Shown one piece after another: positions 1 to 64,000 of a stretch of DNA of 64,000 bases. The stretch is from Clostridium sp. (GTDB lineage: Bacteria > Bacillota > Clostridia > Clostridiales > Clostridiaceae): assembly GCF_021372645.1 (NCBI RefSeq), contig NZ_JAJFUC010000029.1, positions 1 through 64,000 on the forward strand, read 5' to 3'. Position numbers and translations under genes: made by a program. Position 1 is the first letter of the stretch. Each line of letters opens with the position of its first letter. Under the pieces are notes generated by a model. That model made no database searches. It was not told the origin of the DNA and saw nothing but the letters and a program-made list of their open reading frames with translations.

Positions 1-366
1 GAAAAAGATAAAAATTTTATTGTATTAGGCGATTATGATAAATTGAAACAAGTATTTATAAATCTTATTTCAAATGGAATTAAGTTTGGCAAGATACATG
101 GAACTGTATTGGTGAATTTAAGTAGCAATGCAGATTCTGTGGTTGTTGAAATTAAGGATAATGGTGTTGGAATAAAAAAAGAGGATTTGCCTTATGTTTT
201 TGAAAGAATGTATCGTGGAGATAAAAGCCGGCATAAAATTGAGGGTAACGGAATAGGGCTTACTCTCGTAAAGAAAATATTGTCGTTGCATTCTGCAACA
301 ATAGATGTAGAGAGCAGGGAAAATAAAGGAACTACATTTACTGCATATTTAAGTAAAAATAATTAA
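1..366 (+). CDS. sensor histidine kinase, C-terminal part (5' end outside window)
   Basis: The reading frame is open from base 1, so the gene starts to the left of the window. About 121 residues remain and they form an HATPase_c domain. An N-box (NLISNGIKF) lies near nt 58-85, a G1 box (DNGVGI) near nt 157-175, an F-box (PYVFERMYRG) and a G2 box (GNGIGL) near nt 244-262. The phospho-accepting His and any sensor domain are not visible. It would phosphorylate a response regulator, probably encoded just upstream. The next promoter carries an OmpR/PhoB-type direct repeat 60 bp after the stop, followed by copper-handling genes, so a CusS-like metal sensor is a reasonable inference. The ligand is not shown by the sequence. 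Confidence 0.9.
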   Translation, partial: EKDKNFIVLGDYDKLKQVFINLISNGIKFGKIHGTVLVNLSSNADSVVVEIKDNGVGIKKEDLPYVFERMYRGDKSRHKIEGNGIGLTLVKKILSLHSATIDVESRENKGTTFTAYLSKNN

Positions 367-424
367 TATATTTTTATAACTATGTGCTATGTAATTACAA
401 ATTTAGCAAAAAAATTATATGCAA

Positions 425-458
425 TCCTCATAAAATCTTCATAACTTTTTATTATAAT
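425..458 (+). promoter_or_regulatory. operator 1: 11-bp direct repeat plus -10 box
   Basis: TCCTCATAA at 425-433 and TCTTCATAA at 436-444 start 11 bp apart. A TATAAT box follows at 453-458, 17 bp after the start of the second repeat. The repeats cover the -35 position, as expected for an OmpR/PhoB-type activator. This drives the COG2836 fusion gene at 532. Same family as the sites at 2499, 3728, 7826, 12784, 14088 and 27218. Confidence 0.75.
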
Positions 459-531
459 TAATATATGTATAGATTGATTATAATTAAAGTTTGTTACTGG
501 AATAAAGTAAAATAATTCGGTGGAGGGCAAT

Positions 532-2358
532 ATGAGCATTAAGAGAGAGATTATTAAAGTATATGACATGACATGTACTTCTTGTGAAAACAGAGTGGAA
601 AAAGCATTAAAGAAAGTTGACGGAGTTGTAAATGCAATGGCAAGCTATAGTGCACAGCAAGTTACTGTTGAATATGACAGTAAATTATGCGCTAGGGAAC
701 AATTAAAGGAAGCTATTAATAAAACTGGTTATAGTACAAAAAGTTCAAATAACATTAAATTTGCAGGCTTTTTTGTTGTAGTTGCAGCTATTTTATTACT
801 AGGTAATTCTACATCAGGTTTTGATATGAGTGCTAAGTTAAATAATGCATCTTACGTGGTGTTATTTGTTGTTGGTATGCTTACATCTATCCATTGTGTT
901 GGTATGTGTGGTGGAATAATGCTTACACAAAGTTTATCTAAAAACAGCATTGTAAATGAAAAGCAGAATAGATTAAAGACTCTAATGCCTTCAATTTTAT
1001 ATAATGCTGGAAGAGTAACTTCATATACTATCATAGGTGGTATTGTAGGGGCTCTAGGTTCTGTATTATCATTATCACTTAATGTAAAAGCTGGACTTCA
1101 AATATTTGCTGGAGTATTTATGGTGATAATGGGATTAAATATGGCTGGTTTCTCTTTATTTAGAAAGTTCAATATTAAATTACCATGGTCATCATGTAAA
1201 ATAAAAAATAAACCTAAAGCTTCTTTCTTGGTTGGAATGCTAAATGGATTGATGCCTTGTGGACCATTACAAACAATGCAGCTATACGCGTTAGGCACAG
1301 GTAGTGCAGCAGCTGGAGCTATATCAATGTTATTGTTTTCATTAGGAACAGTTCCTTTAATGTTAGTATTTGGAGCAATATCAGGTTTTTTAAGTAAAGG
1401 TTATACGAAACAACTTCTAAAGTTTAGTGGGATTTTAGTAATAATACTTGGAATAATAATGGGGAATAGAGGTCTTGCCCTAGCAGGTGTTGGAGTTCCA
1501 GGTGTTGATACATTAACACAAAGCATTTCAGGAAATGGAGCTCAGGCATCTCAAACCAATATAGCTAAGGCAACTATTGAAAATGGAGTTCAAGTAATTA
1601 AGATGACTGCAGATAATAATGGCTATACTCCTAATGCTTTTTATGTGCAAAAAGGTATACCTGTTAAGTGGATTATCACAGGAAGTCAAATTAATTCTTG
1701 TAATAATGAAGTAGTAGTACCATCACTTAACATACAAAAAACTTTAAAGTCTGGTGAAAATATAATAGAATTTACACCAAAAGATGAAGATATAAATTTT
1801 AGTTGTTGGATGGGAATGATAAGAGGAGTAATTAAAGTTACAGATAATCTTGATTCTGTAGATACATCAAAGGCAGATTCATCAATTCCAGCTCCAAGCA
1901 GTGGAATGAGCTGCTGTACAGGTGGTGGTGGAGCAGCAAATACTGCACCACAAACGCCAAGCATATATGGTAATGATTTAAGTAAAGTTTCTACTGATAG
2001 ATTAGTTAAAAAGGCTAATATTTCAGGAAGCACTCAAAGATTAAATATAAAAGGAACTGGCTATGAGTTTGAGCCACTTGTAGTAGTGCTGGAAAAAGGA
2101 ATAAAAACTAACCTATCTATTGATCTTAATGATTTTGATAATTCGAATGGTGAATTTACTTTAGTAAATTCGGATAGTGGCGAGAAGGTAAGTTCATTTA
2201 CAGGGAAAAAAGGTATAGTTAATGTTGAATTTAAGATAGATAAAGCTGGAACTTATGTTATTATTAAAGATAATGTAGCAGCAGTTGGTCTTGAAGTTAC
2301 TGATTCATTAAAAACAGTGAACTTAGAGGATATTCGTAAAAAATTAATAAATGGATAA
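532..2358 (+). CDS. HMA - COG2836 (UreH/SafE-like) membrane - cupredoxin fusion protein
   Basis: A 608-residue protein. The ATG at 532 is preferred to the in-frame GTG at 520 because GGAGG at 522-526 lies inside the longer form and is well spaced from the ATG. Residues 1-68 are an HMA metal-binding domain with C15-T-S-C18. A multi-helix DsbD_2/COG2836 membrane domain follows (about 75-315), with the family motifs HCVGMCGG (C122, C126) and MPCGP (C243). Residues about 350-438 look like a cupredoxin, with possible ligands C390, C425 and M427/M429. A Gly/Cys linker (SCCTGGGG) leads to a second cupredoxin-like beta domain to the C-terminus. COG2836 proteins accompany ccoGHIS copper-delivery genes elsewhere. 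A role moving or buffering copper at the membrane is inferred. Operator 1 controls it and a terminator follows. Confidence 0.85.
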   Translation: MSIKREIIKVYDMTCTSCENRVEKALKKVDGVVNAMASYSAQQVTVEYDSKLCAREQLKEAINKTGYSTKSSNNIKFAGFFVVVAAILLLGNSTSGFDMSAKLNNASYVVLFVVGMLTSIHCVGMCGGIMLTQSLSKNSIVNEKQNRLKTLMPSILYNAGRVTSYTIIGGIVGALGSVLSLSLNVKAGLQIFAGVFMVIMGLNMAGFSLFRKFNIKLPWSSCKIKNKPKASFLVGMLNGLMPCGPLQTMQLYALGTGSAAAGAISMLLFSLGTVPLMLVFGAISGFLSKGYTKQLLKFSGILVIILGIIMGNRGLALAGVGVPGVDTLTQSISGNGAQASQTNIAKATIENGVQVIKMTADNNGYTPNAFYVQKGIPVKWIITGSQINSCNNEVVVPSLNIQKTLKSGENIIEFTPKDEDINFSCWMGMIRGVIKVTDNLDSVDTSKADSSIPAPSSGMSCCTGGGGAANTAPQTPSIYGNDLSKVSTDRLVKKANISGSTQRLNIKGTGYEFEPLVVVLEKGIKTNLSIDLNDFDNSNGEFTLVNSDSGEKVSSFTGKKGIVNVEFKIDKAGTYVIIKDNVAAVGLEVTDSLKTVNLEDIRKKLING

Positions 2359-2369
2359 AGTTCGTTATG

Positions 2370-2410
2370 AAAAAGTTGGTGTCTACTATATAAATAGATA
2401 TCAACTTTTT
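2370..2410 (+). terminator. rho-independent terminator
   Basis: A 16-bp stem with two G-U pairs (AAAAAGTTGG... with ...CAACTTTTT) ends in a T-run just after the fusion gene. Confidence 0.75.
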
Positions 2411-2498
2411 ATTGTGAAAGTTATGTATATAATTTATGTAGTCAGTTTTAATTATCTGGATAATTAAAATTTTAAATAATAATTAAAATTGATTCCTA

Positions 2499-2532
2499 TC
2501 TTCATATTATCTTCATAACATTTATTTATAAT
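2499..2532 (+). promoter_or_regulatory. operator 2: 11-bp direct repeat plus -10 box
   Basis: TCTTCATAT at 2499 and TCTTCATAA at 2510, 11 bp apart. TATAAT is at 2527-2532, 17 bp from the start of the second repeat. It drives the HMA pair at 2553 and 2819. Confidence 0.78.
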
Positions 2533-2552
2533 GTATTTACAAGGAGGCGATA

Positions 2553-2794
2553 ATGATGAAAAGCTATAGTTTAAGTTTTAAACAAGAAAGTATGCTTTGT
2601 CATGGATGTCTAATGAATGTTGTAAAAACGTTAAGCTCCCTTCAGGAGTTAGTAGGAGTTGATGTTAATCTAGAATCTAAAAAAAAATTAAAGTAATCTA
2701 TAAGGGTAAAGAGATATCAAGAGAAGATATTAAAGACATTGTAAATAGATCAATTTTAAGTGGGAAAGTCGTTAAGTTGGAACATTCGCTATAA
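2553..2794 (+). pseudogene. small HMA-domain metal-binding protein, frameshifted at an A9 run
   Basis: AAGGAGG at 2541 precedes ATG codons at 2553 and 2556. The frame reads a short HMA-like protein with a CHGC metal site (MLCHGCLMNVV) but stops at 2694-2696 after 47 residues, directly after nine A's at 2679-2687. A shift to the -1 frame at the A-run (as if one A were added) opens the rest of the fold (IKVIYKGKEISREDIK...), ending at 2792-2794, for about 80 residues. This may be a sequencing undercall, a real inactivating mutation, or slippage on the A-run. It is under operator 2 and is followed by the small membrane protein at 2819. Confidence 0.7.
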
Positions 2795-2818
2795 TAAAAA
2801 TATGAGGAGGAAATTATT

Positions 2819-3103
2819 ATGAATTGTCATGGAAATAATAAAAATGGAGAAAATAAAAAACACAATCCAATTAAGCATATGTTAATGATGGTACTTTGCT
2901 GCGGATTACCTTTTATAATTGTTGGAGCTCTTTCTTTTGTAAATATTGGAACAGGATTTAAAGCAGCAATAGGGGGAATAGCACCTTTCATATGTCCTAT
3001 AATGATGGTACTTATGATGGGGATGATGTTTAAGGATAGTAAGCATGAAAATTGCTGTAGTGGAAAGAAAGAAGTGAATGAAAGCCAAAACAAAATAGAA
3101 TAA
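2819..3103 (+). CDS. small Cys/His/Met-bearing membrane protein (unknown family)
   Basis: A 94-residue protein with a good GAGGAGG site at 2804-2810. The N-terminus is hydrophilic (MNCHGNNKNGEN). Two hydrophobic helices (about 20-40 and 48-68) follow, the second rich in Met (MMVLMMGMMF). The tail contains HENCCSG. I do not recognise a named family. Cys, His and Met at both ends of a short membrane hairpin, and its place in the same transcription unit as an HMA protein between other copper genes, suggest a role in copper binding or transport at the membrane. That role is inference. Confidence 0.75.
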   Translation: MNCHGNNKNGENKKHNPIKHMLMMVLCCGLPFIIVGALSFVNIGTGFKAAIGGIAPFICPIMMVLMMGMMFKDSKHENCCSGKKEVNESQNKIE

Positions 3104-3178
3104 CAGTTTATGTAAGTGTTTTTTTATAAAAATAAAAGAAATGGAAAATTAACGAATTACTGTTATATTTGCTACTAG

Positions 3179-3245
3179 TATAATAATTGTCTACTTACAA
3201 ATAATAATCAAGGATATTAAAAATATCTAGATTATTTTTAGGAGG
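3179..3245 (+). promoter_or_regulatory. promoter and leader of the DUF326 gene, shared with the DUF378 gene
   Basis: TATAAT at 3179-3184 is followed by a leader that aligns without gaps with the leader at 7235-7270 upstream of the DUF378 gene. Both contain TCTAnTTACAAATAATA at the same distance from the -10 box. A short hairpin (GATATT/AATATC) lies before the ribosome site. This leader lacks the TCTTCATA repeats, so a different regulator may act here. Confidence 0.45.
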
Positions 3246-3259
3246 ACAATATAACGAGT

Positions 3260-3601
3260 ATGGCTATGATGACCCAAAATAAACATCAAACATGTATCGA
3301 TGAATGTAATAAATGTGCACAAGCATGTTATGAATGCTTTAAAGCATGCTTAAATGAACCAGATGTTAATGCAAGAAAGAACTGTATAAGTTTGATTATT
3401 GAATGTGCACAAATGTGCCAGATGTCAGCTTCACTTATGTCAATGGAAGGTAAATTTATGAAAGAACATTGTAAATTGTGCGCTGATATATGTAATAAAT
3501 GTGCTGCAGAATGTGATATGTTTAAGGATGATCATTGTAGAAATTGCGCTACAGAATGTTATGCATGTGCAGATGAATGTAGGAAAATGACTAATATGTA
3601 G
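3260..3601 (+). CDS. DUF326 four-helix-bundle copper-binding protein (Csp-like)
   Basis: A 113-residue protein with 19 cysteines, mostly as CxxxC and CxxC pairs along predicted helices (CIDECNKCAQAC, CADICNKCAAEC, CATECYACADEC). This is the pattern of DUF326/Csp copper storage proteins, which line the core of a four-helix bundle with Cys thiolates and bind many Cu(I) ions. It has no signal peptide, so it should be cytosolic (Csp3-like). The start is uncertain: AGGAGG at 3240-3245 is 14 bp from the ATG at 3260 but 5 bp from an in-frame ATA at 3251, which may be a decayed ATG. The neighbours are copper genes. Confidence 0.88.
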   Translation: MAMMTQNKHQTCIDECNKCAQACYECFKACLNEPDVNARKNCISLIIECAQMCQMSASLMSMEGKFMKEHCKLCADICNKCAAECDMFKDDHCRNCATECYACADECRKMTNM

Positions 3602-3621
3602 TAGGATTAAAGAAATTTAGT

Positions 3622-3655
3622 AAAGAGTACTGCTTAATTTAAAGTAGTACTTTTT
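3622..3655 (+). terminator. rho-independent terminator
   Basis: The stem AAAGAGTACTGCTT pairs with AAAGTAGTACTTTTT just after the DUF326 gene and ends in T's. Confidence 0.7.
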
Positions 3656-3727
3656 ACTATTTAATAAATTATTAAGTTTCTAAATGAAAGTAAGCATAAA
3701 AGCAATTAGTTAGATTTTATAAATTCA

Positions 3728-3761
3728 TCTTCATATTTTCTTCATAAAAAAGAGTTAATAT
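3728..3761 (+). promoter_or_regulatory. operator 3: 11-bp direct repeat plus -10 box (copA promoter)
   Basis: TCTTCATAT at 3728 and TCTTCATAA at 3739, 11 bp apart. A TAATAT -10 box is at 3756-3761, again 17 bp from the second repeat start. Confidence 0.78.
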
Positions 3762-3837
3762 ATAGTCATAAAATAAATAACACATTAGGAATTTGCCTAA
3801 TTAATAAATAATATTTTTTAGAAAGGGGTTTTGTATA

Positions 3838-6282
3838 GTGGCTAATAAAATACTTAAAATAGAAGGAATGACTTGTGCAGCATGTGCTAAAGCTGTTGAA
3901 AGGGCAGCTAAAAAATTAGATGGTGTTACTGATGCAAATGTAAATATAGCTACGGAAAAATTAAGTATAACTTTTGATGAAGGAAAGTCTGATTTAGAAA
4001 AAATAAAAGCTGCAATAGAAAAAGCAGGATATAAAGCGATAAATGAAGCTACAAATGCTACTTTAAGGATAGAGGGAATGACTTGTGCTGCATGCTCAAA
4101 GGCAGTTGAAAGAGCTGTGAAAAAATTAAATGGAATAGTTGAAGCTAATGTTAATCTAGCAACAGAAAAGCTTTCTGTTTCTTTTGAACCTTCTATAGTA
4201 ACAATATCAGAAATAAAAAAGGCAGTGGATAAAGCTGGATACAATGCTACTAGTGAAGTTGAAGCAACAGTTGATAAGGATAAAGAAAGAAAAGAAAAAG
4301 AAATCAAGAATCTATGGAGAAGATTTCTAGTTTCAGTTATATTTACAGTACCATTATTAGTTATTACAATGGGGCATATGTTAGGTTATATGTTACCAGA
4401 GTTTATAGATCCAATGATAAATCCAATTAATTATGGAATAATTCAAGTTATTTTAGTTGTTCCAGTAATGCTGGCAGGAAAGAGATTTTTCCAAGTGGGA
4501 TTTAAATCCTTAATTATGAGAAGTCCCAATATGGATTCATTGATTTCAATCGGATCATCAGCAGCATTTTTATATGGGATTTTTGCAATATATCAGATTC
4601 TTATTGGAAATTTAAATTATGTATATGATTTGTATTTTGAATCAGCAGCTACAATTTTAACATTAATAACATTAGGTAAGTATTTAGAATCAGTAACTAA
4701 AGGTAAAACATCAGAAGCTATCAAAAAGCTAATGGGGCTTGTTCCAAAAACAGCTACTGTTATTAAAGATGGCAAGGAAATGATAATTCCAATAGATGAT
4801 GTTGAGGTAGGAGATATAATTTTTGTTAAACCAGGTGAAAAACTTCCTGTTGATGGTGAAGTTATAGAAGGGATGACTTCTATAGATGAATCAATGCTTA
4901 CTGGTGAAAGTATACCAGTTGAAAAGGCTATAGGTTCAAAAGTTATTGGTGCAAGCATAAATAAAAATGGATCTATAAAATATGTTGCTAAAAAAGTTGG
5001 AAAAGATACTGCATTAGCTCAAATTATTAAGTTAGTTGAGGAAGCTCAAGGATCAAAAGCACCTATAGCTAAGATGGCTGACATAATTTCTGGTTATTTT
5101 GTTCCTGTGGTTATGAGTTTAGCATTAATAGCTTCAATTACTTGGTATGTTCTTGGTCAATCACCTACATTTTCGTTAACTATCTTCATTGCTGTTTTAG
5201 TTATTGCATGTCCTTGTGCTTTAGGTTTAGCTACGCCAACAGCAATTATGGTTGGAACAGGTAAAGGTGCAGAAAATGGTGTACTTATCAAAAGTGGTGA
5301 AGCTCTAGAAACTGCTCACAAGGTTAAAACAATTGTATTTGATAAAACAGGAACTATTACTGAAGGGAAACCTAAGGTAACAGATATAATATCAATAAAT
5401 TTATCAAAAAATGAATTACTTCAAATTGCTGCCAGCGGAGAAAAAGGATCAGAGCATCCATTAGGAGAGGCGATTGTAAAATCTGCTGAAGAAAGAAAAA
5501 TTGAATTTAAACCAACAAAGAATTTTAAAGCTATTTTAGGAAAAGGTATAGAAGTTAATATTGATGATAAGAATATTTTATTAGGTAATAGAAGATTATT
5601 GATTGATAAAGAAATAAGTCTCGAATTTCTAGAAGATGAATCAAATAGATTAGCATCTGAAGGAAAGACACCAATGTATATTGTTATTAATAACAAGTTG
5701 GAATGCATAATTGCGGTAGCTGATACTGTTAAGGAAAGCAGCAAAAAAGCAATTGAAAAATTGCATTCAATGGGTATAGAAGTTGCAATGTTAACTGGCG
5801 ATAATAAAAGAACTGCGGATGCCATTGCTAAGGAAGTAGGAATAGATGTAGTTATTTCTGAAGTTCTACCAAATGATAAAGCGAAGGAAGTAAAAAGTCT
5901 TCAAGATAAAGGCAAAGTTGTTGCAATGGTTGGAGATGGAATAAATGATGCTCCAGCATTGGCTCAGGCAGATATGGGAATTGCAATTGGTTCAGGTACA
6001 GATGTAGCCATTGAATCTGCTGATATAGTTTTAATGAGAAGTGACTTAATGGATGTTCCTACAGCAATTCAATTAAGTAAGAAAACTATAGGAAATATAA
6101 AACAAAATTTATTTTGGGCTTTTGGATATAATACTCTAGGAATACCAGTAGCTATGGGAATATTATATGCTTTTGGTGGTCCATTATTAAACCCAATGAT
6201 TGCAGCACTTGCTATGAGTTTAAGTTCTGTGTCTGTATTATTAAATGCTCTTAGGCTAAAGACTTTTAAACCTTTAGTTTAA
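3838..6282 (+). CDS. copA: copper-exporting P1B-type ATPase CopA
   Basis: An 814-residue protein with a GTG start after AAAGGGG. It pumps Cu(I) out of the cytosol using ATP. Two tandem HMA domains are present (C13-A-A-C16 and C83-A-A-C86), about 45% alike by eye, followed by the eight-helix P1B core. The membrane metal site is C458-P-C460. The phosphorylation motif is DKTGT at 502, the actuator motif is TGES, the SEHPLGEA motif typical of P1B pumps is present, and GDGINDAP is at 699. CPC with two CxxC domains is the Cu(I) class signature. The CopZ chaperone gene follows 82 bp downstream. Operator 3 controls the promoter. Confidence 0.97.
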   Translation: MANKILKIEGMTCAACAKAVERAAKKLDGVTDANVNIATEKLSITFDEGKSDLEKIKAAIEKAGYKAINEATNATLRIEGMTCAACSKAVERAVKKLNGIVEANVNLATEKLSVSFEPSIVTISEIKKAVDKAGYNATSEVEATVDKDKERKEKEIKNLWRRFLVSVIFTVPLLVITMGHMLGYMLPEFIDPMINPINYGIIQVILVVPVMLAGKRFFQVGFKSLIMRSPNMDSLISIGSSAAFLYGIFAIYQILIGNLNYVYDLYFESAATILTLITLGKYLESVTKGKTSEAIKKLMGLVPKTATVIKDGKEMIIPIDDVEVGDIIFVKPGEKLPVDGEVIEGMTSIDESMLTGESIPVEKAIGSKVIGASINKNGSIKYVAKKVGKDTALAQIIKLVEEAQGSKAPIAKMADIISGYFVPVVMSLALIASITWYVLGQSPTFSLTIFIAVLVIACPCALGLATPTAIMVGTGKGAENGVLIKSGEALETAHKVKTIVFDKTGTITEGKPKVTDIISINLSKNELLQIAASGEKGSEHPLGEAIVKSAEERKIEFKPTKNFKAILGKGIEVNIDDKNILLGNRRLLIDKEISLEFLEDESNRLASEGKTPMYIVINNKLECIIAVADTVKESSKKAIEKLHSMGIEVAMLTGDNKRTADAIAKEVGIDVVISEVLPNDKAKEVKSLQDKGKVVAMVGDGINDAPALAQADMGIAIGSGTDVAIESADIVLMRSDLMDVPTAIQLSKKTIGNIKQNLFWAFGYNTLGIPVAMGILYAFGGPLLNPMIAALAMSLSSVSVLLNALRLKTFKPLV

Positions 6283-6364
6283 AGGATTTATTATAATAAA
6301 AAATGCTTAAAAGGATTAAATAAAGCCTTAAAGCTAATAATGTAATTTGAGAGGAGAAATGAAA

Positions 6365-6574
6365 ATGAAAAAGAAAATAGTAATTGAAGGTATGAGTTGT
6401 GGGCATTGTGTAAGCCATGTTGCTGAAGCTCTTGAGGAGGTTGGAGCAGGTGATATAAAAGTAAATCTAGAAGAAGGAAATGCCATTGCTGAAGTTGGAG
6501 ATGTTTCTGATGAAGCAATTAAAGCAGCTATTGAAGATGCAGGATATGATGTTTTAGAAATTGAAGAAGCTTAA
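6365..6574 (+). CDS. copZ: copper chaperone CopZ
   Basis: A 69-residue single HMA domain with GMSCGHC near the N-terminus, the length usual for CopZ. It carries Cu(I) to CopA. The ATG at 6365 is chosen because GAGGAG at 6351-6356 is 8 bp away. The ATG at 6359 is only 2 bp from that site, and the TTG at 6347 lies upstream of it. No terminator separates it from copA, so cotranscription is likely. The acidic second half (EEVGAGDIKVNLEEGNAIAE) suits docking with CopA. Confidence 0.93.
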   Translation: MKKKIVIEGMSCGHCVSHVAEALEEVGAGDIKVNLEEGNAIAEVGDVSDEAIKAAIEDAGYDVLEIEEA

Positions 6575-6629
6575 GGAACAAAAAATATTATAATTCTAAT
6601 ACATTAGAAGGAAAGAGTGTAAAATAAAA

Positions 6630-6693
6630 ATAGTCTGTGTAAACTTCATGAAGATGATATGATAAATAATCAAGTGATGTTTACACAGACTAT
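6630..6693. repeat. perfect 15-bp inverted repeat hairpin
   Basis: Bases 6630-6644 (ATAGTCTGTGTAAAC) are perfectly complementary to 6679-6693, with a 34-nt spacer. It lies after copZ and next to the multicopper oxidase relic. No T-run follows directly, so it is not a classic terminator. It may be a small palindromic insertion or a processed RNA structure. Confidence 0.6.
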
Positions 6694-6820
6694 ATCTTTA
6701 TTTAGAGATAAATTAGATAAATTTATTAATAGAGTTTATGTTATATATTCTAAATCATATTACCATATATATTCTTCAGAATGTGCGCAAAAATATAGTA
6801 TTAGAAGATATTATATTATC

Positions 6821-7171
6821 ATGCTCAAAGAGTTTAAAGTAGAAGAATTACCAATGGGAGTAGTTAAAACTGGTAAATATGAAATAGATCCTCATTCACA
6901 TGACTTTAATTTCTTTACAATGAATGGAAGAGCTTTTCCTTTTACCACTCCTTTAGTAGTGAAACATGGTGAAAATATAAAGATAAGACTAGCAAATGCT
7001 ATGGAAAAGGCTCATCATATTCATAAACATCAGTTCATAATATCGGCTGCTGATGGAAATATAATAGATCCACGAAATAGAATGAAAAAAGAGCAATATA
7101 CATGTAGCATCAGGGGAAACATGGGATGCTGAATTTTTTACTGAATTAAAAGTATTAAGGAGTCTAATATG
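6821..7171 (+). pseudogene. multicopper oxidase relic (cupredoxin domain fragment, frameshifted)
   Basis: The frame from 6821 encodes FTMNGRAFPFTTPLVV...RLANAMEKAHHIHKHQF...AADGN, the pattern of a C-terminal multicopper oxidase domain, including an HxHxH copper-binding stretch (HIHKH). Near nt 7093 the frame is lost. The next frame continues with NIHVASGETWDAEFF, which fits the family, and then stops at 7169-7171. The final HCH-type motif and all upstream domains are missing. An open frame extends back to 6659, but that part does not look like an oxidase. The cell once had a copper oxidase here and has lost it. Confidence 0.75.
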
Positions 7172-7234
7172 AATTAACTTCAGATTAAGGATCTTTAATA
7201 CTATAATTTTAGTATTTTGTATTAATTTAATTTG

Positions 7235-7270
7235 TATAATATTTATCTATTTACAAATAATAGATGAAGT
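7235..7270 (+). promoter_or_regulatory. promoter/leader of the DUF378 gene, similar to the DUF326 leader
   Basis: TATAAT at 7235-7240 is followed by a leader matching the one at 3179 in about 22 of its first 26 positions. The TTACAAATAATA core is at the same offset. Confidence 0.45.
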
Positions 7271-7348
7271 ATTTAAAATATTTAAATTATTATATTTTAT
7301 TAAATTTAAACATAATAAAATATATTTAGTAAAAGGAAGTGAATAAAA

Positions 7349-7558
7349 ATGAGAACAATAACATGGGTATTAGTTATTGCAGCTGCTATAAGATTAGGAA
7401 TAATAGGTTTTTTGGGAGCTGATTTCATAGGGCTTGCCTTTGGTTCTGCACCTGTAACAATGTCTTGGTTCGATCGAGTAGTTTGTGGCATAGTTGGTAT
7501 AGCGGGAATATATGCAATTTATCTATTATTCAAAGGAACGAATAATGAAGTAGCCTAG
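7349..7558 (+). CDS. DUF378 small membrane protein (YuzA-like)
   Basis: A 69-residue protein with two hydrophobic helices and the DUF378 pattern (MSWFDRVVCGIVGIAGIYAIYLLF at the C-terminal half). AAAGGAAG precedes the ATG. The biochemical function of DUF378 is unknown. The leader resembles that of the DUF326 copper-binding protein at 3260, which suggests coregulation and perhaps a metal-stress role. No operon partner is adjacent. Confidence 0.8.
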   Translation: MRTITWVLVIAAAIRLGIIGFLGADFIGLAFGSAPVTMSWFDRVVCGIVGIAGIYAIYLLFKGTNNEVA

Positions 7559-7665
7559 TAGAATAGGAAAAGTAATTTAATCATTTTAATCATTAAAGCA
7601 AAGGAAAGAGTCAGAAATTAATTTCTACAGAAAAATAGAATTAAATTGGATAATTGCAATCTCAC

Positions 7666-7702
7666 AAAAAGGAAGCTATTAAATTTTTAGCTTTCTTTTT
7701 TG
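7666..7702 (+). terminator. rho-independent terminator
   Basis: AAGGAAGCTA pairs with TAGCTTTCTT and is followed by T's. Confidence 0.75.
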
Positions 7703-7825
7703 TTGATTAATAAAATCTATTATTCAATTAAAAAAGATAAATTTACATAGTGTAAAATTTATTATATTACAACATCGTAAAATTAAGTTATAAGGAATTT
7801 AATATAGTGTTACAAATTGGAATAA

Positions 7826-7859
7826 TCTTCATAAAATCTTCATAAAAAAATGTTATTAT
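7826..7859 (+). promoter_or_regulatory. operator 4: 11-bp direct repeat plus -10 box (chemoreceptor promoter)
   Basis: TCTTCATAA at 7826 and a second identical copy at 7837. TATTAT is at 7854-7859, 17 bp from the second copy. This is the cleanest pair in the window. Confidence 0.8.
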
Positions 7860-7958
7860 TTGAATTGTTAAAAGTTAGTATTTTAAGAATAGTTTTCGAA
7901 AACAAAATGATATGCTTATTCTATTAGGAGATAACTATAAATTGGGGAGGGACATATT

Positions 7959-9671
7959 ATGAAAATATTTAATAATTTAAAACTTGCACAAAAGCTTATA
8001 TTTTGCTTCTTATTAATTTCATTTCTTATGGGGATCATTGGATTTAGAGGGATATCAGAAATAAAAAAAATAAATGCAAATTCAACTTCTATGTATGAGG
8101 ATAATTTAATACATTTAAAAACAGTTGAAGAGTTAAAAGCAAACTTTTTACAGATACATTCAGATTTACTAGCGCTTTTAACATCAAAAGATGAGGCAAA
8201 AAAGCAGGAAATTGAAAATGAAATAGAAAAGTTAACCAATGAAGATATGATGATTTCTGAAGAATTTAAAAATGCAGGTGAAACTGGCGAAGAAGAGGAA
8301 TTATTAACAAATTTTATGAAGCTTCACGAAAAATATATGATGGCACGTAAAGATTTTATGGATTTGATAAATGCAAATAAATACGATGAAGCACAAGTGG
8401 CTTTTCAAATGGTAACTGAGACTAGAGATAAAACTTTTGATAGTATTAATAAAATAATTGAGTCAAATGTAAAAGAAGCTGAAAATGCAAATAATGCTAA
8501 TAATTTAATATTTAAGAATTCATTTAATTTAATGCTTGGTATAGTTATATTTGGTTTCGTATTTGCAATATTACTTGGAGTTTTAATTTCAACATTAATA
8601 TCAAAACAAATAAATAAGGTTTTAATATTTGCGAATGCTCTAGGTAGTGGTGATTTAACTCAGAGAATAGATTTTTATTCAAAAGATGAAATAGGAAAAA
8701 TATCAAATGCGTTAAATAAAGCAACTGAAAATACTAGAAATCTTATATCAGCAATAATTTCGAATTCTAGCAGTATAAAAGAATCAAGTGAAGAAATTTA
8801 TAGCACTATAGAAGATATATCTACAAAAATGAATAATATTAATAAAGCTACAAAGGAAATATCAGCTGGTACAGAAGAATTAAGTGCAAAATCACAAGAA
8901 GTAAATGCATCAATTGAAGAAATAACTTCAAATTCTATTGAATTATCAAATAAGGCAAAGGATTGTGATAAAGCTTCTAATGAGATTCAGGTACGTGCCA
9001 CAGAAATAAAAGATAAAGGGTTAAAATCAATAGATATTTCTAAGAAAATGTATAAAGAGAAGCAAGAAAATATATTGAGAGCAATAGAAGAAGGAAAAGT
9101 TGTTGAAAAAATTAAAGTTATGGCTGATTCTATAGCCAATATAGCATCTCAAACAAACCTTTTAGCATTAAATGCAGCTATTGAATCAGCAAGAGCTGGT
9201 GAAATGGGGAAAGGTTTTTCGGTAGTAGCAGATGAGATACGCAAGCTTGCAGAACAGTCAGCAGAGAATGTTTCAAGTATACAAGAAGTTATCACTCAGG
9301 TGAATAATGCTTTCAAAAATCTTTCGAATAACACTCAAGAGATATTGGCCCATATTGATAATAATGTAAATCCAGATTATGAGCTATTTTTAGAAACTGC
9401 TTTTAAATATGAAGAAGATGCAGTATTTATAAAAACTATGTCAAAAGAAATTGCAAATGGTACAACCCAAATACTTCATTCTATAGAACAAACTAGTGTT
9501 GCTATAGAAACAGTATCTACTACTGCTCAGCAATCAGCAGAAAGCTCAGAAGGAATACTAAATAGTGTAGATGAGACAACTATTGCAACTCAAGAGGTTG
9601 CGAGTTCAGCACAAAGACAAACTCAATTATCTGAGGAACTTAATTCTTTAGTACAAAAATTTAAAATATAA
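7959..9671 (+). CDS. methyl-accepting chemotaxis protein
   Basis: A 570-residue receptor with a GGGGAGGG site. TM1 is near residues 12-32, followed by a four-helix-bundle (4HB_MCP) ligand domain. TM2 is at about 188-212, then a HAMP domain, then a long cytoplasmic coiled coil with the conserved signalling tip ([21 protein letters not shown]...[13 protein letters not shown]). It would control CheA and flagellar motor bias. The ligand cannot be read. The promoter carries the same operator as copA and the other copper genes, so the receptor is probably made under the same stress and may steer cells along a metal or redox gradient. It stands alone as a transcription unit with its own terminator. 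Confidence 0.93.
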
Positions 9672-9691
9672 ATAATTGGATTTATAAAAAA

Positions 9692-9736
9692 TATAAAGGG
9701 TATGCAGTTTAATAATTGTATACCCTTTATATTTTT
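9692..9736 (+). terminator. rho-independent terminator
   Basis: ATAAAGGGTAT pairs with ATACCCTTTAT, followed by ATTTTTATTT. Confidence 0.8.
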
Positions 9737-9875
9737 ATTTAGCTAATTTATAATGCAAAGTATATTTTTATTGTATTAGAAAAAAATATATATTGTATTT
9801 ATATAAAAGAATGATTTTATAAATTGTTAAATATAATAATTGTTATTTTATAACATAGGAGAAAGGATAAAAATA

Positions 9876-10958
9876 ATGAGAAGTAAATATATAAAGGCTA
9901 TAACAGCTTTTGCAATACTAATAATATTGCTAACTAGTTGTGGTAATACTATAAAAGTCAATAAATCTGCAGATCAAGCCCACAGCCAAAATCAGGCTCA
10001 AAGTAATACAGGGGAAAAAACACATTTCTATTATACTGCTAATGAAAGTGGCAGTGTTTCTAAAGTAGATGCTACGACTAATGAAGTTATGGATACAATT
10101 AAGGAAGCTGATGGTTCACCACATAATGTTCAGATTTCACCTGATGGAAAAGTGGTTGCCTATACATTAGCAGCAAAAATGACTGAAAATCAATCTAAAG
10201 ATAAAAATCTGAATATGAACATGAATGGTTTTGCAGTGTTTTATGATACAGATACAGGAAAACTTATTAAAAAAGTTGAAGTAGGTAAACATCCAGCTCA
10301 TATAGTATTTACAGAGGATGGAAAATATGTACTTGTGACTAATAATGAAGATAATAATGTATCAGTAATTGATGCGAAAACTTATAATGTAAATGGTACT
10401 ATCGCAGTAGGCAAAGGTCCTCATGGGTTTCGTATTTCAAAAGACAGTAAATTTGCTTATGTAGCAAATATGGGTGAAGATACTATAAGCGTTGTTGATA
10501 TAAACAAAAATAAAGAAGTTAGAAAAATTAAAGTAGGTAAAACACCTGTTACAACAGGAATAACAAGTGATGGGAAAACTTTGGTTGCTACTGTAAATGG
10601 TGAAAATGCCCTTGCCATAATTGATTTATCTACAGATAAAGTTGAGAAGGTAGCTGTGGGAAAAGGGCCTGCTCAAGTTTACATTGAACCTGATGATAAA
10701 TATGCATTTGTAGCAAATCAAGGAACAGAGGATGCACCATCAAATACTGTTTCAAAGATAGATATGTCAACTAAGAAAGTGGTTGCAACAATAGAAACTG
10801 GAAAAGGAGCTCACGGAGTAGTAGTCAGCCCTGATAATAAATATGTTTATGTTACTAATATGTATGATGGAACTGTAAGTGTTATTGACAATAGTACAGA
10901 TAAGGTTATCAAAACTACAAAAGTAGAAGGAGAGCCAAATGGAATAAGCTACAGGTAA
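9876..10958 (+). CDS. YVTN-repeat beta-propeller lipoprotein
   Basis: A 360-residue protein with start ATG 9876 after AGGAGAAAGG. The N-terminus is a lipoprotein signal with lipobox LTSC (C22), so it should be anchored on the outer face of the membrane. The rest is a series of about 42-residue YVTN-type blades (repeats of the kind VxVGKxPxxxxxSxDxKYxYVxNxxxxTVSVID). Propellers of this type bind partners or cofactors. Some are fused to, or found near, copper redox proteins, but no function is assigned here. The lgt gene 4 kb downstream would lipidate it. No TCTTCATA operator is seen upstream. Confidence 0.85.
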   Translation: MRSKYIKAITAFAILIILLTSCGNTIKVNKSADQAHSQNQAQSNTGEKTHFYYTANESGSVSKVDATTNEVMDTIKEADGSPHNVQISPDGKVVAYTLAAKMTENQSKDKNLNMNMNGFAVFYDTDTGKLIKKVEVGKHPAHIVFTEDGKYVLVTNNEDNNVSVIDAKTYNVNGTIAVGKGPHGFRISKDSKFAYVANMGEDTISVVDINKNKEVRKIKVGKTPVTTGITSDGKTLVATVNGENALAIIDLSTDKVEKVAVGKGPAQVYIEPDDKYAFVANQGTEDAPSNTVSKIDMSTKKVVATIETGKGAHGVVVSPDNKYVYVTNMYDGTVSVIDNSTDKVIKTTKVEGEPNGISYR

Positions 10959-10994
10959 TTAATATTGTGGTGGAAATAAATATAATTTAAATAA

Positions 10995-11083
10995 ATTGAG
11001 CAAGTGATTTATATAAATCATAGTTCTCAATATATAGAAAAGTGTATTGAATTCTAAAATAATTAGCTTTCAATACACTTTTT
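10995..11083. terminator. convergent terminators between the YVTN gene and ftsX
   Basis: A weak hairpin at 10995-11031 (ATTGAG...CTCAAT) is followed by a strong one at 11037-11083 (AAAAAGTGTATTGA with TCAATACACTTTTT). The strong one has A's on one side and T's on the other and can end transcription from both directions. Confidence 0.75.
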
Positions 11084-11098
11084 AATACCTTTTGTGAT

Positions 11099-11992
11099 TT
11101 ATACTTTTAAAAATTTAATTAAAGACCATGAGCTTCCCACACTTCCAATTAAAATACCGATTAATATAAACTGCCATTGAAGGGTTTGGGTAATATAAGA
11201 TGGTGATAATAAGTTTATTAAAAGTAAATTTTCGTTTATCTTTATAAAAATTAATTTATAAAAATAGTATACTAAAATATTGGAACACACAGCCCCAAAC
11301 AAACCAATAATTGCACCTTCAATAATAAGTGGCCATCTTATAAACCAATCAGTTGCTCCAACGAACTTCATTATTCCAATTTCTCTACGCCTTGAGTAAA
11401 TCGTTAATTTTATAGTATTGCTAATAAGAAATATAGAAACTGACACCATTAATATGAATAAAGAAATTCCAATCCATTTCACGTTTTTAGATATTGAAAT
11501 TATTTTATTAGCAAATTCTTGATCATTGCCAATGGATTCTATACCAGGCATATTTTCCATTGAACTTATGACTTGTTGATAAATATCAGGACTTTCTAGC
11601 TCTATTATGTATGAATTAGGTAATGGATTGTTGGAAGAATCATAATTATTTAATAGAGAACTATTATTTTCAGAAACCTGTTTATTAAACTTTTCTAAAG
11701 CTTCCGATTTATTTTCAAATTTAACACTTTTGATACCAGATATATTACTTAACTTTTGATCTATGTTTTCCTGATCTTTATTAGTAATGTTATCATTTAA
11801 AAATACTTGTATTTGAACCTGCGATTCAACATTACTCATTCCTATATTTATATTTTGCATTAATAGTATGAAAACTCCCATTATAAATAAAGTAGCAGTT
11901 ACTGTAATAACCGATGCTAGACTAATGGTTCTATTTCTTTTTAAACTCTTTAATGCATCAATAATATAAAATTTGAAAGTATTAACATTCAT
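11099..11992 (-). CDS. ftsX: cell division protein FtsX
   Basis: A 297-residue membrane protein. The start at 11992 is chosen because a GGGGG ribosome site lies just upstream, and the protein then begins MNVNTFKFY, as usual for Gram-positive FtsX. It has one N-terminal TM, a large extracellular loop (about 45-165) that in other bacteria contacts a peptidoglycan hydrolase, and three C-terminal TMs. FtsX is the membrane half of the FtsEX complex. It overlaps ftsE by 11 bp, so translation is probably coupled. The divergent NlpC/P60 hydrolase at 12899 is the likely target. Confidence 0.93.
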   Translation of the reverse strand: MNVNTFKFYIIDALKSLKRNRTISLASVITVTATLFIMGVFILLMQNINIGMSNVESQVQIQVFLNDNITNKDQENIDQKLSNISGIKSVKFENKSEALEKFNKQVSENNSSLLNNYDSSNNPLPNSYIIELESPDIYQQVISSMENMPGIESIGNDQEFANKIISISKNVKWIGISLFILMVSVSIFLISNTIKLTIYSRRREIGIMKFVGATDWFIRWPLIIEGAIIGLFGAVCSNILVYYFYKLIFIKINENLLLINLLSPSYITQTLQWQFILIGILIGSVGSSWSLIKFLKV

Positions 11993-12668
11993 AATCGTAA
12001 GTCCCCCTAATTTCATCTCGTATTATAGTTCCATTATCAATAGCAATGACTCTCTTTCTCATTGAATCAACGATATCTTTTGCATGAGTAGCCATAAGTA
12101 TAGTTGTACCGTTTTTATTAACATTATCGAGCGTGTCCATAATTCCCATTGCAGTTTCAGGATCGAGATTTCCTGTTGGTTCATCGGCAATTAAAATATT
12201 AGGACCATTGATTATAGCTCTAGCAATTGAAACTCTCTGCTGTTCACCACCAGATAATTGGCTTGGAAATGACTTGAATTTATCAGATAATCCAACTAGT
12301 GATAAAGCCATAGGTACTTTCTTTTTTATATCTTTAGTACTGGCACCGATAACCCTTAATGCAAAAGCTACATTTTCATATACATTAAGTGTTGGAATTA
12401 GTTTAAAATCTTGAAATATTACGCCTATCTTTCTTCTGTAAAAAGGTATTTGATTTTTATTTAGGTTGGTTACATCAGTATCATTTAAAATTAACTTGCC
12501 ATGTGTCGGATCAATTTCTTTGAAAAGCATTTTTATTATTGTTGATTTACCGGCACCGCTTGAGCCTACTAAAAAAGCAAAATCACCTTTTTTTATAGTT
12601 AAATTCACATTTTTAAGAGCCAATGTGTTATTGTCATATGCTTTAGTCACGTCTACAAATTTAATCAT
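11982..12668 (-). CDS. ftsE: cell division ATP-binding protein FtsE
   Basis: A 228-residue ABC ATPase. The ATG at 12668 is preferred over upstream in-frame codons because GGAGG lies at about 12674-12678 and the protein then begins MIKFVDVTKAYD. The Walker A GSSGAGKST, signature LSGGEQQRVSIARA, Walker B ILIADEPTGNLD and switch His (MATHAKD) are all present. With FtsX it transmits ATP hydrolysis across the membrane to switch on a wall hydrolase at division. It is transcribed divergently from that hydrolase. Confidence 0.95.
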   Translation of the reverse strand: MIKFVDVTKAYDNNTLALKNVNLTIKKGDFAFLVGSSGAGKSTIIKMLFKEIDPTHGKLILNDTDVTNLNKNQIPFYRRKIGVIFQDFKLIPTLNVYENVAFALRVIGASTKDIKKKVPMALSLVGLSDKFKSFPSQLSGGEQQRVSIARAIINGPNILIADEPTGNLDPETAMGIMDTLDNVNKNGTTILMATHAKDIVDSMRKRVIAIDNGTIIRDEIRGTYDYEC

Positions 12669-12783
12669 TAGTAATCCTCCAATTAAATGATATTTTATAT
12701 CCTTGTGTATTTTTGTGATATTATAACTTATTTTTATGAAGAAATTATGTGTTTTTATTTGGTAATATATACCTATATATGAA

Positions 12784-12817
12784 TCTACATAATTTCTACA
12801 CAATTTTAGTGTATTAT
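12784..12817 (+). promoter_or_regulatory. operator 7: 11-bp direct repeat variant plus -10 box
   Basis: TCTACATAA at 12784 and TCTACACAA at 12795, 11 bp apart. TATTAT is at 12812-12817, 17 bp from the second copy. On the opposite strand it reads TGTAGA-N5-TGTAGA, close to a WalR/YycF box, a known controller of wall hydrolases. It may therefore belong to a sister regulator rather than the copper one. Confidence 0.65.
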
Positions 12818-12849
12818 TGGAGTAACTTTACAAAAGAGGGATAAGTATT

Positions 12850-12888
12850 ACTCTATAAATAAAAGAGAATATACTCTATAAATAAGGG
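12850..12888 (+). repeat. short tandem direct repeat before the NlpC/P60 gene
   Basis: ACTCTATAAATA occurs at 12850 and 12873, 23 bp apart, in the leader between the operator 7 promoter and the start codon. The role is unknown. Confidence 0.5.
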
Positions 12889-12898
12889 AGCGATATAA

Positions 12899-13999
12899 GT
12901 GAAAAAAACAATTAAAACGGTTATGTTTGCAACAGCATTAGTGATAGTTACTCAAGTCTCAGCATTTGCTGTACCAACATCTCAATCACAAACTCAATTG
13001 GAGCAAAATAAAAATTCATTAAAGGAAGCGCAAGACAAAAGGCATGAACTTGAAGCAAGTATTGAAGAGCTAGATAATCAAATTGAAGATTATATGATGA
13101 AAATTGAGGAAAATAAAAAGAGTATAACAGGAACAGAAAACGATATCCAAACAACAAAGAAACAAATTACTCAAGTTGAAGAAGAAGTGAAAAGTAAGCA
13201 AGATGCTTTGGATCAAAGAGTAAGGGCAATGTATATAAATGGCCAATCTAGTTATCTAAATATATTATTAGAATCAGAAAGTTTTAGTGATTTAATAACA
13301 AGAGCTGAAGCAATTAGAAAAATAATAGGTATGGATAAAAAAGTAATAGGCGATTTAAATGATATGAAAGCCGAAGTGGAAAGCAAAAAAGCATCCCTTG
13401 ATGTAAAGTATAATGATTTAATTGCACTGAAGAGTGAAAATGAAAATAAATTAACAAACTTAAACAGTAGCGTAGCAGATCAGAAGAAACTTATTGAAGA
13501 TGCTAAAACTCAAGAAAAACTATACGCATCAAAGGTAGATGAATCTGAAGCTTTAGTAAATGCATCTATGAAGGCAGTAACTAAAATAAGAAATGAAGCA
13601 CCTAGTGTTAAGGCTTCAAGAGGAGCAACTTCTGCAGCGCCAGTTTCTAACAATAACATAATAGCATATGCATCAAATTTCTTGGGAACTCCGTATCTTT
13701 GGGGAGGGACAAGTCCATCAACAGGGTTTGATTGCTCAGGATTTACTCAATATGTATATGCGCATTTTGGGATAAGCCTAGGAAGAACAACTTATGACCA
13801 AATAAATGATGGATACGGTATATCAAGAGATGAGCTACAGCCAGGAGATCTTGTATTCTTTGGTAAGAATGGTGATCCTACTCACATGGGTATGTACGTT
13901 GGCAATAATATATATATTCATTCGCCAAGAACAGGTGATGTGATAAAAATATCATCAATGGATAGACCAGATTACATTACAGCTAGAAGAGTTAAATAA
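12899..13999 (+). CDS. coiled-coil NlpC/P60 peptidoglycan hydrolase (PcsB/CwlO-type)
   Basis: A 366-residue secreted protein with a GTG start after AAGGGAG. It has a signal peptide (about 1-24, cleaved near AFA-VP), then a long coiled coil (about 30-215), a Ser/Ala linker and an NlpC/P60 domain (about 252-366). The catalytic Cys is C279 (GFDCSGF), with His in THMGMYVG and a third polar residue in YIHSPR. The architecture matches hydrolases held inactive until FtsEX opens the coiled coil. The divergent ftsEX pair supports that. It cuts peptide stems of peptidoglycan during separation. Operator 7 controls it. Confidence 0.93.
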   Translation: MKKTIKTVMFATALVIVTQVSAFAVPTSQSQTQLEQNKNSLKEAQDKRHELEASIEELDNQIEDYMMKIEENKKSITGTENDIQTTKKQITQVEEEVKSKQDALDQRVRAMYINGQSSYLNILLESESFSDLITRAEAIRKIIGMDKKVIGDLNDMKAEVESKKASLDVKYNDLIALKSENENKLTNLNSSVADQKKLIEDAKTQEKLYASKVDESEALVNASMKAVTKIRNEAPSVKASRGATSAAPVSNNNIIAYASNFLGTPYLWGGTSPSTGFDCSGFTQYVYAHFGISLGRTTYDQINDGYGISRDELQPGDLVFFGKNGDPTHMGMYVGNNIYIHSPRTGDVIKISSMDRPDYITARRVK

Positions 14000-14027
14000 A
14001 TTTAAGCATACAAAAGCCATATTTTAA

Positions 14028-14052
14028 AATACCGCATTAATTGCGGTATTTT
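14028..14052 (+). terminator. rho-independent terminator
   Basis: AAAATACCGCA pairs perfectly with TGCGGTATTTT in a tight hairpin 28 bp after the hydrolase gene. Confidence 0.85.
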
Positions 14053-14087
14053 GATTTTATCGTTATTGAATTGTCTATATTAATTAA

Positions 14088-14121
14088 TCTTCATATGTTC
14101 TACATATTTTATTACTATAAT
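14088..14121 (+). promoter_or_regulatory. operator 5: 11-bp direct repeat plus -10 box
   Basis: TCTTCATAT at 14088 and TCTACATAT at 14099, 11 bp apart. A perfect TATAAT is at 14116-14121, 17 bp from the second copy. It drives the micro-protein and lgt. Confidence 0.78.
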
Positions 14122-14154
14122 ATTTAAATAAATATTAAATTGGAGGCAAGTATA

Positions 14155-14292
14155 ATGAGTATTGAAGTTATAATAACAGTTGCATTAATTCTAGTCGTTG
14201 CACATATTCTTTATCACAAAGTTATAAAAAATATGTTAGGAGGATGTTGTTGTAGTAAAGATGATAAGTCTAAGAAAAAGTGCAATAAATAA
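14155..14292 (+). CDS. 45-residue Cys-rich single-pass membrane micro-protein (FeoB-associated-like)
   Basis: A short gene with a strong TTGGAGG site and ATG at 14155. One N-terminal membrane helix (VIITVALILVVAHILYH) is followed by a cytosolic tail with GGCCCSKDD and a final CNK. This layout (TM, then CCC/CxC and basic residues) resembles the FeoB-associated Cys-rich membrane protein family, but no feoAB lies nearby. It stands directly under operator 5 and 39 bp before lgt. A role as a membrane-tethered metal-binding peptide in the copper regulon is inferred. Confidence 0.75.
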   Translation: MSIEVIITVALILVVAHILYHKVIKNMLGGCCCSKDDKSKKKCNK

Positions 14293-14331
14293 TTTGATAG
14301 TAATTTTATATTTAAGAAAGGACGTTAACAT

Positions 14332-15162
14332 ATGAAGGAACTTTTTAGCTTTGGACCAATACATATATATTTTTTTGGTTTAATGATAGCAATAGCTGCA
14401 ATTACAGGTGGAGCATTTGCAATTAAGCAAGGAGAAAAAAGAGGAATAAACGAAGATATAATGTTTAATTTAATTAATATAGTAGTTATATCAGGAGTAC
14501 TGGGAGCTAGGTTATTTTATATTCTTTTTTATAATCCATCATTTTATTTTAGCAACCCAGGGGAAATATTTAAGATAAATGAAGGTGGACTTTCAATTCA
14601 CGGCGGAATTTTCTCAGCTGTAGCTGCAGGATATTTGTATTCAATTAAAAGCAAAATATCATTTCTTAAGCTTGCAGATATTGCAGTTGTTGGAATAGCA
14701 TTAGCTCAAGGTATTGGAAGAGTAGGGTGTGATGTATTTGGTAAGCCTATGAATAGTATTATGATATGGGGGATTAACTATAATGGGCAAATACTACATC
14801 CGGCACAAGTATATGAGTTTATTTTAGACTACGTATTATTTATAGTTCTATGGAGAAGAAGTTATAAGAAAAAGTTTGAAGGTGAACTGTTTGCAATTTA
14901 CTTAATTGCTTTTGCAATAATAAGAGGTATTGTGGAATTCTTTAGAATAAATCCTGTGGTATGGGGACCATTCTCAATTTCACATTTATTGAGTCTTGGT
15001 TTAATTATAATTGGGTTAGTGATTTATATATCATTATCAAAGAGAAAGATAGAAGATGTTAATATTTCTACAGAGAATGAAATAAAACTGATAACTATGA
15101 TGCTTTATTTAATTATTTTAATAATAATATCTATTTTTACATTTTATTTTGTACAAGGGTAG
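14332..15162 (+). CDS. lgt: prolipoprotein diacylglyceryl transferase Lgt
   Basis: A 276-residue integral membrane enzyme with GAAAGGA before the ATG. It transfers diacylglycerol from phosphatidylglycerol to the lipobox Cys of prolipoproteins. The Lgt core is visible: YGxx-like N-terminus (FSFGPIHIYFFGLMIA), GGLSIHGG with the essential His, the GRVGCDVFGKPM signature, HPAQVYE and about seven TM helices. It is cotranscribed with the micro-protein under operator 5. A second, truncated copy lies at 26645-27188. Being under a copper-type operator suggests it may be a second Lgt for stress-induced lipoproteins. Confidence 0.92.
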   Translation: MKELFSFGPIHIYFFGLMIAIAAITGGAFAIKQGEKRGINEDIMFNLINIVVISGVLGARLFYILFYNPSFYFSNPGEIFKINEGGLSIHGGIFSAVAAGYLYSIKSKISFLKLADIAVVGIALAQGIGRVGCDVFGKPMNSIMIWGINYNGQILHPAQVYEFILDYVLFIVLWRRSYKKKFEGELFAIYLIAFAIIRGIVEFFRINPVVWGPFSISHLLSLGLIIIGLVIYISLSKRKIEDVNISTENEIKLITMMLYLIILIIISIFTFYFVQG

Positions 15163-15559
15163 CATTTTTTATTTGAAAAATACTTTCATTTAATACAACC
15201 TCAAAATATGAATAAAAAGATATTATAACGGCTGAGATTGATAGTAGCACAGATTAGATTTTTTTGACTTATATAAAGTATATAAGGTTAGTATATAAGT
15301 TTGGAATCTATACTAAAGGAGGTATTCTAGAGGCTTAAAGTATAGAATTTTTAGTTACAAGCTATCTTTAATACAGAACGATACTTATAGCTTGGCTGGT
15401 AATAAGTAATTACAAGGACTTAAGAAATAAAATATATGTATTTTTTCTTAAGTCCTTGATTTTTGTATAAAGAATATATGATAGAATACTTATAGCTTAA
15501 TTATTCATCTTTTTTATAATATACATAAATAATAGGTATGAGTGTATTAATTAATATTA
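15163..15559. other. intergenic stretch between lgt and the sulfite reductase
   Basis: 397 bp without a supportable gene. It contains an inverted repeat, CAAGCTAT...ATAGCTTG (about 15359-15396), an isolated AAAGGAGG at about 15315 with no ORF behind it, and the terminator at 15413-15465. It marks the left border of the sulfate island. Confidence 0.6.
15413..15465 (+). terminator. rho-independent terminator
   Basis: AAGGACTTAAGAAA (15414-15427) pairs perfectly with 15444-15457 and is followed by GATTTTT. Confidence 0.75.
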
Positions 15560-17110
15560 TTATTTAATATATTTAGCTATTAATTCTGCAAATTCAGTTT
15601 CATTAGCATCAACATACTCATAAAAATCAATATTTTTAGTTTCTAAAAGTAACGCTAGCTCATATAGAAAATGAGGAATTTCACGTGCAAGTATATCGCC
15701 ATAAACTTTTCCAAGTTTTGCATTATTATCTTCAAATGAACCATTAATGTGAAGTGCAAAGACATCTTCAACAGTATCATTTACTTTTTTACGTTTTCCT
15801 GTAAAGCCAATACCAGCTACTTGATGGACTCCACAAGAATTTGAGCAGCCTGATATATGAACTCTCGGCAACACATCTTTTGAATATTCCTTCTCTTTAA
15901 AATAATTGATTATTTCATTTAAGGTTTTTTGACTTTCCAAAATTCCTACTTGGCATATTGGAACCCCAATACAAGATACACTTTGTTCAAGAGCAGTTTC
16001 TCCTCCAAGATTTTGTGTCGCTTTTAATAGACTTTCAGCTTCTTCACCATTTAAATTTCTAAAATAAATTCCTTCTGTCATTGTTAATCTTATTTCTAGG
16101 TCTTCAACAGATTTTAAGCCATCTAAAATTGCTCTTAATTCTTTAATATATATTTGCCCACCAATTGGATGGAAATATACGCTATATAAACCATCTTGCT
16201 TTTGTTCATATAATCTTAAATGTTTAAGGTCTATTTTTTTACCTTCTTTTGTGTATTCAACTGAATCAATTATTAAATCTAAATTTTCTTTGTTAATAAC
16301 TTCTTCTAAATGTTCTTTATATGCTTGGATGAATGCATCCTTACCCATTCTTTCTACTATGTATCTTATACGTGCCTTATTTTTATTTTCATAATCTCCT
16401 TCAGCTATAAATAAATTAGTTATAGCTTCTACATGATATAAAACTTTACTTGGCTCAATAAGTTCATCATATTCAACACCAATTTTAGGATTTAGTCCAA
16501 GACCACCACCTAAATAAACTTTAAAATATTCTTTATTATCTTTAATGGTAGCTAAGAATCCTAAGTCAGCAATATTGCAATGCCCAAGGTCTGAACTGCT
16601 ACTTGAAAAAGATACTTTTAGTTTTCTAGGTAATTTATATGATGTTATTTTGCTTAAGAAGTGATTATTTACAGCTAAAGCATATTGAGTAACATCAAAA
16701 GCTTCTAGCTTATCAACTCCAGAAAGTGATGATAAAGCAACATTTCTTGGGTAGTTTCCGCCACCACCCCTAGAATATACATCATTTTCTATTCCATCTT
16801 TCATTATGCTACAAATGTTATCTATTGATAAATTATGATATTGAACAGCTTCCCTTGTAGTTAAGTGTATTTTATCTAACTCATATTTTTCTGCTATGTC
16901 ACATAACCAATTCATTTGAGACATATTTGTTATACCTGAAGGTATTCTAAGTCTTATCATAAAATCTTTTTTATTACGTTCAGCATATACGCCCATGCCA
17001 CCAGAAGCTTTTTTAAATTCTGCAACGGAAACTTCTTCTTGTAAAAATTTATGTCCAATTTTTCTGAATTCTCCTATTTCAATTAATAATTTTTGTTTTA
17101 GATTACTCAA
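15560..17110 (-). CDS. siroheme [4Fe-4S] sulfite (or nitrite) reductase
   Basis: A 516-residue protein of the ferredoxin-type nitrite/sulfite reductase family. It has two ferredoxin-like half domains and the siroheme/Fe4S ligands C380-x5-C386 and C422-x3-C426 (CIGVPIC and GCSNSC). Substrate and siroheme Arg/Lys residues are visible in the first half (LTTREAVQYHN, SRGGGGNYPRN). It reduces sulfite to sulfide with six electrons. Nitrite is possible for the family, but the divergent sulfate uptake and activation operon makes assimilatory sulfite reduction the likely job. GGAGGA lies just before the start, and a TATAAT-like box lies about 40 bp further upstream on the minus strand. Confidence 0.88.
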   Translation of the reverse strand: MSNLKQKLLIEIGEFRKIGHKFLQEEVSVAEFKKASGGMGVYAERNKKDFMIRLRIPSGITNMSQMNWLCDIAEKYELDKIHLTTREAVQYHNLSIDNICSIMKDGIENDVYSRGGGGNYPRNVALSSLSGVDKLEAFDVTQYALAVNNHFLSKITSYKLPRKLKVSFSSSSSDLGHCNIADLGFLATIKDNKEYFKVYLGGGLGLNPKIGVEYDELIEPSKVLYHVEAITNLFIAEGDYENKNKARIRYIVERMGKDAFIQAYKEHLEEVINKENLDLIIDSVEYTKEGKKIDLKHLRLYEQKQDGLYSVYFHPIGGQIYIKELRAILDGLKSVEDLEIRLTMTEGIYFRNLNGEEAESLLKATQNLGGETALEQSVSCIGVPICQVGILESQKTLNEIINYFKEKEYSKDVLPRVHISGCSNSCGVHQVAGIGFTGKRKKVNDTVEDVFALHINGSFEDNNAKLGKVYGDILAREIPHFLYELALLLETKNIDFYEYVDANETEFAELIAKYIK

Positions 17111-17693
17111 AATAATTCCTCCTAGTGTTTGATATTTTTATTTGTAACATATTATATCATAATTTTATGGGAAAAGTATGATATTAAAAAATTAATTTAA
17201 AAAATTAGTATTATTAATGCTAAAAGTGGAAAGCATGGCTAGACTGCAATTGCTCTGGATGTTCTTCTGCAAGGGTATGTAATGGAATCAAAGTACATAA
17301 AGAAATAAACTTAGTTTTATAAATGATAAATCGGAAATTATATATGTTTGTTATTTAGAATTATGAATATTTTACAGTAAGATTCTAAATGGTAGAGTGT
17401 ACTCAAATTGTAAAATCTGGGAAGATGGAGATTGAAATATCTATCTTTTAGAATTTTTTTTACAAATGTTTTAACAATTTTATTGACAATTGCATAGATA
17501 TACTTTATAGTTATTTTCATATAAAGTCTATAAAAATAGTAGGGATTAGCTTATTACGTAAAATTTAAATGTTAATATCATATTTATAATTAGAAATTAA
17601 AAGTATTTCTAATTAAAGATAGTGTACGATTAAAACCTACTAAACATATAAGAAAAATTAAAATATTTAATAAAAGAAAAGGGGCGATATATT
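17111..17693. other. divergent control region between sulfite reductase and sbp
   Basis: 583 bp. On the minus strand it holds the reductase promoter. A small open stretch near 17240-17310 includes a Cys-rich reading (DCNCSGCSS) without a start or ribosome site. A perfect palindrome is at 17587-17615. AGTAGGGATT near 17538 and ACCTACT near 17635 resemble halves of a CymR-type sulfur operator. No complete gene is seen. Confidence 0.55.
17587..17615. promoter_or_regulatory. perfect inverted repeat upstream of the sulfate operon
   Basis: TAATTAGAAAT (17587-17597) and its exact reverse complement (17605-17615) are split by 7 bp and lie 79 bp before sbp. It is a candidate repressor or activator site for sulfur control. 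The regulator is unknown. Confidence 0.5.
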
Positions 17694-18740
17694 ATGAAAA
17701 AGACTAGAATTTTAAGCTTAGTGCTTTCAGCTGCAGTAATTATAGGGGTTTTTGCAGGCTGTGGAAAGCAAAGCGATAGTGGCGAAGATGCAACAAGCAA
17801 TAAACCTGTAGAACTTTTAAATGTATCCTATGATCCTACGAGAGAATTATATACAAAGTTTAATGAAAGTTTTGCAAAGTATTGGAAAGAAAAAACTGGA
17901 CAAGATGTAACGATAAATCAATCTCACGGAGGATCAGGTGCGCAATCACAAGCAATTATAGGAGGATTAGAGGCTGATGTTGCAACTCTTGCTTTAGGTT
18001 ATGATATTGATGCATTAAGTAAGGAAGGTCTTCTTAATAGTGATTGGCAAAGTAAATTTAAAGATAATAGTTCACCTTATACCTCAACTATTGTTTTCCT
18101 TGTCAGAAAAGGAAATCCTAAGAATATAAAAGATTGGGATGACTTAATAAAGAAAGATGTTTCTATTATAACGCCAAATCCTAAAACCTCTGGGGGAGCG
18201 AGATGGAATTACTTAGCAGCATGGGCTTATGCATCACAAAAAAACAATGGAAATGAAGCAGCAATAAAGGATTATATGTCTAAATTATTTTCAAATGTTG
18301 CTGTACTAGATTCAGGTGCTAGAGGAGCTACAACTAGTTTTGTTGAAAGAGGACTTGGTGATGTATTAATAGCTTGGGAAAATGAAGCAATATTATCACT
18401 TAATGAACTTGGAAAAGATAAATATGAAATTGTTGTACCTTCAATAAGTATTTTAGCAGAACCACCAGTTGCTGTAGTAGACAAAGTTGTTGATAAAAAG
18501 GGTACTAGGGAAGTTGCACAAGCTTACTTAGATTATTTATATACTAAAGAAGGTCAAGAAATAGCAGCACAAAACTACTATAGACCTAGAGATAAAGAAG
18601 TGGCTGAAAAATATAAAGCTACTTTCCCAGAAGTTAAATTAGTTACAGTAGATAGTGAATTTGGAGGATGGGCAAAAGCTCAAGCAACTCATTTTGCAGA
18701 TGGTGGAACTTTTGATCAAATTTATACACCAAAGAAGTAA
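17694..18740 (+). CDS. sbp: sulfate ABC transporter, substrate-binding lipoprotein
   Basis: A 348-residue lipoprotein (lipobox FAGC, C23) with AGGGGCG before the ATG. It captures sulfate or thiosulfate outside the membrane and hands it to CysT/CysW. Family marks are [20 protein letters not shown], the oxyanion loop, and [11 protein letters not shown]-terminal motifs such as [20 protein letters not shown] are typical of Sbp/CysP. It is the first gene of the sulfate operon. Confidence 0.95.
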
Positions 18741-18744
18741 TGTC

Positions 18745-18825
18745 AGTTAAGTATGAATGATGAATGATGAAGGAAGAAATTCCTTTAGGAATTTCAATCT
18801 TAATCATTCACTATTCATTAATTAA
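18745..18825. repeat. imperfect palindromic repeat between sbp and cysT
   Basis: GAATGATGAATGATGAA with AAATTCC on the left mirrors GGAATTTC and ATCATTCACTATTCATT on the right, making a long hairpin with GGAATTTC/GAAATTCC at its tip. It may lower expression downstream of sbp or protect the sbp transcript end. Its simple ATGATGA content suggests a dispersed intergenic element. Confidence 0.6.
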
Positions 18826-18836
18826 GGAGGATATAT

Positions 18837-19661
18837 ATGAGCAAACCGAAAAGAGTTATTCCGGGATTTAGGCTAACAATGGGAGTTTCTCTTGTTTATT
18901 TAAGTCTTATCGTTTTAATTCCTTTATCTGCTTTAGTCATAAAGTCGACAGGAATGGGGATTGATAAATTTTTAAGTACCATATTAGACCCTAGAGTATT
19001 GCATGGTTATTTGGTTAGTTTTGGATCAGCATTTATAGCTGCAATAATAAATAGTATATTTGGTGTGATATTAGCTTGGGTTTTAGTAAGATATAATTTT
19101 CCTTTTAAAAGATTTATAGATGGAATAATTGATTTACCCTTTGCATTGCCAACAGCAGTTGCAGGTATATCTTTGACCACATTATATTCAGAAAACGGAT
19201 GGATAGGAAAAATACTTTATTCTTTTGGAATTCAATCATCTTTTTCAATTTTTGGAATTGTTGTGGCATTAACCTTTATAGGGATACCTTTTGTTGTGAG
19301 AACAATTCAACCTGTATTAGAAGATTTGGATAGTCAATATGAAGAGGCAGCAATAATGCTTGGAGCTAGTAGAATAAGAACATTTTTCAAAGTAATCTTT
19401 CCAGAAATATCAGCACCTTTATTAACAGGTTTTGGACTTGCCTTTGCTAGAGGAGTAGGGGAATACGGAAGTGTTGTTTTTATAGCAGGGAATAAACCTA
19501 TGAAAACGGAAATAGCACCACTTTTAATTATGTCAAAACTTGAACAATTTAATTATGCTGGTGCAACAGCAATAGCAGTAGTGATGTTATTAGCATCATT
19601 TTTAATACTTTTCGTAATAAATGGAATTCAATTACGAAACAGTAGATTGAAAAAGATATGA
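18837..19661 (+). CDS. cysT: sulfate ABC transporter permease CysT
   Basis: A 274-residue permease with six predicted TM helices and the BPD_transp_1 EAA loop (YEEAAIMLGASRIRTFFKVIFP). The motif LPFALPTAVAGISL is characteristic of CysT/CysU. AAGGAGG precedes the ATG. It forms the channel with CysW and is powered by CysA. The stop lies 13 bp before the chosen cysW start. Confidence 0.95.
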   Translation: MSKPKRVIPGFRLTMGVSLVYLSLIVLIPLSALVIKSTGMGIDKFLSTILDPRVLHGYLVSFGSAFIAAIINSIFGVILAWVLVRYNFPFKRFIDGIIDLPFALPTAVAGISLTTLYSENGWIGKILYSFGIQSSFSIFGIVVALTFIGIPFVVRTIQPVLEDLDSQYEEAAIMLGASRIRTFFKVIFPEISAPLLTGFGLAFARGVGEYGSVVFIAGNKPMKTEIAPLLIMSKLEQFNYAGATAIAVVMLLASFLILFVINGIQLRNSRLKKI

Positions 19662-19674
19662 GGTGAGGAATAAG

Positions 19675-20505
19675 TTGAGTAAGGCAGTTACATACAGGAA
19701 AGAAAATAAGTTGTTAAAATATGCATTGGTAACTATAAGCGTATTATTTTTAATATTAATGTTAATAATTCCGCTTGTATCCATAATCTCAGAGGCTTTA
19801 TCAAAAGGATTTAATGCATATATTAAGGCTGTTTCAGATGGATATACTCTAAAGGCTATTAATCTTACAATTACAGCTACAATAGTCGCAACAATTCTGA
19901 ATACTTTGTTTGGTTTATGTGTGGCTTGGACAATTACAAAGTTTAAGTTTAAAGGTAAAAATTTATTAGGTGCTCTAATCGACTTACCTTTTGCAATTTC
20001 ACCTGTTATTGCTGGATTAATATTTGTATTAACCTTTGGACGTGGGGGTGTACTTGAAGGACTTGCCAATCAAGCTAATATAAAAATTGTTTTTGCTATA
20101 CCAGGAATTATACTTGCTACTATATTTGTAACTTTTCCTTTTGTAGCTAGAGAAATAATTCCATTAATGAGTGCTCAAGGTACTGATGAAGAAGAGGCGG
20201 CAGCTATGATGGGGGCTAGTGGGTTTCAAATTTTCAGGAAGATAACACTTCCTAATATTAAATGGGGCCTTATATATGGAATAATACTTTGTGCTGCACG
20301 TGCTATGGGTGAATTTGGAGCAGTATCTGTAGTATCTGGACATATAAGAGGAAAGACAAATACCCTTCCATTACATGTTGAAATTTTGTATAACGAATAT
20401 CAATTTGCAGCGGCCTCAGCAGTTGCTTCAATATTAGTTATTATTGCAATAATTGTTTTGATTCTTAGAAATATTGTGGAATGGAAGAGCAAGAAGGAGA
20501 GCTAG
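19675..20505 (+). CDS. cysW: sulfate ABC transporter permease CysW
   Basis: A 276-residue permease with six TM helices and the EAA loop (EEEAAAMMGASGFQIFRKITLP). The TTG at 19675 is preferred because AGGTGAGG (19661-19668) is 6 bp away; the in-frame GTG at 19663 lies inside that site. The motifs DLPFAISPVIAGL and GEFGAVSVVSGHIRGKTNTLPL are typical of CysW. It partners CysT and is followed by cysA after 3 bp. Confidence 0.94.
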   Translation: MSKAVTYRKENKLLKYALVTISVLFLILMLIIPLVSIISEALSKGFNAYIKAVSDGYTLKAINLTITATIVATILNTLFGLCVAWTITKFKFKGKNLLGALIDLPFAISPVIAGLIFVLTFGRGGVLEGLANQANIKIVFAIPGIILATIFVTFPFVAREIIPLMSAQGTDEEEAAAMMGASGFQIFRKITLPNIKWGLIYGIILCAARAMGEFGAVSVVSGHIRGKTNTLPLHVEILYNEYQFAAASAVASILVIIAIIVLILRNIVEWKSKKES

Positions 20506-20508
20506 AAT

Positions 20509-21570
20509 ATGTACGTGGAATTAAAAAATATAAGTAAAAAATTTGAAGATTTTAAAGCATCGGATAATGTTAATTTTGGAATAGAGCAAGGAAAATTAAT
20601 TGGATTACTTGGACCTAGTGGAAGTGGTAAAACTACAATACTTAGAATGATAGCTGGTCTTGAAACTCCAGATGAAGGTGACATTGTTATTAATGGAATA
20701 AAAGTTAATGATATAGAACCAGGAAAAAGAGGAATTGGATTTGTTTTTCAAAACTATGCATTATTCCGTCATATGACAGTTTACGATAATATTGCTTTTG
20801 GACTTGTGGTACAAAAAGCTAAAAAAGAAGATATAAACAAAAAAGTTACTGAATTAATAGAACTTATTGGTCTTAAAGGTCTTGAAAAAAGATATCCAGG
20901 TCAACTATCTGGAGGACAAAGGCAGAGAGTAGCCTTTGCTAGAGCACTTGCTCCAAATCCTAAGCTATTACTACTAGATGAACCATTTGCAGCTATAGAT
21001 GCAAAGGTAAGAAAGGAACTTAGAAGCTGGCTTAGAGAAACTATATCGAAGCTTGGTATTACAAGTATATTTGTAACTCATGACCAAGAGGAAGCAGTAG
21101 AAGTAGCTGATGAAATAATAATAACAAATAAAGGACAAATTGAGCAAAAGGGAAGTCCAGTTGAAATTTACAAAAATCCTAAGACACCGTTTGTAGCCCA
21201 ATTTATTGGAGAATCTAATCTTATAGATGATTATACAAAACTTAAAGGTTTTGAAGAAAATTCTAAAGAATCAAAAGCTATAGTTCGCCCAGAGTTTATA
21301 GATATTGCAAAAAATGATAAGGAAATATTAACTCCTCTTGCAGCCGAAAAAGGAATTGTAAAAGCTATTGCCTTTAGAGGAAGTAATATCGAAGTAGATG
21401 TCCAAATTGGAGAGCAGTTACTAACAGGATATAGAAATTTAGAGCAAGAATCATTAACTATAGGCGAGGAAGTTTTAGTTTTAATTCATAGAGTTTATAC
21501 ATTTAATGATAAAAATGCAAAAGTGGTTGAGAATAAAATTAAATCACAGGAAGCATCAGTGTTTATTTAG
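20509..21570 (+). CDS. cysA: sulfate ABC transporter ATP-binding protein CysA
   Basis: A 353-residue ABC ATPase. Walker A GPSGSGKTT, Q-loop FQNYALFRHM, signature LSGGQRQRVAFARAL, Walker B LLLLDEPFAAID and switch THDQEEA are present. A C-terminal regulatory domain (about 235-353) of TOBE type follows. It energises CysTW. The start is 3 bp after the cysW stop, so coupling is likely. A dispersed palindromic repeat follows the stop at once. Confidence 0.95.
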   Translation: MYVELKNISKKFEDFKASDNVNFGIEQGKLIGLLGPSGSGKTTILRMIAGLETPDEGDIVINGIKVNDIEPGKRGIGFVFQNYALFRHMTVYDNIAFGLVVQKAKKEDINKKVTELIELIGLKGLEKRYPGQLSGGQRQRVAFARALAPNPKLLLLDEPFAAIDAKVRKELRSWLRETISKLGITSIFVTHDQEEAVEVADEIIITNKGQIEQKGSPVEIYKNPKTPFVAQFIGESNLIDDYTKLKGFEENSKESKAIVRPEFIDIAKNDKEILTPLAAEKGIVKAIAFRGSNIEVDVQIGEQLLTGYRNLEQESLTIGEEVLVLIHRVYTFNDKNAKVVENKIKSQEASVFI

Positions 21571-21576
21571 AAGTTT

Positions 21577-21637
21577 TAGGCACAATCAAAAAATAAGGAC
21601 CAGTATGCTTGTCTATTATTTTCTTTCATGTGCCTTA
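21577..21637. repeat. dispersed palindromic intergenic repeat, copy A
   Basis: It begins TAGGCACAATCAAAAAATAA and ends TTTCTTTCATGTGCCTTA; the ends are inverted copies (AGGCAC...GTGCCT). It lies 7 bp after the cysA stop. Similar copies are at 49270 and 55538, with partial ones at 40733 and 58050. Confidence 0.7.
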
Positions 21638-21772
21638 TTAAAAATTATATTACAAAAATATCTATATATAATGCATTGTATATATTTCATGAAAATAGAA
21701 ATTGCATGATTAAAAATGCGGGAATTCTGCATTTGTTTAGTAAATATTGACCTTAAAAAAAGGAGATATGCT

Positions 21773-23479
21773 ATGAGTAAGAACATTCAAGTAAAACAAT
21801 TAGAGACAGATATATTAATTATTGGAGGAGGTACTGCTGGGTGCTATGCAGCTATGACAATAAGAGAAAATTCTAATGCATCAGTACTTATCCTTGAAAA
21901 AGCTAATATTAAAAGAAGCGGCTGTCTAGCAGCTGGGGTAAATGCAATTAATGCATATATAGTAAAAGGAAGAACTCCAGAAGACTATGTAGATTACGCT
22001 AAAAAGGATGCAGATAATATTGTAAGAGAAGATTTACTACTTACAATGTCACAAGGTTTAAATAAAGTAACAAAAAAGCTAGAGGATTTAGGGCTTGTTA
22101 TTTTAAAAGATGAAAATGGTGAATATGTAGCTAGAGGAAATAGAAATATAAAAATCAATGGAGAAAATATTAAACCGATTCTAGCAGATGCAGTGAAGAA
22201 TCTTTCAGACGTTACAGTTATGAATCAAGTTAATGTTATTGATTATATTGTAAAAGATAATCATATACTTGGAGCTTTTGCAGTTAATGTTGGGGAAGAA
22301 ATCCTATATGAAATTAAAGCAAAGAAGGTAATATGTGCGACAGGCGGAGCAGCTGGCCTTTATAAATCTAATAATCCAGGTTTTTCAAGACATAAAATGT
22401 GGTATCCTCCTTTTAATACAGGAGCAGGATATGCTATGGGAATAAAAGCTGGAGCTGAAATGACTACTTTTGAAATGAGATTTATTGCCCTAAGATGTAA
22501 AGATACTATAGCACCTACAGGTACAATTGCACAAGGTGTAGGGGCAAAGCAAGTAAATTCAAAAGGTGAAATATATGAAACAAAATATGGATTAACTACC
22601 TCTGAAAGAGTTTATGGTACTGTAAAGGAAAATCAAGAGGGTAGAGGTCCTTGTTATTTAAGGACAGAAGGTATTAGTTCTGCTCAAGATGAGGAGCTTA
22701 AAAAAGCATACTTAAATATGGCACCTAGTCAGACTTTAAAATGGATGGAATCAGGCAAAAATCCAAGTGAGCAAAATGTAGAAATTGAAGGAACAGAACC
22801 TTACATAGTAGGTGGACATACTGCTAGTGGATATTGGGTTGATACTAAACGAGAAACAACAATAAAAGGTCTTTTCGCAGCTGGAGATGTAGGTGGTGGA
22901 TGCCCACAAAAATATGTTACAGGCGCATTAGTAGAAGGTGAAATTGCAGCAAAGGCAGCAGTAGAAGCAATAAATAATGATGAAAAGAATAACGTTAATT
23001 TATTAAAAGGTGAAGAATATGTACTCATAAAGAAAAAGAAAGAAGAAATTGAAAAAATATTGAACTTCGAAAAGCAGATATTCAATGTAGAACAGCTTGA
23101 AGAGGCAATGCAAAAAGTAATGGATACCTATGCAGGTGGAATTGGAAGCAGTTATCAGTTTAATGAAAAGCAACTGGAACTGGCAACTGAGAAAATTGAA
23201 CAAATTGAGAAATTAAGCGATAGTCTTCATGCAGAGGATATGCATGAGTTGATGTTTATATATGAGTTAAAAGAGAGACTTACTATTTGTAAATCTGTAA
23301 TTGCTCACTTAAAAGCGAGAAAAGAAACTAGATGGCATAGTTTTGCTGAAAACTTAGATTATCCAGAGAAAAGCGATGAATGGCTTAAATATGTTAATTC
23401 AAAGTTTGTAGATGGAAAACTTACAATTTTATATAGAGATTTAGTGGGAAGAGGTGAAACATATGAGCATAGCAATTAA
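21773..23479 (+). CDS. aprA: adenylylsulfate (APS) reductase, alpha subunit (flavoprotein)
   Basis: A 568-residue FAD protein. The ATG at 21773 is chosen because AAAAGGAG precedes it and the protein then starts MSKNIQVKQLETDIL; the longer frame from 21716 has no ribosome site. It has the FAD-binding GGGTAGCYAA near residue 20 and the AprA-typical SGCLAAGVNAINAY. GDVGGGCPQKYVTGA lies near the FAD C-terminal contact. It reduces APS to sulfite plus AMP with electrons from AprB. Dissimilatory sulfate reducers use this enzyme. Here, beside uptake and activation genes, it serves assimilation. It overlaps aprB by 17 bp. Confidence 0.9.
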   Translation: MSKNIQVKQLETDILIIGGGTAGCYAAMTIRENSNASVLILEKANIKRSGCLAAGVNAINAYIVKGRTPEDYVDYAKKDADNIVREDLLLTMSQGLNKVTKKLEDLGLVILKDENGEYVARGNRNIKINGENIKPILADAVKNLSDVTVMNQVNVIDYIVKDNHILGAFAVNVGEEILYEIKAKKVICATGGAAGLYKSNNPGFSRHKMWYPPFNTGAGYAMGIKAGAEMTTFEMRFIALRCKDTIAPTGTIAQGVGAKQVNSKGEIYETKYGLTTSERVYGTVKENQEGRGPCYLRTEGISSAQDEELKKAYLNMAPSQTLKWMESGKNPSEQNVEIEGTEPYIVGGHTASGYWVDTKRETTIKGLFAAGDVGGGCPQKYVTGALVEGEIAAKAAVEAINNDEKNNVNLLKGEEYVLIKKKKEEIEKILNFEKQIFNVEQLEEAMQKVMDTYAGGIGSSYQFNEKQLELATEKIEQIEKLSDSLHAEDMHELMFIYELKERLTICKSVIAHLKARKETRWHSFAENLDYPEKSDEWLKYVNSKFVDGKLTILYRDLVGRGETYEHSN

Positions 23480-23777
23480 CAAAGATAAATGTATTGGATG
23501 CAAAAAATGTTTATCTGTATGTCCAGGAAGTCTTATGAAAGCAAGTGACGATGGAAAAGTTCATATAAAATATCCTAAAGATTGTTGGGGATGCTCTTCT
23601 TGTATAAAAGAATGTCCTACAAGTGCAATTTCATTGTATTTAGGAGCTGATATTGGTGGAAGAGGAAGTCGTCTGACAGTTAAATTAAAAAATGATATTG
23701 CAGATTGGAAAATTGAAGAAAGCAATGGAACAGAGCATTCAATTAAGATAAATCGTAAAGATTCAAATCAATACTAG
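23463..23777 (+). CDS. aprB: adenylylsulfate reductase, beta subunit (ferredoxin-like)
   Basis: A 104-residue protein with ATG 23463 and AGAGGTG inside the end of aprA. Two [4Fe-4S] motifs are present: CIGCKKCLSVCPG near residue 13 and CWGCSSCIKECPT near residue 43. It passes electrons to the AprA flavin. It is shorter than the roughly 150-residue dissimilatory AprB, lacking most of the long C-terminal arm that wraps AprA. The overlap with aprA implies translational coupling and equal amounts. Confidence 0.9.
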   Translation: MSIAINKDKCIGCKKCLSVCPGSLMKASDDGKVHIKYPKDCWGCSSCIKECPTSAISLYLGADIGGRGSRLTVKLKNDIADWKIEESNGTEHSIKINRKDSNQY

Positions 23778-23857
23778 AATCAATTGATGATTAATCATTA
23801 ATTAAACGTGGCATAGCCACTTTGTTTAAGTAATTTTAATTAATAGGAGGACTAATT

Positions 23858-24757
23858 ATGAGTGAATTATCACATCTTGATAAATTAGAAGCAGAAGCAA
23901 TGTATATTATTAGAGAAGTAGCCGCAGAATGTGAAAAACCAGTAATGTTATATTCTATTGGTAAAGACAGTTCAGTTATGCTGCATCTTGCAATGAAAGC
24001 ATTTTATCCTGAAAAGCCGCCATTCCCTTTCATGCATATTGATACAACATGGAAATTTAAGGAGATGGTAGAATTTCGTGATAGAAAAGCAAAAGAATTA
24101 GGTATAGAAATGATTGTCCATTCAAATGAGGAGGGTATAAGGCAAGGAATTAATCCTCTTGAGCATGGTTCAGCTTATACTGATATTATGAAGACACAAG
24201 CCTTAAAGCAAGGGTTAAGCAAATATGGTTTTACAGCAGCTTTTGGTGGGGGACGTCGTGATGAAGAAAAATCTCGTGCAAAGGAAAGAATTTTCTCCTT
24301 CAGAAATGAAGCACAAGCATGGGATCCTAAAAATCAAAGACCAGAAATGTGGAAGCTTTATAATACTAAAATAAATAAAGGTGAAAGCATGAGAGTTTTC
24401 CCAATTTCAAACTGGACTGAAAATGATATCTGGCAATATATAAAACGTGAAAATATTGATATTGTTCCTTTATATTTTGCTAAAGAAAGACCATGCATTG
24501 AGCGTGATGGCAATATTATCATGGTAGACGATGATAGATTAAAGCTATTACCAGGTGAAAAAGTTGAGCATAAAAAAATAAGATTTAGAACACTTGGATG
24601 TTATCCATTAACAGGTGGTTTTGAATCAGATGCAGTTACTTTAGATGCAATTATTGATGAAACCCTTAGTGCTGTATCATCTGAGAGAACAACTAGAGTT
24701 ATAGATAGTGAAGCAGCAGGTAGTATGGAAAGAAGAAAGAGAGAGGGGTATTTCTAA
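23858..24757 (+). CDS. cysD: sulfate adenylyltransferase, small subunit CysD
   Basis: A 299-residue PP-loop enzyme with the nucleotide motif [13 protein letters not shown] near residue 33. AGGAGG precedes the ATG. With CysN it forms APS from sulfate and ATP. The conserved blocks [35 protein letters not shown] and [13 protein letters not shown] are those of CysD. One base separates its stop from the cysN start. An 80-bp gap with a small GTGGCATAGCCAC hairpin separates it from aprB. Confidence 0.96.
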
Positions 24758-24758
24758 A

Positions 24759-26447
24759 ATGAAGAGTTTATTAAAGTTCATAACATGTGGTAGCGTAGAT
24801 GACGGAAAATCTACTCTTATTGGGCATATTTTGTATGATTCAAAGCTTTTATATGCAGATCAGGAAAAAGCTTTAGAACTAGATAGTAAGGTTGGTAGTA
24901 GAGGTGGAGCAATAGACTATTCTCTATTATTAGATGGTTTAATGGCGGAGCGTGAACAAGGGATTACAATAGACGTTGCATATCGTTATTTTACAACTGA
25001 TAATAGAAGTTTTATTGTAGCAGATACTCCAGGGCATGAAGAGTATACTAGAAACATGGCAGTAGGTGCATCTTTTGCAGAACTTGCTATTATATTATTA
25101 GATGCAAAGCAAGGGGTACTTGTTCAAACAAGAAGACATGCAAGAATTTGTTCTTTAATGGGTGTAAAACATTTTGTGTTTGCAGTTAATAAAATAGATT
25201 TAGTAGAATACAATCATAAAAGATTCCTAGAAATTGAAGAGCAAATCAAAGAATTAGTAAAAGAACTTTCATTAGAAAATGTTCATATAATTCCAGTATC
25301 AGCTACAGAAGGGGATAATGTTACAAAGAAATCAGAAAATACTCCATGGTATCAAGGCGAAGCACTTTTAACACATCTGGAAAATGTAGAGATTGATAAT
25401 AAATCAGAAGAAGGTTTCTATATGCCAGTTCAAAGGGTATGTAGACCAAATCATACTTTTAGAGGATTCCAAGGGGAAATTGAAGCAGGAAGTATTGCTG
25501 TAGGAGACGAAATCACAACACTTCCTAGCAATGAAAAAGCTCTAGTAAAAAGCATTCATGTTACAGATAAGGAATCACAAAGTGCAGGGCAAGGACAGGC
25601 GGTCACAATACAGCTTAATAAAGAAGTTGATGTATCAAGAGGCTGTGTACTTACAAAAGGAACTAACATTGCTCCAAGCAAGCTGCTTAGTGCAAAGATT
25701 CTTTGGATGGATGATTCGGAATTAACAGCAGGTAAAGAGTACTTTGTAAAAGTTGGTACTAAGATGTTAACTGGTGTTGTAACAGATGTAAAATATAAAA
25801 TTGATGTAAACACTGGAGAGCATTTACCAACTGGATATTTAACAAAAAATGAAATAGCAGCATGTGATATTTTACTTTCTGAAAAAATAGTTGTTGATAA
25901 GTTCGATGCACATAAAACTTTAGGAGAACTTATTTTAATAGATCGTATTACTAATATGACATCAGCTTGTGGTGTTATAGAAGATGTTCATAATAATGAT
26001 ATTAAAAGTGGAAAATTTTCTTTTGAATATAACGAATTAAAAGCAAGAGGAGATATTTTTGAGGAATTTTATTATGATACAGAAACTTTGTCTATATTTA
26101 AATATAAACCAGAAGAACAAACTTATACTGTAGGCGATAAACTTCCAATAAAAGGTGATAGTTACGAATATCCAAAGAATTTTGATTTATTAGTTCTTCG
26201 TGATGGAGTAGCAATTGAGGTTCGTAATGAGGAAATTATCAGTATAAAACCAATTGGTAATTATAAGTATCAAGGAGTTCCGGTTATTAATGGCAGAGGG
26301 TTTGAAGTAAAGGTAAATTCTAATGAGGAAGTTACAACATTCTTGAGTGAATATAAAGGAACTAATGAAAAAACTCTAGGGGATTTCTTGAATAAGTGGG
26401 TTAAGTTTGAAACTTATAGAAAAGTAGTTTTTCATAGCACTAACTAG
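24759..26447 (+). CDS. cysN: sulfate adenylyltransferase, GTPase subunit CysN, with extra C-terminal segment
   Basis: A 562-residue protein with ATG 24759 after GAGAGGGG, one base after cysD. It has an EF-Tu-like GTPase domain: G1 GSVDDGKST, G3 DTPGHEEYTRNM, G4 NKID, and the switch sequence AEREQGITIDVAYRYF. Beta-barrel domains follow to about residue 430. GTP hydrolysis drives APS formation by CysD. E. coli CysN is about 475 residues. The extra roughly 110-130 residues here have no P-loop and are not an APS kinase (CysC). I do not recognise the extra segment. Lack of CysC fits the use of AprAB. Confidence 0.94.
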   Translation: MKSLLKFITCGSVDDGKSTLIGHILYDSKLLYADQEKALELDSKVGSRGGAIDYSLLLDGLMAEREQGITIDVAYRYFTTDNRSFIVADTPGHEEYTRNMAVGASFAELAIILLDAKQGVLVQTRRHARICSLMGVKHFVFAVNKIDLVEYNHKRFLEIEEQIKELVKELSLENVHIIPVSATEGDNVTKKSENTPWYQGEALLTHLENVEIDNKSEEGFYMPVQRVCRPNHTFRGFQGEIEAGSIAVGDEITTLPSNEKALVKSIHVTDKESQSAGQGQAVTIQLNKEVDVSRGCVLTKGTNIAPSKLLSAKILWMDDSELTAGKEYFVKVGTKMLTGVVTDVKYKIDVNTGEHLPTGYLTKNEIAACDILLSEKIVVDKFDAHKTLGELILIDRITNMTSACGVIEDVHNNDIKSGKFSFEYNELKARGDIFEEFYYDTETLSIFKYKPEEQTYTVGDKLPIKGDSYEYPKNFDLLVLRDGVAIEVRNEEIISIKPIGNYKYQGVPVINGRGFEVKVNSNEEVTTFLSEYKGTNEKTLGDFLNKWVKFETYRKVVFHSTN

Positions 26448-26628
26448 AAGGAATAAATAGATTAGTATTTGGTTTTTGTAGAATTATGGTAAATAAGAAA
26501 GCACTAATAAATTCATGTTTGTTAAATGTGTTTTTTGCAAATTAACTATAACAAATTAGAGTCTCATTTTCTATATTTTTCTATCACTCTTTAGGTGAAA
26601 GTTCAATATTTATAGAGTTTAGTATTTT

Positions 26629-26652
26629 AGCCATGCAAAGCATGGCTTTTTA
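26629..26652 (+). terminator. rho-independent terminator ending the sulfate operon
   Basis: AGCCATGC-AAA-GCATGGCT followed by TTTTT. The 3' arm and T-run merge directly into the lgt-like relic. Confidence 0.85.
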
Positions 26653-27188
26653 GCTTTGGTCCAATACATATATACTTTTTTTGTTTAATGATAGCAATAG
26701 CCTCAATTATAGGTGGTGCATTTGCAATTAAGCAAGGAGAAAAGAGAGAAATTAATGAAGATATAATCTTTAATTTAATTGTTATTGTTGTTATAGCAGG
26801 TGTATTAGGAGCTAGACTATTTTATATTATTTTTTATAATCCATCATTTTATTTTAATAATCCAGGAGAAGTATTTAAAATAAATGAAGGTGGGTTATCT
26901 ATACATGGAGGAATTGTTTCAGCTGTGGCTGCAGGATACATATACTCTATTAAGAGTAAGATATAATTTTTAAAACTTGCAGATATTGCAGTAGTTGGTA
27001 TAGCGTTAGCTCAAGGAATAGGTAGAGTAGGCTGCGATGTATTTGGCAAACCAATGGCAAACATAATGCTATGGGGAATTAACTATAATGGACAAATACT
27101 TCATCCTGCACAAGTATACGAGTTTATTTTAGACTATATATTATTTATAGTCTTATGGAGAAGAAATTACAAGAAAAAATTTGAAGTG
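26645..27188 (+). pseudogene. truncated direct copy of lgt
   Basis: The sequence matches lgt nt 14341 to about 14882 at roughly 85-90% by eye, in the same orientation. It lacks the first codons, the start and the ribosome site, because homology begins inside the cysN terminator. It also has an in-frame TAA after SIKSKI (near 26964) where lgt continues with SFLKLADI. It ends at about residue 183 of lgt, missing the last third. The GRVGCDVFGKPM block survives. Operator 6 begins 30 bp later. Confidence 0.9.
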
Positions 27189-27217
27189 TAATTATGATTT
27201 TAAATATTTTTAAATTA

Positions 27218-27251
27218 TCTTCATAATATCTACACATGTTCTTTGTATACT
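27218..27251 (+). promoter_or_regulatory. operator 6: 11-bp direct repeat plus -10 box
   Basis: TCTTCATAA at 27218 and TCTACACAT at 27229, 11 bp apart. TATACT is at 27246-27251, 17 bp from the second copy. It drives the polyprenyl synthase and perhaps the genes after it. Confidence 0.75.
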
Positions 27252-27337
27252 TTATCAGGAAAGGTAATTCAATTATAAAAAATATTAAAATAAATAATTT
27301 TACTCAAAAATTAATTATTTAGAGAGGTGGTGGAGTC

Positions 27338-28165
27338 ATGTCAAGTTTTATAGAAGCTAAAAATGCAGTGAGTAAAGAGCTTTATGAAGTTGAGATGATT
27401 TTAAAAAATATAGGGAAAGATTTTAGTTCGGATTTAACACAAGAGATATTTGATTATTTTTTTAAATCTCATGGAAAATACCTTCGTCCAAGTTTAATAA
27501 TACTTTCAGCTAAAGCTATAAATCCTAATATGACAATAGATGAAAGAGAACAATTAATTAATTTATGCGTAGCTATTGAACTTATACATAGCGCCAGTTT
27601 AGTACATGACGATATAATTGACAATGATTTGTTTCGCCGTGGCCAAAAGACGCTAAATAATATATATGGTAGGAAGGTTGCCGTTCTGGCAGGGGATGCT
27701 TTTTATGCTAAAGCATTTTCAATATTATTAAAACTGCCAACGAATGATGCAGAAGAAATAATTACACAAGTTATTGAAAAAATGTGCATTGCAGAAATTG
27801 AGCAAGCTCAAAATAAAGAAATTTCAAAGCAGGATTATCTAAATATAATAGAAGGAAAAACCGCGACCTTTATGGGTGCTTGCTGTAAACTTGGAGCAAT
27901 AACAGTTGAAGCAAAAGAGAAAGAAATAAAGGATTTAGAAAGCTTTGGATTAAATTTTGGAATGGTATATCAAATTATAGATGATTGTACAGATGGTGAT
28001 CTTAATGCTCTTAAAAATAATATTACTGTTGAAAATGCCGAAGAATTCGCTCTAAAAGCTGAAGAAGTAATTAAGAATTTAGATTCTTCGGTTTATAAAG
28101 ATGCCTTAATCAGTCTCCTAAATTATGTATTTGAATCTTCAAATAAAAAAACAAAAAAAGCTTAA
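27338..28165 (+). CDS. trans-polyprenyl diphosphate synthase (quinone side chain)
   Basis: A 275-residue prenyl synthase with AGAGGTGG before the ATG. It has the first Asp-rich motif D91-D92-I-I-D95 followed by LFRRG, the GxKATF-like GKTATFMGA, and the second motif D215-D216-C-T-D219. It elongates farnesyl diphosphate with isopentenyl diphosphate to a long chain, probably the heptaprenyl or octaprenyl tail for a quinone. MenA and MenG homologues lie 2.3 and 4 kb downstream. It is shorter than usual (about 320). Control by operator 6 ties it to the copper-type regulon. Confidence 0.88.
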   Translation: MSSFIEAKNAVSKELYEVEMILKNIGKDFSSDLTQEIFDYFFKSHGKYLRPSLIILSAKAINPNMTIDEREQLINLCVAIELIHSASLVHDDIIDNDLFRRGQKTLNNIYGRKVAVLAGDAFYAKAFSILLKLPTNDAEEIITQVIEKMCIAEIEQAQNKEISKQDYLNIIEGKTATFMGACCKLGAITVEAKEKEIKDLESFGLNFGMVYQIIDDCTDGDLNALKNNITVENAEEFALKAEEVIKNLDSSVYKDALISLLNYVFESSNKKTKKA

Positions 28166-28192
28166 TATTGAAATTATAAAAATTATTATAGG

Positions 28193-28329
28193 GGAGATGA
28201 CATTAAAATTATTTATTAGCAGGGACTACTAGTACTAATCCAATTTTATATACTGCAGCTATAATTTTAATGGAGGCTGGAGCAAACGCTTATAAAATAG
28301 GGATTGATCAGTTAATTGTATTATATTAG
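28193..28329 (+). pseudogene. relic of an unidentified membrane-protein gene
   Basis: GGGGAG precedes an ATG (near 28197) that reads only MTLKLFISRDY. After a +1 shift the sequence reads LLAGTTSTNPILYTAAIILM and EAGANAYKIGIDQLI before a TAG at 28327-28329. The residues look like a small hydrophobic protein or the start of a larger one. I cannot name the family. It sits between the prenyl synthase and the FixH-like gene. Confidence 0.45.
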
Positions 28330-28353
28330 GAAAAGAAACGTGATAGATAATAA

Positions 28354-28385
28354 ATTACGTAAAAAATCAAGTTTTTAGACGTAAT
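28354..28385. promoter_or_regulatory. palindromic site before the FixH-like gene
   Basis: ATTACGT and AAAAA on the left mirror TTTTT and ACGTAAT on the right, ending 6 bp before the GAAGGGAG ribosome site. It may be an operator or an RNA hairpin governing translation. Confidence 0.45.
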
Positions 28386-28407
28386 AATGAAGGGAGTTTA
28401 ATTAACA

Positions 28408-28950
28408 ATGAAAAAGAAAACAATTAGAGGTGCAATATTAAGTTTAGTTCTTACTTTAGGTCTGTCTACAGCTGCTTTTGCTGCTGGCATGGGAGACATG
28501 GATATGGGGCAAGGAACAGAAAAAAGTTCAAATGGTATTAATGCAGAATTAACTTTCAATAAAGATAATAAAGTTAAAACTGGTAAGAATGATGTGATGG
28601 TTACATTACATGATAATAATGATAAAGAAATTCAAAATGCTGATGTTAAAATTAGTGCAGAAATGGACAAGAGTTCAGACATGGGTGGCATGAATATGGA
28701 TAAGTTAAAGCCAATTGAAGCAGCATTGGAAAGTAGTGGAAATGGTCAATATATGGGTAATATAGATTTTACTGATAAAGGTAAATGGACTGTTACAGCT
28801 AATGTTTTGGTAAATGGCGAGAAGAAGGATATAAAATTTGATGTTGATGTAGCAAGTGCAGGTCCAAACTGGATTGTTATAGGTGGATTTGTAGGAATAG
28901 TAGCAGTAATAATCGTAGTAGCTGCTGTAAAGAAAAAAAGTAGTAAATAA
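28408..28950 (+). CDS. FixH/YtkA-like exported Met-rich membrane protein
   Basis: A 180-residue protein. It has an N-terminal signal sequence (about 1-25), then Met-rich MGDMDMGQ and MGGMNMDK segments around a beta-sandwich of the FixH/YtkA type (LTFNKDNKVKTGKNDVMVTL...GKWTVTANV), and a C-terminal TM helix with a basic tail. Met-x-x-Met clusters outside the cell commonly bind Cu(I). FixH/CcoH proteins act with FixG/CcoG in copper-oxidase assembly. The next gene is FixG/NapH-like, 26 bp downstream, which supports a FixGH-type pair. Any oxidase partner is not in the window. Confidence 0.78.
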   Translation: MKKKTIRGAILSLVLTLGLSTAAFAAGMGDMDMGQGTEKSSNGINAELTFNKDNKVKTGKNDVMVTLHDNNDKEIQNADVKISAEMDKSSDMGGMNMDKLKPIEAALESSGNGQYMGNIDFTDKGKWTVTANVLVNGEKKDIKFDVDVASAGPNWIVIGGFVGIVAVIIVVAAVKKKSSK

Positions 28951-28976
28951 AGAAAAAGAATAGAGGTGACAGTTTA

Positions 28977-30368
28977 ATGCCAAAATTGGACAAGAAAATT
29001 AGTGATGAAACAAAGTCATCACAAGGGCAAACAGAAAATAATTTATTAGACAATAAAATACTTAAGAGCTTTATGAAAAGTAAGTGGTATCCAGGAATAT
29101 TTCAATTACTTGTAGGAATAGTATTTGCATTTATCGTATTTGAATTATTAACAGGTCCTAGTGAGGCTCATGATAATTTTGGGACAGCAGGAACTTGGGT
29201 ATTATGGTGGCCTATCCTTCCTATATTATTATTTTTGACAGGCAGATTTTGGTGTACTATATGTCCATTTGGTGCGTTAAGTGATGTAGTTCAAAAATTT
29301 GTAGGAAGCAAAAAACCAGTACCTAAATTTTTAAGAAAATACGGTGTATGGCTTATAGATGCAATGTTTTTAGCTATTACTTGGAGTGACCATGTTTTTG
29401 GTGTTGTTGAATCACCTAGAGGTTCTGGAACATTGCTTTTACTTATTACAATTGGAGTAATATTTTCAGGTGCATTTTGGGAGCGTAGAACATGGTGTAG
29501 ATATCTATGTTTCCTAGGAGGGTTATCAGGAAACTATTCTAGAGCAGGTATGCTACAATTACGTGGAACAAAAGAAGTATGTGCTAAATGTACAGCAGCA
29601 CATTGCTATAAAGGAACTGAAAGAGCAGAAGGATGTCCGATGTTTGAATTTCCAAAAACAATGGAAGATAATGCTGAATGTAATTTCTGTGGTAACTGTG
29701 TAAAGAATTGTCCTAACAATTCAATTCAAATATCATTGCGCGTACCAACTAAAGAGTTATGGTTTATAAGAAAGCCAAGGTTAGATGCATCATTTTTAGC
29801 AGTTGTAATTATGGGAATTGTATTTGTACAAAATATTACAATGTTAAAAATATGGGATGGAATGTTAGCATGGCTTGAAAATGTAACTGGAACACAAAAT
29901 TATGCTATTACTTTTACTATTACATTTATTATAGCTATGGCAATACCAGTAGCACTATTATCTATAACAGGAGTAGTTGCAAAAATATTTAATAAAGCTT
30001 CATTAAAAGAAAATTTCACTAAGTATGGATATGCTCTCATACCATTAGATATGGCTGCGCATATAGCTCATAATCTATTCCATTTACTAGCAGAAGGAAA
30101 ATCGGTTTTTTATACATTTGTAGGATTATTTGGAGTTGAAATTCATAATGCGTCTACAGCTATTCTTGATGATCCAACAATACAAGCACTTCAATTTATA
30201 TTAATAGGAATAGGAACTCTTGGTTCAATATATACTGTATATAAAATTTCTAAGAACAATTATGAATCAAAGACAGTTAGCACAACAATAGTATATACTG
30301 TTCTTTTAGTATTGCTTGCAGTAGTTAATATAATGTTATTCTCATTGCCTATGGCAATGCGTATGTAA
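28977..30368 (+). CDS. membrane polyferredoxin (FixG/CcoG - NapH/NosR-like)
   Basis: A 463-residue integral membrane Fe-S protein with six or more TM helices. Cys motifs are C93-x2-C96-P and C174-x3-C178 at membrane edges (the CxxCP/CxxxC type of NapH/NosR), C202-x2-C205-x4-C210...C220, and C235-x2-C238-x2-C241-x3-C245-P, enough for two [4Fe-4S] clusters. His residues in a late TM region (HIAHNLFH) could bind heme or metal. Such proteins move electrons from quinol across the membrane, or reduce copper during oxidase assembly. AGAGGTGAC precedes the ATG. FixH-like and MenA genes flank it. The electron acceptor is unknown. Confidence 0.85.
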   Translation: MPKLDKKISDETKSSQGQTENNLLDNKILKSFMKSKWYPGIFQLLVGIVFAFIVFELLTGPSEAHDNFGTAGTWVLWWPILPILLFLTGRFWCTICPFGALSDVVQKFVGSKKPVPKFLRKYGVWLIDAMFLAITWSDHVFGVVESPRGSGTLLLLITIGVIFSGAFWERRTWCRYLCFLGGLSGNYSRAGMLQLRGTKEVCAKCTAAHCYKGTERAEGCPMFEFPKTMEDNAECNFCGNCVKNCPNNSIQISLRVPTKELWFIRKPRLDASFLAVVIMGIVFVQNITMLKIWDGMLAWLENVTGTQNYAITFTITFIIAMAIPVALLSITGVVAKIFNKASLKENFTKYGYALIPLDMAAHIAHNLFHLLAEGKSVFYTFVGLFGVEIHNASTAILDDPTIQALQFILIGIGTLGSIYTVYKISKNNYESKTVSTTIVYTVLLVLLAVVNIMLFSLPMAMRM

Positions 30369-30372
30369 GTTG

Positions 30373-30416
30373 TTATAGATTATCTAAAGTTAATTTTAGA
30401 TAATCTATAATTTTCT
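30373..30416 (+). terminator. rho-independent terminator
   Basis: A perfect 16-bp stem (30373-30388 with 30395-30410) has a 6-nt loop and is followed by TTTTCT. It separates the Fe-S gene from menA. Confidence 0.85.
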
Positions 30417-30485
30417 AATTATACTTTGAATAAATAATAAATTAATCTAAATAATACAAGATTAGTTAGTAGAGGTGATAAGAAA

Positions 30486-31385
30486 ATGACAATTGAAAAA
30501 TTTAAGTTATTTATCAGGGCTTCGAGGCCTTTTTCTTTAACAGCATCAGTAATTCCAGTTGTACTTGGAGGAATATTAGCACTAAAAGAGTCTAATTTTA
30601 ATTTTGGATATTTTATACTTTCGATTATCGCAATTGTTTTTATGCAATCTTCAGTGAATTTATTAAACGATCATGATGATTTTATAAATAAGGTTGATAC
30701 AAATGAGTCTCATGGTTCTAGTGGAGTAGTTGTAGAAGGTTTGCTGACTTTAAAAGAAGTATATAGAAGCAGTATCACATTGCTGGTTTTAGGATGTTTA
30801 ATTGGTTTATTTTTATCCTATAAAAGAGGAGAAGTAATTTTAATACTTGGGGTTATAGGTGCTTTATGTGGATATTTTTACACAGGAAAACCATTAATGC
30901 TTAAATATAGAGGTTTAGGTGCACCTTTGGTGTTTATAATTTTTGGGCCATTGATGACACTTGGAGGGTATTATTTGCAGATGCAGATGTTTAAGATGCA
31001 GTCATTTGTAATATCAATCCCAACAGCACTTCTTACTACTGCAATATTGCATGCCAATGACATCAGGGATATAAAACATGATGAGAAAGCTGGTATTAAA
31101 ACACTGTCAATAAGTATAGGTTATAAGAAGGCACAAAAAGTATATTCAAGCTTGATTGTACTTTCATATATTTCTCTTATATTAATGATTATTTTTAAAT
31201 ATATTCCTTATCTAAGCTTAATTTGTTTATTAACAATACCAGCTGCTATTAAAAACATTAACAAATTAAGAATTGCTAAAGATTTAAGTAATCATATTAC
31301 AGAGCTTGATAAAGAAAGTGGTAAGCTTCAAGGTCAATTTGGAATTCTTTTAATTTTATCTATACTTTTATCTTATATTTTATAG
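30486..31385 (+). CDS. menA: MenA-like 1,4-dihydroxy-2-naphthoate prenyltransferase
   Basis: A 299-residue UbiA-family membrane protein with eight to nine TM helices. The first Asp motif is LLNDHDDF near residue 61, and the second is HANDIRDIKHDE near residue 185. These bind Mg-prenyl diphosphate. It joins a polyprenyl tail to a naphthoate ring, giving demethylmenaquinone. The prenyl synthase upstream and MenG downstream complete the last three steps. The ring-forming Men enzymes are not in this window. AGAGGTGATAAG precedes the ATG. Confidence 0.88.
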   Translation: MTIEKFKLFIRASRPFSLTASVIPVVLGGILALKESNFNFGYFILSIIAIVFMQSSVNLLNDHDDFINKVDTNESHGSSGVVVEGLLTLKEVYRSSITLLVLGCLIGLFLSYKRGEVILILGVIGALCGYFYTGKPLMLKYRGLGAPLVFIIFGPLMTLGGYYLQMQMFKMQSFVISIPTALLTTAILHANDIRDIKHDEKAGIKTLSISIGYKKAQKVYSSLIVLSYISLILMIIFKYIPYLSLICLLTIPAAIKNINKLRIAKDLSNHITELDKESGKLQGQFGILLILSILLSYIL

Positions 31386-31400
31386 AAAGGCGGCAAAGTT

Positions 31401-32027
31401 TTGGAGAAACAGAAAAGTAAGAATAAGATCATTATTTCTTCATTAATCATAGCTACAATATTGTGGTTTGTAATATTTGTATTAAAACCATTTAATTTTT
31501 GGATTGAAATGGGAGTATCCATATTAGTTTTAGTGATGGTAGCTTTGTTTTCTGAAAAGAACTTAATTTCATTTAGAAACATAAAGTTAAGACACATATT
31601 AATAGGAATTATTTCAGCAATAATATTGTACTTTGTTTTTTATGCTGGAAATATAATTTCGGGATATTTATTTCCATTTAAAGATGCTCAAATATCATCA
31701 GTTTATAGCAATAGAGCACAAGGAAATTCATTACTTATTGGAGCTCTATTATTATTTATAATAGGGCCGGGAGAAGAAATATATTGGCGTGGATTTATAC
31801 AAAACAATCTTGCAAAAAAATTTGGAGAAGATAAAGGATATATATTTGCAACTCTATTGTACGCCGGTGTTCATATAATTACATTTAACTTTATGCTTGT
31901 GGTGGCTGCTTTAGTATGTGGAATATATTGGGGATGGATTTATAAGAAAGAAAAAAGCCTTGTTCCAATAATAATATCTCATGCAATTTGGGATTTCACT
32001 GTATTTGTTTTATTTCCACTAATGTAA
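31401..32027 (+). CDS. CPBP-family intramembrane metalloprotease
   Basis: A 208-residue protein with a TTG start and AAAGG 10 bp upstream. It has six or so TM helices and the CPBP (Abi, Rce1-like) motifs: EExxxR (GEEIYWRGF), the second motif with His (YAGVHIITFN) and the third (HAIWDF). Members cleave membrane or prenylated peptides. In bacteria they often serve in maturation or self-protection. Its place between menA and menG, 16 bp after menA, may only reflect cotranscription. The substrate is unknown. Confidence 0.85.
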   Translation: MEKQKSKNKIIISSLIIATILWFVIFVLKPFNFWIEMGVSILVLVMVALFSEKNLISFRNIKLRHILIGIISAIILYFVFYAGNIISGYLFPFKDAQISSVYSNRAQGNSLLIGALLLFIIGPGEEIYWRGFIQNNLAKKFGEDKGYIFATLLYAGVHIITFNFMLVVAALVCGIYWGWIYKKEKSLVPIIISHAIWDFTVFVLFPLM

Positions 32028-32141
32028 TAAGCCGTGGCGAATTATAAAATAATATTAAAAAATTTATATATGAGAAATAAAATTATTAATATACTAATTA
32101 CATTTTTTAAGTGCAAAATAAAAGAATGTGGGGTGATTATA

Positions 32142-32846
32142 ATGGCAGAAACTAATGTAACAGATGTCGAAAGAATTTTTTCTGTAATTGCAAAAAGATA
32201 TGATATGTTAAATTCAATTTTAACTTTAAATATTGACAGATTATGGAGAAGGAAGGCAATAAAAATATGCAATATTAAAGAAGGACAAAAAGTGTTAGAT
32301 TTATGCTGTGGTACAGGACAAATGATCAATTATGAATGCAAGGCTGTTGGGAAAAATACTACAATTATAGGAATAGATTTTAGTCAAGAAATGCTTAACG
32401 TTGGAGCTAAAAGACTAAATCAATCATTAAAGGATTATAAGTATAAATTAATTAAAGGCAGTATTTTAGAATTACCATTTGAAGAAAACACCTTTGATTG
32501 TATTACAATAGCCTTTGGGTTAAGAAATATTCCTGATAAGAATAAAGCATTATCAGAAATGTATAGAGTTTTAAAACCAGGAGGGAAAGTGATGTGTTTA
32601 GAACTTTCTAAACCTAATATGCCTATTTTAAAAAATATATATGATTTATACTTTAACCATGTGTTACCAACAGTAGGTTCAATAGGCACAGGAGATAAAA
32701 AAGCATATTATTATCTTAGAGATTCTGTAAATAAATTTATGAACAAAAAGCAGCTTAAGGAAGAATTTGAGAAGATAGGTTTTAGAAATTCAGAATATGA
32801 ATCTTTAACTTTTGGAATTGCATCTATACATTATGGCACTAAGTAA
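32142..32846 (+). CDS. menG: demethylmenaquinone methyltransferase (MenG/UbiE)
   Basis: A 234-residue SAM methyltransferase. ATG 32142 (behind GGGGTG) gives the normal family start MAETNVTDVERIF; the longer frame from 32034 has no ribosome site. Motif I is VLDLCCGTGQM. The UbiE signatures RYDMLNSILTLNIDRLWRR, ITIAFGLRNIPD and LKPGGKVMCLELSKP are clear. It methylates demethylmenaquinone to menaquinone. It ends the quinone block. Confidence 0.92.
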   Translation: MAETNVTDVERIFSVIAKRYDMLNSILTLNIDRLWRRKAIKICNIKEGQKVLDLCCGTGQMINYECKAVGKNTTIIGIDFSQEMLNVGAKRLNQSLKDYKYKLIKGSILELPFEENTFDCITIAFGLRNIPDKNKALSEMYRVLKPGGKVMCLELSKPNMPILKNIYDLYFNHVLPTVGSIGTGDKKAYYYLRDSVNKFMNKKQLKEEFEKIGFRNSEYESLTFGIASIHYGTK

Positions 32847-32928
32847 AATATATATCTAATATATAAATTACAGGGTAAACTACTTTAAGGCAGAGAAAGT
32901 TAAAGTGAATAAATAGTAAATATTAAAT

Positions 32929-32966
32929 AAGAGGAATACTATAAAATGATTGGTATTTCTCTTTTG
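32929..32966 (+). terminator. rho-independent terminator
   Basis: AAGAGGAATAC pairs with GTATTTCTCTT (one G-U) and is followed by TTGTCTT. Confidence 0.7.
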
Positions 32967-33030
32967 TCTTATAACAAAATATATTGTTTAATCATATGTT
33001 ATTTATTAATAAAGTCCCAGGAGGAAAATA

Positions 33031-34457
33031 ATGAATAACACTTTAGAAAATTGTCCACTTACACTTAATACTACAAGGATTTGTAGTAATGATCCTATAG
33101 ATACAGCTATAGAAGTATCTAAAATTGGCTTTAGTAATATGAAACCTAATGCCGTCATTTTAGTTAATAAAAAGGATGTTTTTGATGCAATAGCAGCCAC
33201 TTCATTAATTCATTTTCCAATCAATGCATCTCTTTTGCTTATTGATGGTAACAGTTTAAATAAAGAAACGTTAAAAGAAATTCAAAGATTGTCCCCTAAC
33301 GGATATAAAGGAATTCATGTAATTTTAGTTGGTAATATTTCGAAAAATGTATCTTCAGAATTAAATCATTATGGATTTAGAACACACCATATTGCTGGTC
33401 GAAATCATTATGAAACTGCATGCATGATATCTAAAATAAGAAAAGAATTTAAAAATATTCTTATAATGTCTGGTGAAGAGTACTCTGAAGGAATTGTTTC
33501 TGGATATTGGTCAGCACATCATGGAGACCCTATTTTGTTTGTACAAAAAATAGAATTCCAGAATGTATACTCGAAGTAATCAAAAAGATAAATGATGTTA
33601 ATATTTATATTATCGGATCTACTAAAACCGTATCAAACAATTTTGAAAAATATTTTTCACAACTTGATAATGTTAAGAATGTAGATAGAATAGACGGTGA
33701 TAATCCTTATGAAATATCAGTAAATTTCGCTAAGTACAAAGATCCTGAAACTGAATTTGGATGGGGAAGAAATTATAAAGAAGGTCATGCTTTTACATTT
33801 GGAGTGCTTAAAGAGCCAATGGATATTATAGCTGGTGTATTATTTGCTCATATGGGTAAGCATACTCCACCTCTTTTTGTAGAAAAAGATAGAACACCTG
33901 AAGTAGTAGAAAGATATGTTAAATCAGTTAAACCTATGTCACCAAAAGATATGCCTAAACCTCCATTTATGCACGGTTTCATTTTAGGATCTACTCAAAA
34001 TATTAGTTATAAAGAACAAGTAATGATTGAGGAAATGCTTTCTATTGATCATGAAATGATGGATATGAATCAGCACATGATGGAGATGCACCATGAGATG
34101 ATGAACATGAAGCATGAAATGACTGATATGCATGATAAAAAGATGGGTATGGATTGTGACATGAATAAGATGATGAGCATGCATAATCAAATGATGGACA
34201 TGGATGACGATGATGCTATGAAGCATGAACATTGTATGCATTACATGAAGAAAGATAATGATGAAGAACATGAAATGAGTAAAATGGAAGAGGAAAAGAA
34301 CATGGAATATACAAATGAAATGTATATGCATGAAGAAGATGACGAAAATTATGGCAAAAAGCCTTGTAATTGTAAAAACAAAATGAGCATGGAGCATAGG
34401 TTTGCAATTAATAATATTAATTATAAGGTAGTTTGTATAGATGATATATTAGAATAA
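33031..34457 (+). CDS. CWB2-repeat protein with Met/His-rich tail, split by a frameshift
   Basis: Two overlapping frames (33031-33579 and about 33551-34457) together make one protein of about 475 residues. The join is at CAAAAAAT (33544-33551); the frames rejoin if one A is added. The body has three CWB2 (PF04122) units, with marks such as HHIAGRNHYETA and DRIDGDNPYEISVNF, normally used to bind wall teichuronic-type polymers. No signal peptide is visible. The last roughly 125 residues hold about 32 Met and 13 His in patterns such as HEMMDMNQHMMEMHHEMM, plus a CNCK motif, a strong sign of Cu(I)/Ag(I) or similar metal binding. AGGAGG precedes the ATG. Confidence 0.8.
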
Positions 34458-34725
34458 CATATATCATTATATATAATATATGTTTATTTTAATAACTACT
34501 TATATAATTTAGAGAAAAATTTTAAAGTGGAGAAATGAGTCAAGAAAAATATTTGAAGAGAAAAGCCATTCTTTCACAAAAAAATTAAAGGATTTTTGAA
34601 TATTTATTAAGATTAGAATAATAGAGTAAGATATATTATTAGAGGTTAGAGAAGAGAAAAAGATTAGATATGAGGTTGTTGAAAAATAGGTAGTTGAATT
34701 TGATGTATATATAATATAATAAATA

Positions 34726-34757
34726 AGGCTAGGAACAAGTAAAATCATTCCTAACCT
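34726..34757 (+). terminator. terminator-like hairpin
   Basis: GGCTAGGAA pairs with TTCCTAACC, with a weak T-run after it. Confidence 0.45.
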
Positions 34758-34909
34758 ACCTTATTTGACGTCAAAAAATCGTCAAAAATCAATCTGAAAT
34801 TATTGATATTAATTAATAGTGCACTATGCTTAAATGACTATTTTACTGGAAACATTTAAATCCAAATTCGTCAAAACAATTCAAATATAAATTTAGAAAA
34901 CACAAAATG

Positions 34910-34952
34910 AAGGTAGGCTAAGTAGAAATACTTAATCTACCTTAATTTTTTG
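34910..34952 (+). terminator. rho-independent terminator
   Basis: AAGGTAG...CTAAGTA pairs with TACTTAA...CTACCTT around a GAAA loop, followed by AATTTTTTG. Confidence 0.7.
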
Positions 34953-35166
34953 TAATAATACTAAACACAATTCACAAATAGTTGACAAAAACTAATAATA
35001 GTATATTTATTAGAAAGGGCGTTTGCTAACATGATAGAAAATGGAGAATTAGAAATTAGAAAAATAGCATAAATGTGCAGCAAAATTTAGATTATTTTAA
35101 AATTATTTGAGATTTTAAATCTAAAATGGTATAATTTATATGTTAAAAATAAAAGGAGACGATTAG

Positions 35167-36642
35167 ATGCGACATAATAAGTTAAAAAAATTAGCATTGC
35201 TTGCTGTGGTTTTATGTATTACTAGTATTCCAGTAGTAACTTATGCAAATGATAGTAAAACAAACGGAGGAATTATTGAGCAAAGTAATATTGAAATAAA
35301 TGACAATTGGTTAACAAGAGAAGTTGCTAGCCAACTGAATAAGAAAGTTAGAAATCTTACAGAACAAGATTTTTTAAATATTAAAAAAATTGACTTAAGA
35401 TATGAAAAAATTGATAATAATATACCTGAAGAAATAAAATTATTAAAAAACTTAGAATATTTAAATGTGAATACTGCTAAAATAGATGGACAAGTTCCGG
35501 AATCTTTAGGTGAATTACCTAAGTTAACTTATTTAGATTTAGGCGATAATCAAATTAGAGAATTACCCGATAGTGTTAAACAAAAAATTATTAATGGAAA
35601 CTATAGTTATTGTGATGTAGAAGGAAATAAATTTAGACTTGATGAAGGATGGTATTTTCTAAAGGGTAAATGGTGTTATTTAGATAGAAATGGATATAGA
35701 ATTGAAGGTAGCAAGACCATAAATGGTAAAGAATACGAATTTAACGAAGATGGAAATGTAAGAGAAGGCTGGGAAAGCGATAAAGACAAGAATTGGTATT
35801 ATTATGATAGAGCAAATGGTCTGGTGAAAAATGACTGGAAACAAGTTTCTGGAAAGTGGTATTATTTTAATGGAGAAGGAGTTATGCAAAAAGGATTACA
35901 AACCATTAAAAATATTAAATTTTATTTAAATGAAAGTGGGGCAATGGTTACTGGATGGCAAAAAATAGATAACAATTATTATTATTTTTCAATCACCGGT
36001 GGAATGCAATATGGTTGGTTAAATTTAGATGATAAGATATATTATTTTGAGCAAAGTACCGGTGTGATGGTTTCAGGAGAAAAGACTATAGATGGTGAAA
36101 AATATAAATTTTCTAGTGATGGTTCATTAATTAAAAATGCATGGATTGATAACTATACATATGTCCAAGCTAATGGCAAAACTGTAAATACGTATTATAA
36201 TTATTCACATTCAAATACTAATTATCAGTTATTTAAATACATGACTAATATAAATAATCAAATGAGTGTTGATAGTACTGCTATTTGGTTACATGGAGGA
36301 AACACTAGTAATAATTGTGTATATTTTGCATCAGAAGCTTTAAGAAGAGTTGGGGTTAATATTCCAAATGTAGTAGCTAATACTTATCAATTTGAAAATG
36401 AATTAAAGAGTTGGGGATTTGTATCTAGTTATGATTTTTCACAATTAAAGCCAGGAGATATCATATTTACCAATAATTATTCGCATGTATATATTTTCAT
36501 GTGCTGGGATAGAGATGGATATGCATATATTGTAGATAATCAAGGGACAAGCTATGGAAATTTAGTTCTTCATAGAAGACAAGTATTGCAAGATACTAGT
36601 ATTTCAGATAGAGCAACCCATTTTTTCTATTATCCTAAGTAA
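35167..36642 (+). CDS. secreted LRR / wall-binding-repeat / CHAP-like amidase protein
   Basis: A 491-residue exported protein with AAAAGGAG before the ATG. It has a signal peptide (about 1-28, cleaved after TYA), two or three leucine-rich repeats (about 85-140: LKNLEYLNV, LPKLTYLDLGDN), then about seven aromatic choline-binding/glucan-binding repeats (GWYFLKGKWCYLD, GWQKIDNNYYYF, about 160-335). The C-terminal domain resembles an amidase/CHAP fold, with Cys in NNCVYFASEALRR, His in YSHVYIF and Asn/Asp in IVDNQG. It probably binds the cell surface and cuts peptidoglycan or a similar amide. Its own terminator follows. Confidence 0.85.
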   Translation: MRHNKLKKLALLAVVLCITSIPVVTYANDSKTNGGIIEQSNIEINDNWLTREVASQLNKKVRNLTEQDFLNIKKIDLRYEKIDNNIPEEIKLLKNLEYLNVNTAKIDGQVPESLGELPKLTYLDLGDNQIRELPDSVKQKIINGNYSYCDVEGNKFRLDEGWYFLKGKWCYLDRNGYRIEGSKTINGKEYEFNEDGNVREGWESDKDKNWYYYDRANGLVKNDWKQVSGKWYYFNGEGVMQKGLQTIKNIKFYLNESGAMVTGWQKIDNNYYYFSITGGMQYGWLNLDDKIYYFEQSTGVMVSGEKTIDGEKYKFSSDGSLIKNAWIDNYTYVQANGKTVNTYYNYSHSNTNYQLFKYMTNINNQMSVDSTAIWLHGGNTSNNCVYFASEALRRVGVNIPNVVANTYQFENELKSWGFVSSYDFSQLKPGDIIFTNNYSHVYIFMCWDRDGYAYIVDNQGTSYGNLVLHRRQVLQDTSISDRATHFFYYPK

Positions 36643-36708
36643 TATAATTTAGTAAAATGGCATCTGAAATTTAATTGAATGGTATTAATTTTTAAAACGA
36701 CTATTATA

Positions 36709-36758
36709 AAAAAGCATTTATGATTAATAAAAAACTATTAATCATAAATGCTTTTTTT
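36709..36758 (+). terminator. rho-independent terminator
   Basis: AAAGCATTTATGATTAATA and its complement form a stem of about 19 bp, followed by TTTTTTT. Confidence 0.88.
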
Positions 36759-36837
36759 TATACATAAAATTTATTCATATATATAGAAGAGATATAGTAT
36801 AAATAAAATATGAGTATATAAGAAAGGAAGAACTTAA

Positions 36838-37779
36838 ATGAAAACTCAGGTTGATATATTCTCAGGCTTTTTAGGAGCAGGCAAAACAATGCTTATTAAA
36901 AAGTTATTAAATGAAAAAGCTTATGGAAAAAATACACTTATTATAGAAAACGAATTTGGTGAAGTAGGGATAGATGGAGATATATTAAAAGAGAGCAATA
37001 TTGAAATTAAGGAAATTAATTCGGGCTGTATATGTTGTCAAGTATCAGGAGATTTTGGAGAAGCAGTATTTGAAGTTTTAAATAATTACAAACCTGATAA
37101 CATAATAATTGAACCTTCAGGAGTGGCAAAATTAAGTGAAATATTAAATATATTGCAAGGAAAGAAGTTCCAGAATGAGATTGAAGTTAGAAATGTTTTT
37201 ACTTTGATTGATATTAAAAATTATGATATGTATTTAAAGAATTTTAAAGAATTTTATGAAAATCAAATAAGAAAAGCAAATAAAATTGTTTTAAGCAGAA
37301 GCCAATTAGTAGATGATAAGAAAATTAAAATTACCATAGATTCTCTTAAAAAGTTTAATTCTAAGGCTGAAATAATATATAAACCTTGGGAAAGCATTAA
37401 TGGAAGTGATTTTTTAAAAGTAAATAATATAGAAGAAAAAAAAGAAATATCTATGGCAAAAGCTAACATGAGTAAAACCTTTAGAAAAGAAGTAAATCAT
37501 AGTGCTAAAGAGGTTTTTGAAAGCTATCCTATAGACCTTATTGAAAACATAAGTACACAAGAAATTCAAAGAAAATTTGAGTTTATAGAGAATAGTGAAA
37601 AGTTCGGTAAAATAATAAGAGCAAAGGGAGTTATAAAAGGAACTGATGGAGGATATTATCAATTTGATTATGTCCCAAATGAATTTAAGAGTAGAAAGAT
37701 TAAATGGTCTAATAAAAGGGTTGTTTCAATAATTGGAAGTGAATTAAATAAAAGGGAATTAAAACAATTATTTAATTAA
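36838..37779 (+). CDS. CobW/COG0523-family GTP-dependent metallochaperone
   Basis: A 313-residue P-loop GTPase. Walker A is GFLGAGKT at 10-17, followed by the ENEFGEVGID switch region. The metal motif C64-I-C66-C67 (CxCC) is the hallmark of COG0523 proteins that insert or guard Zn, Co or other metals. A CobW_C-like domain lies at the end (about 225-310). AAAGGAAG precedes the ATG. A second COG0523-like protein and a permease/DUF1980 pair follow, a set often linked to zinc or metal limitation. The metal cannot be read here. Confidence 0.88.
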   Translation: MKTQVDIFSGFLGAGKTMLIKKLLNEKAYGKNTLIIENEFGEVGIDGDILKESNIEIKEINSGCICCQVSGDFGEAVFEVLNNYKPDNIIIEPSGVAKLSEILNILQGKKFQNEIEVRNVFTLIDIKNYDMYLKNFKEFYENQIRKANKIVLSRSQLVDDKKIKITIDSLKKFNSKAEIIYKPWESINGSDFLKVNNIEEKKEISMAKANMSKTFRKEVNHSAKEVFESYPIDLIENISTQEIQRKFEFIENSEKFGKIIRAKGVIKGTDGGYYQFDYVPNEFKSRKIKWSNKRVVSIIGSELNKRELKQLFN

Positions 37780-37951
37780 CTATATGTAGCTACTTGTTTT
37801 AGTTGATATAGTTAAATTAAATTTATATCTTATTTAAGAAAATACTTTGGAAAATTAATATAGTATCGAAAAACTGCGTAGTAAATTATAAAATATCATT
37901 CGAGCCAAGGTGAATCAATAGTTTGAAACATTTTATTAAATTCACCAAAAA

Positions 37952-38007
37952 AGTGCCCTTTTATATTATGATTAATCGTCAAAACAAAACATAATAAAAG
38001 GAGCACT
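37952..38007 (+). promoter_or_regulatory. hairpin that masks the ribosome site of the next ORF
   Basis: Bases 37952-37970 pair with 37990-38007 (AGTGC/GCACT and CCTTTTAT/ATAAAAGG with small bulges). The 3' arm contains the AAAAGGAG ribosome site of the 34-codon ORF at 38016. A translational switch is possible. Confidence 0.5.
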
Positions 38008-38015
38008 AATTAAAT

Positions 38016-38120
38016 ATGATAAATAAAATTGAGTTTTCAGCAAATATAGCTATTGGTGCTGATAAGTTAAGTAGGATAGATTTGTTTAATTTGTATTTAG
38101 AATTTATAGAAAAGTGGTGA
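38016..38120 (+). CDS. 34-residue ORF coupled to the second CobW-like gene
   Basis: ATG 38016 lies behind AAAAGGAG inside the hairpin described at 37952. It reads MINKIEFSANIAIGADKLSR and ends with EFIEKW, four bases before the next ATG, so translation of the two is likely coupled. I do not recognise the peptide. It may be a leader ORF or the shortened remains of a longer gene. Confidence 0.5.
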   Translation: MINKIEFSANIAIGADKLSRIDLFNLYLEFIEKW

Positions 38121-38124
38121 GAAA

Positions 38125-38754
38125 ATGAAAATACATATTGAGATTGTGACTGGTTTTTTAGGGGCTGGAAAAACTTCTTTTATAAACTCTTTATTAAGTG
38201 AAACCCAAGTTGAAGGGGAAAAAATTTTAATTTTTCAATTGGAACATGGAGAAAAGAAAGTGTTACAATCGACTAATATAAATTATTTTGTTAAAGTTAA
38301 AAAATTAAATGAAGTTAAGGATCTTAAAGAAGAAATGATTTATTCAATAAAGAAATACAGTCCCAATAGGATAATCATTGAATATAATGGAACTTCTAAT
38401 TTAAAGGAATTAATTGATATATTAAATGAAAAAATTTATAGGGAATATAGCAAAATTACGACAATATTTTTTGTGGCAGATGGAAAGAACTTAAAACAAT
38501 ATATTGATAATGTTGGAAATTTTATAATTCCATTTATACAATATTCCAATATGATCGTTGTGAATAACATGGATTTTTGTAATAAGGAAGTTTTAGATGA
38601 AGATTTTAAGAAAGTAAGGGATATTAATCCTAAAGCTTATATTTTAAAAGTAAATAATAAGTATATTTTAAAGTCAGCTCTTAGAGAATCTAAGGTTCTA
38701 GATAACGGATATATTAAGAAATTAAAAATAAAATTTACAAATAAGCATTATTAA
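38125..38754 (+). CDS. short divergent COG0523-like P-loop protein
   Basis: A 209-residue protein. Walker A is GFLGAGKTS at 10-17 as in the gene at 36838, and IIIEYNGTSNLKELIDIL matches the CobW region IIIEPSGVAKLSEIL. It lacks the CxCC metal motif and the whole CobW_C domain, so it is a reduced paralogue. It may act as a partner or regulator of the full-length protein or serve the permease that follows. AGAAA before the ATG gives only a weak ribosome site, so expression may depend on coupling to the 34-codon ORF. Confidence 0.75.
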   Translation: MKIHIEIVTGFLGAGKTSFINSLLSETQVEGEKILIFQLEHGEKKVLQSTNINYFVKVKKLNEVKDLKEEMIYSIKKYSPNRIIIEYNGTSNLKELIDILNEKIYREYSKITTIFFVADGKNLKQYIDNVGNFIIPFIQYSNMIVVNNMDFCNKEVLDEDFKKVRDINPKAYILKVNNKYILKSALRESKVLDNGYIKKLKIKFTNKHY

Positions 38755-38787
38755 AGAAGAATACAGAATATAAGAGGGAAATGAGGA

Positions 38788-39792
38788 ATGTTTATGAATC
38801 ATAGGAATAGTAGAATTATAACTTTTTTTACTCTGAGTGTAATACTATTACTACTGTATATTTATAAAAAATATGAAATAAATTTAAATATAGAAAAAAT
38901 AGGGGATTTCGCAAGTATATTTACAAGTATAGTTCTTGAGGCAGTCCCTTTTATTATTTTAGGTTCTTTTATATCTGCAATAATTCAAACTTGCATATCA
39001 GAAGAAATTATAACTAAGTTAATACCTAATGTAAGTATATTAGGTTACATTGGAGCAGCTTTAGTAGGGCTTATTTTTCCGGTTTGTGAATGCGCCATTG
39101 TTCCTATAACAAGAAGACTAATGAAAAAGGGGTTGCCAGTTGGGGTTGGGGTAACTTTTATGCTTGCAGTACCAATAATTAATCCAGTGGTAATAATGTC
39201 TACCTATTATGCATTTTATGATAAGCAAGCCATGGTAATTCTTAGGACGACTGGTGGATTTGTAGCAGCAATTTTAATAGGAATGATAGTAAATGCTCTA
39301 CAAGAAAACAAACAGTGCATAATTTCAGATTCTATAGAAAATGATAATTATTGCAATTGTGGTTGTAATGCTTCTTTTGAAAATCAAAGCAAATTTAAAG
39401 CAATATTTGATCATACTAACAGAGAATTTTTAGATATTATGGGTTATTTAATATTTGGAGCGTTTATCTCTAGTGTATTTCAAGTTGTAGCATCTCATGG
39501 AGGTTTCAACTTTATTTCTGATAATAAGATATTAGTTATAATTTTTATGATGTTTCTTGGATTTGTTTTATCCCTTTGCTCAGAGGCAGATGCCTTTGTT
39601 GGTAGGAGTTTCTTAGCTAATTATTCATTTAGCGGAGTAACAGCTTTCTTAATTTTAGGTCCTATGCTTGACTTAAAGAACTTAATGATACTATCTGGGA
39701 CTTTCAAAAAGAATTTTGTATTTAAATTAGTTATAACTACAATAAGTGTTGTATTTATAATTTCTTGTTTATTTATGATATGTGGAATATAA
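38788..39792 (+). CDS. COG0701/ArsP-family permease (YcgR-like)
   Basis: A 334-residue membrane protein with eight to ten TM helices. Family marks are EAVPFIILGSFISA, FPVCECAIVPITRRL and LAVPIINPVVIMSTY, followed by a cytosolic loop (about 175-210) with CNCGCNAS that could bind metal. The second half repeats the pattern (LCSEADAFVGRSF). Members export organoarsenicals or act in poorly defined metal traffic. The next gene is its usual DUF1980 partner. It is grouped with CobW-like proteins. Confidence 0.88.
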   Translation: MFMNHRNSRIITFFTLSVILLLLYIYKKYEINLNIEKIGDFASIFTSIVLEAVPFIILGSFISAIIQTCISEEIITKLIPNVSILGYIGAALVGLIFPVCECAIVPITRRLMKKGLPVGVGVTFMLAVPIINPVVIMSTYYAFYDKQAMVILRTTGGFVAAILIGMIVNALQENKQCIISDSIENDNYCNCGCNASFENQSKFKAIFDHTNREFLDIMGYLIFGAFISSVFQVVASHGGFNFISDNKILVIIFMMFLGFVLSLCSEADAFVGRSFLANYSFSGVTAFLILGPMLDLKNLMILSGTFKKNFVFKLVITTISVVFIISCLFMICGI

Positions 39793-39856
39793 GGTATATT
39801 TGATTTATTGTTTTATTTCATATGTCTTATTGGAATACAATAAGGGGGCTCGGTAA

Positions 39857-40594
39857 GTGAAAAGATTTAATTTTGATGAATTTTTATGGCTTGTAGTTCT
39901 TATTTTATTAGATTTATCAATAATTTATTTGATCTTTACAGGTAAAATGGAATTTTATATAGGCAAGAAAATGATTAAATATAGTTACATTACTATAGTA
40001 ATGATAAGTATATTTATAATTTTTCAATTTGAAAATGTATTTACAATAAAAGGGAATAATAATATTAAAATGAAATTAATTCCAATTGTACTAACTATAA
40101 TATTGGGGTTTATTTCAATTAATAAGCAAGAAGCATTTAAACATACTGAATTGAATAAAGAACTGAAAGAAAGCAACCAGAGTAGTATAGATATGAAATC
40201 CTTATATGAACATGAATTAGATTATAGCTCAATTAAAGGCGAAAATGAAAAAAAAGAAATTCTAATAGTTAATGAAGATAATCCTATGGTATTAGAAGAT
40301 ATAAGATTAAATCCTGAAAAATACATAGGAAGGAACTTAGAAATTCATGGATTTGTATGCAAAGAAAGCTATTTAAATAAAGAGCAATTTATTATAGGAA
40401 GAATTATAATAACTTGTTGTGCTGCTGATTCAAAAATAGTTGGAATAATAGGAGAATATGATAAAGCGTACGGTTTAAATGAAAATGAGAAGATTAATGT
40501 AAAAGGAATCATTGAAAGTTCTACTATAAAAGATGATAATAATGCAAGTCATAGAATACCAATAATAAAAATAGAAAAATTAGAAATTGAATAA
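39857..40594 (+). CDS. DUF1980 / TIGR03943 permease partner protein (YcgQ-like)
   Basis: A 245-residue protein with a GTG start behind AAGGGGG. It has two to three N-terminal TM helices, then an extracellular domain with the family's C-terminal block (IGRNLEIHGFVCKESYLNKEQFIIGR and TCCAADSKIVG). It almost always follows a COG0701 permease and is thought to be its partner subunit. The final strand region resembles an OB-fold. The substrate is unknown. Confidence 0.85.
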   Translation: MKRFNFDEFLWLVVLILLDLSIIYLIFTGKMEFYIGKKMIKYSYITIVMISIFIIFQFENVFTIKGNNNIKMKLIPIVLTIILGFISINKQEAFKHTELNKELKESNQSSIDMKSLYEHELDYSSIKGENEKKEILIVNEDNPMVLEDIRLNPEKYIGRNLEIHGFVCKESYLNKEQFIIGRIIITCCAADSKIVGIIGEYDKAYGLNENEKINVKGIIESSTIKDDNNASHRIPIIKIEKLEIE

Positions 40595-40603
40595 AGAAAA
40601 TAA

Positions 40604-40660
40604 AAGATGTGATATAACAAAGCAAAAGTTAAATTTGTTTATTATATCACATTCTTTTTA
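40604..40660 (+). terminator. rho-independent terminator
   Basis: GATGTGATATAA...CAAA pairs with TTTG...TTATATCACATTC, followed by TTTTTA. Confidence 0.75.
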
Positions 40661-40732
40661 TTTCATATGCCTATGTATCTTGTTTAAGGGAGCTATATTG
40701 AGCGGATTCGAATCCTTAACTATAACTATATA

Positions 40733-40753
40733 GGTCTAGGCACATTCATAAAA
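40733..40753. repeat. partial copy of the dispersed repeat end
   Basis: TAGGCACATTCATAAAAAAG resembles the left end of the repeats at 21577 and 49270. A right-end-like TTTCATATGCCTA lies at about 40660-40672. Confidence 0.4.
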
Positions 40754-40763
40754 AAGTATATAT

Positions 40764-41690
40764 CTATAAAACCTCTTCTTGAATAGAATTTCTATTGCTT
40801 GAAAAGAAATTAGATTTAAGTCCATTTTCTGAAGCATACACTCCAAGAAATATTAATAATGCTCCGAAACTTGAACATAATGTAATTTTTTCATGAAGTA
40901 TTACTACAGAGAGTATTAGAGTAATTGCTGGAATAAGATAGATATAGTTATTAGTTTTTACTACTCCTAATTTATCAACTGTATAATTCCATATAACATA
41001 ACAAAGGCTAGAAGCCACAACTCCTAAAAATAAAAGATTAGATATTACTTTAAAGTTTAATAATTTAGGAATATCAAAATTAAATTCTGATGTAAATAAA
41101 AATGGAATCATAGTAAGCAAAGCATAGAAGAATATCTTTCTTGTTAAGTATAGAGAACTGTACTTACTCCCAAATTTCTTTGTTATTATTGAATAAACAG
41201 ACCAAGATAAAGCAGAACATAAAGCAAGAATATCACCTGCTGGATTTAACTTTAACATAAAGTTACCATTAAACATAACTAAAAAAACTCCGGAAATTGC
41301 AATAAAAAATCCCCAAATTAGATTTTTATTAAGTTTTTCGCCTTTAGTAAAAAAGTGAGCAAGAAGTGCTGTAATAATTGGTGCTGTTGCAACTATTAAT
41401 CCTACATTTGAAGCTTGTGAAATTTTAACTGCAGTATTTTCAGTTAAAAAGTAAAGTGAACCACCAGTTATACCGGATAGTAAAAACATAGCCTCTTCTT
41501 TTAATGAATCTATATTATGAAATTTTGGATGTATTATAAGTAATAGAAAATATGCTATTACAAATCGATAAAACATTACTTCAAGTGGAGTAAATGTGTT
41601 TAATAGTATTTTACTAGAAATAAATGTGATGGCCCAAATAACTACAGTTATTAAAGCTAATATATTTAATAAGATTTTTTTGTTATTCAT
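40764..41690 (-). CDS. EamA/DMT-family transporter
   Basis: A 308-residue protein with ten predicted TM helices in two five-helix EamA repeats (first: IWAITFISSKILL; second: LCSALSWSVYSIITKKFG). These are drug/metabolite exporters of amino acids, purines or small metabolites. The substrate cannot be told. GGAG lies before the start on the minus strand. It is monocistronic and convergent with the DUF1980 gene. Confidence 0.88.
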   Translation of the reverse strand: MNNKKILLNILALITVVIWAITFISSKILLNTFTPLEVMFYRFVIAYFLLLIIHPKFHNIDSLKEEAMFLLSGITGGSLYFLTENTAVKISQASNVGLIVATAPIITALLAHFFTKGEKLNKNLIWGFFIAISGVFLVMFNGNFMLKLNPAGDILALCSALSWSVYSIITKKFGSKYSSLYLTRKIFFYALLTMIPFLFTSEFNFDIPKLLNFKVISNLLFLGVVASSLCYVIWNYTVDKLGVVKTNNYIYLIPAITLILSVVILHEKITLCSSFGALLIFLGVYASENGLKSNFFSSNRNSIQEEVL

Positions 41691-41834
41691 TAACTTAGTC
41701 TCCTTTTGCGATTTGATTACATTAACATAGTATACAATAACTTATAGTTTTAATAAATACCATATCCATGAAATTTAAGAAAATAATATTGAACTATGTC
41801 TAATATTACTGAATAGTATTAGAATTAATTATGA

Positions 41835-41927
41835 CAATTAAAAAAATATGTTGATTATATAGCTCCGGGTAATGAAGAACATGTGATAAAACATATAGTT
41901 AAATGGCTTGAAGATAAATTAAGTTAA
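41835..41927 (+). pseudogene. 30-codon C-terminal fragment of an unidentified protein
   Basis: An open frame without a start codon, between TGA at 41832 and TAA at 41925, reads KKYVDYIAPGNEEHVIKHIV and ends WLEDKLS. It looks like the amphipathic C-terminal helix of an alpha/beta enzyme. The family is not identified. Confidence 0.4.
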
Positions 41928-41940
41928 AAGTGTATATGAA

Positions 41941-41980
41941 AAGAAGTTTACTATAGAAATAAATAGCAAACTTCTTTTTT
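41941..41980. terminator. hairpin terminator shared by convergent units
   Basis: AAGAAGTTTACTAT pairs with ATAGCAAACTTCTT. T's follow on the plus strand, and TTCTTTTC on the minus strand, just after the helicase stop. Confidence 0.7.
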
Positions 41981-41987
41981 CTTAATT

Positions 41988-43196
41988 TTACTTATGGAAT
42001 TTTGAAGTATTTATTTTGTTCTTAGGTTTATCTTGTCTTGATTCAGAAGCATAATGAGTATCTTCTAAAGCTCCACCAAAAACTTTCTTTTCTTGGAATT
42101 TAATTTTAAACTCTTTTTCATATTTCTTTATGATATTAAGCTGCTTAACAGTTGCTAAACATATAGAAGCACCATGGGCATCTCCTCTAGCAGTTCTACC
42201 AGATCTATGTAAATATTCATTTAATTTTAGTGGTAAATCTAAGTGAATTACATGAGTTATACCTTCAACATCAAGGCCTCTAGCTGTAACGTCTGATGAA
42301 ACTAATATTTTTATTTTCCCACTTCTAAAGCTTTCAATTGCAAGCTTTCTATCTTCTTTAGAAATTTTTCCATTCATAGCAAAACAATCTTTACTATGAT
42401 AATTAAGCTTTACAGTAGTTAACTCAATATCTTCATTATCATTAACAAAAATAATTGCTTTTTCAGGCTTAACAGCTACAAGCACTTTTCTTAGAGTTTC
42501 AAATTTATCACGTCTATCACATACAACAAACATATGCTCAATGTTAGGATTCATAGCTGGTTTATCTTCAGATTTTATAATTACAGGATCTTTCATTAAG
42601 CTCGTAGCAGTTTCAAGTGTTTCAGGTTTTATAGAAGCTGAAAATACCATAAGCTGTCTATCTTTCATAGTTGTTTTTATTATTTCTTTAGATATATCTG
42701 CTCTCTTAGGATCTAATAAATTATCACCTTCATCTATAACAATTGTTTTTATTGTATGAGGGGTAATCTTTTTCTTCCTAATAAGATCAAGAATTCTACC
42801 TGTTGATCCAACAATTATATGTGGCTTATTATCCTTAAGCTTTTTAATTTGATTATTTATATTTACATCTCCAATAATTGACATAGAGGTTACAGGAACT
42901 TTAGAATTTTCAGCAAGAAGCTTAATTTGTTCTTCTATTTGTATAGCAAGCTCATGAGTTGGTGCTAAAATTATTCCTTGCATTTCTCTTTTTGAAGTAT
43001 CTATTTTATGAAATAAAGGTATAAGATAAGCTAAGGTTTTACCACTTCCAGTAAAGGCTTCTCCAATTATATCTTTGTTATCAAGAGCTGGTAAAATAGA
43101 TAAAGCTTGAATTAGAGTTGGAACAGTTATACCTTGCTTTTGAAGCCCATCTATTATATTTGAATTTACGTTTAAATCAGTAAAAGAATTATTCAT
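41988..43196 (-). CDS. DEAD-box RNA helicase with DEGD motif II
   Basis: A 402-residue SF2 helicase: Q-motif region, motif I AFTGSGKT, Ia PTHELAIQ, motif II DEGD instead of DEAD, motif III SAS instead of SAT, then TARGLD and HRSGRTARG in the second RecA domain. A short basic tail follows (KPKNKINTSKFHK). It is close in size to CshB/YfmL-like helicases that unwind rRNA or mRNA. The DEGD and SAS changes keep the Mg-binding D and E, so it may still be active. It is divergent from dbpA. Confidence 0.9.
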   Translation of the reverse strand: MNNSFTDLNVNSNIIDGLQKQGITVPTLIQALSILPALDNKDIIGEAFTGSGKTLAYLIPLFHKIDTSKREMQGIILAPTHELAIQIEEQIKLLAENSKVPVTSMSIIGDVNINNQIKKLKDNKPHIIVGSTGRILDLIRKKKITPHTIKTIVIDEGDNLLDPKRADISKEIIKTTMKDRQLMVFSASIKPETLETATSLMKDPVIIKSEDKPAMNPNIEHMFVVCDRRDKFETLRKVLVAVKPEKAIIFVNDNEDIELTTVKLNYHSKDCFAMNGKISKEDRKLAIESFRSGKIKILVSSDVTARGLDVEGITHVIHLDLPLKLNEYLHRSGRTARGDAHGASICLATVKQLNIIKKYEKEFKIKFQEKKVFGGALEDTHYASESRQDKPKNKINTSKFHK

Positions 43197-43608
43197 TAAT
43201 TTCTCCTTTATAGTTTAATTTTTTGAATACAATATAACTCACATATGTTATAAACCTATGTCATATCATAAGGATTAAGTATATAACAACTGTTTAAAGA
43301 TGATTTTCTTATATATTGTCAATTAATTATATCCTTATTATGTTCATTTTTCTAGTTAAAGTTACAGCATTTTATACATTTACAAATTAAGTGTAATTAT
43401 ATGGGAAAGTATTAGCTAAAAGTTTAATTTAAAATAAGCTAGCATATTGACCTGTTATTTTTTTGATTATGCCTTATGTTTTACAAATTATTATTAATCA
43501 TATAAAATGATTATGTTTTAAAAGTAGAGAAGAATGGTATAATAAGAAAGATTTATATAATTACTAATGAATAGATTAGTAATTTGGAGTGAGGAGATAA
43601 TTTAACAT
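43197..43608. other. divergent promoter region between two helicase genes
   Basis: 412 bp, very AT-rich. A TATAAT -10 box near 43537-43542 precedes dbpA. No coding potential is seen. Several ATG/TTACAAAT-like AT-rich motifs are present but without clear repeats. Confidence 0.55.
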
Positions 43609-45051
43609 ATGAATAGTGAATTTAATAAATTTAAAATAGGTGATGAACTTTTGAAATCCATAGAAGGTCTTGGATATAATACGCCGTCAGAAGTTCAAGA
43701 AAAAGTAATACCAGAGATTCTTAAGAATAATGATGTTATAGTTAAGTCACAAACAGGAAGTGGAAAGACAGCAGCATTTGGCATACCTTTATGTGAAAAA
43801 ATAGATTGGGAAGAAAATAGCCCACAAGTATTAGTTTTAACTCCAACAAGAGAGCTAGCAGTTCAAGTAAGTGAAGATATATCTAATATAGGAAGATTTA
43901 AACGAATAAAAGCGGTTGCAGTTTTTGGCAAAGAGCCAATATCAGATCAAATAAGAAAATTGAAGCAAAAGACTCATATAGTAGTTGGAACTCCAGGAAG
44001 AGTTTTTGATCATATTGATAAAGGAAGCCTTAACTTATCAAAAATAAAATATTTTGTTATAGATGAAGCTGATGAAATGCTTAATATGGGATTTATAGAC
44101 CAAGTTGAAGATATAATTAAGAGGCTTCCAAAGAAAAAGGTTACTATGTTATTTTCAGCAACAATGCCAGATGAAATAAAAGAATTAAGTAAAAAGTATA
44201 TGAATAAACCCGTAGATATTACCATTGAAAATCAAAAACTCATTACAGATAACATAGAACACAGTTTATATTATGTGAATTACGAAAAAAAATTAGAAAA
44301 CTTAAATAGTATATTAATACATGAAAAACCTGAAACTGCTATTATATTTGCTAGAACTCAGGAAAATGTAGATAAAGTTTTCGAATTTTTAAAATCAAAA
44401 AAATATTCAATCAATAAAATTCATGGCGGAATGCTCCAAAAAGAAAGACTAAATACTATGGAAAGCTATAGACGAGGAGATTTTAGATTGCTTGTAGCAA
44501 CAGATGTAGCATCAAGAGGAATTGATATTGATGGAATTACTCATGTAATAAATTATGAGCTTCCAGTAGAGAAAGAAGCTTATGTACATAGAATTGGAAG
44601 AACAGGGAGAGCAGGAGCAAAAGGTAAAGCTATAAGCTTTTGTGTTAAAGAAAAAGATAATCTTTTAAGCCAAATTGAAGAGCTTATTGGTTTTAAAATT
44701 CAAGTTTGTTATATTCCAGGAAAAGAGCAAATAGAAAAAGAAAGCGTAGAAAGCTTAGAATTACTTAAAAGTAAGCCTAAGAGAAAAAAAGAAAAAGCTA
44801 AAATAATAAATACTGACATAACTAAAATTTATTTAAATGGTGGAAAGAAAAAGAAGCTTCGTGCAGGGGATATAGTTGGGGCTATATGCAGGATAGATGG
44901 AGTTAGTGCAGATGATATTGGAATAATTGATGTACAAGATTCAGTATCTTATGTAGATATATTAAATGGAAAAGGGAAAAAAGTTATAGAAGAATTAAAA
45001 AATATGACTATAAAAGGTAAGAAAATCAATGTAGAAAAAGCACATAAATAA
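43609..45051 (+). CDS. dbpA: ATP-dependent RNA helicase DbpA/YxiN
   Basis: A 480-residue DEAD-box helicase with motif I SQTGSGKT, Ia PTRELAVQ, II DEAD, III SAT, V TDVASRGID and VI HRIGRTGRAG. The C-terminal domain (about 405-480: KIYLNGGKKKKLRAGDIVGAI...DIGIIDVQDSVSYVDI) is the DbpA/YxiN RNA-binding domain that recognises hairpin 92 of 23S rRNA. It acts in large-subunit assembly. GAGGAG precedes the ATG. It is divergent from the DEGD helicase. Confidence 0.94.
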   Translation: MNSEFNKFKIGDELLKSIEGLGYNTPSEVQEKVIPEILKNNDVIVKSQTGSGKTAAFGIPLCEKIDWEENSPQVLVLTPTRELAVQVSEDISNIGRFKRIKAVAVFGKEPISDQIRKLKQKTHIVVGTPGRVFDHIDKGSLNLSKIKYFVIDEADEMLNMGFIDQVEDIIKRLPKKKVTMLFSATMPDEIKELSKKYMNKPVDITIENQKLITDNIEHSLYYVNYEKKLENLNSILIHEKPETAIIFARTQENVDKVFEFLKSKKYSINKIHGGMLQKERLNTMESYRRGDFRLLVATDVASRGIDIDGITHVINYELPVEKEAYVHRIGRTGRAGAKGKAISFCVKEKDNLLSQIEELIGFKIQVCYIPGKEQIEKESVESLELLKSKPKRKKEKAKIINTDITKIYLNGGKKKKLRAGDIVGAICRIDGVSADDIGIIDVQDSVSYVDILNGKGKKVIEELKNMTIKGKKINVEKAHK

Positions 45052-45267
45052 AATATTTAAGAAAAAACATATTTAGATGATATATTTTCATATAAAATGA
45101 ATTGGTAAGTTGTACATTTTATAAGAAATTAAATTTAGAATATTAAATTTCTGATGAAGAAAAAACCATAGGGAGAGCATTTAAATTAATTTAGGTGTAT
45201 AATAGTTAGCGGGAGTAGAATAATGTGATATTCTAAAATATAATTTTAAAGAGGTGTTATTATAAAA

Positions 45268-46137
45268 ATGTTTTTAGATAGAAATGCAAAATGTTGGTGT
45301 GGCAGTGGATTAAAGTATAAAAGATGTCACTTAGAATTTGATGAAAAAATAGAAAGTTACAAACGTAAGGGTCATATTGTTCCATCAAGAGATCTTATCA
45401 AAAGTCCAAAGGATATTGAAGGAATCAAAAAAAGTGGAATAATTAATAACGGAGTATTAGATTTAGTTGCAAGTAAAATTAAAGCTGGTATGAGTACAGC
45501 AGAAATAGATAAATTGGTATATGATTATACTACAGAACATGGGGCTGTTCCTGCTCCATTAAATTATGATGGATTTCCAAAGAGTGTATGCACATCAATT
45601 AATAATCAAGTTTGTCATGGGATACCTGATGAAAGTGCCATTTTAGAAGATGGAGACATTGTAAATATAGATGTTTCTACAATTTTAGATGGATATTATT
45701 CAGATGCATCTAGAATGTTTATGATAGGACAGGTTAGTGAAGAAGCAGAGAAATTGGTGAAAGTAGCTAGAGAATGTATGATAAAAGGAATTGAAGCTAT
45801 AAAGCCATGGGGGTTCTTAGGCGATATAGGAGCAGCTTGTCAAGAACATGCTCATAAAAATGGATATACAATAGTTAGAGCATTAGGAGGACATGGAGTT
45901 GGAAATGAATTTCATGAGGATCCATTTGTGCCACATATAGGTGAAAAGGGAACAGGAATGTTACTCGTTCCGGGAATGGTACTTACTGTAGAACCAATGG
46001 TAAATGAAGGAGTTTATGATGTGTTTGTTGATGAAGAAAATGAATGGACAATTTACACAGAAGATAATAAATTATCAGCTCAATGGGAACATACAGTATT
46101 AATAACTGAAACTGGAGTTGAAATTTTAGCTAAATAA
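45268..46137 (+). CDS. map: methionine aminopeptidase with N-terminal SEC-C motif
   Basis: A 289-residue protein. Residues 1-25 hold a zinc-binding SEC-C motif (CWCGSGLKYKRCH), seen in a subset of Gram-positive MetAPs. The catalytic domain follows with ligands in NIDVSTILDGYYSDASRMF (two Asp), GHGVGNEFHEDP (His), VEPMV (Glu) and QWEHTVLIT (Glu). It removes the initiator Met from new proteins. The SEC-C motif may guide it to the ribosome or to SecA-like partners. AGAGGTG precedes the ATG. Confidence 0.93.
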   Translation: MFLDRNAKCWCGSGLKYKRCHLEFDEKIESYKRKGHIVPSRDLIKSPKDIEGIKKSGIINNGVLDLVASKIKAGMSTAEIDKLVYDYTTEHGAVPAPLNYDGFPKSVCTSINNQVCHGIPDESAILEDGDIVNIDVSTILDGYYSDASRMFMIGQVSEEAEKLVKVARECMIKGIEAIKPWGFLGDIGAACQEHAHKNGYTIVRALGGHGVGNEFHEDPFVPHIGEKGTGMLLVPGMVLTVEPMVNEGVYDVFVDEENEWTIYTEDNKLSAQWEHTVLITETGVEILAK

Positions 46138-46227
46138 CAAGGCATCCCTTGAGGGCAATGTCATTAACTTGAGAAAATATAAATAATTATTTAACTCTAA
46201 ACTTATACTCTAATATTCAATTAAAAT

Positions 46228-46455
46228 ATGTATTATTATAATTATAAGACTAATGATAAGAGAGGAATACTAATTATAGCTTATGATAGAATATTAGAGA
46301 CATTTGAAAATATAGTTAGCAAACAAGCTTTTTCAAAGCAACATCGGAACTTAAATCCTGAGATTTTTGTTGAATTAAATAAGGACTATGTTAGACGTAT
46401 TTATGAACAGGCTGAAATAAAAAAATATAAAGGGTATCTAGTAACAGCAATATAG
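46228..46455 (+). CDS. 75-residue hypothetical protein
   Basis: An ORF starting MYYYNYKTNDKRG with a soluble, mixed-charge body (RILETFENIVSKQAFSKQH) and no recognised motif. There is no clear ribosome site at the ATG. It may be a short unknown gene or a leftover fragment. It lies between map and recQ, 90 bp after map. Confidence 0.4.
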   Translation: MYYYNYKTNDKRGILIIAYDRILETFENIVSKQAFSKQHRNLNPEIFVELNKDYVRRIYEQAEIKKYKGYLVTAI

Positions 46456-46750
46456 GAAAGGTGTAATTAAAAGTATGCAAATACATTTTAGTTATACCAT
46501 TTTTATGCTTAAAAATATATTTATAGTGTGCTAAAAACTGTAATCATTTTAATATACGATACATTGAATAAGATAGGAACATAGGTACGTATATTATTTA
46601 CAATATTGGAAATGATTATAATGTAGACATATGAGAAATTAAATATAAATTTATGCTATAATGGGTCATAGTATATAAAAAATTGAATTAAAATATGAAT
46701 AAGTAAGTTAAATATTTATATTAAATCAATCGATTTAAGGAGCAAGATTA

Positions 46751-49201
46751 ATGGAGAACACAGCATTAAATGTTTTAAAAAAATATTATGGATATAAGAC
46801 CTTTAGAAGAGGCCAAGAAGATATAATTAATGAAATAATAAATGGAGAAGATGTCCTTGCTATAATGCCAACTGGAGGAGGTAAATCCATTTGTTATCAG
46901 ATCCCAGCACTTATACTTGAAGGAATCACAATAGTAATTTCCCCACTTATATCCCTTATGAAAGATCAAGTAGATACTTTGAAGGAGATGGGGATTAATG
47001 GTGCATTAATTAATAGTACATTAAGCGCTATAGAAGAAAATGAAGTAATAAATAATCTTGAAAATGACGAAATTAAAATTCTTTACATAGCGCCTGAAAG
47101 ACTGGAATCCTTTGAATTTTTAAATATGATTTCAAGATGCAATATTTCTCAAATAGCAGTAGATGAAGCACATTGTATTTCTCAATGGGGGCATGATTTT
47201 AGAGTAAGTTATAGAAAAATATCAGATTTTATTAATTTACTTCAAAAGAAACCTATAATAACAGCATTTACAGCAACCGCATCAGAAGAAGTAAGAGAAG
47301 ATATAATAAAACTTCTTAAATTAAATAATCCCAAAGTTTTTGTAACAGGCTTTGATAGAGAAAATTTACTTATAAATGTAGTTAAAGGTGGAAGCAAGAA
47401 AGAATATTTAAATAGTTACATTGAAAATAATAAAGAAGTTTCTGGAATTATATATGCTGCAACTAGAAAGGAAGTTAATAATTTATATGAGAACTTAGAA
47501 GCTAAAGGTTGTAATGTAACACGTTATCATGCAGGATTACCGGAAAAGATAAGAAAAGAAAATCAAGAGAATTTTATATATGATAGAGCAAGTATTATGG
47601 TTGCAACTAATGCTTTTGGTATGGGAATAGATAAATCTAATATAAGATATATAGTTCATTATAATATGCCAAGGAATATAGAAAGCTATTATCAAGAGAT
47701 TGGTAGAGCGGGAAGAGATGGTGAGAAAAGTGAATGTATATTGCTTTTTGCACCTCAAGATGTTCAAATTCAGAAATATTTAATAGAAAATTCAATAGAA
47801 GATAGTGAAAGGAAAAATAATCAATATAGAAAACTTCAACAGATGATTGATTTTGTCCATAGTAATGATTGTTATAGAAAATATATTTTGGAGTATTTCG
47901 GAGAAGAATATGATAAACAATGTGATAATTGCAGTAATTGTTTAAGCGAAGGTGAATTTGTAGATAAAACTATAGAAGCACAAAAAGTACTTTCATGCAT
48001 ATATAGAATGAAACAAAAATTTGGAAGTGGAATGCTTGTGGATGTACTTAGAGGCTCTAAAAATAAAAAAGTTATTCAATTTCATTTTGATGAACTTTCC
48101 ACATATGGATTAATGAAAGAATATTCAGCAGAAGACCTTAAAAATTTTATTAATACATTAATTTCTCATGGATATATAAAGGTGATTGAAGGTACCTATC
48201 CAGTTTTAAGTTTAAATGATAGATCTAGAAGCGTATTAACATCACAGGAAAAAGTGCAATTAAAAGAATTTAAGGTAGAAAAGAAAGCACACGAAGATAA
48301 TGAATTATTTGAAATACTTAGAGCTATAAGACAAGAATTGGCGAGAGAAAATAATGTTCCTCCATATGTTATATTTGGTGATGTTACATTAAAAGAAATG
48401 GCTACAAAATATCCAATATATAAAGAAGCAATGCTTAAGATTTCTGGAGTGGGAGAAGTTAAATATAGCAAATATGGTAAAGCATTTGAAGATGCAATAA
48501 AAAACTTTACAGAAGAACATAATATTGAAGTACCTAATTGTGAAGAAACGGTGCAAGAGTTTAAAAATCAGGAGGGTAAAGATAATGATTTAAAGTTAGA
48601 AGTAACTACAGATTTAGAATTATACAATAGATTGCAAGAGGTAAGAGATGAATTCGCTAAAAAAGAAAGGGTACTGCCGCAATCAATTATAACTATGAAT
48701 AGTTTAAAGGAGATAAGTGGAAGATATCCAAATACTTTAGAGAAATTAAAAGATGTAAGTGGTATGGGACCTAAAAAAATTAGTTCATATGGAGAAATAA
48801 TAGTAAAAATAGTACATGAATATTTATCAGAAAATAACAAAGAGATAAGCTGGACTAATAGGAAAAGAAAAAAAGTTGTAATTGATGGAGAAATACGAGA
48901 AAATAATCAAATTGCAATAGATATGCTTAAAGAAAATATTAATATTCATGAAATATCAGAGAAGATAGAATTATCAATTTCAACTATTTTAGGTTATGTA
49001 ACAGATTATATTAAAGAATTTGGCGAGAATATATTTGATATAAATTTAGAAGAATTTTATAATGAAGAGGATGAAGAATTAATTGTAAATGCTTGCGAAA
49101 AAAATGGTTATAATCAAATAAATGTTCTAAAAAAAGAGCTTCCATCTCATATAAAATATGAAAGCATAAGATCAGTAATTTTAAAAAAGTATTTTTTGTA
49201 G
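46751..49201 (+). CDS. recQ: RecQ-type ATP-dependent DNA helicase, long form
   Basis: An 816-residue SF2 helicase. Motif I is MPTGGGKS, II DEAH, then ISQWGHDFR (aromatic loop), motif V TNAFGMGIDKSN and VI QEIGRAGRDG. A zinc-binding segment follows (CYRKYILEYFGEE...CDNCSNC, about 376-400), then a winged-helix RQC. Two HRDC domains are present (about 520-600 and 620-700), and the last 90 residues look like a helix-turn-helix (HTH_40) end. It is longer than the 590-610 usual for RecQ. It unwinds DNA in repair and recombination. AAGGAGC precedes the ATG. Confidence 0.93.
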   Translation: MENTALNVLKKYYGYKTFRRGQEDIINEIINGEDVLAIMPTGGGKSICYQIPALILEGITIVISPLISLMKDQVDTLKEMGINGALINSTLSAIEENEVINNLENDEIKILYIAPERLESFEFLNMISRCNISQIAVDEAHCISQWGHDFRVSYRKISDFINLLQKKPIITAFTATASEEVREDIIKLLKLNNPKVFVTGFDRENLLINVVKGGSKKEYLNSYIENNKEVSGIIYAATRKEVNNLYENLEAKGCNVTRYHAGLPEKIRKENQENFIYDRASIMVATNAFGMGIDKSNIRYIVHYNMPRNIESYYQEIGRAGRDGEKSECILLFAPQDVQIQKYLIENSIEDSERKNNQYRKLQQMIDFVHSNDCYRKYILEYFGEEYDKQCDNCSNCLSEGEFVDKTIEAQKVLSCIYRMKQKFGSGMLVDVLRGSKNKKVIQFHFDELSTYGLMKEYSAEDLKNFINTLISHGYIKVIEGTYPVLSLNDRSRSVLTSQEKVQLKEFKVEKKAHEDNELFEILRAIRQELARENNVPPYVIFGDVTLKEMATKYPIYKEAMLKISGVGEVKYSKYGKAFEDAIKNFTEEHNIEVPNCEETVQEFKNQEGKDNDLKLEVTTDLELYNRLQEVRDEFAKKERVLPQSIITMNSLKEISGRYPNTLEKLKDVSGMGPKKISSYGEIIVKIVHEYLSENNKEISWTNRKRKKVVIDGEIRENNQIAIDMLKENINIHEISEKIELSISTILGYVTDYIKEFGENIFDINLEEFYNEEDEELIVNACEKNGYNQINVLKKELPSHIKYESIRSVILKKYFL

Positions 49202-49269
49202 ATTATTAAGGCGCACTAACTAACTATGCTAAGAATATTGACAACTTTTATAAATATATTTAATAGTAG

Positions 49270-49330
49270 AAGGCACATTCAAAAAATAACAGACAGGTAT
49301 GCTTGTTTATTATTTTCTTTCATGTGTCTA
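49270..49330. repeat. dispersed palindromic intergenic repeat, copy B
   Basis: It begins AAGGCACATTCAAAAAATAA and ends TTTCTTTCATGTGTCTA. The middle has GGTATGCTTGTTTAT, nearly identical to copy A. It lies 69 bp after the recQ stop. Confidence 0.7.
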
Positions 49331-49363
49331 ACTTAAAATATATAGTAGAGGGGTGTTGGTAAA

Positions 49364-49867
49364 GTGGATCCATATGAAGTTTTATGTATTGAGAAAACTG
49401 CATCTGAAGAAGAAATAAAAAATAAATTTAAAGATATGATTGAAGAGTATACGAAAACTCAAGATAAAATGGCAAAACAAAAAATTCAAACTCTTAAGGT
49501 AGCGTATGATTTGCTTATTAATGGAAATTCATATAAAGAAATTAGAGAATTGATTGAAAAGAACAATTTTATAGATGCTGAAGTGAGGTTGAATGTTATT
49601 GATAATGCAAACTCAGCAGAATGGAATTATCTTCAAGGCTTTTTAGCAGTTCAAAAGGAATGGTACGATAGTGGTCTTAATTATTTAAAAAAATCCGTAG
49701 AATTAGATCCTAATAATGTGGAATATTTAAATAGTTTAAATAAATTGCAAACAAGAGTTATTGATTATGTTACAAAATATGCAAAACAAAACGTAAAACC
49801 TAATTCGAATAATATTAATGCTTGTGGTGGAGGCAATAATAGTAGTGGAAATGGCGGAATGTGTTAG
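49364..49867 (+). CDS. J-domain-like TPR protein with Gly/Asn/Cys tail
   Basis: A 167-residue protein with a GTG start after AGAGGGG. The first 60 residues resemble a J domain (MDPYEVLCIEKTASEEEIKNKF), but the HPD catalytic tripeptide is missing; EYTKTQDKM stands in the loop. About 75-135 is a TPR-like helical pair (AEWNYLQGFLAVQKEWYDSGLNYLKKSVELDP). The tail is NACGGGNNSSGNGGMC with two Cys. Without HPD it probably does not stimulate DnaK. It may be an adaptor, and the tail may bind metal or form disulfides. Confidence 0.8.
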   Translation: MDPYEVLCIEKTASEEEIKNKFKDMIEEYTKTQDKMAKQKIQTLKVAYDLLINGNSYKEIRELIEKNNFIDAEVRLNVIDNANSAEWNYLQGFLAVQKEWYDSGLNYLKKSVELDPNNVEYLNSLNKLQTRVIDYVTKYAKQNVKPNSNNINACGGGNNSSGNGGMC

Positions 49868-49916
49868 TAGTTAAATCCAATGTATTAATTTAACATATAT
49901 AACTTTTTTATTTTAG

Positions 49917-50018
49917 TTGATATAAAATAAAAATTGTGTTATTATAAATGAGCAGTTGGTACGTAAAGTGCTAGCATGGAGCTTAGAGTGTCCTTCGCCG
50001 GTCTCTAAGCTCCTTTTT
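49917..50018 (+). ncRNA. candidate small RNA or leader with own promoter and terminator
   Basis: A sigma-A-type promoter (TTGATA at 49917, 17-bp spacer, TATTAT at 49940-49945) points to a start near 49952. About 26 nt later comes a perfect 11-bp terminator stem (49978-49988 with 50003-50013) with a TTCG-containing loop and a TTTTT run. The product would be about 65-70 nt. It could be a free small RNA or an attenuator for the SNF2 gene 73 bp downstream. No known family is recognised. Confidence 0.55.
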
Positions 50019-50090
50019 GTTCGTGTAAAAAGTAATTACTTATTTTGGAAGATAACTTAGAAACCATATAATTAGGTAGGTGAAAGATAA

Positions 50091-53000
50091 TTGAAGGTAT
50101 CTGAATTAGAAAAAATAATATTAGATAAAACATTTAAACTTAATTTAAATAGAGGAAAAGAAATATTAAAAAGTGGAGATCTATCTAAAATTAACATAAA
50201 CAAGATAGAAGATAATTATAATATATATGGTAACTTTAAATGTAAAAACAAAATACAAAGTTGTAATTCACATTTAAGAATAGATATTAAAAATAAAAGA
50301 ATCACCTTTGCTAAATGTGAGTGTAGTATCTTTTTAGAGTTTGATTCTAAAAATAATATATACTTATGTGAGCATTTAGTTGCAATAGGATTAGGATTTG
50401 CTAATCAAATAAAAAAGAAACTTAATCAAACAAGTGAAAACAAAGAAGTTTTAAGAAAAGACAAAAACTTGTTATTTAATTTATCTAATATTAGTAACTT
50501 TAGGTCAAGTGAAAAAATAAATTCAGATAAATTTAATTTAAGCAATACAAAAGAAAAATTAGAGCTAAATATTTCTTTAAAAGAAACATTTGAGGATAAA
50601 GGTAATTATTTTGATGTTAGTATATCTATTGGAATTAATATCATGTATCCAATTAGTAATATTCAGGAATTCATAATAAGTTTTAATAAATCAAAACAAT
50701 ATTATATTAGAAAAGGTTTAATATATAATACAAATAAATATTATTTTTCAAAAGAGGATGAAGAGATTTTAGAATATTTATATGAATATATATTAATTTC
50801 TAAAGAAAATAAAGGTAATAGTATAAGAATTCATAAAGAAATTTTAAGAAGATTTCTTAAAATACTTTCAGTTAAGAAAATAAAATTCATTTATAATTAT
50901 CAAACTTATCTGTGTGAAATAAAAAATGAAGATTTACCTCTTTCTTTTACGTTAAAAGCAGTAAAAGAAGACTATGTTTTAACGACCAAAAAAGTTTTTC
51001 CAATACCATTAAATCATAAAATGGATGTTTTCTTTTTTGATAGAAAAATATATATTCCATCTTTTGCTCAGATTAAAGTGTATAAGCTATTTTATAATAT
51101 GCTAAAAGATGATAATAAAATTACATTTTATAGTGACATAAGTGTCCATGAACTTAGTAGTTTAATTTCACATATAAATGTTATGTCTAGAAATGTATCA
51201 CTAGATGAGGTAATTATTGAAAAATTAGCAGATAATATAAAAATTGATTTTCAGTTTGAAAAAAAAGAAGAAAAATTTTATTGTAATGTTACCTTAAGCA
51301 ATAATGGAAAAAAACTTTCTTATAATGAAGTCTTAAATTCCAGCAATTCAATTATAAAAAATTCTAAAAAGATAAGACTTATAGAAAGTGAATTAAACAA
51401 GAATAGATTTTTTTATAAAAATGGAAATTTTATATTTTATGGAAATGATGATGATTACTATATTTTCTTAAAAGAAAAATTTAAATATCTTAAGAAACTT
51501 GGAGAAATACGAATTTCAAAAGATAGTAATAAATCTTTTAAATTTTACAAAGGAACTATATCGGAAGTAAAGTTAAATGAAGATGAAGATAATAATTTTA
51601 ATTTTTCATTTAAATTAGATGAAATTGATAATAAAGATTTAAGTAATGTTATAAAGGCTTATAAAAATAAAAAGAGATATATTAAGCTTAAGGATGATGT
51701 TTTTGTTGATTTAGAAGATGAAGAATTAAAAGAGTTTATAAGAATTATAGATTCTTTAAATATAGATGTTACAGAAGGTAAAGATGAATATAAACTTGAA
51801 TCAAATAAACTTTATTACTTAAATAATAAATTAGATAATAAACAAATAAATTTAATTGATGGAAAAGAAAAATTACAGGAAGCATTAAAAAAACTAAATA
51901 AGAATGATTTTGAAATTCCAAAAGACCTTAAAGGGTCTCTTAGAGAATATCAAATAAAAGGATATAATTGGTTTAAAAGCTTAAGTTATTTAGGGCTTGG
52001 TGGAATTTTATCAGATGAAATGGGACTTGGAAAAACGATTCAAACAATAACTTTTTTATTATCTGAAAAAAATAGACATTCTTTAATAGTTACACCAACA
52101 TCACTTATATACAATTGGAAGCAAGAATTTGATAAATTTGCTCCAAGCTTAAGGATTGGAATTGTTCATGGCAGTAAAAATGAGAGAATGAAAGTCTTAA
52201 ATAATATTTATGATTATGATATTATTTTAACAACATATGGAACGTTGAAAAATGATATTTTAGAATATAAAAGTATTAAATTTGATTATTTAATAATAGA
52301 TGAAGGACAAAACATAAATAATCCAGAATCGCAAAATGCAAAGCTAATAAAAAAAATTGAGTCAAGGAGTAGATTTGTTCTAACAGGTACACCAATCGAA
52401 AATAATTTGATAGAACTTTGGTCTTTATTTGATTTTATTATGCCAGGATATCTTTATACTAAGCAAGAGTTCTCGTCTAAATTTGTTAAACAACAAAAAA
52501 AGTCTATAGAAGATCTTAAAATACTTATTAGTCCTTATATTTTAAGAAGAATTAAAAAAGATGTAATTAACGAAATACCAGAAAAAATAGAAACTAAATT
52601 CTTAGTTGAAATGACAGAATCTCAAAAGAAAATATATAAAGCATTTATTAAAGATATTCAGAATAATATTAAAAATCCAAAGATTAATAAAAATAATATA
52701 ACTATATTTTCTTATTTAACAAAGCTCAGGCAAATTTGTTTAGATCCATCTATTATAATTGATCAATACTCTGGAGGTAGCAGTAAAATTAATATTGCAA
52801 AAGAGTTGATACTAGAAAATATAAAAGAACATAAAATTTTATTATTTTCTCAATTTACATCTGTTTTATCTAGAATTTCACATGAACTGAAATTGCATAA
52901 TGTAAAGTATAGTTATCTGGATGGAAGCGTTTCTTCAAAAAATAGAGTTAAACTTGTAGATGAATTCAATGAGAATAAAGAGATAAGAGTATTTTTAATA

Positions 53001-53300
53001 TCCTTAAAAGCAGGGGGAACAGGATTAAATTTAAGCAGTGCAGATATTGTTATTCATTTTGATCCTTGGTGGAATTTATCAGTAGAAGATCAAGCGACAG
53101 ATAGAGCTCATAGAATAGGTCAAAAACATGCTGTTGAAGTGATTAAATTAATAGCAAAAGATACAATTGAAGAAAAGATACTACTACTTCAAGAAGACAA
53201 GAAAGAACTTATAAATGATGTTATAACTGGTGAATTAAAAGATGAAAATATTGTAAATAAACTTAAAAGTAATGAAATATTAAACTTATTTTTAGATTAA
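50091..53300 (+). CDS. SNF2/SWI2-family helicase with SWIM zinc finger
   Basis: A 1069-residue protein with a TTG start behind TAGGTAGGTG. N-terminal CEC...CEH (about 82-104) is a SWIM zinc finger. A long middle region (about 130-600) of the bacterial SNF2-associated type is rich in Lys, Asn and Ile. The helicase core is motif I DEMGLGKT, II DEGQ, III LTGTPIENN, V SLKAGGTGLNL and VI DRAHRIGQ. Bacterial SNF2 proteins move on double-stranded DNA or strip proteins such as RNA polymerase. The exact role here is unknown. It is monocistronic. Confidence 0.9.
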   Translation: MKVSELEKIILDKTFKLNLNRGKEILKSGDLSKININKIEDNYNIYGNFKCKNKIQSCNSHLRIDIKNKRITFAKCECSIFLEFDSKNNIYLCEHLVAIGLGFANQIKKKLNQTSENKEVLRKDKNLLFNLSNISNFRSSEKINSDKFNLSNTKEKLELNISLKETFEDKGNYFDVSISIGINIMYPISNIQEFIISFNKSKQYYIRKGLIYNTNKYYFSKEDEEILEYLYEYILISKENKGNSIRIHKEILRRFLKILSVKKIKFIYNYQTYLCEIKNEDLPLSFTLKAVKEDYVLTTKKVFPIPLNHKMDVFFFDRKIYIPSFAQIKVYKLFYNMLKDDNKITFYSDISVHELSSLISHINVMSRNVSLDEVIIEKLADNIKIDFQFEKKEEKFYCNVTLSNNGKKLSYNEVLNSSNSIIKNSKKIRLIESELNKNRFFYKNGNFIFYGNDDDYYIFLKEKFKYLKKLGEIRISKDSNKSFKFYKGTISEVKLNEDEDNNFNFSFKLDEIDNKDLSNVIKAYKNKKRYIKLKDDVFVDLEDEELKEFIRIIDSLNIDVTEGKDEYKLESNKLYYLNNKLDNKQINLIDGKEKLQEALKKLNKNDFEIPKDLKGSLREYQIKGYNWFKSLSYLGLGGILSDEMGLGKTIQTITFLLSEKNRHSLIVTPTSLIYNWKQEFDKFAPSLRIGIVHGSKNERMKVLNNIYDYDIILTTYGTLKNDILEYKSIKFDYLIIDEGQNINNPESQNAKLIKKIESRSRFVLTGTPIENNLIELWSLFDFIMPGYLYTKQEFSSKFVKQQKKSIEDLKILISPYILRRIKKDVINEIPEKIETKFLVEMTESQKKIYKAFIKDIQNNIKNPKINKNNITIFSYLTKLRQICLDPSIIIDQYSGGSSKINIAKELILENIKEHKILLFSQFTSVLSRISHELKLHNVKYSYLDGSVSSKNRVKLVDEFNENKEIRVFLISLKAGGTGLNLSSADIVIHFDPWWNLSVEDQATDRAHRIGQKHAVEVIKLIAKDTIEEKILLLQEDKKELINDVITGELKDENIVNKLKSNEILNLFLD

Positions 53301-53532
53301 GTAGTTTAAGGATAAGTTTAATATATGGTATAAGAAAGATGATACATGTCGATTTTTTGTATAAATAATTGTTATTTTATGATTGGAGATATGATAAAAT
53401 GGGTATATACAAGTATATTTGGAATTGTTAAATTAAAACTTTAAATAGAATTTTTTGATTTATTTAATAAAAAGTACCAAAACTTATAATTTATTTTGTA
53501 TATAATAATGACCGAAGAAGGGAGCGCACAAT

Positions 53533-54198
53533 ATGCTCGAATGTGTTTTAATAGATTTGAATGTTAATAAGAACACAAGTGTAAATGAACTTATAGAAAA
53601 GCATATGCCTTTTATAATAAAAAGTATTTCAGATGTTACAGGAAGGTATGTATCATGTGAAAATGATGAAGAGCTAAGTGTTGGTTTACTTGGATTTAAT
53701 GAGGCTATTGACAGATATGATAATGAGAAAGGCCACTTTTTATCTTTTGCAAAGCTTGTAATAGGAAGCAGAATAAAGAATTATTTAAAAGGTGAAAATA
53801 AACATCAACATTCATCACTTGAAGAATTATTGGACAAGGGCTTAGAAATTAAAGATGAATATTTAGAGCAAAAAGAAGATAATAGCATATTGGTAGAAGA
53901 AATAAATAGGCTAAAAACTGAAATAAGTTCATTTGGGTTTACTTTAGAAGATTTAGTAGATGAAGCTCCTAAACAGCAAGCAACGAGAAAAAATGCAATT
54001 AGTTTATCAGAAGAAATAAGTAAAGATGAAGAATGTACTTCTTTTATGTATGTCAAAAAAAGATTACCTATTAAAAGAATTGTTTTAAAATTCTCTATTA
54101 CAGAAAAGGTAATTAAAAGAAGCAAGAAATTTATAATTTCTGTGGTAATAATAATTGATAAAAATCTCAGTGCTTTAAAGAATTGGATAAGAAAGTAG
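53533..54198 (+). CDS. sigI: RNA polymerase sigma factor SigI
   Basis: A 221-residue sigma-70-like protein lacking the usual full region 1. The motif DEELSVGLLGFNEAIDRYDNEKGHFLSFAKLVIGSRIKNYL is region 2 of the SigI family. The C-terminal half (RLPIKRIVLKFSITEKVIKRSKKFIISVVIIID) is the SigI-type region that contacts RsgI. GGGAGC precedes the ATG. It pairs with the membrane anti-sigma gene that starts 9 bp after its stop. In Clostridium SigI factors respond to heat or extracellular polysaccharides. Confidence 0.92.
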   Translation: MLECVLIDLNVNKNTSVNELIEKHMPFIIKSISDVTGRYVSCENDEELSVGLLGFNEAIDRYDNEKGHFLSFAKLVIGSRIKNYLKGENKHQHSSLEELLDKGLEIKDEYLEQKEDNSILVEEINRLKTEISSFGFTLEDLVDEAPKQQATRKNAISLSEEISKDEECTSFMYVKKRLPIKRIVLKFSITEKVIKRSKKFIISVVIIIDKNLSALKNWIRK

Positions 54199-54207
54199 GT
54201 GATAATA

Positions 54208-55359
54208 ATGAATAAAGGTATGATAATGGAAGTAAAGAAGAATTATGCTATAGCTTTAAACGATGAAGGATTAATGGATAAAATAATATCTAAGCAAAAT
54301 ATGGAAGTTGGTCAAAAGATTTTCTATTTCGAAGATGATATTGTAAAGACAACTACGAATAAGGTTCATAGATATAATAATTTTATAAAATCATTTGGAT
54401 CAATTGCTGCATTATTTTTGCTAGTATTCACCTTCTTTAATACTATGAAATATGAACAAGCTTATGCCATTGTTAGTTTGGATATTAATCCTAGTATACA
54501 AATAGAGGCAGATAGTAATCAAAAGATCATAAAAGTTGAAGGTGTTAATATAGATGGTAAGAATATAGATTTTAGTGATATTAAAGATATTTCTCTTGAT
54601 GATGGAATAGAGAAAATAAAAGAAAAGTTGATAGAGAAAAATTATTTAGATACTAATAAGGAAGTACTAGTTGGTTTTGCATTTATAAAAAATGGAGATA
54701 ATAGTACTTATGAAGAAAATCTAAAAGTTGCTATTCAATCAACTTTTAAAACAGAAAAAGTAACTTATGTTAAAGGGGATAAAGAAGCCGTTGATGAAGC
54801 AAAGACAAAAGGCATAAGTTTAGGAAGATATGAAGCATCGCTTGTAGTAGATGAAGAAACAAAAAATAAAATAGATAAAGCACCAGTTAAGGATATTACT
54901 TCAAGTATAATAGACAAAAAAAATGTTGTTGAATGGCAAGCAGAGGTTGAAAAAGTCGCAGATGAAAAAGCAAAAACTAACGATGTGCCAGAAACAAATA
55001 TAAATTCTGAAGTGAAAACCGAAATTCCCGCAACAGAGAAGCCAAAAGTTAATGTTACAACTGAAAAGGCTGAATCTAATGTTAATAATACTGACACAAA
55101 AAAAGAGGAAGATAAAAATATTAAGCCAGAAAGTAATGGAATACTCGAAGTTGAACCAGATGTTCCACCAACACAAAGTGGAACAAATGAAGCTTCAACA
55201 TCAAATCCATCAAAGGAAAATAGTATTAATATAGCACCTGATAATGGAATTATTCAGAATAATACAACTTCAGGAAAGATTCAAGAAGATTCTAATAAAA
55301 CATTAAAAGAACCAGTAAAAACTGAAGAAGCTTTAGTGAATAAAGATACCAAACAGTAA
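54208..55359 (+). CDS. rsgI: anti-sigma factor RsgI
   Basis: A 383-residue membrane protein. ATG 54208 is preferred over GTG 54199 for its spacing to TAGGTG. Residues 1-55 are an RsgI_N domain (VKKNYAIALNDEGLMDKIISKQNMEVGQKIFYF) that binds SigI. One TM lies at about 62-82. A conserved extracellular domain (AYAIVSLDINPSIQIE...) follows, then a disordered tail of about 130 residues rich in Lys, Glu, Thr, Asn and Pro. It has no carbohydrate-binding module, unlike C. thermocellum RsgI proteins. The signal it senses is therefore unclear. Confidence 0.92.
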   Translation: MNKGMIMEVKKNYAIALNDEGLMDKIISKQNMEVGQKIFYFEDDIVKTTTNKVHRYNNFIKSFGSIAALFLLVFTFFNTMKYEQAYAIVSLDINPSIQIEADSNQKIIKVEGVNIDGKNIDFSDIKDISLDDGIEKIKEKLIEKNYLDTNKEVLVGFAFIKNGDNSTYEENLKVAIQSTFKTEKVTYVKGDKEAVDEAKTKGISLGRYEASLVVDEETKNKIDKAPVKDITSSIIDKKNVVEWQAEVEKVADEKAKTNDVPETNINSEVKTEIPATEKPKVNVTTEKAESNVNNTDTKKEEDKNIKPESNGILEVEPDVPPTQSGTNEASTSNPSKENSINIAPDNGIIQNNTTSGKIQEDSNKTLKEPVKTEEALVNKDTKQ

Positions 55360-55380
55360 AATGTTTTTTTAAAATTATAA

Positions 55381-55420
55381 AAAATAGGTTTATCTATAAA
55401 AAAAGGATAAGCCTATTTTT
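55381..55420 (+). terminator. rho-independent terminator
   Basis: AAAATAGGTTTATC pairs with GATAAGCCTATTTTT after rsgI. Confidence 0.8.
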
Positions 55421-55537
55421 AATTTATAAATATATTATCTAAGATATATTTATAAAATGAAAATCTTAGTCGTGAAAATATAAAGTTTCAAAATAAAAAA
55501 TAAGGACTATAATAATAATTTATAGTATACTTACTAA

Positions 55538-55596
55538 TAAGACATATTCAAAAAATAGCATGCCGGTAGGCTAGTCTATTTTATGTCATATGCTTA
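55538..55596. repeat. dispersed palindromic intergenic repeat, copy C
   Basis: It begins AAGACATATTCAAAAAATAG and ends TTATGTCATATGCTTA. The inner GCCGGTAGGCTAGTCTATT aligns with copies A and B but is more diverged. Confidence 0.6.
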
Positions 55597-55631
55597 AGTA
55601 TTATTAATAAAAATTTGGGGAGAATTAAAAA

Positions 55632-57413
55632 ATGATAAAAGAATATTTAAAAAATAATGTGATAATAAGTGATGGGGCAATGGGGACATATTATTCAGAA
55701 TTAACAGGAAATGATGTATCTTATTGTGAATTTGGTAATTTAAATGATAAAGAAACTATAAAGAAAATACATACTGAGTACATTAATGCAGGGGCTAAGT
55801 TAATTAGAACGAACACTTTTTCAGCTAATATATATGATCTTGGAGTGTCTAAAGAAAGATTAAGTGATATAATTAAATCAGGAATAAATATAGCAAAAGA
55901 AGCTACAAAAAACACATCTGTTTTTATAGGAGCGAGTATTGGTCCTATAAAAGAACTTAATTTAGAAGAAGCACATAAGGATATTTTAGATCAATATAAA
56001 TTTATAGTAGATTGTTTTTTGGAACATAAAATTGATATTTTTGTATTCGAGACGTTCAGTAATTACAATTATTTAAAAGAAATATCTGAATACATAAAAA
56101 GTAAAGATTCAGATAGTTTTATATTGACTCAGTTTGCAGTTAAACCAGATGGATTTACAAGAGATGGATTAAGTGTATCTAAATTAGTTGAAGTAGTTAA
56201 AAATGTGAAAGAAATAGATGCATATGGATTTAATTGTGGTTCAGGACCCAATTATATATCTGAAATAATAAAAAAGATTAATATAGGGAATGATATTGTT
56301 TCAGCACTTCCAAATGCAGGATATCCAGAAATAATTCACGAAAGAACAATTTATCCTAATAATCCAATATATTTTGCAAAAAAAGTTAATGAAATTAAAT
56401 GTCTTGGAGCTTCAATAGTTGGTGGATGTTGTGGAACAAATCCTAATTATATTAAACAATTAGCTTCTTTGATTGATGAAAACTCTAAAATAGTTAATAC
56501 TATTATTAAACAAGAAAAAAAAGCTAAGTATTATGATAAAAAGATAGAAAATACTTTTAAAGATAAATTAGATAATAATGAATTTGTAGTTGCAATAGAA
56601 TTATCTGCGCCTATAGATACAGACATATCAAAGCTTATTACTGGAGCTAAAATATGCAAAGAAAATAATATTGATTTGGTTACAGTACCTGATTCACCAA
56701 TGTCTAAAGTAAGAGCTGATTCAACTATTATAGCGTCTAAAATAAAAAGGGAAATAGGTATTGAAGTTATGCCTCATATTTGTTGTAGAGATAAAAATAC
56801 AAATGCTATAAGATCAAGTTTGATAGGTTCGCATATTGAGGGTATACGAAATATACTTGCAATCACTGGAGATCCTATATCGGATGCTAGTAAGGTTGAA
56901 ACAAAGAGTGTATTTAACTTAAATTCATTTAGATTGATGGAACTAATAGAAGATATGAATGCAGAATTTTTTAAAGAAGATAATATTTTTATAGGTGGTG
57001 CCTTAAATTTAAATGTTTTAAACAAGGAAGTAGAATTTAATCGTATGCTAAAAAAAATAGACAAAGGTGCAAAATTCTTTTTAACACAACCTGTATATGA
57101 TGACGAAGCTATAGAATTTTTAAAGAGGATTAAGGAAAGAACAAATATAAAAATTTTAGCTGGATTACTACCAGTTGTCAGTTATAGAAATGCATTATTT
57201 TTAAATAATGAGCTTCCAGGAGTTACAATACCGGAGAAATACGTAAAAATGTTTTCAGAGAATATGAGCAAAGAAGAATCACAGGAAATTGGTGTGAAAA
57301 TCACTGTAGAAATTGGGAAAAAATTAAAAGGTATTTGTGATGGATTATATTTCATAACTCCATTTAATAGAGTTAATATGTTAATTGAAATAATAAAACA
57401 AATTAAGGCTTAA
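55632..57413 (+). CDS. bifunctional homocysteine S-methyltransferase / methylenetetrahydrofolate reductase
   Basis: A 593-residue protein. The N-terminal half (about 1-285) is a homocysteine-binding domain with zinc ligands (GFNCGSGP and GGCCGTNP) and the DGAMGTYYSEL start. The C-terminal half (about 310-593) is an MTHFR barrel (AIELSAPIDTDISKL, HICCRDKN, LAITGDPIS, FLTQPVYD). It would make methyl-THF and pass the methyl to homocysteine, forming methionine, like B. subtilis YitJ. GGGGAG precedes the ATG. There is no S-box riboswitch upstream. Confidence 0.92.
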   Translation: MIKEYLKNNVIISDGAMGTYYSELTGNDVSYCEFGNLNDKETIKKIHTEYINAGAKLIRTNTFSANIYDLGVSKERLSDIIKSGINIAKEATKNTSVFIGASIGPIKELNLEEAHKDILDQYKFIVDCFLEHKIDIFVFETFSNYNYLKEISEYIKSKDSDSFILTQFAVKPDGFTRDGLSVSKLVEVVKNVKEIDAYGFNCGSGPNYISEIIKKINIGNDIVSALPNAGYPEIIHERTIYPNNPIYFAKKVNEIKCLGASIVGGCCGTNPNYIKQLASLIDENSKIVNTIIKQEKKAKYYDKKIENTFKDKLDNNEFVVAIELSAPIDTDISKLITGAKICKENNIDLVTVPDSPMSKVRADSTIIASKIKREIGIEVMPHICCRDKNTNAIRSSLIGSHIEGIRNILAITGDPISDASKVETKSVFNLNSFRLMELIEDMNAEFFKEDNIFIGGALNLNVLNKEVEFNRMLKKIDKGAKFFLTQPVYDDEAIEFLKRIKERTNIKILAGLLPVVSYRNALFLNNELPGVTIPEKYVKMFSENMSKEESQEIGVKITVEIGKKLKGICDGLYFITPFNRVNMLIEIIKQIKA

Positions 57414-57466
57414 TATTATTTTATATAATAATTAATTACTAATAATTTAAAGACCGGAGGGGTTTT

Positions 57467-58018
57467 ATGAGAATAGGTCTTATAAGGCATTTTAAAGTTA
57501 ATTGTCATAAAAATTTATTTATGACATCAAAGCAATTTAAAGAATGGGAAGAAGATTATAATAAAAGTGATGTTCTTATAAAAAATGTAGAGCTTTTGGG
57601 CATAAAATGGGATAAATGTTATTCTAGCACGCTCATAAGAGCAATAATAACAGCACAGCATGTATATAAAGAAAGTATAGTTAAGAATGATTTAATTAGA
57701 GAAACTATAATCGATCCTATATTTAAAAGTAATTTTAAGCTTCCATATTGGTTCTGGGCAGTTAGCGGAAGACTTGCTTGGTATTTTAATCATAAATCTC
57801 AAGAAGAAAATAAAACTATAACTAGAGATAAAGCTAGAAAATTTGTTGATGTACTTCAAGATGAAGCAAAAATAGATGGTTCAGAAAATATATTAATAAT
57901 TACCCATGGATTTTTTATGTATAGTCTTCAAAAAGAACTTAAGAAAAGAGGATTTATAGGAAAATTGACAATTAGTCCTAAAAATGGAGTTTTACATTTA
58001 TATAAAAAAGAAGAATAA
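57467..58018 (+). CDS. histidine phosphatase-family protein
   Basis: A 183-residue phosphoglycerate-mutase-like protein. The first catalytic motif is LIRHFKVN (RHF in place of the usual RHG), Arg follows in SSTLIRAIITAQ and the second catalytic His is in ITHGFFMYSL. A family of small-molecule phosphatases is likely. The substrate is unknown. CGGAGGGG precedes the ATG. It follows the MTHFR gene by 53 bp and may be cotranscribed. Confidence 0.85.
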   Translation: MRIGLIRHFKVNCHKNLFMTSKQFKEWEEDYNKSDVLIKNVELLGIKWDKCYSSTLIRAIITAQHVYKESIVKNDLIRETIIDPIFKSNFKLPYWFWAVSGRLAWYFNHKSQEENKTITRDKARKFVDVLQDEAKIDGSENILIITHGFFMYSLQKELKKRGFIGKLTISPKNGVLHLYKKEE

Positions 58019-58049
58019 TGATATAATTATCAAATATATAAATTCTTAA

Positions 58050-58071
58050 TAAGGCATATTTAAAAAATAAT
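58050..58071. repeat. partial copy of the dispersed repeat end
   Basis: TAAGGCATATTTAAAAAATAAT resembles the left end of copies A-C. It lacks the right half. Confidence 0.4.
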
Positions 58072-58077
58072 ATAAAT

Positions 58078-58165
58078 GACTGTCTTAAAATTGTTGATTT
58101 AAATTAAATTTTCTGAAAAAATTATTTAAATTTTATAAATTGAAATTTTGAGACAATCTTTTTAT
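58078..58165 (+). terminator. terminator with long loop
   Basis: GACTGTCTTAAAATT pairs with AATTTTGAGACAATC, with a roughly 55-nt AT-rich loop, followed by TTTTTATTTTG. Confidence 0.6.
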
Positions 58166-58179
58166 TTTGAATATATAAT

Positions 58180-58590
58180 ATATATCAGAAAATTCAATAT
58201 GTATCTTACCACCATGTAATTCAACTAATGATTTACTAAAGATAATCAAATACCATTTCCTTCTGCATTACGTGAAAGTGATTTATTTATTTGATAAAAG
58301 CTTTGAAAAATATTATCTAGGTGCTTTTCGTCAATTCCTATTCCTGTATCCTTTACGGATATTTCAACAGTTTCATCTTTATCAAGCATGTTTATAAACC
58401 TTTCACCGCCTGAATTTGTGAACTTTATTGAATTTGATAAATTAAATAATAAGATTTCTTCCGATTTTATCTCATCTGTAACATCCTGTACAATCATTAC
58501 TGCTGAAATAAAACCACTTTTACTATCGTAGATAGGACTTCCACTTACGTTAAAATGAAATGTTCCATCTGGTCTGTTACATTATCTATA
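58180..58590 (-). pseudogene. PAS-histidine kinase relic
   Basis: On the minus strand the sequence reads a PAS end (FHFNVSGSPIYDSKSGFI then MIVQDVTDEI), then jumps to an HATPase N-box (LLFNLSNSIKFTNSGG), G1 (DTGIGIDEKHLDNIFQSFYQ) and EGNGI. After a frameshift near 58246 it continues IIFSKSLVELHGGKIHIEF. The HisKA region between PAS and N-box is deleted. No start or ribosome site remains. It is a decayed sensor kinase with no response regulator nearby. Confidence 0.8.
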
Positions 58591-58929
58591 ATTCAAGCAA
58601 TATATTTTATTTTTTCATTTAGAAATTTTAGTAGTTTATACATTATACCTATAAATGAGCAAATTCGATAACATTTATTTACATGTTAAGTAAAATCAAC
58701 GGGTTAGGCATTGGCTATAATAAGTAAAATTCAAATTAAAAAGATTTAAACACTTTATAAATAAGCTCTAGACAGTTCACAAACGGTCATAAAAAATAAT
58801 AATCAAGCATTATAAAGTCTAAAACAATAAAAAACATTAAAAAAGTTGAAAACCATTGAATTAATTTAAAAGAAAATGATTGATTTTTTTAGATGTATAA
58901 GTTATGATAATATCATAGGAGTGATGATA
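58591..58929. other. AT-rich stretch upstream of fruR
   Basis: 339 bp without a gene. The fruR promoter should lie here. I see no clear operator. A long frame reaches back from fruR to 58876 but lacks a ribosome site. Confidence 0.5.
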
Positions 58930-59685
58930 ATGTTTACAGAAGAAAGATTTAATATCATTCTTCAAGAAGTGAAGAAAAAAGGAATAGTATCAGTTACTGA
59001 CTTAGTTAAAATGTTAGATACTTCAGAATCTACAATTAGAAGAGATTTAAATTCACTTGATAAGGAAGGACTTTTAAAGAAAATTCATGGAGGTGCAATT
59101 TCAATTGGCGAAAGTTCATCTAAACATGACTATAAAGTTGATGTTAGACAATCTTTAAATGTAGAGGAAAAATATGAGCTAGCAAAACACGCAGCTTCAT
59201 TAATTGAAGATGGAGATGCAATCTATATAGATGCAGGCACAACTACTCAGCTTTTAATAGATTTCATAAAAGCGGAAGATATAACAGTTGTAACAAATGG
59301 AATAGTTCATGCTAAAAAACTCTTAGAAAAAGGTTTTAGAACTTTTATCTTGGGTGGAGAAATCAAAACTTCTACTGAAGCAATTATTGGAAGTAATACA
59401 GTTGAAGAGCTTAAAAAATACAATTTTTCAAAAGGTTTTTTTGGAGTTAATGGTGTAAGCAACAAAAGTGGATATACAACTCCAGAAGTAAATGAAGCTA
59501 TGGTTAAAGCTCAAGCAATTAAAATGTGCAAACAATCATTTATTTTAGCGGATGGATCAAAATTAGAAAAAGTTAGTTTTGCAAGTTTTGGAGCAATATC
59601 AGATTCAACATTAATAACAACTAAAATAAATGATAATAATATTAGTTATGATACTAATATAATAGAGGTGATAAAAAATGATTAA
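58930..59685 (+). CDS. fruR: DeoR-family regulator of the fructose operon
   Basis: A 251-residue protein. ATG 58930 is chosen because AGGAGTG lies 7 bp upstream. The N-terminal HTH is of DeoR type (VSVTDLVKMLDTSESTIRRDLNSLDKEGLLKKIHGGAI). The C-terminal sugar-phosphate-sensing domain has DAGTTTQLL, NGIVHAKKLL, FILGGEIK and ADGSKLEKVSFASFG. It probably represses fruK-fruA and is released by fructose 1-phosphate. It overlaps fruK by 8 bp. Confidence 0.93.
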   Translation: MFTEERFNIILQEVKKKGIVSVTDLVKMLDTSESTIRRDLNSLDKEGLLKKIHGGAISIGESSSKHDYKVDVRQSLNVEEKYELAKHAASLIEDGDAIYIDAGTTTQLLIDFIKAEDITVVTNGIVHAKKLLEKGFRTFILGGEIKTSTEAIIGSNTVEELKKYNFSKGFFGVNGVSNKSGYTTPEVNEAMVKAQAIKMCKQSFILADGSKLEKVSFASFGAISDSTLITTKINDNNISYDTNIIEVIKND

Positions 59686-60580
59686 TACAATAACTCTTAA
59701 TCCTTCTTTAGATTATATTGTTAAGGTTGATTCTTTTAAAGTTGATTCTTTAAATAGAATTGACGAAGAAAGAATTTACGCAGGTGGTAAAGGTATAAAT
59801 GTCTCTATAGTTCTTAAAAACTTAGGTATAGAAAATACAGCGCTCGGATATGTTGCTGGATTTACTGGTGATGAAATATTAAGACAAATTGAAAGTCATG
59901 GAGTAAATTGTGATTTCATAAAATTAGAAAATGGATTTTCTAGAATAAATGTAAAGCTTAAAAGTGATGGAGAAACAGAAATTAATGGTTCGGGTCCTGA
60001 AATTACAGAAGATGATTTGAAAATATTATATGAAAAGATTTCTCATTTAACTAAAGGCGATTATTTAATATTATCAGGAAGTATACCAGGAAGCGTGCCA
60101 GATGATATCTATGAAAATATTATGAATAGTTTATTAGACAAAGGTGTGGAATTTATAGTTGATGCAACTAAAGAATTGTTATTAAAAGTACTTAAATACA
60201 AGCCATTTTTAATAAAGCCCAATCATCATGAACTTGCAGAAATGTTCAATGTTGAATTAAGAGATGATGAAGACATAATTAAATATGGTAAAAAGCTTCA
60301 AGAGATGGGAGCAAAAAATGTTCTTATTTCAATGGCCGGGGATGGAGCTATTCTCTTACCTGAAGATGGTGAAGCTATAAAAAGAGACGTTCCAAAAGGC
60401 ATTCTTAAAAATTCAGTTGGTGCTGGAGATTCAATGGTAGCTGGTTTCTTATGTGGATATCTTAAAAATAAAGACATAGATGAAGCATTCAAGATGGGAA
60501 TTGCAACTGGTAGTGCAAGTGCATTTTCGGAAGAACTTGCAACAGAAGAAAACGTATATCATTTATTAAAACAATTTTAA
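59678..60580 (+). CDS. fruK: 1-phosphofructokinase FruK
   Basis: A 300-residue PfkB-family kinase with LNPSLDYIV at the start, GGKGINVS near residue 37 and the catalytic GAGDSMVAGF block (about 247-256). It phosphorylates fructose 1-phosphate to fructose 1,6-bisphosphate. The AGAGGTGAT ribosome site lies inside the end of fruR, and the 8-bp overlap couples them. FruA, which supplies fructose 1-phosphate, follows 115 bp later. Confidence 0.96.
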   Translation: MINTITLNPSLDYIVKVDSFKVDSLNRIDEERIYAGGKGINVSIVLKNLGIENTALGYVAGFTGDEILRQIESHGVNCDFIKLENGFSRINVKLKSDGETEINGSGPEITEDDLKILYEKISHLTKGDYLILSGSIPGSVPDDIYENIMNSLLDKGVEFIVDATKELLLKVLKYKPFLIKPNHHELAEMFNVELRDDEDIIKYGKKLQEMGAKNVLISMAGDGAILLPEDGEAIKRDVPKGILKNSVGAGDSMVAGFLCGYLKNKDIDEAFKMGIATGSASAFSEELATEENVYHLLKQF

Positions 60581-60695
60581 ATAAGGATTTGTTAAAGTAA
60601 ATTTAATAAATGATTAATTGTTGAAAAGATAATATTATTATTTCAATATAAATTATAAATAAGTTATATTTTTTTATTTTTAAGGAGGGTCAAAA

Positions 60696-62627
60696 ATGAG
60701 AATTGTAGATTTATTGCACAAACAAGGTATAAATTTAAATTTTAATCCTAATACAAAAGAACAATGCATTAATGAATTAGTTGACTTGATGGATAAGACA
60801 GGGAACTTAAATAATAAAGAAGAATATAAAAAGGCAATATTAGCTAGAGAAGAATTAAGCACAACAGGTATTGGTGAAGGGATAGCAATTCCACACGGAA
60901 AAACTAATGCAGTTAAAAATGCATCACTTGCAGCAGCAATTAGCAAAAATGGTGTTGATTATGATTCATTAGATGGTGCACCTGCACAACTTTTCTTTAT
61001 GATTGCAGTGCCAGATAATAGTGATAATTTACATCTAGAGGTTTTAGCAAGATTATCTACTATATTAATGGATGAAAAGTTTAGAACCAGTTTAATTAAT
61101 TGTTCTGATAAAGATGAATTTTTAAAATTAATAGACAAAAAGGAAATTGAAAAGTTCCCAGAAGAAGTTAAGGGGGACGTTCAAATGAGTAATAATGGTT
61201 ACAAAGTCTTAGCTGTTACTGCTTGTCCTACTGGAATTGCACACACTTATATGGCAGCAGAAAGTCTTGAAAGCAAAGCTAAAGAATTAGGGGTTTCAAT
61301 AAAAGTTGAAACTAATGGTTCTGGAGGAGCTAAAAATGTTTTAACTATGGAGGAAATTAAAAATGCTGACTGTATAATCATAGCAGCTGATAAAAATGTT
61401 GAAATGGATAGATTTGATGGAAAGAGAGTTATTAAGACTAAGGTTGCTAATGGAATACATAAAGCAACTCAATTAATTGAAGAAGCAACTAGTGGAAAAG
61501 CTCCTATTTATTATCATGAAGGTGGTACTGAAGAAAGTTCAGATATAGAAAGTGAAGGAGTAGGTCATCAAATTTACAAACATCTTATGAATGGTGTATC
61601 TCATATGTTACCATTTGTTGTAGGTGGAGGTATACTTATAGCATTAGCATTCCTTTTCGATACATTTAATCCGACAAATCCTTCAGGATTTGGTTCAGGT
61701 ACACCGCTAGCAGCGTTTTGTATGAATATTGGAGGTACTGCATTTGGATTTATGTTACCAGTTCTTGCAGGTTATATTGCAATGAGTATTGCAGATAGAC
61801 CAGGTCTTGCAGTAGGTTTTGTTGCTGGAGCTATAGCTAAGGCAGGAGTTACTTATGCAAGCTGTTTTGATTCTAAGATACCAGTAGTTAGTGGTGGGTT
61901 CTTAGGCGCATTATTTGCAGGTTTCGTTGCAGGTTATGTAGTTTTAGGTTTAAAGAAAGCATGTAAAGCATTGCCAGATAGTTTAGAAGGAGTAAAACCA
62001 ATGTTGATTTATCCATTACTTGGAATATTAATAACAGGTATTATAATGGTAATGGTTAATCCATTCTTTGGAGGATTAAATACTGGTCTTTCAGGTGCTC
62101 TTAATTCAATGGGAGGAACTAGTAAGATTCTTCTTGGAATAGTTGTTGCTGGTATGATGGCAATAGATATGGGTGGTCCATTCAATAAGGCTGCTTACGT
62201 ATTTGGTACAGCATCACTTGCTACTGGAACTGATAGTGGTTTTGCAATAATGTCAGCAGTAATGGCTGGTGGTATGGTTCCGCCACTTGCAATTGCATTA
62301 TGTACAACATTCTTTAGGAATAGATTTACTGAAAATGATAGAAAAGCAGGTATAACTAATTATATAATGGGATTATCATTCATAACTGAAGGTGCAATAC
62401 CTTTTGCAGCGGCAGATCCAATAAGAGTATTACCATCTTGTATAATTGGTTCAGCAGTAGCTGGAGCACTTTCAATGGCATTTGGATGTGCATTAAGAGC
62501 ACCTCATGGTGGAATATTCGTTATTGCAATTGTAAGTAATCCACTTGCATATCTTGGAGCTATAGTTGTTGGATCTATAGTTGGTGCCATAATATTAGGT
62601 ATGTTAAAGAAGCCAATACAAGAATAA
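60696..62627 (+). CDS. fruA: fructose PTS transporter FruA (EIIABC)
   Basis: A 643-residue fused PTS protein with AAGGAGG before the ATG. EIIA (about 1-148) has the active His in IAIPHGKTN. EIIB (about 170-265) has its phospho-Cys in AVTACPTGIAHTYMAAE. The EIIC membrane domain (about 285-640) has eight or more TM helices, with GGPFNKAAYVFG and EGAIPFAAADP. It imports fructose and phosphorylates it at C1. It is the last gene of fruRKA. Confidence 0.96.
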   Translation: MRIVDLLHKQGINLNFNPNTKEQCINELVDLMDKTGNLNNKEEYKKAILAREELSTTGIGEGIAIPHGKTNAVKNASLAAAISKNGVDYDSLDGAPAQLFFMIAVPDNSDNLHLEVLARLSTILMDEKFRTSLINCSDKDEFLKLIDKKEIEKFPEEVKGDVQMSNNGYKVLAVTACPTGIAHTYMAAESLESKAKELGVSIKVETNGSGGAKNVLTMEEIKNADCIIIAADKNVEMDRFDGKRVIKTKVANGIHKATQLIEEATSGKAPIYYHEGGTEESSDIESEGVGHQIYKHLMNGVSHMLPFVVGGGILIALAFLFDTFNPTNPSGFGSGTPLAAFCMNIGGTAFGFMLPVLAGYIAMSIADRPGLAVGFVAGAIAKAGVTYASCFDSKIPVVSGGFLGALFAGFVAGYVVLGLKKACKALPDSLEGVKPMLIYPLLGILITGIIMVMVNPFFGGLNTGLSGALNSMGGTSKILLGIVVAGMMAIDMGGPFNKAAYVFGTASLATGTDSGFAIMSAVMAGGMVPPLAIALCTTFFRNRFTENDRKAGITNYIMGLSFITEGAIPFAAADPIRVLPSCIIGSAVAGALSMAFGCALRAPHGGIFVIAIVSNPLAYLGAIVVGSIVGAIILGMLKKPIQE

Positions 62628-62661
62628 TATTTAATATGTTTTAAATAGAATATAAATAAAG

Positions 62662-62708
62662 AGGTACCTTTAAATGATTTCAAGTCATTTGAAGGTACCT
62701 TTTTATTT
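62662..62708 (+). terminator. rho-independent terminator
   Basis: A 16-nt arm at 62662-62677 pairs with 62685-62700 (AGGTACCTT/AAGGTACCT core), followed by TTTTTATTTAT. Confidence 0.88.
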
Positions 62709-62740
62709 ATTTCTATAGTATGGTTTAATCATTTTTATTA

Positions 62741-62878
62741 TTATTTTATTATTTTCAATTCGTTAGATATTTCAGTTTCGATTTCTTTCATGTACTCATG
62801 TATCTGCCTAGTTTTCATAGAGTTTGAAGCTATATTTATACCTATAAAAGCCAAAAATACTAAACTTAATATAACCAT
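62741..62878 (-). CDS. 45-residue single-pass membrane micro-protein
   Basis: A minus-strand ORF starting at 62878 behind GTGAGGTG. It encodes an N-terminal membrane helix (MVILSLVFLAFIGINIA) and a charged tail (RQIHEYMKEIETEIS). Clean start, ribosome site and stop suggest a real small gene. The family is not recognised. It is convergent with fruA. Confidence 0.6.
   Translation of the reverse strand: MVILSLVFLAFIGINIASNSMKTRQIHEYMKEIETEISNELKIIK

Positions 62879-64000
<1,122 letters not shown>

Follow-up and report, generated by a model that had tools for sequence, protein, structure and literature searches.

Seven promoters in the 64,000-nt stretch of Clostridium DNA analysed here (the window), together with an eighth that faces ftsEX, most probably form one regulon under a kinase-linked response regulator (RR) of the PhoB/OmpR family, a putative activator. 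The regulon appears to unite membrane copper handling with genes for menaquinone synthesis and complex I (an 11-gene operon), for a peptidoglycan hydrolase and FtsEX, for the modification of lipoproteins and for a chemoreceptor.

A paired operator at a fixed distance from the -10 box

An earlier note on this DNA had described paired 9-mers at positions 425, 2499, 3728, 7826, 12784, 14088 and 27218. Each site was printed and inspected, and all seven coordinates proved correct: the two 9-mers start 11 bp apart, and the second starts 17 bp before a -10 box that reads, as claimed, TATAAT, TATAAT, TAATAT, TATTAT, TATTAT, TATAAT and TATACT, respectively. The first 9-mer at 425, TCCTCATAA, has one mismatch, and the final base is T in some 9-mers of the seven sites.

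The pattern TCTWCATA-N3-TCTWCAYA-N9-TANNNT, with up to one mismatch, matches the window seven times, exactly at these seven sites, in agreement with the earlier argument that AT-rich chance would not be expected to give such spacing. The same pattern in 100 shuffles of the window gave a mean of 0.00 matches and a largest count of 0. When the -10 box was dropped and up to three mismatches were allowed, 28 matches were found versus 12.3 expected (largest shuffle 22); the excess is weaker in this form, so the fixed -10 distance supplies much of the signal. A weight matrix trained on sites from 70 relatives, with none from the window, returned the seven sites as the top seven scores of the window (21.7 to 35.7), and the best score in the reversed window was 4.4. 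The next score in the window, 16.6 at 12753 on the minus strand, marks the eighth site, toward ftsEX.

Given a G+C content of only 28% and several neighbouring sites packed into a small region, the sites could in principle reflect AT-rich chance or a mobile promoter sequence that is spreading. However, the shuffles were empty, flanking sequence differs from site to site among the seven, and reversed sequence gave 1 match in 20 genomes, none of the exact form in 194 genomes and, across 1.445 Mb of reversed loci, only 3 profile scores that reached 10, the highest being 12.3. As the main explanation this reading is refuted, and we assign it practically no weight. The sites are also few in the organism's own 3.12-Mb genome, as the earlier note had anticipated. 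With up to one mismatch there were 12 matches with the -10 box (reversed control, 0) and 16 without it (reversed control, 1), and up to two mismatches with the -10 box gave 24 matches versus 4 reversed. The 12 sites comprise the window's seven, three upstream of a Spo0E-like ORF, nuoA and a MenA-like gene, and two more from the same scan, at C40:22575 and C104:28780.

The seven promoters consist of two head-to-tail 11-bp units, the downstream unit lying over the -35 position at a fixed distance from the -10 box. TTGACA is matched at no more than 3/6 positions at spacers of 15 to 19 in any of them, leaving no -35 consensus, and the linked RR, taken from genome G008, has a receiver and a winged helix (Response_reg and Trans_reg_C). 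At the level of sequence, the class-II OmpR/PhoB-like layout proposed earlier is thus supported for this operator. In the mechanism we envisage, the RR, whose gene would lie beside that of its sensor kinase where the locus begins on the left, would govern all eight promoters, binding as a head-to-tail dimer on the two units (TCTWCATA-N3-TCTWCAYA). Because the downstream unit occupies the place of the -35 box, the RR bound there would contact RNA polymerase and activate transcription from the -10 box 17 bp on. We infer binding by the linked RR at these operators and, from the layout only, activation by it.

Conservation of the operator in related loci

Related loci were collected with the gene for the HMA-DsbD-cupredoxin protein as bait. 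The site lies upstream of this gene with the fixed geometry in 78/79 of them, Bacillus and Sedimentibacter included (70 by consensus and 8 by profile), and the reversed consensus control gave 0/79. For sites with up to one mismatch in the 79 loci, strong -10 hexamers were counted over offsets 20 to 39. Of these 206 hexamers, 138 fall at offset 28; the second-commonest offset, 39, is one unit further and holds 18/206. Since the HMA-DsbD-cupredoxin gene was the bait, sampling of other targets was confined to its neighbourhood. In these 79 loci the site also precedes 34/350 of the remaining forward ORFs with a length of at least 200 aa, and in the relatives' loci 63/821 unlabelled genes. The exact consensus marks promoters in 66 of the 194 genomes sampled from the order.

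Genes downstream of the operator

The first operator and its -10 box (425..458, plus strand; pattern, profile score 32.6) precede the gene for an HMA/DsbD_2/cupredoxin membrane protein (532..2358, plus; Pfam). The ORF list starts this gene at GTG 520, which by eye sits in the ribosome-binding site; an ATG lies at 532. The second (2499..2532, plus; pattern) is upstream of an HMA-like ORF at 2553, short and apparently broken by eye, and of a gene for a 94-aa protein that is membrane-like by eye and belongs to no Pfam family (2819..3103, plus). Homologues of the latter carry the site in 14/17 cases in the relatives' loci. The third (3728..3761, plus; pattern), with the lowest score of the seven (21.7), precedes the copper P-type ATPase gene copA (3838..6282, plus; Pfam; TIGR01511 638 bits, cut-off 397), after which comes a CopZ-like HMA protein (6347-6574).

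The fourth operator with its -10 box (7826..7859, plus; pattern) precedes a methyl-accepting chemotaxis protein with a 4HB sensor (7959..9671, plus; Pfam), and G008 has the site before the same gene. A beta-propeller gene at 9840 was considered as a nitrous-oxide reductase and dropped, as its L-NosZ model score of 106 bits fell short of the cut-off, 700. The eighth operator and -10 box (12720..12753, minus; profile 16.6) are divergent, facing an ftsE-like ABC gene, with its ATG at 12668 as read from the sequence, and ftsX (together 11099..12668, minus; Pfam ABC_tran, FtsX, FtsX_ECD). This site was absent from the earlier note's list; in relatives it scores the same 16.6 in G008 (L176:13981) and 10.7 in L044. 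On the other side, the operator and -10 box at 12784..12817 (plus; pattern) precede pcsB, which encodes a peptidoglycan hydrolase with CC_PcsB and NlpC/P60 domains (12899..13999, plus; Pfam). Those at 14088..14121 (plus; pattern) precede a small Cys-rich ORF recognised by eye (14155-14292) and lgt, the prolipoprotein diacylglyceryl transferase gene (14332..15162, plus; Pfam; TIGR00544 137.6 bits, cut-off 118.9).

The last operator and -10 box (27218..27251, plus; pattern) have the highest score in the window, 35.7, and precede the menaquinone operon (27338..32846, plus; Pfam), which encodes a HepT-like polyprenyl diphosphate synthase, a YtkA-like protein, a NapH-like ferredoxin protein, MenA, a CPBP protein and MenG. 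MenA and MenG pass a curated NCBIfam cut-off; the window's HepT-like and NapH-like proteins do not reach those of the HepT and NapH models.

The view that copper genes dominate the targets holds in part. Three of the seven promoters face metal genes, but the rest face the chemoreceptor, PcsB, the Cys-rich ORF with lgt, and the menaquinone operon. Among the relatives' loci, CopA has the site in only 2/33 cases, whereas PcsB has it in 16/22 and HepT in 4/4. All 9 hepT-like copies, found in 8/68 genomes, carry the site, as does the nuo operon in all 5 genomes that possess it (68 searched). A single island in G008 has sites before a MenA-like gene, nuoA, the RR gene, the homologue of the 2819 gene, and the MCP, pcsB, lgt and hepT genes.

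The complex I operon has 11 genes and lacks those of the NADH module; such a complex is probably ferredoxin-fed. It is conceivable, if rather doubtful, that in these "fermentative" clostridia a two-component system activates an entire membrane electron chain along with genes for copper handling and wall remodelling, as inducible quinone respiration or a metal-reducing defence. The parts of such a chain would be the complex I operon, menaquinone made via the prenyl synthase, MenA and MenG, and the NapH- and YtkA-like envelope proteins.

The linked response regulator and kinase

The earlier note had placed the regulator just left of the window. The window starts at contig base 1, inside a sensor histidine kinase gene whose 3' end encodes the catalytic domain (1..366, plus; HATPase_c 1.2e-27; matching residues 337-457 of the L038 kinase at 74% identity). 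That placement agrees with the fragment's 74% identity to the C. beijerinckii HUN142 kinase, encoded directly after an RR, but an intact RR orthologue was not found in the assembly; judging by the kinase fragment at the left edge and by relatives, this genome presumably encodes the RR. An RR and kinase near an end of contig C88 were rejected as the missing partner, because C88 has a whole kinase ORF and the RR there shares only 32% identity with the linked orthologue.

When at least 58% identity across more than 200 aa was required of an orthologue, 44 were found, one in G008 and the others in 43 of the 79 loci, within the stretches fetched. The kinase is directly downstream in 41/44. The recognition helix fits DR(T/I/S)(I/V)DVHIKN(I/L)RKKIE in 39/44, the other five being one residue off or cut, and this helix is absent from all 12 OmpR-type RRs detected in the organism's own genome. 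The site lies upstream of 22/66 RR homologues, paralogues included and the G008 RR among them, a pattern for which autoregulation is the likely reading. Across the 194 genomes, 57 have both exact site and RR, 9 the site only, 31 the RR only and 97 neither (Fisher p 3e-17, a statistic that ignores phylogeny); the exact site is thus missing in 31/88 RR-bearing genomes, and the RR, at the cut-off used, in 9/66 site-bearing genomes.

The operator may instead be shared by two RRs, the linked one and a 46-52% identical relative, as a cross-regulated pair resembling HssR/HitR of B. anthracis. Similar sites lie at the second group's own genes (L050, L057, L058, L115, L047, L051), and at least six loci with a site before the HMA-DsbD gene contain the second group only (L049, L051, L090, L094, L105, L115). 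Its recognition helix resembles that of the linked RR, and this similarity, together with the similar upstream sites, means that the operators may be recognised by a further regulator as well. HssR and HitR do cross-regulate via related direct repeats, according to the part of PMC3968170 drawn on here. Nevertheless, the main orthologue is present in 43 loci, and we consider a shared operator unlikely, though well short of negligible. An intact copy of neither RR group was found in the organism's own assembly.

Under regulation by the linked RR, the signal would be envelope copper or redox stress perceived through the extracytoplasmic domain of the kinase, the copper part coming only from gene company. 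His75, Met79 and Met97 of the sensor domain are invariant in 34 sequences, which would fit metal binding without proving it, and a profile of the sensor found no relative among solved structures (best E 0.16). Alternatively, the regulator may sense respiratory or redox state (oxygen, the quinone pool), with the copper genes secondary, as for YclJ. Menaquinone and complex I operons carry the site in every genome where they were found, the top score in the window belongs to the menaquinone operon, and excerpts of PMC7961091 describe a YclJ regulon that rises at low oxygen, with yclJK under ResDE. Nevertheless, it is the HMA-DsbD-cupredoxin protein (also the bait) that could be followed as a target from Clostridium into Bacillus and Sedimentibacter, and the invariant sensor residues would suit a metal. 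We regard this alternative as a substantial possibility while leaning against it.

Comparison with known systems

In class II activation by E. coli PhoB, the PHO box is positioned over the -35 region. The present operator shares with it two head-to-tail 11-nt units, a TCAT core and a PhoB-family RR; PMC4415409, as excerpted, describes the PHO box as two 11-nt direct repeat units with CTGTCAT as the best conserved motif in E. coli. The sites might therefore be Pho boxes read by the ordinary phosphate regulator, the more so as the helix of the linked RR resembles that of an own-genome RR on contig C58, beside a gene that is pstS-like by eye. However, the targets and the kinase differ, and none of the labelled targets in the relatives' loci is a phosphate gene. 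The G008 RR scores 181.8 against a PhoB equivalog cut-off of 296.2, and the 200 bp upstream of the C58 pstS-like gene carry another repeat, TTTAACA, with the operator absent (best score 1.3 in a 7-kb stretch). On the last two grounds the PhoB reading was rejected, and we hold it very improbable. An OmpR-type RR beside copper genes also recalls the heavy-metal regulators CusR, CopR and CzcR, but the linked RR scores 170.2 against a cut-off of 279.2 for that subfamily (TIGR01387).

The YclJ box of B. subtilis is reportedly TTCATA-N5-TTCATA, with repeats 11 bp apart (Ogura, 2010). YclJ-YclK is likewise an RR-kinase pair with envelope targets, a resemblance at the level of published descriptions, and is expressed on oxygen limitation; unlike those of the present regulon, the YclJ targets named in the excerpted source, yngABC and ykcBC, are sugar and cell-wall genes and not copper or quinone genes (PMC7961091). 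The HssR box has the form GTTCATATT-N2-GTTCATATT. A direct repeat read by an RR is shared with HssR-HssS and HitR-HitS, again at the level of published descriptions, whereas their targets, hrtAB and hitP, differ from the present ones; these systems answer haem or envelope stress, with cross-reading by two RRs (PMC3968170 and PMC6305404, in part).

The type of mechanism is already known. The operator and regulon are not described in the portions drawn on of open-licence PMC articles on RRs with TTCATA direct repeats or TCTTCATA, on clostridial copper or menaquinone, and on YclJ. Taken together, the analysis offers a set of targets with their operator and regulator family, all open to testing in laboratory clostridia and bacilli, and would link copper handling with the functions of quinones, complex I and the cell wall in a genus mostly regarded as fermentative.

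Operator sites in the window and genome

Seven promoters in the window, at 425, 2499, 3728, 7826, 12784, 14088 and 27218, each carry two 9-mers whose starts lie 11 bp apart, the second of them beginning 17 bp ahead of the first base of the -10 box, as the earlier note had described. Searched as a combined pattern of two 8-base cores and TANNNT at fixed distance (≤1 mismatch), the operator TCTWCATA-N3-TCTWCAYA gave seven matches in the window, exactly these sites, and none in 100 dinucleotide-shuffled versions. A looser scan omitting the -10 box (≤3 mismatches) was far less striking, with 28 matches against 12.3 expected. A weight matrix trained on the sites of 70 relatives' HMA-DsbD loci (the HMA-DsbD-cupredoxin gene lies at 532-2358 (+) in the window) ranked the same seven sites highest and added a site at 12753(-) facing ftsEX (score 16.6), which is also kept in the relative G008.

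Across the 3.12 Mb genome (105 contigs, with the window covering C34 from its start to 64 kb), scanning with the -10 box gave 12 matches at ≤1 mismatch and none with the reversed pattern; at ≤2 mismatches there were 24 matches against 4 reversed. Genes were assigned behind 10 of the 12 sites, C40:22575 and C104:28780 being the remaining two. C24:12513 precedes a MenA-like prenyltransferase gene, C7:1187 a short ORF that is Spo0E-like by eye, and C7:2194 the nuoA gene of an 11-ORF complex I operon, whose NuoA product scored 130 bits against a model cut-off of 163 and whose other subunits were called by eye. This clostridial operon (2329-11783 of locus L017) lacks genes for NuoE, F and G, and shares its operator with the window genes. 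The 2-mismatch matches at C2:1081, before an ORF resembling peptide deformylase by eye, and at C40:944 look real from their place. The latter (weight-matrix score 28.0) lies with its -10 box in a decayed duplicate of the regulator/operator/HMA-DsbD unit (C40:230-1300, L120), following a regulator remnant of 26 residues at 81% identity, with a broken HMA-DsbD copy behind; the duplicate comes after a stretch resembling a 5S rRNA gene by eye.

Conservation of the operator in relatives

The 612-aa HMA-DsbD protein was used as bait in genome_contigs, and the best 80 of 221 relatives yielded 79 loci covering, by record titles, Clostridium, Bacillus/Neobacillus and Sedimentibacter, and including a few pairs from one species. 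A site (≤2 mismatches, TANNNT at +28) was present within ~320 bp upstream of HMA-DsbD in 70 of the 79, including one weak-looking match (L061), and in none of the reversed loci. The weight matrix recovered sites of the same geometry in eight of the remaining nine (scores 14.9 to 32.1); only L095 had no site by either consensus or matrix. The reversed loci (1.445 Mb) gave three matrix scores of ≥10, the highest 12.3, and other forward ORFs of ≥200 aa in the same loci had sites in 34 of 350 cases. Among 206 strong -10 hexamers at offsets 20-39, 138 fell at offset 28; the second-highest offset, 39 (18 hexamers), is one 11-bp unit further. Four units stand in tandem at L071:9164-9186 and L072:9162-9184, which suggests extended operators.

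The site was found at ≤1 mismatch in 13 of 20 relatives (one match in total for the reversed control). In 194 genomes, the exact site with TATNNT occurred in 66 (reversed counts zero) and the PhoB/OmpR-family response regulator (RR; E ≤1e-75) in 88: both in 57, site only in 9, RR only in 31 and neither in 97 (odds ratio 19.8; p 3e-17 by Fisher's test without correction for phylogeny). The Clostridium studied here falls in the site-only class owing to the gap to the left of C34.

Candidate regulator and proposed mechanism

The 3' end of a histidine kinase gene occupies window bases 1-366; its product is 74% identical to a C. beijerinckii HUN142 kinase whose gene sits between those for an RR and HMA-DsbD. 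No intact orthologue of this RR was found in our assembly, where the gap before the left end of C34 would contain its gene. An orthologue (≥58% identity) was present within the fetched stretch of 43 of 79 loci, or 44 counting G008, with a kinase directly downstream in 41 of the 44. The helix DR(T/I/S)(I/V)DVHIKN(I/L)RKKIE was exact in 39 of these, the other five having one change or being cut, and was absent from all 12 other OmpR-type regulators found in the genome by a Trans_reg_C search. At least six loci (L049, L051, L090, L094, L105, L115) had only a 46-52% identical RR; this group has a similar helix and is preceded by similar sites at several loci. Taken together, these data make the main orthologue the best candidate reader of the operator, with the 46-52% group a possible second reader. 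In the kinase N-terminal 228 residues, Glu72, His75, Met79, Asn81, Tyr82 and Met97 are invariant (34 of 40 sequences aligned); comparison of this sensor region with solved structures found no relative.

The YclJ operator consists of TTCATA repeats. The class-II PhoB-like layout proposed earlier holds, as the 11-bp direct repeat covers a -35 position lacking consensus (≤3 of 6 matches in all seven promoters). Once phosphorylated, the RR would bind the repeat and activate the promoter. PHO boxes are likewise defined as 11-bp direct repeats (PMC4415409). Given that the RR fell below the curated cut-offs for both PhoB and CopR/CusR/CzcR, and that the repeat at the genome's pstS-like promoter is a different one, with no operator site found there, we assign the regulon to an already known kind of mechanism; no description of the regulon itself was found in the literature searched.

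Targets and possible signal

In 86 loci scanned for a site within ~330 bp upstream, sites preceded genes for HMA-DsbD (70/81), PcsB (16/22), a 94-aa protein without Pfam family (14/17; window 2819-3103 (+)), HepT (4/4), RR homologues (22/66), CopA (2/33), CopZ (1/19), MenA (1/4), Lgt (1/4) and MCP (1/3), along with 63 of 821 unlabelled and 0 of 71 weakly matching genes. HMA-DsbD as the most widely traced target favours copper as the signal, although it also served as the search bait; complex I and menaquinone targets favour a redox or oxygen signal. Within the genus, all nine hepT copies (8 of 68 genomes) had a site, as did nuoA in all five of the 68 genomes with nuoB. The operator also stands before genes for FtrD-like membrane iron-sulfur proteins (L040:14225, L044:20648) and, in other species, a recurring ~237-aa lipoprotein-like protein of no Pfam family (L051:15226-15936, L057:5692-6411, L066:12293-13012, L102:15029-15742).

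Apparent island rearrangement and possible menaquinone supply

In G008, a single uninterrupted island has operator sites preceding the regulator gene, a MenA-like gene, nuoA, the gene of the 94-aa protein, MCP, pcsB, lgt and hepT. The RR is thus probably autoregulated, and the genes in the window resemble this island in rearranged order. A broken second lgt copy (26688-27190; Pfam LGT on 26688-26963, the rest by eye) directly precedes hepT in the window, 11.5 kb downstream of the intact lgt (14332-15162), and a sulfate-assimilation cluster lies between them (nitrite/sulfite-reductase-like, sulfate ABC transporter, AprA-like, CysD, CysN). As pcsB, lgt and hepT are adjacent in G008, insertion of the cluster apparently went along with a duplication of lgt. 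Elsewhere in the window, a short HMA-like ORF (2553-2700; CHGC, by eye) stops early after an A-rich run and looks broken, and a 157-aa ORF (6659-7132) without Pfam match, resembling by eye a fragment of a cupredoxin/multicopper-oxidase protein, begins within an inverted repeat whose 14-base arms lie at 6631-6644 and 6679-6692.

Five island-bearing genomes were compared for MenB, which exceeded its curated cut-off only in G099 (C1:4787781, L195), where the neighbours are menE/menH/menD-like by eye; the futalosine family PF02621 was found in none of the five. The other four (G008, G074, G126 and the present genome, G000) may depend on an outside source of DHNA.
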